A stretch of 64,000 nucleotides of DNA, taken from the NCBI GenBank assembly GCA_004123355.1, contig SCHM01000002.1, positions 9,025,569-9,089,568 of the forward strand. The letters run 5' to 3'. Both the position numbers and the translations under genes were made by a program. The notes under the pieces are model-generated. The model did no database searches, had not been told where the DNA came from, and saw only the letters and a list, made by a program, of their open reading frames with translations. Source of the DNA: Amphirosellinia nigrospora. Taxonomy: Eukaryota; Ascomycota; Sordariomycetes; Xylariales; Xylariaceae. This document shows, piece after piece, positions 1 to 64,000 of the stretch (positions are counted from its first letter, which is position 1; each line of letters begins with the position of its first letter).

Positions 1-41
1 TCAGAACAGAGAGCACACCATTCATTCTCGCGCAAACTTAC

Positions 42-275
42 CGTCATCGGGGGTCAGACTACCGTGGTACTCGACGAAGAGATATGGGAATGCGCCGTGG
101 ATATGGGCACAGACTTTCTGGCCGGTTTCGGTCGATCCGAAAACCCTGATAACAGGCACTTTGGGTTCCTTGCGCAGCTGTGATAGTCTGACATCATTTC
201 GAAGTGACGGGTCATATTGTGTCGGGGTTGCTTGATAGTGGTCAATGCAGTTCACCGCACACGGAAAACATCCAT
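42..275 (-). CDS. REV3: DNA polymerase zeta catalytic subunit, 5' exon only
   Basis: First coding exon of the translesion polymerase Rev3 (family B); the rest lies off the left edge. Recognised from NCIDHYQATPTQYDP and VPVIRVFGSTETGQKVCAH, which match the Rev3 N-terminal region. The exon ends at 42, followed by a GTAAGT donor reading leftward from 41. The family starts M-x-x-FRVR-L-NCIDHYQATP. The ATG at 275 encodes MDVFRVR, but it is one base out of frame with NCIDHY, and no in-frame ATG lies just upstream. One more G in the GG at 255-256 would join them. The gene is divergent from SLU7 across about 490 bases. Identity is firm; the exact start is not. Confidence 0.85.
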
Positions 276-766
276 GGCGGCTTATACAGTGTCCATGATA
301 GCGGGGGGTTAAACCAGAAGGCGCCGAGCAGAAGGCAACATAACGATATCAAAAAAGTTTGTGACTCAAAAAGTCCAATATAAGCGCTCGTTTCTTTATG
401 TTAACATGGTCGAACACAATCATCATTAAATGCAGACGCGTCGAGCTTAACCTCACTACAGCCGCGCTAAACTACAGCGTATAATGACGCGGGTTGCATG
501 CGCTGTCAGGTGGCGTGTAAAGCGTGTAGAGGTCACCCCCACTATTCTAAGCTTACTCCAGCCACGTCCCAAGTCTACCTGCGCCTGCAGCATTGAGCAC
601 CAGCCACACCTACAGTACTAGATGTTTTTGACTTATTGCCCAAACATCTTTGCGCCGCCGCCTAGAATTTCATGACCATTTCCTCTATATTGTGACTTTC
701 TTGCGCCTTGATCTCTTCAGCGTCACCTAACATAGTCATTAGTACTTTCTGACGCCAATTTTTACC
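276..766. promoter_or_regulatory. Intergenic region between divergent REV3 and SLU7
   Basis: About 490 bases that must hold both promoters. There is no convincing ORF. The SLU7 proximal part (600-766) is pyrimidine-rich, with scattered CT stretches typical of fungal 5' leaders. No specific factor site can be called. Confidence 0.4.
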
Positions 767-2179
767 ATGCCACCTCCACCACCTCCCCCGTCGCGGAGGA
801 ACGACTCTAAAGCGTCTGCTGCATCAAAAGAAGAGAACATATACATTCCGTCGTTTATCAGTAAGCGACCGTTCTACGCTGGAGAAGAGGGCGATCAGTC
901 TGATTATCTCGAGCATCAGCGTCTCCAAAAGACCAAAGATGATCAGTCGAAATGGTACGATCGCGGCAAGAAGCTGGGTCCGGCGGCGACCAAGTATCGT
1001 AAAGGCGCGTGTGAAAACTGCGGCGCCATGACGCACAAGACGAAGGAGTGTCTCAGCCGACCGCGCGCCAAAGGCGCGAAGTGGACGGGAAAGGATATTC
1101 AGGCCGACGAGGCCATACAAGACGTGCAGCTAGGCTGGGATGCCAAGCGCGATCGCTGGAATGGCTACGACCCGAAGGAGTACCGCCACGTCGTAAACCG
1201 CTATACACAGATGGAGGAGCTGCGCAACCAGCTGGATGGAGGAGTGAGAAGGACAATAAGGAGGGCGAGGACGACGGACATGACGGCGAGAAGTACGCCG
1301 AGGAGTCAGACATGGGCCGACACCAGAGTACTGCAACGCGCCAGCTACGGCTACGGGAGGATACCGCGAAATACTTGCTCAACCTCGATCTCGAGTCTGC
1401 GAAATACGACCCCAAGACGAGAACCATGGTAGATGCTGGCGCTACGGCAGACAAGGCCGCACAACTCTTCGCAGAAGAGGGCTTCCTACGAGCGTCGGGC
1501 GACGCCGCAGAGTTCGAAAAGGCGCAGAAATACGCTTGGGAGAAACAAGAAAGGAGCGGCGACACAAGCCAGCATCTGCAAGCCAACCCTACCGCGGGAG
1601 AGTTCCTGCGAAAGAAGGAGGGAAGACACGGAAACGAAGAGAGCCATGCAGCTCAAAACATTACAAGATAAATATGGCGGTGGCGAAAGTACGATGCCGT
1701 CTGCGCTTCGTGACGTTGTCGTGACGGAGTCAGAACAGTTTGTCGAATACGACGAGGCAGGTTTGATCAAGGGTGCACCAACAACGATTGCGAGGTCAAA
1801 GTATGCTGAGGATGTCTTTACGAACAACCATACATCAGTTTGGGGTAGCTGGTGGTCTAATTTCAAATGGGGCTACGCGTGTTGTCACTCCTTCATCAAG
1901 AATAGTTATTGTACAGGGGAGGAAGGCAAGAAGGCCTGGGAAAATGCCGACCGCCAGCGGACGGGCGTCGGTCTCATACAGGATACACCCACTCAGGAAG
2001 GAAAACAAGATACCCAGGCAGAGGCAGCAGAACCAGCAAACCCAGTCGTCAAGAAGCGAACAGTGGAGGAAATGATGGGTGGCGTCACAGAAGCCGAAAT
2101 GGATGAATATCGTCGGAAGCGGACAGCCACCAACGATCCTATGGCGAAATATTTAGGTACAGATCAGTTAGCATCATAG
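767..2179 (+). CDS. SLU7: Pre-mRNA splicing factor SLU7
   Basis: Second-step splicing factor acting in 3' splice site selection in the spliceosome. A proline run at the N-terminus is followed by the conserved block around a CCHC zinc knuckle ([14 protein letters not shown], about residues 84-97), then [22 protein letters not shown] and [15 protein letters not shown], all Slu7 signatures. It is a single exon of about 470 codons, normal for fungi. The frame is broken twice with compensating shifts: one base is missing near 1239-1246, and one extra G lies in the run at 1620-1622. The 380 bases between them read in another frame but align perfectly to Slu7. Since Slu7 is essential, I read these as sequence errors. 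Convergent with RPS9. Confidence 0.93.
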
Positions 2180-2403
2180 CAAACAGTAAAAGATGGGACA
2201 CCGAAAATAAGCAGGATTATAGAGTCTTCAGTCACTGGTAAAATCATCAATTGGTGCACTCGTGGTATCATTCATGAATAAGTTCATGCATTCCGGTTCC
2301 CTGTGGCCTAACGCCTGAGCTCTGAATGGGCATATATACCCATAATATCATCACTTTTCCGTATCCCAAGCGGCCCAACTGAACGAAGTCTAGGACGTTA
2401 CAT

Positions 2404-3153
2404 TTACTCTTCCTCTTCCTCCTCCTCGTCATCCTTCTTCTCGGCGGCCTTGGCCTTCTTTCTGCGGACACGACCGGGGCGGCCACCTCCGAAGGCCGAG
2501 GTTAGGGCGAAGTCAATGTGCTTCTGGGAGTCGAGACGGACAATGAACGAGGGGACGTTGACGATCTGCTTGCCGACACGGATGTGGCGCTGGCGGATGA
2601 GGACACGGGCGTGGTGGATAGACTTGGCAAGACCGAGCTTGTAGACGCAAGTCTGGAGGCGGCGCTCCATGAAGTCTTCGACCTTAAGGGCAAGGACATA
2701 ATCGAGCTTCATGCGGGACTCGTCGAGCACACCGATACGCACGAGACGGCGAATGAGGGCATTGCCTTCGAACAGACGCTTGGGGTCCTTCTCGTCGAGG
2801 GTAAGAAGCTGACTATAGAAGGGACTCAAGTTAGAATTTATTTCCAGACTTCGTTGTAGTTATAAATAACAATTAAAGAGCTAAAACGCAAAGCATGCAC
2901 ATACCGAGCAGCACGACGGATCTTGGAGAGGGTGAGCTGGACACGCCACACCTCACGCTTGTTGCGCAGACCGTACTCGCCAACGAGCTTCAGCTCGGAG
3001 TCACTATTGTTCGAACCGTGTCAGTTTTCCAATTCACATTCGACTTAAGCAGAGACACGCTCATGCTCAGTGGCCGGTGATTACTGACAGTCGGGCGGCC
3101 TCGAAGGGACGACGGGGGACCTTTGCGGTCTTGGAGTAGGACAATGGCGCCAT
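2404..3153 (-). CDS. RPS9: 40S ribosomal protein S9 (uS4)
   Basis: Small-subunit protein uS4, which binds 18S rRNA early in assembly and helps form the mRNA entry channel. Exons 3089-3153, 2905-3003 and 2404-2812 join cleanly to 190 residues, the usual length. It starts [21 protein letters not shown]; the S4 RNA-binding fold follows ([22 protein letters not shown], then [17 protein letters not shown]). The tail is basic and then a run of glutamates encoded by TCC/TCT repeats on the plus strand. Donors are GTCAGT and GTATGT. No frame problem. Divergent from RPL21 over 437 bases, so the two may share a promoter. Confidence 0.96.
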
Positions 3154-3590
3154 GTTTGCGATGCCTCAGTTGTCGAGAGGGCGGTGATGGACGACGGCGT
3201 TAGTCGGAAGGAGAGGTGTTGGTCGGAGGGTCGCGAGATCAAGGAAAAAGTTCGCAAGAGAAGATTCGATAATGAGGGATGGGCGATTGTGTGGAATAGG
3301 GCAAGGACGGCGCTAAGCCGAAAAGAAACGGGCGGCACTTCGCTTAATTGGGGCGGTGGCTGCCCACACCCAGGTCTATGCTGGGAGATAAACTTGCCAG
3401 CTGAATTCCAGCCTTTGCAGGTGCTCGCCAGGCCCATGCACACGGCACACACAAGCAGCCCTGGGAACTTTTGAAGTCAGCTAAGCTAAAAATCCCACCT
3501 GCAATTGCTCGTGAGCGTTGACATTATCGCAAAACGAGGGACCTGACAATCTCAACTCGACCATAATCCCCAACACTCAACACCGTCGCC
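3154..3590. promoter_or_regulatory. Bidirectional promoter of RPS9 and RPL21
   Basis: The 437 bases between the two start codons of a small- and a large-subunit ribosomal protein gene transcribed away from each other. No other gene fits here; the short overlapping ORFs lack any family match. Co-regulation is inferred from the head-to-head layout. I cannot name a bound factor. Confidence 0.6.
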
Positions 3591-4632
3591 ATGGGTCACG
3601 CAGCCGGTATGTCACGATCTATCCAACGCCCTATCCAAGTCTTTTATGTTGAATGGCAGCTGGTGCTATGCTGGCTCAAGATGCAATGGCTTCGAGACCG
3701 TCCTCGAGCGACTTACTCAAGCTACTTTTTCTTGAATCAAAGACAAACAGGCGCCTTGGTAACTAACAATAATCGTCAGGTCTCCGCGCGGGCACTCGCT
3801 ACGCTTTCAGCCGTTCCTTCAGACAGAAGGGTTCTATCAGACTATCGACATACCTACAGCAATACAAAGTCGGCGACATCGTTGGTTCGTACAGCATTCT
3901 CTGCTTCGATTTGTTCCCTATTCGGGACGCACTTGTCTCCCAACGCCTCATCACATCTCCAAGTCCATACATACATGGTTCGTCGAAGCTTACTAACCCT
4001 CATTAGACATCAAGGCAAACGGTGCCGTCCAGAAGGGGTAAGCAGAACAACGATTCCATGCGCTCGACTCGACCGATTTTATTGGACTGCGAGAGACGAT
4101 AAATATGGTCCATGTGCGCCAGGATCAAGGCTGACTCCTATGTAGCATGCCACACAAAGTCTACCATGGCAAGGTACGTCATATCCGAGATAAGCAATGA
4201 TTGAGAAAACTAACCGCGCCTAGACCGGTGTTGTATACAACGTTACGAAGGTATAATATCTCGAAGTTTTGAGCTTCAGCTACGTTTTAAGTTGACTTTT
4301 TAAACAGACGGCAGTCGGCGTGATCATCTACAAACAAGTTGGCAACCGTTACCTGTGAGTATCTCTCATACTATTGATCTATATATGACTAACAGATACT
4401 TAGTGAGAAACGTATCAACCTCCGCGTCGAGCACATCTCCCTCTCCCGATCACGAGAGGACTTCCTCAAGCGCGTCAAGTCCAACGCAGCGGCCAAAAAG
4501 GAGGCCAAGGCAAAGGGAACCACCGTTCAGGTTAAGAGACTACCCGCCATGCCCCGAGACGCGAGAACAGTATCGCTGAAGGACAACCACCCGGAGACGG
4601 TTGTGCCGCTCGCCTACGAGACGACTATCTAA
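3591..4632 (+). CDS. RPL21: 60S ribosomal protein L21 (eL21)
   Basis: Large-subunit protein eL21. Seven exons: 3591-3606, 3780-3884, 4007-4037, 4146-4173, 4224-4250, 4308-4354 and 4404-4632. They total 483 bases and give 160 residues, the exact family length, with every phase matching. Diagnostic pieces are RAGTRYAFSRSFRQKG, QKGMPHKVYHGKTG, VYNVTKTAVGVIIYKQVGN and RINLRVEHI. Introns carry canonical ends and branch sites (TACTAAC at 3991). Several internal exons are only 27-47 bases, which easily hides the gene from simple ORF scans. Frame intact. Confidence 0.96.
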
Positions 4633-5689
4633 AGGCAATGGACGTTTGGCGAGTTGTGGTTCTGGTGTTTTCTGGGTCTGCCGGTTGCTTTTTGCATTGT
4701 GTTAAGGGGTTTTCACGTGGCCAGGACGGAATCAATCACAACCTTCAGAGCACAAAGGCGATGCTGGAGGAAAATAAAAATTATACCAATGCATAACACT
4801 GTATATTTCGTCTCGTGATGGTGATAGTCGTGGCCGGAGGCGACAGCTACTGCCGTCCAAGTCAAATATCATACGACAAACGTGACTTCCTCACTCGGCC
4901 ACTTTCAACAAGTTTAACATGCATCGAAAGAAAGACCAAAGCAGATCATAATAGACTGAAAAAAGCTAGGTAGGAAAAGATGAGTATACAAATTCGTATA
5001 GTTATTCCACAAATATTGGTTTTGTTTATCACTGGCTTTTGTGGTATTATTTTGGCTTTGATATTTGATATGGATATAATCTTCAATGATGATCACCTGG
5101 CGGCCTCCGGCTCCGACCCAGCGCCCGTAGCCGAGACGCAATCCTTGTCGCAGTCTTTGTCGCAGACCGAACCCAGCTCCTCCGCTTCTGAGCCTGTTAT
5201 TGAAAAGACAGTTTGGCTCTGCCCAGGGGTTGATGACGACCTCTATATGATGAACCAAGATGCTTTCGGCCTGTCAATTAAAGGATCATCTGATCGCATA
5301 CATTTCGAAGAAGCATATAACAAATATGCATTGGATCGTAGGAATTTTGATCTTGGCCGGAGTGGCTATATGGCTCTGGCGTGGGTCATCACCAGGAGAC
5401 GGCCCCCCAAAGATTGTAATGAGGCGAAGAGATCCATGCGAAAAAGATACACTGGTATACCGATACAACAAGGATGCAAAACTCGCCTCAGCCGCTAATA
5501 ATGGGCCATGTATCCCATTTGTCTCGCAATGTGTGATATCGAATACCGCAGGTCTGGGATGAAAAGTGGAAGAAGAGACGAAATGCCTCGCAGTTCAGCA
5601 ACGTCTATACGTCTATCAGATGCATCCGATCCATCCTCCACCATGTATACACCATTCTCCCGTCGTCGTCGTCGTCGCCGCAAATTTTC
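4633..5689. other. Region with weak hypothetical ORFs only
   Basis: 3' side of RPL21. A plus ORF at 4980-5498 (172 residues) begins with a strongly hydrophobic stretch (QILVLFITGFCGIILALIF) followed by a Ser/Gln-rich segment. A second plus ORF at 5260-5562 contains another hydrophobic stretch (IVGILILAGVAIWLW). Minus-strand frames are also open over 4914-5258. No family is recognised, and the open frames on both strands argue against certainty. A (CGT)n trinucleotide run lies near 5659-5680. Confidence 0.3.
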
Positions 5690-6082
5690 TCAGCCGCTCT
5701 TCATCACAGCCTCATAGCTCGGCGGCTCCGCCTCTTCTCGAGGACTTTCATCATGCTCCGCGCCTCGCTTGTCATCATCATGGCTTCCGCTATTCCCACA
5801 TTCCATCTGGCTTTGCCCTTTCCTTTCAGGCTCATTCTGATAAATCACAGGCCTGGCCCAACTCTCCACGCCGGCCTGGGCCCGATGCTCTCTGATCTTG
5901 CCAAAGAGCCGCACCAGCGGGCCGCCGTGGTGTCTGCGGCGTTCACAACACCGACCTCGAGCTGCGGCGTGCGGAGAGTGGAGCGGGGGGTTGTTCGCGG
6001 GCCGTTGGGCGTTGTTGTGGTGTGTATAGCCGACACTGTGGTCGTAGGCGTCGGGGCCGGTGTGGTTCTTCTTACAGCACAT
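5690..6082 (-). CDS. Small hypothetical protein with C-terminal PPxY motif
   Basis: 130 residues if started at MCCKKNHTG. An upstream in-frame ATG at 6235 would add 51 low-complexity residues; I prefer the shorter form because the Cys-Cys start and the His/Arg-rich body (RRHHGGPLVRLFGKIREHR) resemble small fungal proteins I have seen without an assigned function. The last residues, PPSYEAVMKSG, hold a PPxY motif, the kind bound by WW domains of Nedd4/Rsp5 ubiquitin ligases. No membrane segment. Function unknown; the coding call itself is moderate. Confidence 0.5.
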   Translation of the reverse strand: MCCKKNHTGPDAYDHSVGYTHHNNAQRPANNPPLHSPHAAARGRCCERRRHHGGPLVRLFGKIREHRAQAGVESWARPVIYQNEPERKGQSQMECGNSGSHDDDKRGAEHDESPREEAEPPSYEAVMKSG

Positions 6083-6906
6083 CTCGGCACGTTTTTCCTT
6101 TTTCTTATCTGACTGGGGCCTAGAATTGACAATCGGGAGAAGGTTGATATGATGATGATAATAGTTGTGAAGGAAGCTGTGTAAAGGTTTCTGGTGTGGG
6201 GATACTGTCAGACTATTTGGTGACAGAAATACCATGAAAATCAGCAGGCTACTCTAACCATGAGATAGATACCTGAGCTCTAATGATACGCGAGAGAATG
6301 TGATTGTTATCCTAATGTCTTCGGTTTATTATATATGCATCCGCCCCCTACCCCGCCATCCTTCAGCCTGCCGCATAATAACATCTTCAAACTATTAGGT
6401 GAATACAGTCACTTTTAGTTTCAGCTTTTCTCTAAGCCTCTTCAGTAAGCGCCTTGTCGGTGAAAGTTGCTCCGGCTACATGGTGGTGTTGCGTAGTCGT
6501 GGCGGATCAAAAATCAATCCGACTCGCATTCGTTTGCCTTCGACTCAGCCAGCCGCACTAAACCCGTTTCGGCCCAGCTCTCATCTTTGTCCAATCATCT
6601 CTACTCTGGTTGACGTCTTAGGAAATTTCGTCCTAGTCTAGAAGGCGACGGTCGTGTGCACGATGAATCCAAAAAGTACGATAGGTCATCGGATGGTGAT
6701 TAGAGGGGTTGAAAACATGAATTTTAAGGAAACTTCATAACAAATAATGCCATAAGACTACTGGTAATCCGCCGACTCTCTCCATTTTATAACACCCAGA
6801 CCAATGTTGCTTTCTCCAGCCCCGCCCATCCCCGCAACACATCATCTGAGTAGGATATTCCGATGCACTACAGCCCAGACACACGCATAATGACCCGACT
6901 CAAGTA
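6083..6906. other. Intergenic, no feature seen
   Basis: Moderately AT-rich with short pyrimidine tracts. Only chance ORFs (for example 6399-6641 plus), without family similarity. Confidence 0.4.
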
Positions 6907-7398
6907 TTATTTATGGTTCATGCTACCCTTGAAGACAGCAATGACAATGATGACGGCCGTAGCGAGCCACAGTAGGCCAAGAACGATCAGCAGTCCCAGG
7001 AGGCATTTATGGAGCTTTCTAGTCTTGGTGAGAGACTCTGGGTAGTCCGAAACAGTGTTGTCGAGGCTCTTTAGGCGGGTGTCGATGGACGTCGACAGCC
7101 CGTATAGGTATTCGCGCGTGTATTTAGGGACTGTGTCGGCTGGAATCAAGTTGAGCGGTCTGCTAAGACTAAGGGAAGGGAAGGGGGCATCGTATGCCTT
7201 ACCGTCTTTAGTAGCATCGTACCAGGGGAGACCCCATTGGTTCTTCGGTGGGTGAACCCCATCGTTGGCGCCATCTAGAGATTGATCTGGTTGTCAGTAT
7301 TATGACCTTGGACTATTGTGAGTCGTCTGCTGCGAACCTGAGGCGGTGCCGGCCAAGGGGTAATCGGCTTGTCGAGAAGCAGCAGCGGGTCCTATCAT
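6907..7398 (-). CDS. Small tail-anchored membrane protein, unknown function
   Basis: Two exons, 7338-7398 and 6907-7274, join in phase to 142 residues starting MIGPAAASRQADYPLAG. The intron has a GTTCGC donor, a TACTGAC branch-like site and a TAG acceptor. The middle contains HPPKNQWGLPWYDATKDG and then a charged stretch. The C-terminus is one strong membrane segment (GLLIVLGLLWLATAVIIVIA) with only about nine residues after it, so a tail-anchored or type II arrangement is likely. No family recognised. The open frame across the splice and the conserved-looking tryptophans support a real gene. Confidence 0.55.
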
Positions 7399-8646
7399 GA
7401 TGAAGGGTGGGAGATGATGAAGTGGAAATAAATTTTGCTGTCGGTCTTGGCCTGCTAATAGTGTAAAGCCCGTTGTTTGTACGTGGGCAGGATGGGTTGT
7501 GATGAGTTGTGGAGCGCGAGACTCAATGACGAGCGAAGGGTGTTTATTGAATAAGTACCTAACATAGTGGGAGGGGGGCCACGGAAGTTCAGAGGGCTGT
7601 GACTTCCTCAATAAAAACAGGTATAACGCATCAGGCCTTCCCGTCTTATTTTCTATTCCTGCGAGTAGGTACTTAAGTAGGTATGATAGGAGAATGTACT
7701 ACAGCCCACCATAACATTCTGTACCATTCGAGGTGCCTTCGGAGCAACTCCTGCAAGGTTCCAAAACGTTAACATCGCAATCTGGAAACCCATCAAACTG
7801 TCAAGGGGGGCGGCAGGAATTTTCTCCAGGCCTCATGGCAATACCGTTAAGGTTCCAGAAGTGGTCTCGGCCAGTCGGGGGACATGCTTAATACGTCACT
7901 TTGTTTAGGATAGAGCAACGTAATCAATAGCATCCACGATGCATACATTCGATCGTCTCCAAATAAAAAACAGAAAAGATTCAGTGGAAGATCGTAAATC
8001 CTTCGAGTCACAACTCTAACATCCTGTTATATTGATGCGTACTTCGATATCAATTCAAGTTAATACTAAAAATAGGCTATTATTCTTCCCGATAACGTCC
8101 TACACAGGTCTCAGCTCAGAGTAATAGTTGTCACAGCATTAGCTTGCTACGTTGTTACTGTGAGGCTCACACGATAGTAAATCATGTATGACCTCAACAC
8201 TAGTAGTCCCAGTATGTCATTTACTTGTTATGTTTGTTGGCTTTGTTTGTATCCATGCCTACTCGTTCAACAATAAAGGGGAAAATGATAACTAGTAGCC
8301 ATGCCCCCAACCTACAATAGACCTTGCATTATTCAAAGAGAATAAAGCGATTGTTGGTTGTTAATTCACCTATTGTTAGATCCTTATGAAAGATAGGTAG
8401 ATCTATACTTTTCGCTGTCTATGTGGTTGGCGCGAAAGGGACCAAGAACTAAGCACGTCCTGCGCTTTGTAAGCTATCTTGAAAGACGATACGATACCTC
8501 TTCTCGTAGCGAGTAGGTGTATTTATACGGGTGAGTACACAATTTAGAGGAGAAAATGTTGTGTTATCAGCCAGAAGCAAAACAATTCAATTACAAAACA
8601 AATTAACCAATACTAAAACTGACGAACCTGATATTTAATCGCGACG
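7399..8646. other. Intergenic, AT-rich, no gene seen
   Basis: About 1.25 kb. From 7900 onward it is AT-rich with many short palindromic pieces and TAGGTA-like motifs. No ORF with family similarity on either strand. Confidence 0.4.
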
Positions 8647-10708
8647 ATGATACCGCAGCTTACAGACGACATCTACTATGATATAGCTAATTATATCAAA
8701 CATTCCCACGTTTGCTTAAGGCTATGCCTTACAAGTAAAAGCATTCACCAAGTGCTGTATCCTCAAATAATACGGCAGGACTTCTCCCTGTACCCAGGGA
8801 AGGAATCGCTCTGGGAGGCCCTCGAAGATGACAATGCAGCGCAACTTGACAGAATTTACGAGATCATGTACCCCGGCTCTCGCTTTCACGAGTACGTCAC
8901 GGAGAAGCCGAACGAGTTTAATTTTTGGTTACGGTACGTTACTGTTGAAGGAGGGACCAACTGTCTTCGCTTAAGTAAGTAATTCTCGACCTTTCTCTTC
9001 TTGTTTTGGTAACCCTCAAGGTATAAGGCTTCCTTCTAAGATAGGAGGGAGCTCTCACATCTTTAAAAATCACACTTCAAATACAAATAGCTAACTCTTG
9101 AGTGTTCTAGTGTTGGCCCGTGCAGCAGAGTCTGGGTTCGTGCCTAGCATAGATACACTCAACGCTGCGGTTGAGGCGCACAATCGTGAGGCCGTCGAGC
9201 TCCTTTTGGAATACGGCGCGCCAGTAACGCAGCAAAGCGAGGACATCGATGGCGGCCCGTTATTCCGTGCTCGATCAATAGATATGGTAGATTACCTCCT
9301 AGCTCACGGCGCTGACCCACTCGACCAATTTAACGGGATGGAACCTGCTTCACTGGCACTGTTCGCAAATATGGACCTCCCCCCTTCTCATAACGACCTT
9401 GATTGAGGCTGGCGTGCCCTTAGATGAGCTTGACAAACAAGGATCCGATGACAGCTTACAACGGCTTACCCCTCTGGGGCATGCATGCGCGAACAGTAAG
9501 TAACCCTTATAGTGTTTTTTTTCTTTATATCAGTTTCAATGTTGCAAAAACTGGTATAAGAGCCGCATTCAATATTTCTAACACTCCCTCAAATTACGCT
9601 TAAGATTTCATCAGCTAACCTAAAAACAGTGAACCTACCAGCTATTCGCACTCTGCTACAACACGGTGCTAATCCCCATGGCGCGAGTAGTGAACAAAAG
9701 GCCGAAAGGGCACGAGACTCTCGTCCCGGTCAGCAGTACAAATTTACTTATCCGATTGAATCGTTGATGGATCAGCATATATTCAGCACCGAAAACCCGG
9801 ACGGGGAGCGTGTCTTTGGGACCGGCATCACATATCACTCCTCCACGAGCAGCAGGATGACATGCAGCATATAAAGGAGGAAAGAGACAGTATCCTACCC
9901 ATACCCGCCCTCCTCGTGAAACTTGCTTCGGAAATTAGGTTCTATTGTCACAGTGAAGCTTGCTATGAGTGTGGTCGTGGTTACTTTCTCGCCGATGTTG
10001 ACGACAGTACTGATGAAGCAGAGAAGGAGAGACAGGCCGGCTCTTTGAGATTCAAGTCTTGGGCCTCTCAGATGAAACGCTTTGCACATAGATACTTTAG
10101 AGGCACGCAAATTCTCTTCGAGAAAGGCGGGCCAGAACTTTTCCATTCGTCAGATTACGACCTTGAAGTCATTGTAAGTTATCCCTATACCCATTTTCTT
10201 TGTAATATCAACTCAGCTATCACAAAGCTACTATTAGCAGGTGAGAGCTACGTTTTTCGAAACTATTTACGCTAACTTGGAATTGCAGTGGCTCAGGACG
10301 TTTCCCGTACCGCTACTCAGAGCTGGGTTCTGTTTCAGTCCCTACAGTGGTCTAGTGCGCGACTATTTACACGAATCCTCGGCGATCCATGCTTTGATCG
10401 AAGGGATATGTCAATGGGATGTTGTGTCTACAACGTGCGTCCAGCAGTTTGATTATATCCTGGACATCATTTCGGATGGCGGGTCAGAGAGAGGTCTCCC
10501 GAGACTTCGTGAGGCATTGGAGCCCTTCGCACGAGAACTCGTTGACCTCAATATCATGGATGTTGTCACTTCTGGGGCGCCGATTAGAGTGAAACTTAGT
10601 CTTGACCGCCCCTTCATCGGCCCTCCGCGTAGAGATCCTCTCCCATATTGGTCGGGAGGATATTTTATAGCTTTCAAGCGAGATCGGTCACGGACACCAA
10701 GTATATAA
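8647..10708 (+). CDS. F-box-like / ankyrin-repeat protein
   Basis: Four exons (8647-8974, 9111-9495, 9630-10173, 10289-10708) giving about 558 residues. The N-terminus resembles a fungal F-box (LTDDIYYDIANYIKHSHVCL, then LTSKSIHQVLYPQ), the usual link to an SCF ubiquitin ligase. Ankyrin units follow, for example LNAAVEAHNREAVELLLEYG, MVDYLLAHGADP and AIRTLLQHGANPHG. The C-terminal 200 residues are not assigned. Introns have GTAAGT donors and CTAAC branch sites. The frame is broken twice: one extra C in the C6 run near 9375, and one missing C near 9838. Both repairs restore ankyrin sequence and all phases. Such genes evolve fast in fungi, so a decayed copy is possible, but the pattern matches the window-wide indel problem. 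Confidence 0.7.
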
Positions 10709-11864
10709 ACACACTAGGAGGCGAGATTGTTGATGGGTAGTTCTACAAGGGGCAGGACCCACCACACAACTTCCCCTTCACAACATCACAACAATAATCA
10801 CACACAGCTCGTATACGTGCAGAATTCGCACCCACCCTTCCACCCTATTACTTACTTGCGTTGTTTATATTTTTGCTTTAGTTTATTGTTTAATTTTGCG
10901 TTGTTTTATTTGTTATTATCTAGCTTTTGCTATAGTGTGGGCAGTTTCGAGCCAGTTTTCGTAGCTCAGAATCGCCGGATTCGTACTTAAGGGTTACTAT
11001 ATACTAAGTACCCCTTAATACTGATTCGCTACGAAAACTGACCGAAAAGGCTTACGCCCCTCCCAATACAAGTTACCTATATAATTCCTGTGTGTGTGCC
11101 TGTGTGTGTTGTAGACAGAGTTGTTTACTTTCTTATTACGTATGAAAATCCATGAAGCTGGCACGAACAGATCGACCAGGAAGATGTATTAAAGTGTGTG
11201 CACCTATTCAACTGTACCTTCCGTGTTTTCCTTTTCCCTTTCTTAATATACTCTTTCCCACCTATGTAGCTGTTACTTGAATTCACATTGATATTGTCTG
11301 ACGTAGTGCATTGATTTCCAGCTTCCCACAATCCTCTACGTGCCTGCTGCTCTAACTCGATTCCTGGTGACGCCTTATATCGCAGGACATTAGTGACCAC
11401 CTTGTCCATAAGTAAACAGTGCCCGTCAACCCAATGCTACGCGATTATCATTAATGCATGTGTCTCAATGATCAACACAAGTCAGTTTCCAACACACACT
11501 AATAATATTTCTCAAATAACATCGAGGGCTTGTATTAGCCAGTTTAACAACGATAGAATACCAGTTGTTAGTCTACAACACAATATTCTTCTCTTTTTTG
11601 AACAAAACAACGAGGCACGTCGTTTTTATACGAGCAACACACCATCAATACTTATCGTCTACCATCCCGGAGATGTTCCACCAAGAACTTCTTTAGGATA
11701 ATAACCCATCTATCAACACACAGTACGTAAGGCTTATCATTGTAAGAGACGAGATACTAACATTGTGTAGGTATAAGACAACGTGTATACGACCTGCAGA
11801 CGCGATCAGAAATAGACTGCCCACAGCACAAATTCTGCCTCGAAACACTTGCACAATCTTCACA
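10709..11864. other. Intergenic with a hairpin repeat
   Basis: AT-rich spacer of about 1.15 kb. It holds the hairpin described separately at 10953-11040 and a short GT-rich tract near 11090-11112. The open frames here have no recognisable similarity. Confidence 0.4.
10953..11040. repeat. 88-base imperfect hairpin with terminal inverted repeats
   Basis: The ends CAGTTTTCGTAGC and GCTACGAAAACTG are perfect 13-base inverted repeats. Inside, a second complementary pair (TTAAGGG and CCCTTAA) flanks an AT-rich centre, so nearly the whole element can fold. Size and form resemble a tiny MITE, but no coding partner, second copy or clear target duplication is visible in this window. Confidence 0.6.
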
Positions 11865-12685
11865 ATGTCTCAACCGGCCGAGCCTACGACAGGCGAACAA
11901 GAAAGGGCGGATCATGCCGTCAACGCGGCAGATGTTCAAGAGGTTGTGACGACACAGGTGCAGCAGACAAGCACGGCTCCATCCGGATTTTTTTATTTGC
12001 CTCCCGACATCCGCAACAGGATTTACGACTTTGTCTTCGTCTCAAAATATCCAATCTACCTCGTTCGCATCAACATGATTAATGACATTACTACTGAGCC
12101 TCTCCAGATTTTCTCTGGGCCTGGTTGCAAATCAAGATTCTATCCGTGGTCATGGGCGGAAATGATCAAGCAACTGCCTATAAACCGAACGTTTTGCAAG
12201 GAGGCCACGGGAATCTTATACGGCCGAAACTATTTTATTGCAGACGACCATGACATGGCAATCCTAAAAGAGATCCTCACGAGGATGGGCCCTAATAGAG
12301 CCTCTCTGCTGTCCCATATACGCATTAATTTTCCTCTGATTGATATCGAATCCGGCCCTCAGGGCAAGTGAGACTGCGGCAGGAAGCGTTAGACCAATTG
12401 AGGATGGTTAAAGAGTGTTGCCCCAGGCTTGTTACGGTTGCGTTTCAAACGCTCATTCTCCTTCCTATTTCAGGCTACATTTTTTCTATCAAAATGGAAC
12501 CCAATGTCCTCCGCGAGTATTTTGGTTTAATCGACAAGGAGCTAAAAACGATCGAAACTTTGACGGTGGTTCGCGTCCTGCGCAACCACACGGCCAGATG
12601 GGCCGAAGTAGAGAAACGGGTGGGAGAGGCCATGAAAGATTTCAGATGGGTGATCTGTGATCCTAGTTGGTGGTGGTGGTCGTGA
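11865..12685 (+). CDS. F-box / 2EXR-like protein, unknown function
   Basis: About 273 residues. After a Gln/Thr-rich N-terminus comes FFYLPPDIRNRIYDFVF, the LPPE-x-RN-x-IY motif of a very large fungal family, followed by the usual INRTFCKEATGILYGRNYF element. These proteins are often near-identical in layout and of unknown role. The frame stops at 12371 (tga) and continues one frame over with VRLRQEALDQLRMVKECCP; one missing base near 12366 explains it. The C-terminus ends in an odd run of tryptophans (SWWWWS). The start is the ATG at 11865; earlier in-frame sequence looks non-coding. Confidence 0.65.
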
Positions 12686-13727
12686 CGAATGAGATAAACC
12701 GACCCAGCGTGGAAGTAAGGACAAGACATGCGCTGGTAGCTATTAACCCAACCCGCTGTCCCTTTTCAATTGTAGAATTGGGCACAAGTTGGTTGACGTC
12801 GTCGTCACATGAGTGGGAGATATAGCTGTGAGATAGTATCACACAGTATTTCCATAGCGCGATAGGCTTAGAACAGTTGTGAACGAGTCGGTACCGCCAA
12901 ACCTTACGATGTTATAGGCACGTTACTTTGTACAATGAGTGAAGACTGTCATACACAATGACTAGATAGTTATCAAAGATCATGATCTTGCACTATATTC
13001 TTATTCTAACAGGTGGCAGAGTCCTCTTATATATCTCTTTTTATAGGTGTGTCATGCTGTGTCACAAGACAGGAGAGAAATTGTACGTAGAGTATATTAC
13101 TTTACTCTTAGTTTTGATCCGTGATGAGCAAGCATCAATATCCTTGCTCCGCAAATAGTTCTTAATATACTTGGGTAACAGTGGGCATAACCAACAACGT
13201 CCCGGATATGGGCCATGACCTTGACTGCCCGAAGATCTGCCAAAGGGGATTTTCTACATGAAATCTGAAAGCTTTTGCCCTGCCATAGTCAACATGATCC
13301 ACTTCGACGCGGCCCCTCCAAGTCTGAACATTATCTCTTGCCCAGCCAGCATATACAATGTCAGTGACTTAGCATCCAGCAAGCCAATTTCTCGCATGGA
13401 AAACACTAATCAGCGGCTAAGTACGAGTGAGATAAATTATTGGGTTCCGATCGTGAGGAGAAAAGACCAACTGCCGTAAAACACGATGGATAGCAATCCT
13501 TAAAAGTGGAGGCCCGTAGAAGGGGTACTACAGCGCAACTGGGTATATCAGAATCGATAGAATCAGAGAACCGCGCCCATAGTTGTAAGCACAACCGAGG
13601 CGTACAAAATTAATGTCGGCAAACCTGCCAGTTATGCCGTCGTATACTCTTGCCCGCAAAACAATCCGCCCATGGCAAGGGCGTGGGGCGTGTCAGACGG
13701 GCGAGAAGAAGGAAGGGAATGGATCTA
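12686..13727. other. Intergenic, no gene seen
   Basis: About 1 kb between the 2EXR-like gene and the 3' end of palI. Only short, unsupported ORFs. Confidence 0.4.
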
Positions 13728-16027
13728 TCAGGGGCCAGGATAGGCACTCCCGGGTATCGTACTGCCTCCTCTCCCACCCCCTCTAGAAGGATTAGCTGAG
13801 CCTCCGCGACGGCCTGGTAGCTGGAAGTCTGGGTTGCTGTTGAGAATGTTCACATCATTGCGGTTGACTGGCCTCCGCGGTGGCATTTGTTGGTTATACC
13901 CTTGGCCAGGGGGAGGGTTCCAACGAGGGTTTACGCCTCGTTGCGAGACCGAAGTGAACCCCGAGCGTTCAGATATGGTAGGACTCCGTGCGCCTGGAGC
14001 GAGATGAGGGTCGTCGAAGCCTGCGGGTGCCTCCTGTGTCGTCTGTTGGGCCCTGGGCGATGGCTCAGCGAACCGTGGATCGATATCCTCATAGTAATTT
14101 CCTCCATTCAAGGTCACTGGAGGTGGTGATCGTGTATTGCCGTTAGGCTCCTGAGGGCCAGATGATAAATGGCGAGTAGATGGAGCGTTCGGAGAAGCAC
14201 GACCGGGTTCTTGGTTCCAAGCCTGGCGTGGAGGAACATACTGTCTGCACTGGTGTTAAAATCTCTAGAATGTGTGCATTCGCGTGAGTACCTACTCGTC
14301 TTGACGATATTTGCTTTGCTCGCCCGCCGCCGCATCGTGCTTGAGCTGACTGTCCTGGCCTCCTGTAAAGCAAGCATACCAGCAACATCGGTGTCACTGT
14401 CTCTTATACGGTTGTTGAATTGGCCAAAGCCTGCAGGTGATTGGGCCGGGCTGCCCGTTGTAGCATCCATTTCCACAGCTTGACCCACTGCTCCTGACGT
14501 CGGGAGGTTGGTTCCTGGCAAAGGAGGTGGCGATTCCGCGCGTGGTAGGTCGTTGGGGTCGTCAGGGCGGTACGGCTGGTAACCACCTGTATTCGTGACG
14601 CCTGTAGATATACTAGGCATAGAAGGGTTGTCGTCATACGGAGCTCTAGGGGGCGCTGGAGACACTTGTCGTCCAGGTCCATAGGCCGCATACCCTCCAG
14701 GAGGAGGGGTTCTCCCGTCATAAAGTGCTCCACCTGCGTAGCCCGGAGGTGGTGTTCTTCCACCCCGCATGCCGCCGTTGTAGCCTCCACGCGGACCAAG
14801 GCCACCTCTTCCATTAGGTCCCGGTCCGTATGGGCCTCGACCTGGAGGTCCGTACGCACCCCTTCCGTTTGGTGCGCCACCATACCCACTCCGTCCATTT
14901 GGTGGTGGGCCATAACCACCACCGTACATCCCTCGACCGTTGCCACCACGTCCTCTATAGCCTCCTGGCGGGCCACCACGTCCTCTCCCGTCCATGCGTT
15001 CCATAGAAGGACCGCGTCGCATTCCATACGCGTCGGGCGGTTGCGTTAACGGATTCCCATATGGATCAGATGGTAACGTTTGTGTTGACCCGGACAATGA
15101 CCGACGATTGTTCGGTAGATCCGAAACACTCATGTCCAGTGGCGCGTTATTTGGAGATCTTTCAGATGGTGTACGAGCTGTTAACGGAATTCTTTCATCG
15201 CTACTGCGGTCATCCCGCTTCTCATAAGTCGCAAAGGAAGGCAATTTATCGCTGGGTCCATTTGCCCCGCTGACACTCGGGACCGTAGGCTGAAGATTTG
15301 AAGCAACAACGGAGGTAGACTCTTGCTGGGCCTGACGATTATAATAGTTCTCGCCGCTCATCTCGGCATTCTCTGCGATTCGCTTCTTTCGTGCTTTCCT
15401 ACCAACAAGAGTACGACGCATAGCGCAAGAAACGATAAAACTCAGGAAAACCAGAATCGTAGCGGCAAGCACCAACCATGTGCCCCAGGCCAAATGAGGC
15501 ACGAATAGAAGGACGTCAATAAGAAATGCCAAAAGACAAACAAGAAATGTGAGAATACCGAAAATGAAAAGACCGCACAAGTAGCGGGATGAATGTGAAG
15601 GTGAATGGAAGTGAGCTACAGCCGCCATGATGAACATGATGAGCGTAAGCAGGGCAGCCACAGGATGCACTATGAGAATCGCCGACAATCTTGTGCGCGT
15701 CGCGGATGGGAGATCGAACGAGGAGGAGGAGGAAGGGGCAAAGATTGCTGACAGAATATTAGCGACGTCTGCTCAAGATGACAGGATTCTAACTGGCATG
15801 AAAACCGGAAAGCTAATAGACATACAGGTGTCATATCCTATCTCTATCGGGCTACATTGGTCCCCTTTACAGTATCCAAATACCCCAAAGTTTACCACTC
15901 CTCCATTGTCGGGCTTGTAGACACCAAGGGGTATAGCCTTGATGATTGGCGTGGAAAGCACGGAGAGGAGCAACAGGGCGAATGCCACAAACAGCAATAT
16001 CGCCAGCGGCGTTGCTGGCCGCAGCAT
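13728..16027 (-). CDS. palI: pH-response regulator PalI/Rim9
   Basis: Plasma-membrane component of the Pal/Rim ambient-pH pathway, helping place the PalH/Rim21 sensor. Exons 15826-16027, 14292-15747 and 13728-14244 join in phase to 724 residues with no frame problem. The start MLRPATPLAILLFVAFALLL is a membrane segment; a short extracellular loop with FGVFGYC and CSPIEIGYDT follows, then three more membrane segments (ILIVHPVAALLTLIMFIMAA onward) and the conserved CAMRRTLVGRKARKKRIAEN. The long cytosolic tail is very rich in Gly, Arg, Pro and Tyr (about residues 260-420). It ends in a block including NYYEDIDPRFAEP, typical of PalI C-termini. One of the cleanest genes in the window. Confidence 0.93.
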
Positions 16028-19000
16028 GACGACGGCTTGTCAGCGCGCTGACCTTTGGCTAGTCGCAACGCCAAAAACGATGTCGTCGGGTGGTGGAATG
16101 CGAGACAAAGCTGGAGTAGATGTTGTCGTCACGGAAGCTGCGATGCGCGCGGATTTTGAGGTGTGATGCTGGAGAATCCGAGTATTGTCGACGGCAACAT
16201 GTGCAGCGCCTATCTTTCCTAAAGGATATACAAGAATGGTATCAAGTGGTTGGTTTACTGGTCGGTCGAAGCGCGAATACTCGTCGTTGAAAAATGCGAT
16301 TGTTCCACCTCGTACATCGGCGACAACGTTGCTCAATACCTCGAATACCTGCTGGGAATTAAAAGATGAAAAGTAGCAGGTATGCTGTAAATAGTTGGTT
16401 ATACAAATGCGAACTCCGGAAACGAATGACGAATGGCGAGTGAAGAGGAGGCGGCAACAATTACGAATGGAAGTGGCGGGCGTGCAACATTGATTGGTGG
16501 CAGTGCTGGCCTTGACCAGGTGAAAGGTTAAAGAAGGCGGTTTCAACTGCGATGTGGGAGAGGCAAGCCTACCTGGAAGAGGGACTGGATGGGGGAGGAT
16601 TGGATTGCTTGATTGATACCTCACTAGAATGGGGAGAATGGGGTGGGCATTGAGTGGATTCTACATGTACTATGTAGGTACCTACACTAGAGCCGGGGGC
16701 AGCTTTGTTAGGTATACTCGCGGACCTTGAGCAGTAGGTACCTAACTTTGCCTGCCGTACTCACAGTACAGGTACAGTAACGGTAGTGGAGTTCGGGGGG
16801 TCGAGAAACCGGGGCGCCCATGCAAATGACTACCTAGGCTTGGAGTATCCGCACTGTACCTGCAGGGAGGTATTCTGTGCATATGCGGGTGTTAGACGCT
16901 ACTGGCTATACCAGATTTTACAGTGTATATCGAAGCATGGTCGAGACCTAGGTATACTTACATGGCTTATCGCCCACAAGGACGGGAGCCTGGCCTCTTT
17001 TCTCGCGTGGGCCTAGCAAACAAGTATACGTAAAGCCACCCGCTCTATATGTAGATAGATCCTCACTGATTTTAATCTTACTGATCGAGCTACAATTGAT
17101 CAGGTAGTCACATTTTCTTCTTTGTTGTAGACATGGTACGGGAGCGTATAGATATTTTCGGTTCACAGTAGCCTTTCCTTTATAACTAGTTCTATTTGCT
17201 GTCTTTGACTGTGAATGGTTCATCTCGGCTGGAATGTAATAAAAGAGACTTCAAATTGGTTCGTTAATTGAAACAGCGGCCATGGTTTTCAGTAGGTAGG
17301 TACCTACCGACTGCCCCTTCACTCCGGGGAATGAGCTCCGGCGAACTGAACCTTTCGGATGGACAGTGCGCCGGATATGAATATATAGTACGAAATAAAG
17401 CGTTTAAATGCTACACTAGGTAGTACAGCTGAACTCTATGAGGTACCTGGAATCTATATCACAACGAGTTGTATAATGGACCTTATGCGCTGCTTCGGTA
17501 AATAGACTATTTATTGTGGCCTAGCACTTCGATGCCACTAATGATAGTTGAAATGAGACATGTAACAAAAAGGGGAAGGTCAACGAACATGTTGAACTTG
17601 TAATCCGATAGACTACCGGTAGCTAGCCCGAAAGTGCGGGAATTCTCGACCGAGTAGTGTAGGTACACGTGCAAGTCCGGTTGCGATTGAAGACTCTAAG
17701 ATTTGCCCACCAATTAGACAGACAACTTTTCGGGTGCCAAAACAAGCGAATCATATCATTCTCTCTACACGACTGTGGGAGATTGGTAGATTGAAGGGCT
17801 GGGAAGACAAAGCAGAGTTGCGTCCATAGGAACTGCCCTGCCACAGAGTATCAAGTAGCATTTATGATATCACATCCACGTACTTATATAGTCCCATCCG
17901 AGGTTACGATAATAGAATTGAACTCATACTACGTAACTCTGCGTATCGAAGTCGTTCCGATTCGCGTCATTGATCACTGAACATGTTGGGTTCGCTTTTG
18001 AATCCGAAATCAAGCCCCGCGCCTTGCGTCACGTCGAACGACAGGGGCTCGAGTCGTTTATCAAAACACGAAAAACTACCTACCGTGGGTATGTGCTAAC
18101 TATGCACGGTCTCAATCTTACAAAGGCCGGATTTGCGGCTAGTTATCGCCTCAGAATGTCAAAAGTTCATACTACGTACGGAAGTTGCTTGTTAAATTAG
18201 TATGTGTATGTACGTATGGCGTTACAATTACCTATTCGCAAGCACTACCTATCTAACTGCCCTTGATCTGGAGCTACGATCAAGTGACAAGTCAGAAACA
18301 CGTCTGCAAACCTAAATGCAGGGCCATGCTTAGAGGTTTGTGCTAACATGACACCAAGAGTCAGCTACCTATATGCCTTATCATCTGTCCTGTAGTAGAG
18401 TGTAGGCTTTACTAAATGTACGTCATTCTGGTTGAGCTAAGTACCTAATGTAACACTGTGCATTGGATAGTTACATGTAAATGCTTAATCTGTTCAGTGA
18501 TCGGTGTGTTGTCTATTGGCGCCAACGTATACCTAGACACATCGGGTGTATTCTCAAACCTCAGATGTCAAACCTTGGTATCACATTGTAACGCGAAGGA
18601 CCCTGTAACACTTCGGTCCATACATCAAGCCTTGTCAGGTGCCAGTCCAACCCTAATGAGTGTGTCTACTTACCCACCTACCGAGGTTGGCAATGTTTGT
18701 TATTTTGCGACTTCTTGTTAGATGGGGAATGAGAGATGACGAGCTGCATACATAACTTATGTGGTACAACTGATGATAACCTAATATTATTTACGGAAAC
18801 CCCAGTAAGGCAGATGCCTCCCTAGAACTAAGGAAGAACCGCAACAATACTCACCTCTGGTATACTAAGTAGGTAGTCTCCTTGAATTCACGGTATCGAT
18901 AGCAAGGAACCCCGGTGGTTCCCGGAAATGGAATATATCGCCTACCACGAGCTCCTCGGATTTCCTTTAACCATTGCCCACTAAACCGATTAGATGCATT

Positions 19001-19532
19001 ATTTAGGTAGTCAATTTTGAGCCTCTCGCACCAGTAAAAGTTAAATAGATGGTTAGGTAGGTAGGTAGCTCCAGGATTCCCCGGTGTATCGCGGACTTAC
19101 GGGCGCGGGCATTGTCGGCCCCGAGATCCCAGCGACCCAAGCCTGTGGAACACCATTCGAACAAAATCGTCATTGGTCTATCATTCTCCATGAAAGCTTC
19201 TATGTACTTACCCTCCGTCGCATACGGAACCCCGAGCATCAATAAACATTACGAGATGCGCATATTTGTCTTTGCTTTCTTTGTATATTTACTACGATAG
19301 CTAGAGTATGACCTGTGCCGCCACGGAGCATCGGCCACCGCACGTTCCCTCCTCGAGCTCGGAGGCTCAGTTTTCCACCTCATCCGACAACCCAAGCTGC
19401 GTCAAAGACTCATCATAGCGCCATAACGTGGTGAGATATGCTACGCGCGCCGATTGCGCGCCACTGCGCCCGCCATGCGCCGTCACGATTCTGCTCTGCT
19501 GGCCGCCTGGGCGTCCGACGGTTAGATCCCAC
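16028..19532. other. Long intergenic region with TAGGTACCTA palindromes
   Basis: 3.5 kb without a recognisable gene. An ORF antisense to nothing known (16040-16624, minus, ending next to palI) is probably palI leader or promoter. The region is marked by TAGGTACCTA motifs, including exact palindromes at 16674-16685, 16735-16744 and 17295-17308, and a TAGG tandem run near 19053-19067. The last 300 bases are GC-rich and lead into the ABC1 kinase gene. Confidence 0.45.
17295..17308. repeat. GGTAGGTACCTACC palindrome (one of a dispersed set)
   Basis: Perfect 14-base palindrome. Sister copies of the core TAGGTACCTA occur at 16674-16685 and 16735-16744 and near 61889-61898; tandem TACC units occur at 50245-50271 and 57389-57408. 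The motif appears only between genes here. Its role is unknown; it could be a binding site or simply a common low-complexity unit of this genome. Confidence 0.6.
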
Positions 19533-21464
19533 ATGAATCTCTCGCGAGGACGCATCCCACTCCGGCGGGGTATGCAAACCCAGAACACGCCTTTCGAGCC
19601 CCTACGTCCACCATCCCCGTCATCCCTTGGCCAACCCCAAGCAGCACGACAGTTCAAGCGGAGTCGGAGATGGGGTCGGCGTCTACTGATCCTCGGCGCT
19701 GTGACGGGGGGTTATACCTGGTCGACCGGATCGTATTTGCGTCGGGAGTCGGACGCTCGCTACTCACTTTTGGGACGGGTCTCTTTGTGGCGCTTGATTA
19801 TAAGGTCAACTTCCGCCCCGAGCCAATTACAGGTGGTACAATTGAGGACCTGCATCGACGGAGTGCCGAGCGGCTTTTCGAATTGTTGAGAGCAAATGGC
19901 GGGCTATATCTCAAGATTGGGCAGGCTATTGCTATGCAGAGTGCGGTCTTGCCACCCGAGTTCCAGAAAATGTTTGCCCGCATGTTTGACGATGCGCCGC
20001 AGGATAGCTGGAAGGATGTTGAGAAAGTCATCCGCAAAGACTTTGGCGGGAAGAGCCCTGAAGAGGTTTTTGGGGTGAGCTTCACGGGTGAGGAGGGGAA
20101 GGGACTCATGGAACGACGAGCGCGGGCGAGCGCGAGTGTTGCGCAGGTTCATTGGGCGAGGCTACCTGATGGTAGAGAGGTCGCAGTGAAGATCCAGAAG
20201 CCGGAGATCGCAAAACAGGTTGGCTGGGACTTGTGGGCTTTCAAGGTTGTCATGCGCGTATATACGTGGTGGTTCGATCTTCCGATGTACTCCATCGTCC
20301 CGTTCATTACCGAGCGCCTAATGCTCGAAACAGATTTTGAAGCGGAGGCGAGGAATTCGGAGGTAATGCGCAAACTAGTTGAGTCGGAACCAACCCTCAA
20401 GGGCAGGGTCTATATCCCTCAGGTTTACCCAGAGTTCACCACGAAGCGAATTCTGGTCACAGAATGGATAGAGGGCGTACGGCTCTGGGACAAGGGCGCT
20501 ACCACAGGACGCTGGCTTGGCGGGTATGGCAACGGGTCGGCTGGCGTTCACGGTCAGAAGCTGAATCTTACCCCAGCAGACATACAAGCCGCACACGGGG
20601 AGCTACAGCAGAATTCATTCAAAGAAAAGCTGAAACCCGAGCGCGAAGATTGGAAAGGGCGGAATGGTAAAGGCGGCTTAGGTCTCTCAAGCAAAGATGT
20701 AATGACTACGATGGTGGACCTGTTTTCAGCACAGATCTTCAAATGGGCGTTGTGCACTGCGATCCGCACCCGGGTAACATCTTTATCCGTCGCCTACCAT
20801 CTGGCAAGCCCGAAGTCGTCCTCATTGACCACGGCCTCTACGTTTACATGACGCCCAAGTTCCGGCAGCAGTATGCCCTCTTCTGGAAGAGCCTGATGAC
20901 GTTTGATAATGGGACGATTGCGGACATATCTGAACAGTGGGGTATCAAGGCTCCGGATCTCTTCGCAAGCGCAACACTCATGCGCCCTTACGAAGGCGGT
21001 GACGGGTCTACCAAGCGTTCGTTGACCAAGGAGCTGTCTGGCAAACGAAAGCCGAACGACATTATGAGATGCAGCAGCGCATGAAGCAAGGCATTCGCGA
21101 TTGTCCTTGCGGACGAGGACAAATGGCCCAAGGAACTCATATTTATTGGCCGTAACATGCGTATCGTGCAAGGAAACAACCAATTCATGGGATCACCCGT
21201 CAATCGTGTGAAAATGATGGGGAACTGGGCTAGCGCCAGTCTGTTCCAAGCTCCAGATCTACCACTGCGAGAGCGCTTTTTCTACGCCTGGCGACATCTG
21301 CTCTTTAAGACCGTCCTGTTCGTTACGGATATTGCGTTCTACACTTTCAAGGTCCGGCAATGGTTTGGGCTTGGGGTGGCATGGAAGATGAGGTGGAAAA
21401 AAGAATGCAGGTTATGGCAAAGGATTTCGGCGTTGAGTTACAGCATGAGGTGTTTGAGGGTTAA
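19533..21464 (+). CDS. ABC1/ADCK atypical kinase, Mcp2-type, mitochondrial
   Basis: About 644 residues. The start MNLSRGRIPLRRGMQTQN looks like a mitochondrial presequence and is followed by RRWGRRLLILGAV, a likely membrane helix. The ABC1 core is clear: LYLKIGQAIAMQSAVLPPEF (KxGQ motif), ASASVAQVHWARL, the VAVKIQKP lysine, VTEWIEG, VVHCDPHPGNIFI and the VLIDHG metal-binding motif. Mcp2/ADCK1-type proteins act in mitochondrial lipid homeostasis. Five one-base shifts break the frame: missing G at G6 19706-19711, GGG 20745-20747, GG 21040-21041 and G4 21373-21376, and an extra T at 21101-21102. Correcting all five gives continuous family sequence ending ELQHEVFEG. An intron-free gene with no other damage, so read error is favoured. 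Confidence 0.85.
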
Positions 21465-24400
21465 TATAGAAGGGCTCAGAGGGTTATTATAGAAGAATCT
21501 CGGCTCGCTCTGTACACAAATTACATATACCAAGACAGGCAGGTAGGGTATGGCTGGGGTCATTCATGTAAATCTATATAATAGAATACAACTAAGAGGA
21601 CGCATGCATAGACAGGGCGCGCGGCTAGGTTTTGTGTACCCCTTTAAATGTTGTTCCAACTTTGGAAGAAGCCTTTAGTTTTAAGCTCAAACCACTTAAT
21701 TCACTCGCATCCCATTCCTCAAAGCATGTGCTACCTATACCAGCGTCTCCCCCGTTAAATAGTGAGCCGAATTACAATACGTATATGCCTATTGGCGCCA
21801 AAGCTGCCAGCACATAGCGCTTGTTGATTGGACAGACTTGCGCCAGGGGGGCGATCCAATGAATAGGGTAGGATTGACTGGATTTGAATGATCTTAAATC
21901 CGGATTAAGAAAAGGGTTAATTAAGTGCCTTGTACCAAGCGGCTAGGTGAGATATACCTAACTCTCACGAATCGATGGCGACAACAATCGCAACTAGGAA
22001 GTCAACAGTCACTGACAAGACACAACTCGGGCAATCGGAATACTCTACAACAACCATGTTGGTATGATGGTGATCAATTGGTAGTGCTAGCGCCACGTAC
22101 CAACGTTGTGTGGCATGATATGAGCAGAATATGGGCCTTGCGCATGGGAAGATATGGAATATCTTGGATATAGCTACGTTGATCCTTCAAGCTTTGATGC
22201 GCGTTCGTGTCGGTAGCTTGCACCTTCGTACATGCTGCTAGCCGTGACCATTGCTTATTTCACTGCCTAAGTCAGATTCACCGTGGCAGTATATATCTTT
22301 TCGCAGAATTGGATATGGCTACTGTAGATAACATCTTTGAATACGTAATCGGACGGTGTCAAGAATACCTTCTTGTCACTAGGTAGATCGTAATACTGTA
22401 GGGTTTTCCGTGGAAAAGGGGAGACCAGCTTCTTAATCTTATAGAGAGAGTTGTGACTTTGTACTTATGTCACAAGCGACAAGAAGTGCTGTGCATCCCT
22501 ATCCCCATTATTAGCTCGTTTCAAATCTTACGCCACGCGAGGGGACATGCGCTAGATCTAATAGCAAACGACGTTAAGCCTATTATGGGAAGATTTCTAG
22601 TCCGGGCAGCTCCAAGTCTGTCGTTTTCCGGTTCAGCGCTAGACTGCACCAGGGCAAGTGGGGACGCTGCTAGGCAGTGTGCCAAGCCCAATTCCATCAA
22701 CGGTTCCCCATCATCATCCCAGCAGCAGTCAATCCCACTGCGCGCGATTCTCGTTTCCTGCGTCTGCTCCGTGTCTGCGATCGAGGCCAGTTTTGCCCTC
22801 TTCCCTATTATCTTGAGCTCCTCTGACTGGATCGTTTGTTCATTGGTTCCTTTTCCATATCGCGCTCGTTTTGTCTTCTCCTCTTGTTGTTGATGTTGTA
22901 CGTCACTGCCGGTACTTGTACCTGACGCCTCTCTTTATTTTCACGGATAGATTATCTTATGCGGCAACGTAACCCGACGCCCAATCGAATATCCAAGCTG
23001 CATTAGCATCCTCGTAGCTCCTTATGCAAAGACCCTGAGTGCTCGAGTCGGCAGCTGCTCATAATTCCCGATCCAGGTTTTTTATTTGTTTTTGGCTTGA
23101 ACAGACACATCATATCGTCCACTCCCTCTTCGACAGACACGGCCCAGCGAGACTCTGTCTTAGACCCGCGCCGACACCGACCGCAAACGATTCAAATCGC
23201 ATTTGGAACTCCAACATACCCTTGCGCGCCGCTCGGATTCGTTCTATGCAGGGCGCAGAAAGTTGGTAGGCAGCTTGTTCTTTTCTTGTTTTTTTTTCTT
23301 CGTATGCACAACGGAAGCCTCTTGCGATCGGGCCACCCTGCGGCGAGCATTGAACAGTCGGTCCATTTCGGTTGGTCGACCACCGGCTGTGTCCTACAGC
23401 GCATATACAGGATACTTGTGAGACTTGAGTTCCTCGATCCCACCTATCACGTACCAACTGCGAAGGCGGACGCTGTAACAGGATAGACGATCTATTGGTG
23501 GTACTAGCGACAACGAAGTTACATGGGAAACTACCGCAGAGCGAACGGGATCATAAGGAGAATCCTTCGCCAACTACACTCCAGGGCCTCAGCCTAGGCA
23601 TTAAGGAGATCCGTGACAATCCCGGAAAGCAGATACATTGACTCGCCGTGACACTATCCACCTGCTAACCTAGGTGTCTTTCGTTCGTCACACTAGCAAA
23701 CAGCGGCCTACTCCCTCTCGCGGTTAATCGAGGCGTCTGCATGGTGGACTAACAGATGGTGTTCTTCGGTCTTCATTGCACGATTATCAAGAATAAACTA
23801 ACTATGAGTTGTAAAGACCTATAGGTGCTGATTATTCGTCGACATTTAAATTACAGAGATCGTCAACTGGTTCCATTTTACAATTCGTCGTTGCAACTAC
23901 CCGCCAGGGATATACGAACAGTGCATAGAGTGAAGGAGGAACGAGGTCGTACAGCATCTAGTGTCCAGACCCAGTATACAAACGACACTTCCATCACGCA
24001 TACGTTTCCATAACTGGAGCTGCACTTGGAGCTGCACTGGGGCATACCGAGGCGATCTGATTTAGCCAGTATCCTTCCATCTCGCGAACCAGTCGAGCCA
24101 GACTCAACCCACTTGCTACTGCATTGGAATATTTGGTAATCAGCCGGTATCGACTATCTTGGACTCACAAGCGTCGTGACGCTTCCCCCCAGTCGGTTTC
24201 CGTCGTATTCGAGACGGCCTTACGGGCGGGACAAAGAAGTGTGACGAAGTGCAACCGCGAGCCGCAAATCTCCGAAGCTCCTACGACCTTGGAACGCGCT
24301 CGCTGTTTGGTATATCTGCCAACTTACCAGGATTGTTCTTGATCGCCCTGCATTGATATTGCCCGCTTAGTATAGCAGGTGTATGCAATCTGCGCCTACC

Positions 24401-24477
24401 GCCGTCCTCTCGCGGTAAACGCACCTACCTGTCCTCGAAACCCAACTGTTTGCATGCTTGCAAATTAGCTTGGAAAG
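21465..24477. other. Long intergenic region upstream of the septin gene
   Basis: 3 kb without a recognised gene. The open frames at 22453-22893 and 23097-23486 (plus) have no family match and odd composition. The stretch 22600-24470 is pyrimidine-rich and may include the septin 5' leader. A short direct duplication of TGGAGCTGCACT occurs near 24013-24037. Confidence 0.4.
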
Positions 24478-26097
24478 ATGAGCCAACAAACCCCCCCTCG
24501 TCGATCAAGCTTTGGGAATCTGCTTAGACGTAGTAAGTCTGGCGAATTTAAAGGTGGAAGGAAGACTTCACAACCCCAACAGAGAGAGTCCGTCCCAAAC
24601 TCCCCACCTCGCCTACCAGCTCTCTATAACGGTTCCCAGCCTCAACCTCTCCAAACCTTTGAAGGCGAGACTCGTCCCGACTCTCTTGCCATAGTCTCCG
24701 GGAAAGCAGATCACTCATTTCACCACCAACCCCCACGTGCTTCGATTGATCCCGGGCGACCATCTATGTCTTCCTCTGTCGCACGGCCTCCAGTTCCGCC
24801 TGTTCCGAACGGTGGCTGGGTCGATCCCTACGCTCGCACAGAGAGCATGACGAACCGTGGCCGATATAGCTATGCGAGCAGCGCCGTCAGTGCCGTTAAT
24901 AACCCAAGAAGGGTTCGTAGAAGGAAAGATCCAACTCCTTTTAAGTACGTAAACACCGTTCCCTTCCCGCCTCAAATGGCCTAGTTAACTGATCCTCCGT
25001 AGCATTCTAATCATAGGCACTCGTGGCTCAGGCAAGACCTCATTCCTTGAATTTCTCAAAACATCTCTTGCCCTACCAGCCAAGAAAAGATCTCAGCGAT
25101 CGACCGAGATTGAACAAGAGGTCACTTCTGGGGCAACACCGTCCGGGAACTTTATACCTCACTATCTGGAAAGTGAGATTGATGGCGAACGTATAGGATT
25201 GACTATATGGGATTCAGAGGGCCTGGAAAAGAATGTCGTGGATCTCCAACTACGAGAGATGTCCACATTCTTGGAAGGAAAATTTGAGGAAACGTTTGCT
25301 GAAGAGATGAAGGTGGTTCGATCACCAGGCGTACAGGATACGCACATTCACGCTGTTTTTCTCATTCTTGACCCTGCTCGTCTCGACCGTAACATTGCCG
25401 CCGCTACCAGAGCAGTTCCCGGCATTAACCATGGTGGAAAACATGGTATTGACCTGGGACGTATCATTGGCGGTCTTGACGAGGATCTTGACTTGCAGGT
25501 TATGCGCACACTGCAAGGCAAAACAACAGTGATTCCGGTCATATCTAAAGCCGACACTGTCACAACGGCGCATATGACGTTCCTCAAGAAGACGGTCTGG
25601 GCCAGCCTCAAGAAAGCTAACTTCGACCCCTTAGAAGCACTAAGCTTAGATGAGGAAGATGAGTCTTCGCTGGACTCTCGCAGAATCGACGAGAACGAGG
25701 AGTTGGCGACAGAGGTAGATGAAGTGGCAGCCGAGTCTGGCAGTGAAGAAAACGAGGTAGCTGAAGGCGAAGATGGGTCATCTTCCGCCTCGAAACAAAG
25801 ATCAAACAGCTCGATCAACCAATCCAAAGTATCGAGCGAGGACAATTCTAATGAGCTACCTCTTTTGCCTATGTCAATCCTCAGCCCTGATCTCTATGAG
25901 CCCGGCGCCATTGATCGGAAATTCCCTTGGGTACAGCAAATCCTTACGACCCAGACCACTGCGACTTCACTCGTCTAAGAGATGCTGTTTTTTCTGAGTG
26001 GCGTAGTGAACTGCGTGAGGCTAGCCGTGAGCAGTGGTATGAAGGCTGGCGAACTAGCCGACTCAAGCACCGGAACCCTGCGAATCGACGCCGTTAG
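24478..26097 (+). CDS. aspE: Septin, AspE-type (filamentous-fungus class)
   Basis: GTP-binding cytoskeletal protein of the septin family, non-core class found in filamentous fungi. Exons 24478-24944 and 25003-26097, about 520 residues. A Ser/Pro-rich basic N-terminus of about 155 residues precedes the G domain: P-loop GTRGSGKTSF, switch II-like IWDSEGLE, and the G4 motif ISKADT. After G4 there is an acidic Ser-rich insertion of roughly 90 residues (LSLDEEDESSLDSRR onward) before the GAIDRKFPW and FSEWRSELREASREQWYEGW blocks. One missing G at about 25928-25930 (TGGG) shifts the frame; without it the ORF ends early at 25978. Intron ends and phases match. Confidence 0.85.
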
Positions 26098-27361
26098 GCA
26101 TTGCGACAGGATTCGCAAGGTCGCCCTTTGTTGTTTAAGTAAGACGCCAGAGCGCATTTTCAGCGACTTCTGTCCTTCTCAGGTTCCACAAACTTTTCTC
26201 GATTTGCGACACCCGCAACAATACCCCTTGATTGTTCTTTCTTCTATTCCCCCAGCATTTCCTGAACAACCATTCACTACGTACGAACAAAATTTTTACT
26301 TTTCCGATGGTCTTTAAATAAGAGGATAAAGACCCCCGCAGGTGACGGATCTTTCTAGTCGGGTCCCAGGGAAGAAAAGATACAAATGAATGACACTTTT
26401 GGAGGCTGATGCTATGGAACCTATCTACCCAGCATACCGTAGATTTGTCGGGGCAGAGCAAAATAGTCTTCAGAGTGCGCCGCTGTTATGTATCTATCTT
26501 ACTCCTTAAAAATCCCTCGATGGGGGGAGTAATGGTCGAGTCTAAGCCTAGTATTATTGCTGAAGGAGATATTGTACTCCCCAGTCCTGTAACCCGCCTA
26601 GATCTCATGAGGTCATCCTCATGCTTCATCGCATATATTCTTGTGTCGGCTCAGGTACTATGCCGCTGTATATTGTCACCATTATTTTCATGTTGTCTTC
26701 TCTACCTTTGTATGCAGAGCCATTGTCTCTTTTACTGCAACCATCATGACTGCTATCCCGATGTATTTGATCTATTTATGATATTCGTAACTGTAGTCCT
26801 ATAACATAGTCTAGTGGCTTGGGCCATCCAGACTATACATGTATCGAAATTCCTTAGAACCGAAGGCGATGTTGCGTCTGCTTGATATTGATCAAATAAC
26901 TGAAGCTGTCTTGCTCACTATGTATACGCTGTCAGAGTTTCCGTTGCAAAAATTTTAATACGCTCTTCGTAGGGAAAAAGTGGGAAACACCCCCCCTTTT
27001 TTGAATCAATAACTGATAGCTCTAGTCCACTTTCTTCGCCTCACAAATGCCTTATTGGTTCTATCATTCCAAGTCTAAAGATTTGGCACAAATATCAACT
27101 AATTATGTGATCGATAAAGTGAATTATCAAATACACTCCCAACACATTATTCAGCTATCACGTTCTCGATAGTTGATTATATATATGACAGTTGGACAAC
27201 CCAACCAATTCCATAACGTAGAACGGCCTCTCGGCCGAATGCACACGCACATAACGATACTCTCAAAGTGGGTTGTCAACCACAGTGTGGTGTATTCGAA
27301 GGCTCAGGAACAATTCTAACTCTTAAATTAAGGATAACCACTGGTTTAATCAGAGTTTGGC
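26098..27361. other. Intergenic, no gene seen
   Basis: About 1.26 kb, AT-rich toward 27.2 kb. ORFs at 26409-26804 (plus) and 26135-26461 (minus) overlap each other and match nothing I recognise. Confidence 0.4.
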
Positions 27362-28824
27362 CTACATGGCCATCGCCTGCCCAGGAAGCTCTGAAACCCA
27401 ACCATCCGTGTCTTCCACGACGGTATTCTTGACAGCACACTTGTTCATCTCTTCCACCGTCTGGGTCTTTAATATGCCCTGCATGCCCGGGCTCCCACAC
27501 GCGTGGAACATGCATGTACTGTTCATGGCTCGCTGCAAGCTATCGCCCTTCCACCCGAACATGTAGTCCTGGAACAGTCAGCGTCAATTGGTGCTATTTG
27601 TAGCTGATATGTGAGGGCCTTGGACGATTCTAGGCAACGTGTTGTCGCGAGAAGGAAAGCTCGGGTTCTGAAAGTTTCTAATTGCAAGAGGGAAATTGTT
27701 CCAAGAATTGCTTACTGCGTGTGTTCCGTATCCCTTCCCGTCCATAAACGACCACACAAATGGCTGTGATCCATCTTTTGGCCACATGTCTTTGAAGGCT
27801 GTGGTATCCCACATTGTTTCGTAAGCGAGCTGTGGCACGCGGACCGGATGAGAGGCAGGGCAGGGACCTGCTTCTCGGAACTGACCCCTCGTCGTGCTAA
27901 ACATGTGAGACTGGTGGTCCGGACTATCGAGGTTCACGCCGTCCCAGCATGCAGGGAAGTGGTGGATTGCCATTACTAGGGCACGCAGAGTAAGCAAGCG
28001 TCATTTAAACGGCACTCTAAACCATATGAAACTTTTAAAGCATCCATTCCGGCCTGGAAAGGGATATTTATTCTTAAAAGCCCTCTAGATAAAAAAGAAA
28101 TGGCTGAAGACTACTCACTTCCTGCGGGGCATGGCTCATCCGGTAATTCAGCCGTCTCGTAACCTCTAGTCAGGATAGTTTGCAGGCAAGTATATCGAAG
28201 CCCTGGCTGGGCACTTGAATTGGTGATGGAGGTAGTGGTTGGAGAGCCGACTGTCATCCTGAAGCCCTACACACCATGCTCATTAGCCTCCCATTTACCG
28301 CTACTCGAGGTAGAGATATATGCAGCGTACGGGTTGAAATGCGGTGATATATTGGTCACCATTGCCTGAGAGATCCTTTTGGCTGTAGTAGATTGTCATC
28401 CCGCCCTTGATATCTGGAGCATCTTGGCCCTCGTAACCCAGCTGGGCATTTGGGTACTGCGGAACTCTCTTGTAAGAACCGTTTTCATGCTTAAAATACA
28501 AAACCTGTCGACATGTTAAAGCTGCAAATTAAAAGCAAAAAAAAGCGAGATGATATGAATGTAACAGTAGTAGACTGACCGCCGTCCAGTAATTTGAAAA
28601 GTCCTCAGTGTATGCGCATGTTGTGCAGCTGCCTTTCTCGCCAATGTCCCCTGCATAGTCGCGTTGAAGGCATTTCCGCCGACGATTTGGTGGACGTGAG
28701 CTGAAGGGATCTGGCCCGGCTCGACGACCGGATCTAAGCGCTGGATGGAGACGGACGAGCATCCGAACCGAAGACCAGCCTGGGAGAGCCCAGCTTGCAA
28801 GACGAGGGGGTAGATGGCCTTCAT
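27362..28824 (-). CDS. Secreted DUF1996-domain protein
   Basis: Five exons: 28580-28824, 28331-28504, 28119-28266, 27716-27975 and 27362-27568, giving about 344 residues. The domain is recognised from LRFGCSSVSIQRLDPVVEPG, HVHQIVGGNAFN, CTTCAYTEDFSNYWTA, GGMTIYYSQ, FPACWDGVNLDSPDHQSHM, GPCPASHPVRVPQ, DGSQPFVWS and DYMFGWKGDSLQRAM. DUF1996 proteins are secreted or cell-surface fungal proteins, often linked to WSC domains; no activity is established. Here there is no WSC domain. The N-terminal 16 residues may be a weak signal peptide. One G is missing from the GGGG at about 28648-28651. Introns are 60-150 bases with normal ends. Confidence 0.85.
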
Positions 28825-30675
28825 CCTCGCTGGAATAGGGGACGGCCCCTTACTGTTTGTTAACCTTGGTGATGGCCGTTGTTGGCTTGGGATAACGAAT
28901 TTATTAGCATCGCGCTACAGCGTAGTGCCGGATCATCGAGACTTATAAAGAGTATGGATCCGGGGCTGTAGATTAGGTAGGAGAAATATGCCGCCGCTCA
29001 GTTGATAATATTGCCAAGATAATATACGTCTTTTAACGAGGTATCCCCAAGACTAGTCACTAGGCGCAATATAAATTAACCTATCCGACGAAAGCGATGC
29101 CAGAAACCGGGGCCCGGATAATTCGCATCAATGATAATTCCAATTGCCGATTCGTCAGTGCACCACCTCATATATATTATGGCATATCGTATCGTTTGAA
29201 TAGTCTGCTTAGTTAGTTGTTGTTTGCCGCGCTGGTCCTCGTAGTTGCATAATGGAAGAAAGGGGGTGTATACTATTATGTAATGACACCCCTATTATGA
29301 CTTCGACACTACTCCCGTTGGCGACATGGTATATACGAAGCTTTCAAAAGCGTTAGTACTTTTGGCTTTGATAAGAACAGTCAGCTATTTGATCCTTTGA
29401 GAGTGAGATATCCCACTCGTTATGATATAGAATACCCAGTCAGAACAAGCTTATAGCCAAATCTGTACTTCTATGTATCTCTTCTTATCGGCACAAGTCA
29501 CTTCTCTTACGAACTTTAATTTCGAATCCCTTGAATATGTCAGGTAATAGAATGATCGAGGAAGACCTTGTTCTTACTTCATAGGACCCCTTGATAATTC
29601 CAATAAACGTGTGTAACAAAGTCGCAGCACACACGTAGACAAAGGGGGCTATCTCTATATAGCGACGTCATATTCATAGAGGTAGGTAGTGTTAGAGATC
29701 TCCACGCTGCAACAAATACAGATAAATACCCCATATATCACAGGGTGTCACAAACGGAAATGCGCCACTATACTGTAATATTCTAGGTATAAGGCTTTAT
29801 TTAAAGGCCTTGGATTCCCTTATTTTTCGGATCTCCTGAACTGTGTAATTGAGCTCTATGCTGTATTACTTCGTAATCAGTTTTACAGAATTGGCCTAGG
29901 GTACCTGTGACTCTATTACTCATCCAATACTCGACGTAGTCACTCAGGATGAAGGGGAAGCTGCTGACCAAAGTGAACGCAGTATATTGATAAGATCCAA
30001 AACACCGAAATGCCCAAAGTGTGTGTCTGGCTAAGTACAAAAGAGAAATACAGTGAAGGGAGTCTGGTGTTTTTAACCTATCGTTACCCCTGTTATTTTG
30101 CCCCTTTTTCTCCTGGGCCTACTTTGCCTTGGTAATTCACTCGCACTACTTTAGTACCTCCTTCGCTAAAAACGAAGGTATAAAGAGAACAGATGATTTG
30201 TATATTCAGATCTAAAATTACTAAAAACTATTGTATCTTACACGTTTGACAATAAGGATATCGCTTGATTTTTGGGGGCAGGTTGTAAGGTGTGAGGGGT
30301 CCGATGGGCCCACACCAAGAGGTAGGCAGACATTTGTTGTGCAGGTCAGCCATAGACTTAGCAAGTATATCATTATTTAGACCTCCCTCGTACTAACTGC
30401 GTTGTCTAAACTCCATGATGACCATCCAGAAACTTATAGAAACCATAAACCCTTATAATTCTGGCCGAACGATTTAAGGCAGAACACGGCACCCTAATAG
30501 CCCGTTTGCCGTCATTCTCACATCCCCACCAACATTTCGCACAGCAACTTTCCCGGCTATTCCCGCCACCAAGCACAGTTTACATACGACACGTTCAAAT
30601 TCAATATTGGAATATTTAACTGTCTCAAGAGCCCTCAAAGAACTCTCCGTGTCTCTGACTCTGGAATTACACACC
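28825..30675. other. Intergenic, no gene seen
   Basis: 1.85 kb of AT-rich sequence with no supported ORF. The last 200 bases are the leader of the metallophosphatase gene. Confidence 0.4.
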
Positions 30676-31698
30676 ATGTCCACCTTCCCGCCGCAGTTCC
30701 AGGTCTTGTCAGACCTTCACCTCGAGACACCCATATCACGACCACTCTACCGGACATTCCGGCTCTGTGTCAAGGGGAGCCATGTATTCATGCTTGGAGA
30801 CATCGGGCTTGTGCAGGACGACGCACTCTTCAGCTTCCTCCGAGACCTGCTGACCAAGACGCGCGGTAGCCGGTTCTTCTATGTCCTCGGCAATCACGAG
30901 TCATACAGGATCACGTTACCCGGTGCCGTGGCACGGCTAAGGGCGTTTGAGACAGAGGCCAGAAGCCAGTATGGAGGACGCTTCGTCTTTCTGAACCGGG
31001 ACCGCTTCGACGTGGATGCGCATACCACGATTCTCGGATGCACATTGTGGAGCGATGTGCTCCCGCGGCAAGCTGCCGAAGTCAGCGCGCGTCTGACCGA
31101 CTTCAAAGAATCGGAGGGCATCCGCGATTGGACGCTCGAAAGCCACATGGAAGAACACAGGAAAGATAGAGACTGGCTGAACAGCCAAGTAAGAACGCTG
31201 GAAGAAACGGAACCGCAACGGCAGATCATCATCGCCACTCACCATTCGCCAACGCTCGATCCGAGGGCAGTCGACCCCGCGCACCAGAGCAGCAGCGTAT
31301 CCTCGGGGTTTGCGACGGACATGTCGAAGGATCTTTGCTGGACGTCTGCAGCGGTCAGGCTATGGGTATTCGGCCACACACATTACAACTGCGGCTTCCG
31401 CGATGAGGCTACCGGCAAGTTAGTCGTTGCGAACCAGAGGGGATACGGACATGCAGAGATCCGAGAGCTTCTCATTGAAGCCGACGCGAACGGTTTCGAT
31501 ATCGTTGCGTCGACGAAGGATAATACAACAAATGCCAACCACCAGATTACACATCAAGCGTCCAAACCCGCAAATCCCGCGACTGCCGCCAAGCTTCACC
31601 GAGCAACTGATCCAACGCCAAGAATCAGAAGACTGTGGACGCGCGTGACGGAACGAACGAACAAAACCCCCGTAACTAACTCCGACCTGGGTAGCTGA
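30676..31698 (+). CDS. Calcineurin-like metallophosphoesterase
   Basis: Single exon, 340 residues, intact. Metal-binding motifs of the family appear in order: SDLHLE (D-x-H) at the N-terminus, LGDIG, VLGNHES, ATHHSP and VFGHTHYN near residue 235. The substrate is not predictable; such fungal proteins are usually annotated only as metallophosphatases. No signal peptide, so probably cytosolic. The start is the ATG at 30676 because the metal motif follows within 15 residues; an upstream in-frame start at 30607 is not an ATG. The C-terminal 50 residues are Thr/Asn/Pro-rich. Convergent with the esterase gene, stops 153 bases apart. Confidence 0.88.
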   Translation: MSTFPPQFQVLSDLHLETPISRPLYRTFRLCVKGSHVFMLGDIGLVQDDALFSFLRDLLTKTRGSRFFYVLGNHESYRITLPGAVARLRAFETEARSQYGGRFVFLNRDRFDVDAHTTILGCTLWSDVLPRQAAEVSARLTDFKESEGIRDWTLESHMEEHRKDRDWLNSQVRTLEETEPQRQIIIATHHSPTLDPRAVDPAHQSSSVSSGFATDMSKDLCWTSAAVRLWVFGHTHYNCGFRDEATGKLVVANQRGYGHAEIRELLIEADANGFDIVASTKDNTTNANHQITHQASKPANPATAAKLHRATDPTPRIRRLWTRVTERTNKTPVTNSDLGS

Positions 31699-31851
31699 AA
31701 GCCGCTTTTAGCGCTTGACAATACCCAGTATTTCTGGTCAATAGTGGGATCTGTGAAGTTGATGGAGTAATATATTCCTAAAAAACATTAAATTTATACT
31801 TGACATTACAGTGGTATTTCTCATGACGAATTCCTTCCTTTCCATTCATCA

Positions 31852-34800
31852 TCAAGTGACAACAGCAGCACCAAAGACACCATTCTGGACCGGAGCACCG
31901 ATGCTATCCTTCAAATAGCAAGCACTTCCCGCCAAAGCAACGGACATGCATCCCTCGCGCTTCGCACATATCTCGAGACAGGATGTGAAGTCTGCGACGT
32001 AAGCCGGATTGGGAGCGGGCATGTCGCCGCCGGCATGGTCGATACCGCACTGCACGTTGAAACGCGTCCCCGTCGACGCCGTGTATGTCTTTCCATCATC
32101 GGCAGGGCAAGTTATAGCTGTTGAGGATGAAGTTGGACGAGGTGTTGTCGAGACGGTCGAGGTGGTGATGGTGGTGATAGTGGATGACGCAGCCGACGCG
32201 AGGCGCGCACCCCAGATTCCATTGTAAACGGCCGCATTGAGTTGAGATTTGAGGTAGCACGCGTTGCCCGAATAAGCCAAAGCGACACACCCGGCAGTGT
32301 TGGAGCAAGCTTCCACGCAAGCCGCGAACGTGTTCGCTGTCAAGGCCGCGAGATCACCGCCAGCAAAGTCTTTGCCACACTCCACCACGAACGTGTCGCC
32401 GTCGGCTGCTGTATAGGTGGTCTGGTTCGAGGCAGGGCAGGAGATGGCGCTGAAAGCGGGAGCAGGTGTGGCAGTCCCCGTACTGGTCGTCGTGGTTGCT
32501 GTCGCCGCCGACTTCAAGACGGCCCCTGAAACCGCATTCTTCACCTCTGCTCCTATTGAGCCTTTGAGGTAGCAGGCACCGCCAATATGCGCCAAAGCGA
32601 TACATCCATCCCGGGCGGCGCACGCTTCTAGACACTCCTGGTAGGAGCCGACTCCGAGACTTCCGATGTCTCCTCCAGCATGGTCGGTCCCGCATTGCAG
32701 GAGAAACTCTTCTCCGTTAGAAGCCGTGTAGGTCTTTCCATCCGAGTTTGGGCAGTTTACTGGCGACGATGTGGCTGAGGAAGCCGCCGTAGTAGTGGAG
32801 GGCGTGGGTGTTCCGCCAACTATTCTAGCTCCCCAAACGACTCCGTTAGGATTCGGGGCCCCTACGATTCCCTTGAGATAGCACGACGTGCCAACATACG
32901 CGACCGCATTACAGCCGATAGTAGAAGCACAGGCATCAATGCATTTCCCAAAGGTGTTGGCATTGAGCGCACCGATGTCGCCGCCCGCATAATCAATACC
33001 GCAATGGACTTCGAAAGAGGACCAGCGGAGCGATAGGTGGAATTGTCGTCAGAAGGGCAAGCTGGCCCATTTGCAGGATTGGTAGTAGGACTAGTCACAA
33101 TCGTGGTAGTCGTAGTCGTAACCGGTTGCCCAAACTGGACGGCAGTGCCATTGAGCGCATAGAGGGTAATTCGATTGCCAGCGCCGCATAACTGAGAGTC
33201 ATCTCCACCGCAGGACATAGAACAATCCGTCTCGCTCGTCTTCGTGTTACCTGGCGTGACGATGTCACCACAGTAGCACTCTGTGGAGTATTCGGTAGCA
33301 AAGTATTTGTACCGCTGCAGGAGGTCGCGCAAACCCGTTAGTCATATTAGCTGACGGAGCTGACTTGGACACCAACGCACGAGACGGGTTGGAATCCAAA
33401 TAGCAACCCGCATACTGATAGCTGCCAATGGTTGGCGGGGCACGGGGTGGAATCGCCAGGGACGGAGCTGATGTCCCCCAAATAGAGAGACGAGAGTTTG
33501 TACCGCAAGTCTGGGTATTGTTGCCAGGACAAGTCATATAGCAGCTGCGGTCTAAAACTTGCTGCGTGGTTGCGGCCACAACGTTACCGCAATAGCATTC
33601 CAACCATACTCCATTCCAGCCAGCTTATAGCCCTTTTGAGCGCATGTGGAAGTACATAAGTCGACAGTGTTCGCGGGGTCACTGTAGGCAAAGAGCCCGA
33701 GTGCCCGCGTAGACCCTCCGTCAGTCCAGCATCCCTGGTAGGTCATGTTATTGTATGTACCGCTGGGTTTGTTCGTGGCGGCTTGCTTGCAGGTTGCATT
33801 GGGCAGAGGGCTGTCGCCTGGAGCCTGACGAGGGCAGTAGGAATCAGTAGACCTAGACAGATCTCCGTTGAAGTTGTCATTAAACAACCGAGCAAGCCCG
33901 GCTGAAGACGCGAAGGCGGCACCGGCATCGTGACCAGCGTCGATGTAGTCTATCGTGTCGCAAGCAGGATCAGATGTCCCGCTGCAGGTTGGCGGAAGCT
34001 GGCAATGAAATTGAAGAATCGTTCATCGCGATTGCCTCCCTGGGAGAAGGGTGCGCAGTCGCTTGAGTCGTCTCCAAAGTCCTGAAGGGAGCGTAGATAG
34101 GCAATGGACTTGGACTGATAGTTTGCCCGCACAGCATCACCTCCTCGTGCAATTAGATCTGTGTTGTACGACGGAGTGTAGTTTGAAATGCCTTCACGCC
34201 AATCATTATAAACGAGCATGTGGAAGAATCCAGGGGCCGCGACATGTTGAACCAGAGCCAGCTGTTCGGATTCCCGACCCAGTAGGTAAGTCGAGTCTTA
34301 CCCAAGGCGCTGCTGAGGTCTTTGCTAACGGATGCGTAACGCTGCGCTGTCTGCGCCCCAGCCGAGTGGCCAGCAACGACGATCTGGTTAAGGTTGGGGT
34401 ATAGAGTCTTATTGCCGAAATATTGGATCATCTGGTCCAGACAGTCATACGAAGACGTGGCGGTCTGCGTCCGTGGGTACTGATTGTTGTCTCCCGACAT
34501 CCACCCAGAGCCTTTCCATACCAACGCATTCGATGTAGACCCGTAACCGCCGGCCGGAGCGGTATCATCCCAAGGATAGCCTACGTGCTTGTCGGATCCG
34601 GTCGGAAACATAGGGGCTGTACTGCGTTAAAAAGAGCGGCCTAGGCGGGGTGGAGGAGAGTCACGAACCTATGATCTGGGTGTTGGCAAAGTTGGCAGGT
34701 CCATTTGTATTTTGTGACAGCGCAGATAGGGCATTTGACATATATGTGTCTGGGTCCCTGTTTAATCCGTGTATGATGAGAAGTACCCTCTTCACATCGG

Positions 34801-35070
34801 CCGTTTTGAGTCTCTGGCCCATTCCATTCTGAGAAAAGTAATTCAACTGTGAAAAATTCCGTCCTTTCTTATCTAGTATCCCAATATCAGACCGATTATC
34901 GCTGGAAAGGTGTAAAAGAGAGCCGCCGTTGCGTACTTACCGGTTATCTTCCAGAATACCTTTTCGGACCCGGGCACGTTAGACATCTGGTTGTCATAGG
35001 GCGTGCCTTGGAACTGCTGTGCCGCAGCTGTTCCTAGAAAGGATAATGACAATAAGACCGAAAACCACAT
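31852..35070 (-). CDS. Secreted alpha/beta-hydrolase with two WSC and four PAN/apple-like repeats
   Basis: Three exons (34941-35070, 34669-34872, 31852-34616), 1034 residues. The signal peptide MWFSVLLSLSFLGTAAA is followed by an alpha/beta-hydrolase: VLLIIHGLNRDP (oxyanion region), nucleophile elbow VVAGHSAGAQ (GxSxG) and a likely catalytic His in DYIDAGHDAG. Two WSC domains start at YQGCWTDGG and YQYAGCYLD, each with ECYCG and a CPGN- or CGGD-type end. Four repeats of about 85 residues then run to the C-terminus with the pattern CP..DGKTYTA, C-G-x-D-x-AGGD, C-x3-C, GC, ACYLK, separated by Thr/Ser linkers. WSC and PAN/apple folds bind glycans or proteins, so a wall- or polymer-directed esterase is inferred. 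Six one-base losses, all G or C in short runs, near 34228, 33993, 33603, 33331, 33318 and 33021, break the frame. The repeat region itself is clean. Confidence 0.82.
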
Positions 35071-36449
35071 TTCGAAGAGTCGGGCGGCTAAGCAGCCTAT
35101 CCAGATTTGCTGCGCTTGGTCAAACTGCTACCTACCCAGGAGTGTCGTGAGAGTGGCTGCGGTCGGCATCGCGAATATATATGACCTGAGCAACAATAAC
35201 GCCCGGGCCATAGCAGGACGAAGAAGAATAAACCCGCTGGCCTAGACCTCGAGTTCTGTACGCCATTGTTAATCTAGATAGAAAAGGACTCGACATCAAT
35301 GGCTTTCTGGACGCAGCACGTCCAATATTCAATATTTCGCGGCGCGGCCCGTCATGGGTCTATGTGTTAGGGCCCATTAGCGCTGGTCTGCGCAGATCTA
35401 TAAACAGATAGTCCCTGTCTAGCGCGATCTGGGCCTGACACCAGTCGTCAGCCTCGGTCAGCCTTGACTTGTGGCTGACGCGCTATTGCCATGCCCAAGA
35501 GGCCTATTCAATCCCGAGTCTTTGGTAACATGCCGGCGGCATTACCAACAATACGGATAGATCAACCAATTGCCGTTGTGGTCTAGAGGGAAAACGGAAT
35601 AGACTAGCCAGCTGGGCGAAATTTTCCATTCCGACAGCATATCTTTGGTACTGTGCAGCTGCTGAACCGCACGAGCGTTGTCCAAGACGACACGGGACTT
35701 GGACAATTACCCACATCTCGTCAATGGGCACGAACGAGATACTGAAGATGACTGTCGCCCTGTCGCTCTTGTAACTGGTAGTCGAGTACCTCGATATCAT
35801 CAAAATGATTCGTCGATGTTAGACCAAGCGAATAACGGATAGACAAGCTGTATGATCTGCTTGACCTGCCATCTTAGACTATGCGATCTTCATAGCAGTT
35901 AGCGATGCAACAGACGACAGACAAGATCCGTGAGATTCTATCAAGCACAATGGACAAGCTAGTTTCAAGGACGAGCAGACAATGAACGCCACAGCCAAAA
36001 AGATACTCGGTGCTCACACAGATACCATGAAACACGCCATCCGAGGACTGTCGGCCAAGATGACAGACCTCAGCCAACGTCAATCAGATCTCAATCAAGA
36101 TCCAACGCTTTCCTAAGCTGTATACACCCCAACCGCAGAGTCAAATGGAACGCTGTACCGTTTATCATATACGGTAAAATAATACGTTTAGCAGCCGTTT
36201 CATAACCCATGATGGCGTCAGCCATCGATAGTGGTATTATCAAAAGGCGATTGCTTTGGATATAAGGAAGTAGCAAGAAAGGTACCGAAAAAGAGCGTGT
36301 AAGGTCAGAAGTTCCATTAAATATCGATTGAGCCCCTAACATTTATATATTCTACACCCGTATCCGTTTGCTACATCTCTCTTTTCTGATTGCTGATTTG
36401 TGGACGCCCTTGATCTCTATTTATTAATACATAGTGATACAGGCCAAGA
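35071..36449. other. Intergenic with a possible coiled-coil gene fragment
   Basis: Mostly without features. At about 35902-36114 (plus), two short frames offset by one base read MQQTTDKIREILSSTMDKL and NATAKKILGAHTDTMKHAIR, a helical, heptad-like composition, preceded by a TAG acceptor at about 35901. A minus frame at 35504-35803 is also open. No family is recognised and no start exon is convincing. It may be the remnant or last exon of a small gene. Confidence 0.3.
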
Positions 36450-37800
36450 TTACGAGCTTTCATGACCTTGACGCGGCGTCGTAGGTGTCGCTCTAATCAG
36501 CTCCTCCTCGGCTGGTGGAGGTATCAGGCGTTCTACCTCACGCGTTGACTCCCAGTGCACCGTTCCGTACCTATACAGCTCGCCAAAGGTACCCGGCCTC
36601 TGAGTCGCATCCTTGAAGCCGTCCTTCTTCACCACATCTCCGAGCGCTGGTAACCCGCCCGCCGAGTTGTGGTAGACTTTGTACATGTGGCTCTTCTCAA
36701 TCACTTCGAGGACGAAGGCTTCCGCCGCCTTCCTCTTGTCCTCGTCTGGCTCGTCAAGCGGCGTGGTGAAGAGCGCGGCTTGCTTGTAGCCATCGTAATC
36801 CGTCTTGATCGCCCCAAGAATGCCGTTGAATATTCCTTCCACCATGAAAACCTTGTTCTCCCAGAATTCGCGTCCGTTCCAACCCGTGCTCACGTCGAGC
36901 AGGTTCTTTGTGCGGTCGCCGAGAAGCATCTGAGCCACATAATCGCTCATCTGGAGGACCTTGTCCTTGAACTCCCAGTCGGCCATACCCTCGGCAATGC
37001 CGATGTCCTGGACCAGAGGTAATTTGTGGAAACCATCACAGTTCGTGTGGTCTCTCCACAGCTCTTTGTAGGAGAGGTGCCAGTTCTTGACAAAGACAGA
37101 ACCTTTCGCGCGGCCATCATATAGTTTGCCGAAGCTACCCCATTGTTTTCTAATCTGCCCAGTAATGATCCAGACGGCCATTTCGTAAGGCGACCCCGGC
37201 GCCGTCAGGTGATCCCAGAACAACTTGTCGAGATGGGTATGCAGCATGTTTCCAACATCCATCCAGACACCTCCGTGCTCGTATAGGAGCGGCAGCCGCA
37301 CCAGGTCGGCAGAATGCTGCGCCGCATGCTTGCCGTCCATGGTTCGGTTCACGAAGCAATCGGGGAACCAGTCCTTGCCGACATAGTTGTAGATGTTGTT
37401 GGGCGAGTCTTCCAGGAGGTCGACGATACGGACGGTCCAGGAGCTACCGAGTTTCCTGACCCAGTTTAACACTGTGCATTGGTAGCTCGGGTACATGCGA
37501 TCCCAGCCCTTGTCCCAGAAACACCACACGTTCTTTTCTGAGGTGATGGGTCGGAACCTTTTGAGGTCTTCTATTATTTGTGCCTCAGGTCGTAGGTCCA
37601 ACTGAGACTCGGCACTACACGAAGGCCGGTGGTTGATTTAGGTAGTGTAAACTTGGCCATCTAGGATTGGCTAATTGCGTGAAGTATAGATGAGAGTAGG
37701 TATGATATATGTTGTAAACTCTGTGAGTCTGTGAGAAATGTCTTGAGATCGTCGTGGTTTGGGATGTTGTGCACCTCTTATACTCACTTGAACCTGACAT
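36450..37800 (-). CDS. Glycosyltransferase with DxD motif (capsule-synthesis-like)
   Basis: Resembles the Caps_synth / Gly_transf_sug group of sugar transferases: NVWCFWDKGWDRMYPSYQ, WTVRIVDLLED, HSADLVRLPLLYEHGGVWMD (with the DVG metal/sugar-nucleotide motif), then a long C-terminal domain. The conserved frame has no ATG before a stop at 37638. A 17-base first exon at 37784-37800 (ATG TCA GGT TCA AGT GA) spliced to 37614 through a GTATAA donor and TAG acceptor gives a phase-correct 393-residue protein starting MSGSSDAESQ. That start is inferred. No signal peptide or membrane segment. Substrate unknown. Otherwise free of frame problems. Confidence 0.75.
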
Positions 37801-38436
37801 TCTCGTGGTTTACTTATAGGTGGCTTCATCTCGCTAAGCGCTAAGGACCCCTTAGTTATGATTCATGCCAGCAGTGCCATTGTGTTTACGCCCCTTAAGG
37901 CCCTCTCACCGGCGAGCCCGTCTCATAGAAATCAGTACCTAGGTAAGGTCTTGGCTGATGCTATAACAGCTTGCTAATTAAGTTCATGATAGAGGGGATT
38001 TACTGCAAAGCGCAGGTAGTACTGCATATTGGTTAGCCTAAAGCGGTTAGCGGCAGTATGATTCATAGTGATGAGAACCTCTATCATATGGCTGTACGTT
38101 TTATCTGATTGATTACCTCTCGAGGCAGGGCTAAGCACACCTACATACAATAGCTCGCTACGGCAGAATTATCGACGAACATATTTCATGCTCCACTGCC
38201 AAGTAAAACTACTCATGATGCTTCATAGTGAAAAAGAAAAACGTAAGATTTCATCCCGTCGAGATTATAAGATGAGAATAGTATAAGAATCCGTGATGCT
38301 CACATGAGGAGTTTCTTTTTTACCGGCATCGCTACTCATAACCAAAGCCAAAACGAGCACCGAACAGTCACTTTCTTAGCACCGCGCCACAATAATTCAA
38401 CCGCCGTATCATCGTTTGGAGCACCAGCAAGTCACC
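37801..38436. promoter_or_regulatory. Intergenic between divergent glycosyltransferase and hydrolase genes
   Basis: About 640 bases, AT-rich, holding both promoters. No ORF of note and no identifiable site. Confidence 0.35.
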
Positions 38437-39810
38437 ATGATCGGCCTCAAAGATAAGCCCCAGTACTATGACATCGACGCCAACTTCAAGCCATTGCCGA
38501 AGTACGGGCATCTCTCCGAGAAGACGCCAGAATTCGTAGAAGTCGAGTCCTTCATCGGCGCCGCCTACGACCAATTCTGGGACTGCCCGATATCCCCTCC
38601 TTCCGCGAGGCTGCCGGCGACCAAGATGCCGTCATGCCCGGGCGGACCTGATCGGTACCGTGAAGTCGAGACCGAGATCTTGCATTTCCCCGCCCGCGAC
38701 GGCCACTCGGTCGAGCTAAAAGTTTACAAATCTCCAAACGTGTCACCGGATGCGACCCTCGTGTACCGGATGCACGGCGGCGGTATGTAACACCGGGCAT
38801 CGGCTCTCTTCGCTCTGAGTCATGATGTGTTGACTACTTTACCTAGGCTATTGTGTCGGAGGACACGAGGTGGACGGCGCCGAGAACGTTTATGCCGCTA
38901 CCAACACCGACATCATAGTTATCAGCGTTGATTATCGAATGTAGGGTTTTCGCCACTATACATGTGAATTTCATCTCCATCTGCTTACATCGTTCTATCA
39001 AGGGCACCCGAGCATCCCTTCCCAAAGCCGGTGGAGGATTGCTGGGATGGGTTGTTATGGGTATGCAGGCCAATACCCAAGCATTTCCTCGGCCGTGTCA
39101 CGTCCACTAATAAGTTTCAATCTATAGTGTAAGGAAAATGCAAAGATGCTCGGGATCAACCCAGAGAAGATCATTGTTGCAGGAAGTAGCGCGGTGCTAA
39201 CCTGGTAAGTTCTGAAGCCCTACCATACGAAGCCACATACATGTTCTCACATACTAACACCCCATAAGTCCGCTGTTTTGTCAATCATGGCTAGAGAAAA
39301 GGGCGTGACCGGTATCATTGCCCAAGTGCTGCACTTCCCATCAGTCTGCCATCCTAAATTCTTCCCGCACGACAAGTACGAGCTCGGCAGCCACATCCAG
39401 AACGCCGAGAACGTCGTCCTCAGCTCCGTCAGGTTCGACGTCTTCCTCAACAACTATATCCCCAATCCCGAGCCCGATTACAGGCACTCGCCTCTGCTTG
39501 CTTCGTCGTTCGAAGGACTCCCAGCAGCACGTAAGCGAATCCCGTTGCTTTCCTAAATCAAGTCTTTGTCGAATTAATCCAACTAACAATTTTTCCTAGT
39601 AATCCAATCCGCGGTACTGATGTCTTGCGCGACGACGGTTTCGCTTATGCCGACGCCCTCAGATCTGGACGTGTCGACACCGAGATGTACTGCTACAAAG
39701 GTGTCCCGCACTGTTTCCCTGCAGTTATCATAACCCATCCTGAAACATCAGTTTTCTACGAAAGGTTCAACGCCTTCCTCAAGAAACACGCAAGTAGCGG
39801 AAGCCCTTAA
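38437..39810 (+). CDS. HSL-type alpha/beta-hydrolase (lipase/esterase family)
   Basis: Six exons: 38437-38782, 38847-38940, 39003-39060, 39128-39204, 39269-39530 and 39600-39810, giving about 349 residues. Family IV (hormone-sensitive lipase) features: oxyanion motif MHGGGY, VDYRMAPEHPFPKPVEDCWD, the GSSAG nucleophile elbow (at the exon 4 end), and the catalytic His in GVPHCFPAV. No signal peptide, so likely an intracellular esterase; substrate unknown. Four one-base shifts: a missing C near 38582, an extra G near 38640, a missing G near 39194 (inside GSSAG), and a missing G near 39614. All corrected phases agree. Branch sites such as AACTAAC at 39581 are clear. Confidence 0.8.
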
Positions 39811-40980
39811 GGTTGAGCCTGACCTACCACATCGACACAGATCATGATGAGCGGCTTTTATTCAGGAATTTCCCCTATTATATCGGGGTTGTAATATTTC
39901 TAGACAACTGTATTTGTATTGAGATAATATTAGTCTTCGGGTCAAGAACAAGCAAGGCTTTCTATGTAAAGTACCGTCTCACACAGCGGCTTGAGCTATG
40001 CTTAGGAATCTCTAGTTCTCCCTAACCCCGACTCGGAGAACACCAACCCACACACCTTCTACCCGCAGTCAAAGCCTATGATCTCCCATCTAGCTATGAG
40101 GCTTCCCCAAAATTGAGACCTAACTACGCACATACTCGGCCGAGCATAGAAACACACGAGGAAAGGCCGCTCCTAGATCGTGAGGCTAGGCTCATCACCA
40201 ACTGTAGACTGAGAAAGTATAAACGCGAACCGATGATGCACCCAGTGCGAGGATGAGATCTATCAAAATAAGCTGTCTAATCCACACCTCAAGACATTCT
40301 CGTGCACGTCTAGGGAGAATGTTTAAGCCGGCGTACCTATCAATTGTACCGAGGGTTCTTCATTGCGCGATTAATATATCATATTTCTGTAGCAGGAAAC
40401 ACACGCCCACACGGACAATACCAGCACACAAAGGTAATTTTGACCTCTTGCACGACAACGAGAGTCTTCACGTACCCATACGCTTAACCCCTCAAATTGA
40501 TTCGAACTGTGGTGTAGTCTACGTATCGAATTTAGTTAAGGAATCTTATATACGCTACCAACTACGCCTTTGGTGAAACATGCTTTGTTGAGCCCGAAGA
40601 GTATGATAAAATTAAAACAACACTCTTTAAAGAATACCAGCATTTGTAATATCAAATTTAAACCATTGATTATCGAAATAAGATAGAGCTCGCCAGGATA
40701 ATCTCACTAGTATGACTTGAAAGCCCTTTTAGTAAGTTTGATACATTATCAATTCAACAACTCCTACTTTTCTCTAATACACAAATAACAACCAACGTTG
40801 TTAGGTCGTAAGGCACATCCATGGGCAAAGGAAAACTCAAGGGTAGTTGTGCAGCGGAATTTTCAACCAGATCGCTCCATGATCTTCTCCTAGAACACCT
40901 GCGGCGGAGCCTGAATCAAATAATATTATCCTTTAACCAAGCATTGTTTTAGATACTCCTGATGGCGTATTCTGAGATCA
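39811..40980. other. Intergenic, no gene seen
   Basis: 1.17 kb between two convergent genes. AT-rich, only short unsupported ORFs. Confidence 0.4.
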
Positions 40981-42827
40981 CTATTTCAAGTAGGGTGGGT
41001 GGAGGCTTCGCTCAAATCTCGGAAGCTTTATTTCTGGCGAAATTTCCGGGCGGTTGCAGATAGCTTGGAATGCCATAGAGACCAAGGGCTTGGCACTATC
41101 AAAAGTAAGTAGTTAGTGATCAGAATGGGCACGAAATCCGGCGCATGACGAAGCAATAAGTCCGGAGCTAATCGACGGAAGCAGCAAGATCCAGAAATAC
41201 TTACTGTTCTGATACAGACATGAGTGATGCGTCACGGACTTGGAGTTGACGATTGACGACTTTGCCTTGATCATTCAGGGGTTCCAGGTAAGGGCGACCA
41301 ACAATGCGAGCCACTCCACGATGCTTATGCTCCGAGACAGCCACGTCGAAGGGTTTGTTGAACGCGTTGATTCCGCTGTAGAAGTAATTATCGATAGAAC
41401 GTTTACGCTCCTCCCAGAAACTTCCCTGACATTGGGCCGTACGCGAATCAGACTGACGTTTGAGCTTCTCCAGACGCTCAACTTCCCAGTAACGGGAAAC
41501 ACGCATATCGGAGTAATTGAAGTTCGCGGGTGGACCCTTTGGATAGAACCTTTGTACTTCATCAGCTGAGAGAGTATCGATCACTAAGGCATTACAATAA
41601 CTGTTGTTATGATCATCCTCTATTGCCTCTCCCTCAGAAATGCTCTCATGGTCAAAAGAGGGACCGCCGGTATGCTGGTCAAAGCGTAACTGCGCGTGAT
41701 AGGGATTCATCATCGGGGTTTCGTCGTCAAAATCTCGAGCTCTCTGAAGAGTCTCTTGCTCGAATGTTGTCGGCCTAGCTTGCCGAACGCCAGGCGGCCC
41801 AGCAGTTAATGGTGCGGGTGCACCGCGGACCTTGGGCAAAGCCGCCATGTAGTTGGATGCTTCATTAAGTGACATAAAAGGATCTCCTTCTGCGTTGTAA
41901 TGGATTGACTGGCTGTCTGAGCTCTGTGACTGTGAACCTATGTCAGTCATTGCACTGCTATATGACCGAGCGACCTCCGGTCACGATACTCGTTGGAAGG
42001 ACTCACACCAGTGGCTAGAACAGGCCGTGGGCGATGGGAGGCGAGAACCTTCTGCGCGGCTCGTTGCATTGGATTGGGGTATGAGGCCAAGTTTGCCAGA
42101 CTGTTGAAATTCATAGTAGATATCGGTTTTGTATCGGTAGCATCGCTCCCACCGTCAGATCCAACGCTTGTATTGGTGAGGACAGCAGTATTATCCTCGG
42201 CAAGGATACCAAACCGGTCGGCTTCCCGGCCGGCCGCGTATCGTGGTGCTTGTGCGGGCGATTGTCGAGAAATGGGCAGGCCTGTGGCTTGGTGCATGCT
42301 GGGAACCACGACACCAAACTTTTGCAAAACCTGTCTCTCTTGGCGGGTAATGCTCAACGTCGAGGGAAGAGAACTGGAATCCTGGCGGACAGGGCTGACA
42401 GCTCGGTCGGAGTTCTGCTGCAATGGAGTGTACTGGACCTGGGATGGCCCGGCGGGTGATTCGCCCCTGTAGGGATATAGGGTCTTGATAGTTCGTCCAC
42501 GGCGCACGGGCGGTTGGAGAGGTTGGAGCTGCGGGTTGTAGACAGAACCGACGGTGGTGTATTGACGTAGAGGTGTGGACTGTTGAGCTGCTAGTACCTG
42601 ATGCTGTGCTGGGAGCGAATGTGGCAGGGGCTTTGCTGTTGTTGTCGTTGTTGCAATACATAATTGGCGCCGGGTGTTACCCGTGTATCGTCGTTGGTGT
42701 TATTGTCCATCACGCCTGAGTAATCTAACCTGGTATCAGCGGGATGACGAATAGCGTGGTTATAGAATGAATGACGGGGCTCTTGATTATCTGGTGTGGT
42801 CAAGAAACCGTAGTAGAGATAGGACAT
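40981..42827 (-). CDS. Conserved fungal protein of unknown function
   Basis: Three exons, 42009-42827, 41205-41937 and 40981-41095, joining in phase to about 555 residues. It starts MSYLYYGFLTTPDNQEPRHS; the first third is Gln/Pro/Ser-rich and disordered (a QQRQQQQ run), with RRGRTIKTLYPYRGES and ITRQERQVLQKFGVV as conserved-looking islands. The second exon has a folded-looking region (YSDMRVSRYWEVERLEKLKR, WEERKRSIDNYFYSGINAFN). The last small exon is supported by a GTAAGT donor, a CACTAAC branch site and coding composition. One C is missing from the CCCC near 42619. No known domain; nuclear or cytosolic role cannot be assigned. Confidence 0.7.
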
Positions 42828-45800
42828 GACGGAATACGTTTACATTTGGTGGGCGGTGGGCGGTGGGAGGTGCTTCTAATAATGGTGGTCAACACCAACG
42901 GTAGAACTGGGGAGGGCGGTAAGACGTAGATAGATGGAAGTGGACGAAGGAACGCTGCAAATCGTCACGTATATAGGCTATCGCTATTGCTTGGGAAGGT
43001 GCGTATAGAGGTAAATAGAGATCTGCTCTTACCTTATGATCGATCGCCTTGTAAAGGGCAATGCCCAATGTGCTTCGACAAGGAAGTTAGGAAGCTGCGA
43101 CAACGCCCGCCCGCACAAAATATTGCCGGTGTAAGGTTGATCGCGTTGCGCGTAAAACCAAAGTCATGGAACTCAAAATTTTCTGCTGACGAATTTTAGG
43201 TTTGATGAATTCAATCTAAACCTGTTGTTTGGTCTGGCTTATTCAAAAGCGAAGTGCTGACTAGGAGGACACGAGAAGTTTCACTCCACCAGCAACATAG
43301 CCAGTTCAAGTTCCTTTATTCTTTTGAGTAGGCTTTGTAGAAGAAATGACAACGTGCCTACTAAGCTATATAAGAGCATGACTGGTTGTATATAGTAACT
43401 GCCTAGGTAGCAATTGCAGCTGGTATTAAACACTAGCTGTGTACTCGAGAGCCCCAGCAAGAGATGGGCGGTTTATTTAATATTTTGGATTGAGACACAT
43501 AGATAGGCTCTTATAGATAAATAGCAAAATGAATCATCGGTTATTCAACAAAGATCTAGCATATATTTTATTTATTACCTATGTCCCATATAACCTTGTC
43601 AAGCCTCGGTTTAACCTGATTATATGCTGTACTTAACTGGCTATGGCCAACTTGAAAGGACGTGAATCTCACAAATCAACATAGCACTCTTTGGCTCCGC
43701 ATGAAAGGAATAGACAAATCGTGGCAAGTTATCAGACAACTCTTAGTCTGATAACTTTACTACCTACTCATAGGCGTGTATGATCCAGGGTTGTTGTCAG
43801 CAAACTGAGCTGTAATTGTGAAAGTAATATATTAGATAATAAAAAGTCAGCCCCAGGTCAACGAGGCAACGTACTTTTGCAATTAACTTGTATGGTTTCG
43901 TAAATTGTAGTATTATCATCTTGAAGCGAAAATGACAGCCGATTCGATTTGAATTCGAGGGCTCAACATGACGGTCTGACATTTCCTATGTGGCATGATG
44001 GATAGTAAACAGATAACCCTGCAATACAGACCATGTATCTAAACATGCTTTGCTCCTAATTAGCATTTATGCATACATTTTGAGGACTAGATGGCAATAC
44101 TGTGTTTGCCCTTACCAGTCGCGCCTCTGTATGCGTTAAAGTTGACCCTTCTAAATTCGAATAACCGTGTTGTTACGGTGACACCACGAATTGAGTTGAG
44201 TTAACGAAGTTGATAAGATTGAGAAGTTGTTTGGTTCCGTTGTAATTATTATTATTACATTACAGTTTCCTAAATACTGGCATTTTCCATATCATGATTG
44301 TTCCATGAGGTAGTTGTTTTAGCATTTTATGGGGAACACCTCTTTGTCGAATATGAGAAATAACGTTGCTACCCGCATATTATTTGGACTAGGACTCCCA
44401 ACTTCTCAGGGAACCCTAACCTTCAATACTTAGAATATCCTTTCTCTTTACTAAGCGGCTTCCGTAGACTTTGGTGTCGGAAATTGTATTAAAATCTGCC
44501 GTCAGCTGTACTGGCGGACTTAAGAACCGATAGCCCCGAGGTTTCAGTCCTGCGTACATGTGTATCTACTTGTATGTACACTACGAATACAAAGGCACAA
44601 CGTTGGTAGCAAATTTTTGTTTTCTGTTGTGATATTGTAGTTTCATACTGGTTGCGTTAACCATTTGCAATTATATAATAAGTAGTGTATTTGACTGATG
44701 GCATAGGTGAGTAGTTTAACACGTTACTAAATTAAAAGCTCGGCACTTGTCATGATCACAGAGTTTGATTGGGTATCTTGGGTCATCCTTCAAGGCTTGC
44801 TAGCCAAGCCCTAACTGTCTGACATGCCTGTAAGTTATACTTACTAGAACCAAGGGGGATTTTGTTAGTAGTCTTCATTATCATCACGGTTTTGTAAACC
44901 TGTCGTTGTCGCTGTGCCGACACCTCGTAAAATCGCTGCACAGATTCATTGGCGCTTTGGTGCGTTGCGTTGAGATGCTCCTAGGGCTATCGTTTTACGG
45001 GTCACTTTCCGCTCTACCGCACTCACCGATAGCAACTACACACAATGGTGGGTTGAGGATTACTGGCTTATTGGGAGGTTTTGGCTGCAAATCAGTCGCT
45101 TACCCAAGAGCTGCATTTGAGGTGCGGAAAAAAGAAACGAAAAGTGGCGCACCAGGAAGTCAACCGGCACATGAAGATTTTGGCTCACCCCCCCTGCTCA
45201 CTCCCATGCTGTATGCATAGAACTCGACGGGACTCAACAGATGATATGGGAGAAACAACGGCACGAAGAGGAGACAAATGTGTGCTATTGGTTTGAGCTA
45301 CCACGCCGGGTAAGTTGTAACCGCCACAAACCCCTTACTCGGACTAAAAGGAATGATGAAGAGAAAGCACAACTATTACGAGGATTCCAGAGGGGCAATG
45401 TGGCGGATTCATGCAGAAGAACCCGTGAACTGTGGGCTGACCCCGCTGAACAGACTACGACGCTTGAGCCGTAGGGATAAGTTTGGAGAATATCGTTGGT
45501 CCCGACACACCTGCACGACTTAGGCGATTTTCCAGCTCCTGCAGCCCGAGCTTCGGATCAGCAGTCGCGACATCATCGAGGCGGCATTAGACTCGCACAC
45601 TGCCGCATCGCTGATGGAAGACGAGGATGTTAGACGCATACATAGCTGCCTTCCTATTCCGGACAGGATATTGCATCGAGGCCTGGTCCGAGTCTGCTTA
45701 CCATTGGGAGCCGGTCTTCGGCATCTCTTCCTCACCCTCAGTATAGCCAGGGCTGCTGTTCATGTGCGGTCGGTGAGGTAGCATCAGGCCTTTTCTCGGC

Positions 45801-48087
45801 CGGCTTCGACACCTCCGGCTCGCCTGGGTGGCGTTACAAGCACAAAGTCCCACAACGGCAGAGCGCTGGAATAGAGTCAAGGTATGGTGGTCGTTGGTCC
45901 GGGGTCGGATACTCCTACCAGGCACGTCAAGGTCTACCTATCTGTTCCCGAGACCCCTCCACCATAACCACAGCATGTCTGAGTATCTGACGTGTGCGAA
46001 GGTATGCCCGTACTACCCCAGTTTGAGACCGTAACACCGGCTCATTTAACGATGTCCTGGGCGACCCAGAAGTCGGAACCGAGCTTGGCGGGCGGCGAGG
46101 ACAGCATTGGCTCGTAGACAATAAAACGCAGCATCTCATGTCCCGCAGCTCATGGGGGTGCTTTTCTGGTTGCGGGGATAGCTACTTAGTACGGGAGCAT
46201 AGCCAACAATGTGTCTTTTTTAGATTACCGTTGAAGTGGAATGACCCAACTCACCAGGGGACGTACAGGAGCCGCGTCGTGCTTCACTAGCGCACAGAAG
46301 CAAGTTCGTTCTACGCTCCCCCCACCGCGGCAAGGTACGCAAGGTCAACTAGCCCCTTAGGAACGCTGTTGGAGTATGGAGTACGTATACAACATGACCG
46401 TCGTTCAATACGACGCCGTAAACTGGTAAGATGAGCTCGAAGATGGGGAAACGTGGATTGATGTAGATCTTTTACACCCTTCTCTCAACAATGAAACAAA
46501 GCCTATCAGAGGGAAAGAGGAAGAAAAAGGAATAGAAATAGGAGAAGGGGTTGGATTCGTAGTCGAAGCTGGCTCCACTCGCATATCTTCCGATGTTCAA
46601 TATATTCTCAATATTGGTACTCACACTATGATCGTCTATGGCATACCGTTGAGCTCGTAAACCTACAATGATTGCGTAATTACGTTTCTCTCTCTCACTT
46701 GAGTTCGACTCCGACTTACGTGACACGTAACCATCTTCTGAAGCACGACTTGTCTCAACAGTGCTTATTCGTCAAGGTATCTCTGCCTTGGATGTTTACA
46801 ACCATCGTACATCAGTGATACCTAGACAACGAAGAAGTTATCGGCTTATCTCGTGGCGGCCAAAAGTGACACCAACCTCACATGGCGGAAAGGATAAGGT
46901 GCCTATCTTTAGGTGACGTGCTCAGGTCTCGGCCACAGCTAAACCGTATGACTTTAATTGATTGTTTCGTACCCTCATTGTCTCTCGAGCCGTATAGATG
47001 GCGATTTACTTACGGATGGTATAACTCGGAGACAGATCGGACGTATCATCAAGCCAGGACATACGTTAGCAAATGAGCCGCCCATGTTGGCACGAGGTTT
47101 GATTATAGACATTTTTAGGTAACTAACGTTGAGGATCGAACACCAGACACCAGGTTGTGCAGCGGCCTTTCCCGCTGTTGCTACATGGTTGACGGGACAG
47201 ACATGGTGAACCAGCCTGACAAGGTGGGGGGAGTTCTGGACCCTTGTCGGGAGCACGAACGGTGGGTGGTTCGTCGATGATTGGCACAACGCTTGGTGTC
47301 GGAGGCGCCAGTCATTTCGAGTCTAGTCGGACATTTCAACCCTCCAGCGGTGGTGTCGTCGTGGTGTAGGTAGGGTGTGTAGGGTGTGTAGGGTGTGTAG
47401 GGCCTAACGGCCTAGAATAGATCAGAGGATGATCAGTGGAGACCCGAGTGCTAAACCTGGAGCCCAAGACAGACCCAAGACTGACCCAAGACTCTGAAGG
47501 TATAGGTAGCACGGCATACCTACTCCTCATCCGCTTCACCACCTCCGCCACCCCTTCAACTTTTTCTTATATGAGAGCGCCTCGGCGAAGCGAAGGCTAG
47601 ACGGCGAACTGTTTCTCACCTACCCAGTACCTTACGTTTGGGGACACACTGCACCTCTTGGCTCTCGAGAGATCCATCGCTGCGTAGACAGGCCACCTAC
47701 CACTAATTACCTGCGTTGCCGTTGCACCCGGGGGCATTCGCAGAGACACCAGAAACGACACACAAGCACACCTCACACCTCATACATCACACATCACACA
47801 TCATAAATCATAAATCATACGCCACACACATACACGCACACATATACACACACACGCACGCACGCACGACGCGCCGACGCCCAGCTTTCCTTCTGTACTC
47901 GGCCCAATCCCCTTTTCTTCCCCTACCAATCCCTTCTTTCCTGCCCTCTTCCCCTAGGTCTACTACCAACCTACACCACGATCTCTCATTCATCATACAG
48001 CCTTGTCTGTAGCCTCTCCTTTAGCTAGACTTATTTTCCCCGCCTCGCTTCTAAAAGACCCTGTCATCGACAACTCCGACCTACGCT
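42828..48087. other. 5.2 kb gene-poor region
   Basis: 43.0-44.9 kb is AT-rich with no supported ORF. 44.9-46.1 kb is richer in GC and contains coding-like patches with no recognised family, for example EEKAQLLRGFQRGNVADSCR (plus, to 45474) and ISSRDIIEAALDSHTAASLM (plus, about 45555-45620). These sit in different frames and have no clear start or splice sites. A 9-base GTGTAGGGT unit repeats three times at about 47370-47400. 47.7-48.0 kb is a CA-rich microsatellite tract that forms the leader of the bZIP gene. Confidence 0.4.
47755..47875. repeat. CA-rich microsatellite and ATCACACATC-type repeats
   Basis: Runs of CACACA, CACGCACG and repeated CATCACA/CATAAAT units just upstream of the bZIP gene. 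Simple low-complexity DNA, probably in the 5' leader. Confidence 0.7.
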
Positions 48088-49274
48088 ATGGACTTCTCCC
48101 ATGCTTACTTCAACGGGCCCAGCCTTACCAATTTATGGGTATTCCTCCCCTGACGCCCTCTCATTCTAATTCCGCGTCGGACGAGTTCGGCCACACAACC
48201 ACAACCATTCTCCAATGTTTGTATTCCCATTGTTCTTTAGTTATCCTCTCCTTTCCATTCTGCCTTGTATGTATATAGATGGCTATATGCCGCCTGTTCC
48301 GGGATCAAAGGGCTGATATTTGTCCGCTTACACCGCACAGGAGATATACGACTCTTTCCCCAATCATGACCAATTCCCTCAGAACTTCGACCAGTATGCT
48401 CAATTCAACCATAGCCAGAACTTCCCTGGTCCGCCGGGGCCACCAACGCCGCCTAACGTCCCGCTGAATGGGCAGAGCCATGGAAGCATCAACGGTACAC
48501 ATCAAGCGAAGGGCGGCCAGGCCGACATACTTCCCTTGGCGAAATCAGATCCCGATACCGACAAACAGGCTCCAACTCGGAGGAAGATGATCTAAGTCCG
48601 GCCCAATCGCGCCGTAAAGCCCAGAACAGAGCTGCGTGAGTGACGTTCTGTTATTTGAGCCGCGTCCATTCTAAGGGCCTACACTGTGAAGATATCAGTG
48701 CAAGGCGATGCCAGAAAATTGACGTGACTAGCTTAGACGCTGACAGGTTGTCTCATCTAGCCAACGTGCGTTCCGCGAGCGCAAAGAGCGACATGTTAAA
48801 GATCTAGAGGCGAAACTAGCCAGCTTAGAAGCAGCCCAATCCCAGACTGCATCAGAGAACGAGAAGTTGAGGCGCGAAATGCAAAAGATAAGCACTGAAA
48901 ACGAGATCCTGAGGGCGACATCGAGCGCCCACGCCCAGCATAACGGTTCTATGTCGCCCGTCGCAGGCATCACAACAGGACCCATGCAATACAACCCCAC
49001 CGATTTCTATTCTGACCTACTCCAAAACCACGCCAATAAAACCCAGCCACCGTATTGTCGAGTCTGGCGGGAGCGTCTCTTGGCTGCTGGCGCCACTTGG
49101 GATTACATCATCAGTCACGACTTGTTCAAGAAAGGTTTAGTTGATGTCGCTGATGTGAGCGAGCGCCTCAAGTGCCAGGCAAAATGTGACGGGCAAGGTC
49201 CCGTCTTTGAAGAGCGTGCTGTATTAAAGGCTATCATGGATAGCGTTGCGAGTGGCAGTGACGAGCTCTTATGA
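48088..49274 (+). CDS. AP-1-like bZIP transcription factor with PAP1-type C-terminus
   Basis: DNA-binding regulator of the Yap/Pap1 type. It starts MDFSHAYFNGP, then PYQFMGIPPLTPSHSNSASD. The basic region and zipper read SRRKAQNRAAQRAFRERKER and VKDLEAKLASLEAAQ onward, split by an intron at 48636-48760. The C-terminus (FKKGLVDVADVSERLK, CQAKCDGQGPVF, then SVASGSDELL) matches the Sordariomycete AP-1-like family, with Cys residues that in relatives sense oxidants. Likely exons are 48088-48216, 48279-48635 and 48761-49274. Single bases are missing near 48108 (CCC) and 48563-48565 (AAA), and an in-frame TGA at 48314 leaves the middle unresolved: a missed small intron or another error. Target genes unknown. 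Confidence 0.82.
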
Positions 49275-50263
49275 GTGGCTGATGGGCAATTGTAACGCCA
49301 CTGGACTGTGTAATGACGACATGCAAGCTATGAGAGCAGTGGAAGACTATATCCGCAGGGCACGAGCTTTCTCACTCGGCTTTCGTCCATGAGTCGGCGA
49401 GGCCGAAATGATGAGACGAAAGAAATACGTTAGGAATGCTAGGTAGATAAGGGCTGAGGATCCGAGGCAGTGTTGTTGCATTTCTGTATGGAGTGCTTTG
49501 GCTTGCGTTGACGATACACGAATATACGACCAACAAGTTATTGGGCGACATTTCAATTTTGCAAGTGCGTTAATTGTTCGATTGAAGACACTAACAAAAA
49601 CATTATCAAAATAAAAATAAAAATAAAAATGAGCTCATCATAACAGTCCGAAGCGCAGAGTGTTTTTAGAAGTCAAAGCTTGATTGTTTACAAACATACT
49701 TGCCTATCTTCAAGAGGGTTTGGGACGTAAAGTTGCTCTGTCATGAACCAAAGAATCAAGATAAATTGATTCTACTTTCGGGGTGCGTCTCCTGCTCAAT
49801 CACGCTTGCTAATATCCATTGCCATACCTAAACTGGTTCCGCATCCTGGTTGTCATTGGCAAACTCGCACCCCCATTCGGCGTCGTGGGCTAAGGGATGG
49901 CCAGTACGATTGCTCTAGAGAGTTAGATATGTAATACCCCATCGACCCGAGAAAGAAAATCAAATCCAACTTGGTTTTATAAAATCTCGTCGGCGACCTC
50001 GCTTGAGCCGGCCAGCAGCAGTAGGATCAGCGTCAACCTTAACCTACTACCTACCTATCTCGTATCTACATCACCTATCCCACTCCTAAGCAACCTAAGC
50101 AACCTGCTTACATGTTCGGTGCCCAGATGCTTAGACTTACTTGTATAATGCCTACCGAAACTAGAACTCAGATAGGTGGCTCTGCAGCATAACCAACTCT
50201 TTAGTACATATGCCAGGGGGGTGGAGTGACGGGAGATGTAAGGTTACCTACCTACCTACCTAC
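49275..50263. repeat. Intergenic with simple repeats
   Basis: No gene seen. An (AAAAT)n run of about four units lies at 49606-49630. AT- and TACC-type low-complexity sequence follows, leading into the TACC tandem at 50245-50271. Confidence 0.5.
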
Positions 50264-50271
50264 CTACCTAC
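50245..50271. repeat. TACC tandem repeat
   Basis: Nearly seven perfect TACC units. It overlaps the last codons of the small ORF 50264-50629 and belongs to the dispersed TAGGTA/TACCTA motif set. Confidence 0.8.
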
Positions 50272-50629
50272 TCCTTGATAACTCCAAATAGGACCAGAAA
50301 TCGTCACGTACGACCATACCTCCGGAAGACTCGGGATCCCGTCCGCTCTCCTTCGATAAGCCGGAGAGGGCCAAGTTAGTAGTTGGGTCGGTGACGACCA
50401 GCGAATCCTTGGTGTTGTACGTCTTATTATTTTCTTTTCCTTTTTGTCGGTTCTCAATGAGCTCTTCTACTAGGTTGGATTGTCTCCGATTTCTACCAAT
50501 TAAGGGGATGGGGCCTATGATAGATAGGGGTAATTGTAATGGTATGAGTGAAGATGCGAGATGACGGGCGTACCAAAAAATAGCAGATGTAGTAGTCCGA
50601 GTCAGTATATGGGCAGTAATGGTCTCCAT
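50264..50629 (-). CDS. Small hypothetical protein
   Basis: 121 residues, intact ORF starting METITAHILTR. It has one moderately hydrophobic stretch (SLIPLQLPLSIIGPIPLIG) and a polar C-terminal half ending GMVVRDDFWSYLELS, which has the look of translated sequence. The stop codon lies in the TACC repeat. It could be a real small gene or the last exon of a longer one whose upstream exons I cannot find. No family recognised. Confidence 0.4.
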   Translation of the reverse strand: METITAHILTRTTTSAIFWYARHLASSLIPLQLPLSIIGPIPLIGRNRRQSNLVEELIENRQKGKENNKTYNTKDSLVVTDPTTNLALSGLSKESGRDPESSGGMVVRDDFWSYLELSRSR

Positions 50630-51086
50630 GATAGATCGGGTCTTTCGTTCAATTCAGTCAAGTCGTTGGTCTCATTATGTAATAACAATTACTGGCGGTA
50701 TCTTGAGATATTAAGAAGTCATAAAACAGGTATATGTGTCCGCGTGTACCCTTCCTTGCCGTGCATTGATCATGAAACACATAGCGCATGTACCCACCAA
50801 GTCCCCCAAACTCCTCATGTCGCCGACTCTAGGTATTTCTCCTTCCTGTCTTTCCGAGACCTTGAGCCATCATCTAATTGGTATCAAATTCGTAGTTACT
50901 GAATGGAGAGCCTCCACAGCCCCTAACAGCTCCCACTGTTTTGGCAACTTTTCCCAGTCTTCATTCATATCATAAGTTCCGAATCACTAATCAAAGCTCG
51001 TCGTGGGATATTAAACCACAGTCTGCCTGGGCCCAGCATCAAAAGCATCGATGAATTTCGTAACAGTTCTTGAGTCTCGTGAAAAC

Positions 51087-52477
51087 CTAGTTGGTCTTCT
51101 TTCCAGTTTCATTTCCGTTGGCCTCGTGCTCAGCCACCTCCACATATGGATGCTTGATAGTCAAACACCAAATATCGAGATAGTCACAGATCGTGACGAT
51201 GACATCGACAACAAAGGAGCCGTAGACACCGATTGCCATACCTAACATGGAGAACATGAAGGCAACTTGGTAGACATCATCGCCGAGAGCGCTAGGCCAT
51301 CCCGAAGCCCAGCCTATGTGCTCTTTCAGAAGTGGGCCGACCGAGTCGATTATGCCCACACCTAGTGGTAGAGCAAGAACATTCCAGTACGGGAAATCTA
51401 GCTGAACGAGATGCGCCGTGATCATTTGTCCAACGCTATAAGCGTTCACGAGGCCTGCAAAGATGGTGAAAGGCACAAGATGTTGCGTGCGGATGAGCGG
51501 TTGCAAATACAGGTACCCAGTTACGAGGGTCCAGATGCCAACAGGGGAACAAGACGAGTAAAGCACCGCGGCTACGATCACCACGAGCGCGACGAGCCCT
51601 AATGACGTTACGCGCACTCTCAAAAGTGTTGTATACCATAACAAGTGTGCCTTGGATCAAGTAAATCTGCGTAAATGACAGTTCGTAGAGGGGATCGGGA
51701 TGCCGAGACTCTTAGGTACACCAAGCGTGGCAAACACGGATTGCTGCCAGAAAGAGGCACCACCCATATAGCCAGTTAAAGCATAGACCAAAACTAGGGC
51801 CAAGATGCCTTCGACCGGGCCATTTACAATGCCGAGAGTAAGGGTCTTGGTGTGGTACTCTTCCCAAGTCTGCACGTAGAAGGTGCCCAAAGCTAAAGTT
51901 CATTAGCAACTGGGTTTTTTTTTTTTTTAAAGAGGGTGTTAGAAGGCGACATACAGCCGAAGACGCTCACGACGGTAAACCAACTTTGTCCCATGTTCTG
52001 CGAGGCCGCAAAAATAAGAGTTTCAAGAGACGTGTTAAGGGCGTCCACGCCGTGATCGAACAGTTCGCCCAAGGGCCCACTCTGGCGGGTTCTTCGCCTA
52101 TAGCATGGCTCGAGTTAGCTAACGAGATACGAAAGTAGCACGCAAAGAGGAAGGTTGGATTATCACCTACGCCTGCGAGCCATCAACGGCATCAAAAGTC
52201 TGGTATATGAACAAGCCAGCAGCCCATGTGTAGTAGACCCATGGCGGGCAGTCCTGGTCCAAAGTAGGTTGTACCAGAGTAGGGTGAAGAAGTTGGCGAC
52301 GACGAACATGAACCCGGTCAGTGTGATTAAGTTCGGGGCCATCCACATGGGAAAGCACTTGATGACGACATTGGTGTAGAAAGGCTTGAGGATATATTTG
52401 GAGGTCAAGGAGTGGTCGACGCCGCTGTATTTATAGTTCTTTAGATTCGGCAGATACTCTTGCCGTACGTACACCAT
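51087..52477 (-). CDS. CPT1/EPT1: sn-1,2-diacylglycerol choline/ethanolamine phosphotransferase
   Basis: Last step of the Kennedy pathway: transfers phosphocholine or phosphoethanolamine from the CDP form to diacylglycerol in the ER membrane. Exons 52171-52477, 51955-52097 and 51087-51892, about 418 residues. The CDP-alcohol phosphotransferase motif is complete across the first splice (DAVDGSQARR, then GPLGELFDHGVD). MWMAPNLITLTGF and LVPFTIFAGLVNAYSVGQMI are typical, with several membrane helices. Three one-base shifts: missing C near 52276, missing G near 51683, and an extra C in the CCCC near 51546. Sequence alone does not separate choline from ethanolamine preference. Confidence 0.88.
51914..51929. 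repeat. Homopolymer T run in CPT1/EPT1 intron 2
   Basis: An unbroken run of about sixteen T on the plus strand (poly-A in the transcript sense) inside the second intron. Simple low-complexity sequence. Confidence 0.8.
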
Positions 52478-54152
52478 CTTGAACGACGCTGTCGCGGTGC
52501 GCCGCGGCTGACGACTTGATTCACTCGCGAATAGATAGTGGGCGGGTTAGGTCGGCGGGGTAGAACGACGACAGATAGATAGTGTAGATAGTGCTGGCTA
52601 TCGTTGTAGGTATTCGCATCAATGAAACCGTCTGTTTGCCTAGTTTATCGACTTTGGAGGTCAAAAACTAGGTTAGGTAGCTTGAGGACAGGGTTTGCTG
52701 TTGACGTTGTGCATTGAACGATTTAATATTTGGCCTTAATTTTCTTTGTTTCGCTGGTCAGGGTTTCGACGAATTCGATGCGAATGAAACGTCATTGAAG
52801 TGGGCCGGCGCGAGTGGAATCGCGTCCACATAAATGGCAATTTAACGTTGAGCTATGCCACCTTCAGCCTAGTCTAAGCCCTGGGGACCCGGCTGGGTGG
52901 TACCCATATTTCTAAATTAAATGCATAATACCCAGCACAAAGTCACCATCCTTTAAGTACCTAAGGTATGAGATGAGTTCCAATTTAATGATCGTAGTGT
53001 TATTGTTAAACCCAGGGCAAAATAGAGAATGCAGGACTCTTAGAACTAGTGGCATATACCGTGCTCATTACACGCTACGAAAAGGCACGCTTTACTGATC
53101 ATTGACCGTATGATATCACATGCTATTTCATACGATCCAATAAGCAGACCTCGGCTTAACGCTAGGAAAACCACGCGGACCTATTTTGCACTTGCAAAAA
53201 AAGAAACCTTAGTGTATTTGGCGGTGTGCTGACTATTAGCGAAACGGAAATCATTGTACGGCTGAAAATAAAAACTTATGTTCGGATGTAATCTCATGTT
53301 CCAGCTTTATCGCCGACTCCGGCCAAGTAATTATAACCACGACTACAGTATAGTCACTAGAGTGCCTATAACTCATATCCCTAACCACTCAGCTCCTTAT
53401 TGCTATCCCGTCGAGGCTTGATCAATTATATGTGAGTGTAAGGGTTGATGTACAAGCATAATACGTAGTCTTAGAGGCTTGTCAGGAACAGGGATCTAGA
53501 CATGGGGATCAGGCCAGACAAAGAGACTCTCTGTATTTATTCTAAGCCATTCACTACTATTACGTGTCTGTAAAATTTAGGCCTTCCGAGTTCGGGATTC
53601 GGGCAAGTCTCGAGGATTCTGCCAAGCTCATTAGGATAGGTCATCGAGACGCCCATCTGTCTCTTCGACCCAGCTAAAATTCCTACCAAGATAAGAAAAC
53701 AGAAACATGTGTCAGTAGCAGAGAAGGGTCTAAATATAGCTATCGACCGTTATGCCCTGGCATAATCAAAGTCGGGAGTTCCCCGTCGTCAAAATTGGTT
53801 AAATAAACAAGGAGTAGGGCTAATCGTAGGCAAGTAGTTTTAATACCGTCATTAAATAAAACATCTAGCTTATTCGGATGAGCTACTACTATCAATGCCG
53901 AATTAGCAATTTTCGAGTGTAGCCCAGTTCTTGTGTTTCTATTACGGTGCGGTATGGGTCGTTCATCTTCAAAATTCGACTAATCATGCCATCTTAATGG
54001 ATTCTTTGACTTGTCTTCATGACAGAATGCAATGTCTGATAAAGGCAATTCTAAGCCGATAATCGCAATGGACATCCGTCCAGAAATAGAGACGACTCTC
54101 GCTAGACAGATTTTGCAGTACAATAACGCCTCCAGCTCAGAACCCAGCATCA
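52478..54152. other. Intergenic, no gene seen
   Basis: 1.67 kb upstream of CPT1/EPT1 and downstream of SEC21. Mostly AT-rich; no supported ORF on either strand. Confidence 0.4.
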
Positions 54153-57147
54153 TTACGCAACTGACGCCACTATCAAAGCCGCAACATTCTCTTCCTCGCT
54201 GCGTACAGTGATCTTAGTTGTTACCCCGACTTGGATGAATATGCCATCCTGATATTCGCTACCACTCTGCCGCCGTTGACCGTCTTGCCTAGTAATTTGA
54301 GTTGATGTGTTGTCTGGCTGATTGGCACATCTGTACCCTCTAATGGCTGCAATGAGAGCGCCTTGGTGAGTTGCTCTGTGGCATCTAGTCCAGTAGTGTC
54401 AGTCAGCTGGCTCGAAATCAATTCCCCTAATGGCAAAGACATACCTGCAATGCTCTTCACGCTGGATAGTTGTAATGTCTCCTCGGCCTCTTCTCCCGCC
54501 GCACCAACTTGTTCCCAGACATGATTGAAGTTGCCCGCAAAGGTGGGTATTACGTAATCACTACCAGACAAGTCAAATTCTGCTACCTCGTACTCATCAT
54601 CGTACCCAGTCTCATCGGGCTCGTTGGTGGAGGGGTCGATCTCTTTGCTGGTAAACTTGAGGACATTAGAAAAGGAGCTGGTAGGCATTGTTCCTTCGCC
54701 ACCCGTCTTCTTGAATGCCACGTAGACCTTCCCAGGTTCGTCTGGCTCGAGCTTTTCTGCGGGTAAAATGAAAACCTCCTCGAGCTCCTCCTCATCCGAG
54801 GGAGTGGCAACTACTTTGACGTCTTCCAAAATTGCTGGAAGTGTGTTCTTGATCTCGTACTGTAGGACTATGTGCTCTTTGAAGATGTGCTTGACAACAG
54901 TTACTACGTATTCTGTTTCGGCTTCGGTAAGCTCGATAACAGGCGACGACTTCAAAAGACCACCGAATTTCTCCATGTGCGATATCGACATGAGCTCCTG
55001 GGTATATTTCTGGGCTGCGGCAGCAGCTGAGGCTTGCGCCTCAGCGCCAGTTGAGGCGGCCTTAGATGGTCCCGTCTTAGGAGGCTTGAGTGAGGATGTT
55101 GTTGCCGTAAGCTTCTTCGTTCGGTCTTCCGCGTCTGCTTGCTCCCGAGTGACAACGGGGATTTTGCTGATGTCGAACGGAATATCAAACGCTGACTTGT
55201 CATCTGAGGTCACATATGTGACGAGCTGGTGCTCAAAATAAGGCAATGAGAACATGTTTTCTAATAATAGTTAGTACGAAGAGTAAATGGTGTTTTTCCC
55301 CGCTGTGCCTACCATTCTTGATAAAGCGTTCGCCTAGGTCATCCTCTTCATGCATTAATCTTAAATTGAGTGCTGCGCGGTCGCGAACTTCATCATCAAC
55401 ATCATCTAAGCATCTTGTGAGGAGAACATCGACGCTTCGCTTCACTTCTGGATCCTTCTGTCCAACACCAAACTTGGCCAAGGCAGTAACGGCGGCAGCC
55501 CGAACAATGGCGTTCTCAAGTACAACTCTGTTGTAAATATAGCGGATATACTTGGTTGGTTGAGATGTCTTGGGGCCCTCGAGACCAAGGAGATGCAAAA
55601 TTCTGACAGCTAGTTTTGTGAACTCGCAGTCCTCGATGAACTCGCAAAGATGAGCAAGAGCATCCTCCTTTGAGTCTGGAACGAATTTAATAAGGTCGAA
55701 CATGCTCTCGACAACGGCTCGCTTAAACTCATAACCACCTTCATCACGAAGGATCCCACTGAGGAAAGCTAGCATGCCAGCTTGTTTGCTAGGGAACTTG
55801 AGACAGAGAGTGCGGATGGCTTCGACTATCGTGATCTTGAACTCATCTGTGATTTCTGACATAAAGCTAGATATCTGTTTCATCAACCTGTCAACGCTGG
55901 CCTCGTTGCCGGTCTTGAGGAGAGTTGTGATAGCAAATGTAGCGATTGAGCGGTTGCTATTTGAAATAAGCGCTTCTATATCTGGATTGCAGACATTGAC
56001 GGCATTGGTTTGAATGAGGCGAAGTTGTGGAGAATGCGCAGAGCAGCAAATTTGGTGACCGCCCTTGGAGATGACGAAACAGCTGCAGTACATGGACTGC
56101 TTGCGTAACTTCAGCATCCGTCACGTCCCTCATGTCGCAAATTGCCTTCGCGGCTTCAAAATTCACCATCTCGCTCTTGTGTCTTAACCATCCATCGAGC
56201 AGTTGCATCATCGTTTCCTGAGTGACTGTCCTCTTCAGCAATTGGGCAGCCAACCTCACCACATCACGATAGCGGCTGGACTCTTTCACAGCTCCAGCGC
56301 ACCAAATGCTGGACATCTTAACTAGTGCCATCCTGTCGTGTGATCGCATTTGGTAAAGCAAACCAATAGCATGATACTGTGTCATCGAGAATTGTTTACA
56401 GGAAGAGAGCCAGAGGACGAAACCCGAGAGAGAACCCTCCGGACGACTTCGTCGAAGCAGCGGCCTCTTGTGTCTCAGACTGCCACCGGCGAACGACATC
56501 CTTGGCGATGGGGAGGATGGTAGGAAGAAACGAGGGCTGCGGAGGAAACGGAGGGTTCTTGTCGACAATTGCTGTCTTCATGACTCGCTCGATCGATTGG
56601 ACGGTGGTCGCCTACATCTCTGTTAGCTGACAAGAGCGCGAGATGCTTCGTATCTTGGTCGACTGACATCAATGATGCGGCACAGTGCCCTTATCGCGTT
56701 TGGCCGGTAATGGCGTCTGTGCTGCCCCCTGTCCTTCATAATGTGCTGGTCACCATGATGATGTCCTCGGCTGAATTGGCAAGCTCCTTGATGACGAGGT
56801 GGACCATCTGGCGCAAGCTGGCATCTTTGTTCTGGAATAGCTTCGAGATACCGAAGAACAGGGTGGTGGCTTCGTTGGTGGGAAACTTCTCCCCGTATAA
56901 GGAGGAGAGCTATCTTGGTAAGAAGGATACGGCATCGTCGCGGCTGGATAGGCGAGCTGTTGAACAACCGGGCTACACATCTCGTTTAGTTGTCTGGTGC
57001 CAGAGGGGATTCCTCAAAGGGGGTTCTGAATTCCCACGGAGGGTCTTCAGTGACGAATTGGAGATGCACACCTTCTTGGAACACCTGAGTGCGATCGACT
57101 TTGACCAGGCCGAGGTCGGCGTCTTCATCTTTTTTGCCGTAGCTCAT
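54153..57147 (-). CDS. SEC21: Coatomer subunit gamma (gamma-COP)
   Basis: Subunit of the COPI coat for Golgi-to-ER transport. It starts MSYGKKDEDADLGLVKVDRT, with exon 1 at 57072-57147. The adaptin-like helical trunk follows (RLFNSSPIQPRRCRILLTK, YRPNAIRALCRIID, QYHAIGLLYQMRSHDRMAL, SKQAGMLAFLSGILRDEGGY, YIRYIYNRVVLENAIVRAAA). After a hinge comes the appendage domain (FSNVLKFTSKEIDP, GKTVNGGRVVANIRMAYSS). The 3' half is clean except for one missing G near 54225; with it the protein ends ENVAALIVASVA at 54153 rather than stopping at 54221. The 5' half (about 56050-56920) carries at least eight one-base losses. At least four introns, one with a GTACTAAC branch site near 55272. An essential gene, so a real pseudogene is unlikely. 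Confidence 0.9.
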
Positions 57148-57552
57148 GGTGCGGTGAGACGGCTCTCCTAGGGCCCGAGAAAGTCAAAGAGATCCCGAGT
57201 TGGAGTTGTTGACATTTAAATCCAGATAGGTCGATATTGGAGGGTCGGGGACAGGCTACACATCCATGATATCCCTAATCATTAGCAGCTGGTTTAGCGG
57301 CCTCTCAAAACAGCGACGTTGCAAGTGGATGTGGGCTAGTCACGTGAGTCCCATCGCCGCACTGGAGCATTCAATGTGAGGTACTTAAGTACCTACCTAC
57401 CTACCTAGGTAGTTAAAAGCATTATTAGATGTAGTGAGGTCCTCGATCAACTCGATCCCCAAGAGCTCTCGTTTGGCTCCTACATATTATTACAACTCAC
57501 AGAATCTTATGGCCACCGATCTTTTTCTGCTTATTTTACGTTGTATTGCAGC
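57148..57552. other. Intergenic between SEC21 and the 3' end of TRM44
   Basis: About 400 bases that must contain the SEC21 promoter. A TACC tandem with a TAGGTA end lies at 57389-57412. Confidence 0.4.
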
Positions 57553-59033
57553 TCATCTTAGTGACCTTTGGGCAGTCTCCATAAGCTTAACAGCATTGTC
57601 TACATATCCACTCGTGCCACCATATTTACTCAAAATAGCTGGGATATCAGCAGGATCGAGGTTCTCAAGGCGGTGTCTTCCTATGATTCCAGTATTTCGT
57701 GTACTTGGGATTCTCAACATTTCTGTTCGACGTCCCAGCCACAATCACGGGCGATCTTCTCACCCATCCACAAGTGATGAATACGCTGATGCAGACTTGC
57801 CCTTCTCCTTGGGTGCAGCCCCTGAACCGGGCCCCAGACAGATCATGACTGCAACAGGGTATCATAATAAATGGGCATTCTGATATAGTGCAAAATGGGA
57901 GTCCATGGAGTTAGCTCGTCGGCGTGATTGGAGATAATAAAAGTCCCTCGTGAGAATTTGCCGTTATGGACTCGCTGAGCAAGCTCGCCATCAAACATAG
58001 CTTGCTGCTGCTGGCCCTGTAGAATCTCCGGAAGGAGAACGAGTTGACGAAGGCTCTGGTTTGCATCGTCGTCAGAAGTGGGATCGATCTTGTCTGTAAA
58101 CTGGTCCCAGGACTTGCGCCTACGGGCATCAAAGCCCATCCCGAATACCCTCTTGGCGCAGAATGTAGACCAGCAGACCATTGCCACATCCGATATCCAC
58201 GAAACCTGGAAATGGAAGTCTGATACATCTGAGCCCATAGTTCAATCAAAAAGGCCGCGATGGCCAACTTCAAAACAGTGTTTTGTCGGATCCGTGACCT
58301 CGGCCCATCCTTCGATGAGCTTGCGTGCATACTTGTTCTTAAGCCTCGTGTACGTGGATGGACAGTAGCTTGAGGAATAATAGTATCATGTTGTACTCGC
58401 TTCACATATCCTTCCTTAGCCCCCTCGCCATGCTTATGTAGTGTCGATAGTAGATGAAGACCGGTCCTGACCAATTTGGAGACGAACTGTAGTCGTCAAA
58501 AAAAGATAGTGAATTGAAACGTCGCCCTCGCCAGCCTTCGCATCCCATTGGTGGAGAAATGCGAGGGCCTTCACCTTGGGATGGTAGAATGGCACATCGG
58601 AGTGTGAAGAGACATGAGTTTATAGACAACCATCGAGGAGGAAGTCTCTGTCTCACCTGTTTCGCAACTGTGATAAGTCATACATGTTTGATCCAGTGGC
58701 GCATCTCTTCGAGGATTCCGGGGTATTAATCTGCGAACGAGCAGTTTGTCTAATTGGAATCCTTCGAATTGGACGATGATGGGCTGGGACTTGCGGCATT
58801 GGCCACTATGTCCTGAGAGAAACCCTGCGTGGAGTCTTGCTCGACTAAGATGTCGGCACGGAATAGCCAGGAAACGTTAAATTCGGGTTGCGGATGAGAT
58901 TATTCATGACCTGGAAGAAGTGTCCTCGGTCGAATGAACATTTTTTGTGGAAGAGTGGTGTCCATGTGGCCCCTGAAATGTCTCGGATGACACTTGGGGA
59001 GCCTTCTGCAAACGGCTCCGGCTCCGAACCCAT
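57553..59033 (-). CDS. TRM44: tRNA(Ser) Um44 2'-O-methyltransferase
   Basis: Methylates U44 of tRNA-Ser using AdoMet. It starts [18 protein letters not shown] with the family block [12 protein letters not shown] and NNLIRNPNL, then [17 protein letters not shown]. The AdoMet site reads [20 protein letters not shown], followed by [30 protein letters not shown] and [14 protein letters not shown]. The end is [16 protein letters not shown] and [17 protein letters not shown]. About 490 residues. These pieces are in three frames, with at least six one-base shifts (for example near 58868 and 58150). Identity is clear only when the pieces are read in order. Tandem with SEC21 and FRS1, all on the minus strand. 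Confidence 0.85.
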
Positions 59034-59496
59034 CTAGCACTTGACATTCATTCCTAGTGAGTAGTTCGATGCGATAACTTCACTTAGGCCCAACCTTTAT
59101 TCACAAAATAAATGGTACTTAGACTTTAGAGACAAAAGCTAGTATACCTAATGACCCACTATCACACTTTCTAGCTCCCCGGACCACTAATACGCGCGCA
59201 TCTATTTTGTTGCCAACTAGTCTACCGCAAAAGTTGGGTACAAGTCAATGATCTATTTCTCTGGGTCTTTAACAAGACTAATATACACATACAAAATGTA
59301 GGTTTTACTTGAGATCTATGAGCTCCCTATGTTATTATTGGACACTGATGGGAATCCACCATGCAGCAAGCGGCTTGGCAGAGCCAACTATCTAAGGTTA
59401 GAGCAATTGTTATATCTTGATTCATGTTTTTAGTCTAACTATCAGCCGTAAAAAGCCGCCACGTTCCAGATGGCCAAGGCACCTTTCTTCTCCTTA
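59034..59496. other. Intergenic between TRM44 and the 3' end of FRS1
   Basis: About 460 bases, AT-rich; TRM44 promoter region. No ORF. Confidence 0.4.
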
Positions 59497-61504
59497 CTAT
59501 AAGAAGATCTCTAAGTTAAGCTCAAGAACGCTCACGGGATACCTAGAGCCGTTAGGTAAGCAGTCTGTTCATAAAATATAGCATAGTGGGAAACACTTAC
59601 TTGATCTCAAACTTTTCAAGTACTTCAGGGTGCAGTACGCCAATCTCTCCAATACGGCGGCTGTCCCCTGCGTTTCCGAGGTACACGCCAGCTGCGCGTC
59701 CCGGAAAGAAGGTCGAGTCGGAAATCTCTTGAATAAAGTAGTCCTTTACGCGAAGCATGAGGAAAATTCTATCCAAAAGGCCGTGGACCACCTCGAAACC
59801 GCTGGTCTTGCCACAAAAGCTGCAGCCCAGCGTCTCTCGTTTCGAGCCTAATGACTCCATTAGCAAAGACACCATTTGAGGCTGTTAATGATGCTTACGC
59901 GACGTTCGAGGGAGTCATCCTTCAGCACAATATCTGACGTCTCGAAATATTTTCAAGGGAAGCCGTACAGACTTATTGTCACGAATGGTTTTAAGGAGGC
60001 CGGGCAGGAGCGATGTGCGCACGACCTGATACTCAACCGTTTTGGGATTTGCAAGCTTCACAGCTGTAGTGCCGTCATCTTGCCTATTAGCCAAGCAAAA
60101 TTCTCGTCATGAGAGCAGAGAATGAGCGGCATGACTTCAAGCCAGCCGGCCATGGCACACTCCATGCGTACTATGTCGCCGAGCTTGTTGATTGGCAGGG
60201 GCTTACCAACTGTGGCAGACTTGGTGGGCAGCGACCGAGGTAGTTTGTTAAATCCATAGCCTACGGCCACATCTTCCATCTGCGGTTGTGATTAGCACCG
60301 CTCTCATCATAATAGCGCGAACTTCCCTAATCTTACCACATCGCAAGCATGTAACACGTCCGGCCGTGTTGGAGGGATGAAGACTTCAATGCGAGATCCA
60401 AGGGGATTAGACGTATACGCCATTCTCTCTAAAAGTTGGCAAATAGCAGCGGCGGAAAGATCCAAGCCACAGCATCCATTTATATAGTCTACCTCTACCT
60501 CCATCCTGAGAGGCTTGAGATTGGGTGTGACTCTCTTTGTGCCATCAGCTTCCTTGATGAGCATGGGTTCTACCGTGAAAGGCTCAGAACAATACTGCGC
60601 AAACATCGTCACCATAGAGTTACAGATGATTTCTAGCTTGGTTCGATCGGTGGCCGTGAGCTCGATGAAGATGTTTGTCGTGTTCAGCGTGATCTTTGAG
60701 TGCTCGCCATTGATAATCGGGGGAGGGAGCAGACAATCTCTTTCGAGTCGTAGATGACCGGGTACCGAGGCGCATCGCGGATGATGTGAAGGTATCGACC
60801 TAGGTGCCTATCTATTCGTACTAGTAAGCACCCCGAAATTCACGGCAAAGTAGTTGGGGAACTTGCCGTTTTCCAAGTGCGCCATTAGCTCATTTCCATC
60901 CATCTCCTTTGTCTGGTTCAAGGGCCTGAATCGAATGTTCTCGGGCTGGCGGGCTTCGTAGGTGAAGGGCCCCTGTATGGTGTCGAGATCGTGGGTTCCT
61001 ATCGCAACCAAGGTTCTTTGGCGCGCTAGGTTTTGGTGGAGTTTATCCTGAAGACCGATGAACGAGTCGTAGGAAGCTTGGGTGAACTTGATACCGCGCA
61101 GAATAGCGCCCGCGACGAAAGGCCGCACATCGGCCGTCTCCTTCCCACGGTGATACATTGCATGCGATCTTCGGGGATATCCAGCACCTTGTATGTTGGC
61201 GTGGGCTCTTTGCCGCGGAAAATGTTTAAACTGCGGGCAAGGCCCTCGAAACATAGTAGATCGCTCCTGTTGGCAGGCACCTCAATCTTTAACTCGGGCT
61301 TCTCCTCCGGAGGCCGTGACGGTCATCTTCCGTGTCCTCGTCGAGCTCTATGCCATAGTCGAAACAGAGGGCCTGGAACTCGTCGGTGGTGAAGCTGCAG
61401 GACGGATGAGCTGGCTGAATCACAAGATAGAGAAATATATGGGCTGTCCTACCGCTGGCCCAGCGCCTCGAAGAATTCCTCTTATTTACGCCTATGGTGG
61501 GCAT
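59497..61504 (-). CDS. FRS1: Cytosolic phenylalanyl-tRNA synthetase beta subunit
   Basis: Non-catalytic beta subunit of the alpha2-beta2 PheRS; carries the B3/B4 editing module. It starts MPTIGVNK; an intron follows LGQR at about 61455. Then [20 protein letters not shown], the B3/B4 region ([38 protein letters not shown]), [53 protein letters not shown] and, near the end, [19 protein letters not shown] and [15 protein letters not shown]. The last exon (about 59497-59547) encodes [14 protein letters not shown]. At least four one-base shifts, for example near 61473, 61308, 61150 and 60100. Essential gene, so read error is favoured. Divergent from SUI1. Confidence 0.88.
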
Positions 61505-62280
61505 TTTGGCTGTTCGTGAAGGTCCAGAGAGTCCTGTTTGAGTCACACGGCACTGCTAAGGTTTCTGATGCTTGTTACCCTACCTAGTACCTACAGACCA
61601 GACTTCAGGCCCCACCCCCACCATGGTTGATCCCCTCCTTGTTCTTATCGGCCTGCCTACCCTGGAGCGAGGGCTAGCCTAGCCGGAGCCTCAGCCAGAT
61701 CGGCGCTGACTCTTTTTTTTGGTGTCCCCTTTTTCACTGTGCATTGTTGCCCCTCACCTCTCTTTCAAGTCCAGTCCATGTGGGGCGCTCGCCCATCCAC
61801 TGCCTGCCCCGGCCAAGCCACCTGCGAAACTTAGGTAACGTACCTGCCTAGGATAGGTAGCAGTACCTGCTACCTGGTACATACCTTAGGTACCTACCTA
61901 GGTACTGTAATGTAGGTAGTTAGGCCCTGTGCCACCCACACACCCACTTGGCCCGTTGCGGTGGCTACTTGGTGGTCGCCCTTGCCCATTGCGCTCCCTC
62001 GCATGACAACCTTCCAACATACAAAAGGCCGTCCCGCCCTATACCGTTCCCCAGTCACACTCCGCCTCCCTTCCAACTATAACAACACAACATCGTCACA
62101 CCAGTCCAGCCTCTATATCGGCCTCTGCACGCAAACCGCCAACTCGGTTTTATCCTTTTTAGCTTTTGCACAGATACTACCAATCAATTTCTATCAGTAG
62201 TTCAGCGAGACAGCAGTCGGTCGCTTCTCCCCCTCCACCCAGAAACCCTTTTCCCAAGGTTCCCCAGAAAACTCGAGTTT
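61505..62280. promoter_or_regulatory. Bidirectional region between FRS1 and SUI1
   Basis: 776 bases between two translation genes transcribed apart. Contains a dense cluster of TAGGTA/TACCTA motifs at about 61836-61925 and a CT-rich leader before SUI1. No ORF. Confidence 0.5.
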
Positions 62281-63014
62281 ATGTCCATCGAAAATCTCAA
62301 GTCTTACGGTATGGCTCCTCACAATCATTAATCACTTCCCTGCGTTGCGCCGCATCGCCCATAATTACCGTGCGGAGCTTGTTGTCGCGCGCGACAGCCT
62401 TCGTTTTACCCCTCTATTGACTCTATTCCGGGAATATATGCTAACCCATACCTCTTTGCAGACCCCTTCGCCGAAGCCGACGAAACGCCTGGCGAATCCA
62501 AGCAGGCACAGAATTACATCCATATTCGTATCCAGCGTACGTTCTACCTAACCCTCATACTCTACCAGTGGCCACTCAGGCATATGTGCGCCTTAATGCG
62601 CGCTTCTACTGAAATCGCAACTTGTCCCGAGTTCCACGACAAAGGCCCCCACATGCACTGCGTACTTGGGCAGTAAGCTAACATCTTTTCTCTGCCACCA
62701 GAGCGAAATGGACGTAAAACCCTGACCACCGTTCAGGGTTTGCCGAAGAAATTCGACCGAAAGAAGATTCTTAAAGTTATTAAGAAGAAGTTCGGTACGT
62801 TCGTCGCCTTGATCTAGTCTACTCATGTTGAAGGTTCATATGGCTAACCGGCCCGCCACTTACAGCTTGCAATGGCACTATCGTCAACGACTCTGAAATG
62901 GGCGAGGTGATTCAGCTCCAGGGTGATCAGCGTAACGACGTGCAGCAGTTCCTCGTCGACAAGGTAGAGGGTCTAGAGCTCGATCCCAAGACCATTAAGG
63001 TCCACGGTTTCTAA
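62281..63014 (+). CDS. SUI1: Translation initiation factor eIF1
   Basis: Scans for the AUG with the 43S complex and guards start-codon fidelity. Exons 62281-62308, 62462-62536, 62702-62794 and 62866-63014 join exactly to 114 residues, the family length. It begins MSIENLKSYDPFAEADE; the core NGRKTLTTVQGLPKKFDRKK, KKKFACNGTIV, MGEVIQLQGDQRNDV and the end KTIKVHGF are near-invariant. All four exons are in frame with no shift. Confidence 0.97.
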
Positions 63015-63890
63015 GCTGGTCATGTCCTTAGCGACCTCCGTTATGCCGATGCCTTCGATCATATACGGACTGTGTCACGGAATGGGCTAGCTCACTATCT
63101 GCGGTGCACAATGTAGCAAAGACGACTGAACACCGCAAAGCTGTCCATCTATCCAGTGGACAGGCTTCCTTCGGTCGAGGCGTTATACGGAATGGTCCGG
63201 ACATGATACCCTTTTGATACATTACGAGAGAGTTATTATTACAGACAGGAGGAATTCCGACGTCAGGGTGGTCTCACGTGCGACCCGGTCGGCTTGGTGC
63301 GGTAGGACAAGAGATGGTCAGCTCTAGATGCTAGCCTTTCGTTACCGATGCTACAAGCATGGAAATGGATTCAGAAATCCATGTTCTCCCTATAATTTTG
63401 CATTGGAATCTTGATATGATTGTGACCCTGACTGGGTAACCTTTTGCTAATACCCCAACTACTTTATCAGTCGTCGAATCATGCTGCGCCCAGCCACATG
63501 TTAACAGGCCAGAGCATTTGGCAATATTTGAAGAGACTGAATGTAAGGCATAATTGCGTGACGACTTCGGCATGACTAGCAATTATTGCGATCGTGCATG
63601 ATGTGGTGTGGAGACAGCAAAACACCGCAATCAAGTTACATATTACTGATCCAGCTAGACATACGAAATCAGACACAATCATATAGGCCTGTCGTTAGAC
63701 CCAAGCAACCTTAAGAACTAAATCATAATCTTTCTTATTTGCTCACTTATCTAGGTATATCTACCTAAGCATACTCGCCCCCGCTTTGTGATATCGTCGA
63801 TCTAGTCCCTAAGTCATATAAATTTTCGTGCAGGAAAATAGGTTGTCGAGATTTCTCCTTTTCCCTCCTGTTTGGATTTGGAATATCGGG
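63015..63890. other. Intergenic, no gene seen
   Basis: About 880 bases between SUI1 and the gene that starts at 63891. Short minus-strand ORFs have no family similarity. Confidence 0.4.
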
Positions 63891-64000
63891 ATGGGAGGCT
63901 TGCAGGTCCTCCCGCCGCCTCCCCCAAATTTCTCTCGCAAGAAGGAGCGCATCATCGAACAGCTCGCCATCCCCGACGCCGAGTACAGTGACGCTTCGCC
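63891..64000 (+). CDS. TYW3: tRNA wybutosine-synthesizing protein 3, 5' part
   Basis: The window ends 36 codons in. After a proline-rich start (MGGLQVLPPPPP) the sequence reads FSRKKERIIEQLAIPDAEYS, which fits the N-terminal block of TYW3, an AdoMet-dependent methyltransferase in the synthesis of wybutosine at position 37 of tRNA-Phe. Too short for full proof. Confidence 0.72.
   Translation, partial: MGGLQVLPPPPPNFSRKKERIIEQLAIPDAEYSDAS

Follow-up and report, generated by a model that had tools for sequence, protein, structure and literature searches.

Broken reading frames in a fungal genome assembly almost certainly reflect sequencing mistakes, mostly lost G and C letters

Introduction

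Why do conserved, essential genes in one stretch of fungal DNA appear in pieces that lie in different reading frames? The window, by which we mean the whole stretch of 64,000 nucleotides that was analysed, is C4:9025569-9089568 in an assembly of 48,114,038 bases (48.1 Mb) and 11 contigs from a filamentous fungus. The rDNA ITS in locus L086 looks like that of a xylarialean ascomycete. SLU7, PheRS beta and other genes that are broken here are essential. An earlier note on this DNA had claimed that one-base shifts, mostly losses in short G and C runs with some extra bases, break conserved genes throughout the window, and had blamed an uncorrected long-read assembly. Here we report that the breaks in the window's genes almost certainly stem from sequencing mistakes, chiefly the loss of G or C letters, and that such mistakes are spread over the entire assembly.

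Results

Frame changes in conserved genes of the window

PheRS beta, SLU7 and COPI gamma were each tested against one solved homologue by frameshift- and intron-aware alignment. The translated pieces of each gene, joined by X, align in order on a single chain (8s8b_C for PheRS beta, 5xjc_Z for SLU7 and 5a1u_E for COPI gamma), and 10 frame changes without room for an intron were found in 1248 aligned codons (Table 1); this is no average rate, because the three genes were picked for their visible fragmentation. The changes in SLU7, one loss-type and one gain-type, fall near 1252 and 1626-1630, and a short part of COPI gamma near the gene start showed no frame change over 52 codons. As a control of the aligner, we simulated 24 clean genes of similar divergence with one intron each and then planted two deletions in each of them. 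No frame change was called in the clean genes, and 44 were called for the 48 planted deletions, a comparison of counts and not of positions.

Further genes of the window are also in pieces. The ABC1 domain matches profile positions 2-157 in the ORF at 19526-20851 and positions 184-242 in the overlapping ORF at 20671-21084, which lies in another frame. Between the damaged genes there are long single ORFs with family matches, at 30478-31698, 31852-33048 and 36450-37637. For the two genes searched individually for further copies, SLU7 and PheRS beta (by its B5 domain), profile search of the whole assembly found no second match.

On the minus strand at 31852-34022, a PAN-domain ORF adjoins two WSC-domain pieces, and together they may encode one or two secreted sugar-binding proteins in broken frames. 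Short tandem repeats with several different periods cluster at 47370-47947. A codon-usage hidden Markov model with intron states was dropped because short introns and frame shifts were inseparable in it.

Table 1. Features of the window (positions counted from its first nucleotide)
Feature	Position	Strand	Observation
SLU7 splicing factor gene	about 798-2144	+	three overlapping reading-frame pieces; 2 frame changes; 360 codons, 166 identical
Small-subunit ribosomal protein S9 exon (S4 domain)	2404..2859	-	single open frame, without a visible break
ABC1-family kinase gene	19526..21084	+	domain divided between two ORFs that overlap in different frames
DUF1996 gene	27587..28914	-	at least three pieces; introns possible between them
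Alpha/beta hydrolase gene	39209..39807	+	in pieces, introns possible; one match under the family cut-off
5S rRNA gene	50306..50423	+	sole Rfam match reaching threshold in the window; 118 nt vs 120 nt, diverged
COPI gamma subunit gene	54221..57172	-	main tested part with 2 frame changes (near 56075 and 56004); 329 codons, 176 identical
Cytosolic PheRS beta gene	about 61400-59600	-	6 frame changes and 3 canonical introns (51-58 nt); 507 aligned codons, 263 identical

Frame changes across the assembly

We then surveyed five protein families by profile search over the assembly. The matches covered 42.2 kb in 35 gene pieces and left 49 junctions where one matched piece adjoins the next. Junction sizes were corrected for profile overlap; a first count of 25 frame changes, likewise in 15 of the 35 gene pieces, had ignored matches running into introns and was replaced by a partly different set of 24. 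The corrected junctions comprised 18 that are compatible with an intron (net 35-152 bases), 7 in frame and 24 frame changes that leave too little room for an intron. At least one frame change was present in 15 of the 35 gene pieces, six of them chaperonin-family and four of them HSP70 genes. Thus small indels break conserved genes genome-wide, as expected of long-read consensus error.

The net sizes of the 24 frame changes were -31, -19 and -8 (once each), -4 (twice), -2 (five times), -1 (ten times, the commonest), +2 (twice) and +4 (twice), so that 20 were negative, 4 were positive and 21 lay between -4 and +4. Less sure are the three largest, which depend on profile gaps, and the 4 of the 24 junctions that cross more than 10 unmatched profile positions. 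The nets of -19 and -8 both belong to SLU7, where the homologue alignment resolves them as one loss and one gain. The proposal of one-base shifts holds in kind for PheRS beta, SLU7 and COPI gamma, but not for single bases throughout, as nets of -2, -4, +2 and +4 occur too. Gain-type changes also occur: PheRS beta has one or two of them and SLU7 has one, and four nets of the survey are positive.

Not every match was broken. Among ten Cpn60-family pieces, six had a frame change, two were unbroken over nearly their whole length, one had an in-frame junction and one was a single partial match; other HSP70-family matches were unbroken as well, for example C5:4071527-4072810. When the longest ORF was recorded for each piece of about 3.1 kb, the median was 206 aa in 20 pieces of the window vs 193 aa in 59 other loci (p 0.22). 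The fault described for the window is not confined to it but extends through the genome, and by this measure the window fares no worse than the 59 other loci.

Sequence context of the breaks

Four HSP70 genes were aligned with a close homologue, and each of them was broken, with 6 breaks in 2292 aligned codons; in one example 452 of 600 codons were identical to the homologue despite the break. Three of the six breaks stand at C runs of 5-6, two at a CCC and a GG, and one is a net -4 without a long run. In all, four of the six have a G/C run of at least 3 at the break or next to it.

For the wider survey we tested 18 profile-located breaks, the subset of the 24 frame-change junctions with fetched sequence and a set interval (one interval spans 73 bases). 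The mean of the longest nearby G/C run was 3.06 vs 2.53 in random stretches (p 0.0065 at a padding of 9; p 0.013 at 6 and 0.0275 at 12). The effect was weaker for runs of at least 4 alone (p 0.03 to 0.19), and A/T runs showed no enrichment at these 18 breaks relative to random stretches. An earlier version of the G/C-run test, on 23 junctions with five intron-compatible ones among them, gave p 0.059. Concentration of the losses in G/C runs, as had been claimed, is clear in the 5S genes described below, seen at four of the six HSP70 breaks and moderate at the 18 junctions, and some losses fall outside runs.

Run lengths were surveyed in about 247 kb of this assembly alone, made up of window positions 1-64000 and 59 loci (L001-L060 without L022). 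G runs reached 6 (28 such runs, none longer) and C runs 7 (3 such runs), whereas A and T runs reached 11, and the window holds one T run of 14. A ceiling for G and C runs without one for A and T suggests that the sequencing method shortens G/C runs.

Length differences in untranslated genes

We also analyzed genes that are never translated. The 5S search listed 33 matches, with 47 of 2127 candidates scored, and 31 copies were examined (30 listed loci and L067). Two matches longer than 120 nt, C9:107319-107445 and C4:7540864-7540995, were left out of the comparison, and the statement on insertions below excludes them. Of the examined copies, eleven measure 120 nt and the remaining 20 fall short of that length. 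Seven of the short copies differ from a 120-nt copy by lost bases only, without a single substitution, and the losses fall in C5 (five), G4 (two), G3 (two) and A4 (one), with one further T and one 3-base loss. All 20 short copies together carry single-base losses of 19 G/C and 7 A/T letters, four losses of 2-5 bases, one 2-base insertion and 91 substitutions, the latter mostly in diverged subtypes; no single-base insertion was found in these 20 copies. Some of the losses in diverged 5S copies may be real. The 5S gene in the window weighs little because it is such a diverged copy, with 12 substitutions. The 5S genes (L001-L030 and L067) are dispersed and form several sequence subtypes within this one genome.

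The rDNA shows the same behaviour. Pairwise comparison of three rDNA stretches on contig C10, over 1758, 1758 and 2494 columns, showed no substitution, and G or C run length differs among them at three places, with L085 being 4 bases short of its sister copies. Untranslated genes of both kinds, 5S and rDNA, are thus affected in the way that long-read consensus error predicts. Furthermore, three tRNA genes appear by eye to be shorter than their sister copies (L054 by 1, L068 by 2 and L070 by 1 base) in a comparison of the best-scoring 30 of 58 listed loci, which is biased towards intact copies.

Matches to 5.8S rRNA lie at 104, 43832 and 58339 on C10 (L085, L086 and L087), a spacing that suggests an rDNA repeat near 14.5 kb, with the units between these three unlisted. 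Inspected by eye, L086 has apparent extra sequence upstream of the ITS, which may represent introns of the small-subunit rRNA gene.

Discussion

Small and mostly negative length changes occur in coding and non-coding sequence throughout this assembly, and its G/C runs stop short. We are highly confident that these indels are consensus errors remaining in a long-read assembly that accurate reads were not used to correct, or not used well enough. The proposed cause has simple steps: base calls would drop single letters or several at a time, chiefly within G and C runs, the consensus would retain the loss, and correction with accurate reads would be absent or insufficient, leaving the losses in place. 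Nanopore is the most likely platform, and the errors may go back to thin coverage or to a lack of short-read polishing. Against the error reading count the losses outside homopolymers (the HSP70 net of -4, several junctions of -2 and the 4 bases of L085), the gain-type changes and the unbroken matches of the HSP70 and Cpn60 families.

The genes could instead be truly broken, in a strain with decayed genes or a decayed nucleus, and the indels do stand in the sequence as given. However, decay would be at home in genes that are dispensable or have another, intact copy, and the affected genes are essential, with no other match in the assembly to SLU7 or to the B5 domain of PheRS beta. Moreover, decay would erase the conserved protein that persists between breaks (263 of 507 codons identical in PheRS beta and 452 of 600 in one HSP70), and the rDNA copies vary in length but not by substitution. 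We therefore regard decay as very improbable. Programmed ribosomal frameshifting, which occurs in some organisms, might read through the breaks, and most of them share one direction as such a process would have it. A single gene, PheRS beta, would nevertheless have to be rescued at up to six breaks, no common slippery site was seen by eye at the HSP70 breaks, and a process restricted to translated genes would not account for the same losses in untranslated 5S rRNA genes or for the affected rDNA, which leaves frameshifting exceedingly unlikely.

Insertional RNA editing, by which the missing G and C would be put back into transcripts, has a precedent in Physarum mitochondria, where C is inserted into transcripts including structural RNAs. 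To our knowledge there is no case of nuclear insertional RNA editing. If editing were at work, the base should be absent from the DNA of all copies, yet otherwise identical 5S copies occur with and without it, and G/C runs stop at 6-7 in the DNA at large. We give this explanation almost no credence, and equally little the idea of a fungal nucleus in which G/C insertion restores messenger and ribosomal transcripts with letters absent from the DNA. Together, decay, frameshifting and RNA editing fit poorly because of the losses in 5S and rDNA, the lack of second gene copies and the conserved protein between breaks, and it is the loss of bases from untranslated genes that decides for an artefact.

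The earlier attribution to an uncorrected long-read assembly is accordingly supported, by the G/C-run losses in 5S genes, the length differences in rDNA and the genome-wide breaks in essential genes. What we describe is an ordinary artefact of data quality and not biology. It serves as a warning for annotating this assembly, from which gene models, claims of gene loss and pseudogene counts would be wrong for many genes. Multi-copy 5S genes provide a detector of such errors in fungal assemblies that needs no reads.

The error reading also fits because the same fault has been published for nanopore assemblies of ascomycetes (PMC7500977, PMC9453082). Homopolymer indels are presented in the Homopolish report (PMC8011154) as the main systematic nanopore error, one that shifts frames and survives read-based polishing; that report concerns a correction tool for several kinds of genome, whereas the platform of the present assembly is only inferred. 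Low-coverage nanopore assemblies of filamentous ascomycetes are described in PMC9453082 as having indels in homopolymers and, less so, elsewhere, and the present assembly likewise has both; those assemblies were polished, however, and at 100x no indels were seen in three genes inspected there. The closest parallel comes from Drechmeria coniospora, also an ascomycete, for which PMC7500977 describes nanopore-only assemblies whose homopolymer-dominated indels shift the frames of conserved genes. Fewer than 1/6 of 305 conserved genes were predicted at full length in the new genomes before the polishing described there, and the fault can go unnoticed in completeness scores that are tolerant of frameshifts. 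According to the same report, those assemblies share with ours a chromosome-level contiguity, indels mostly in homopolymers and frameshifted conserved genes, and differ in that polishing introduced more insertions than deletions in Drechmeria coniospora, whereas losses prevail here.
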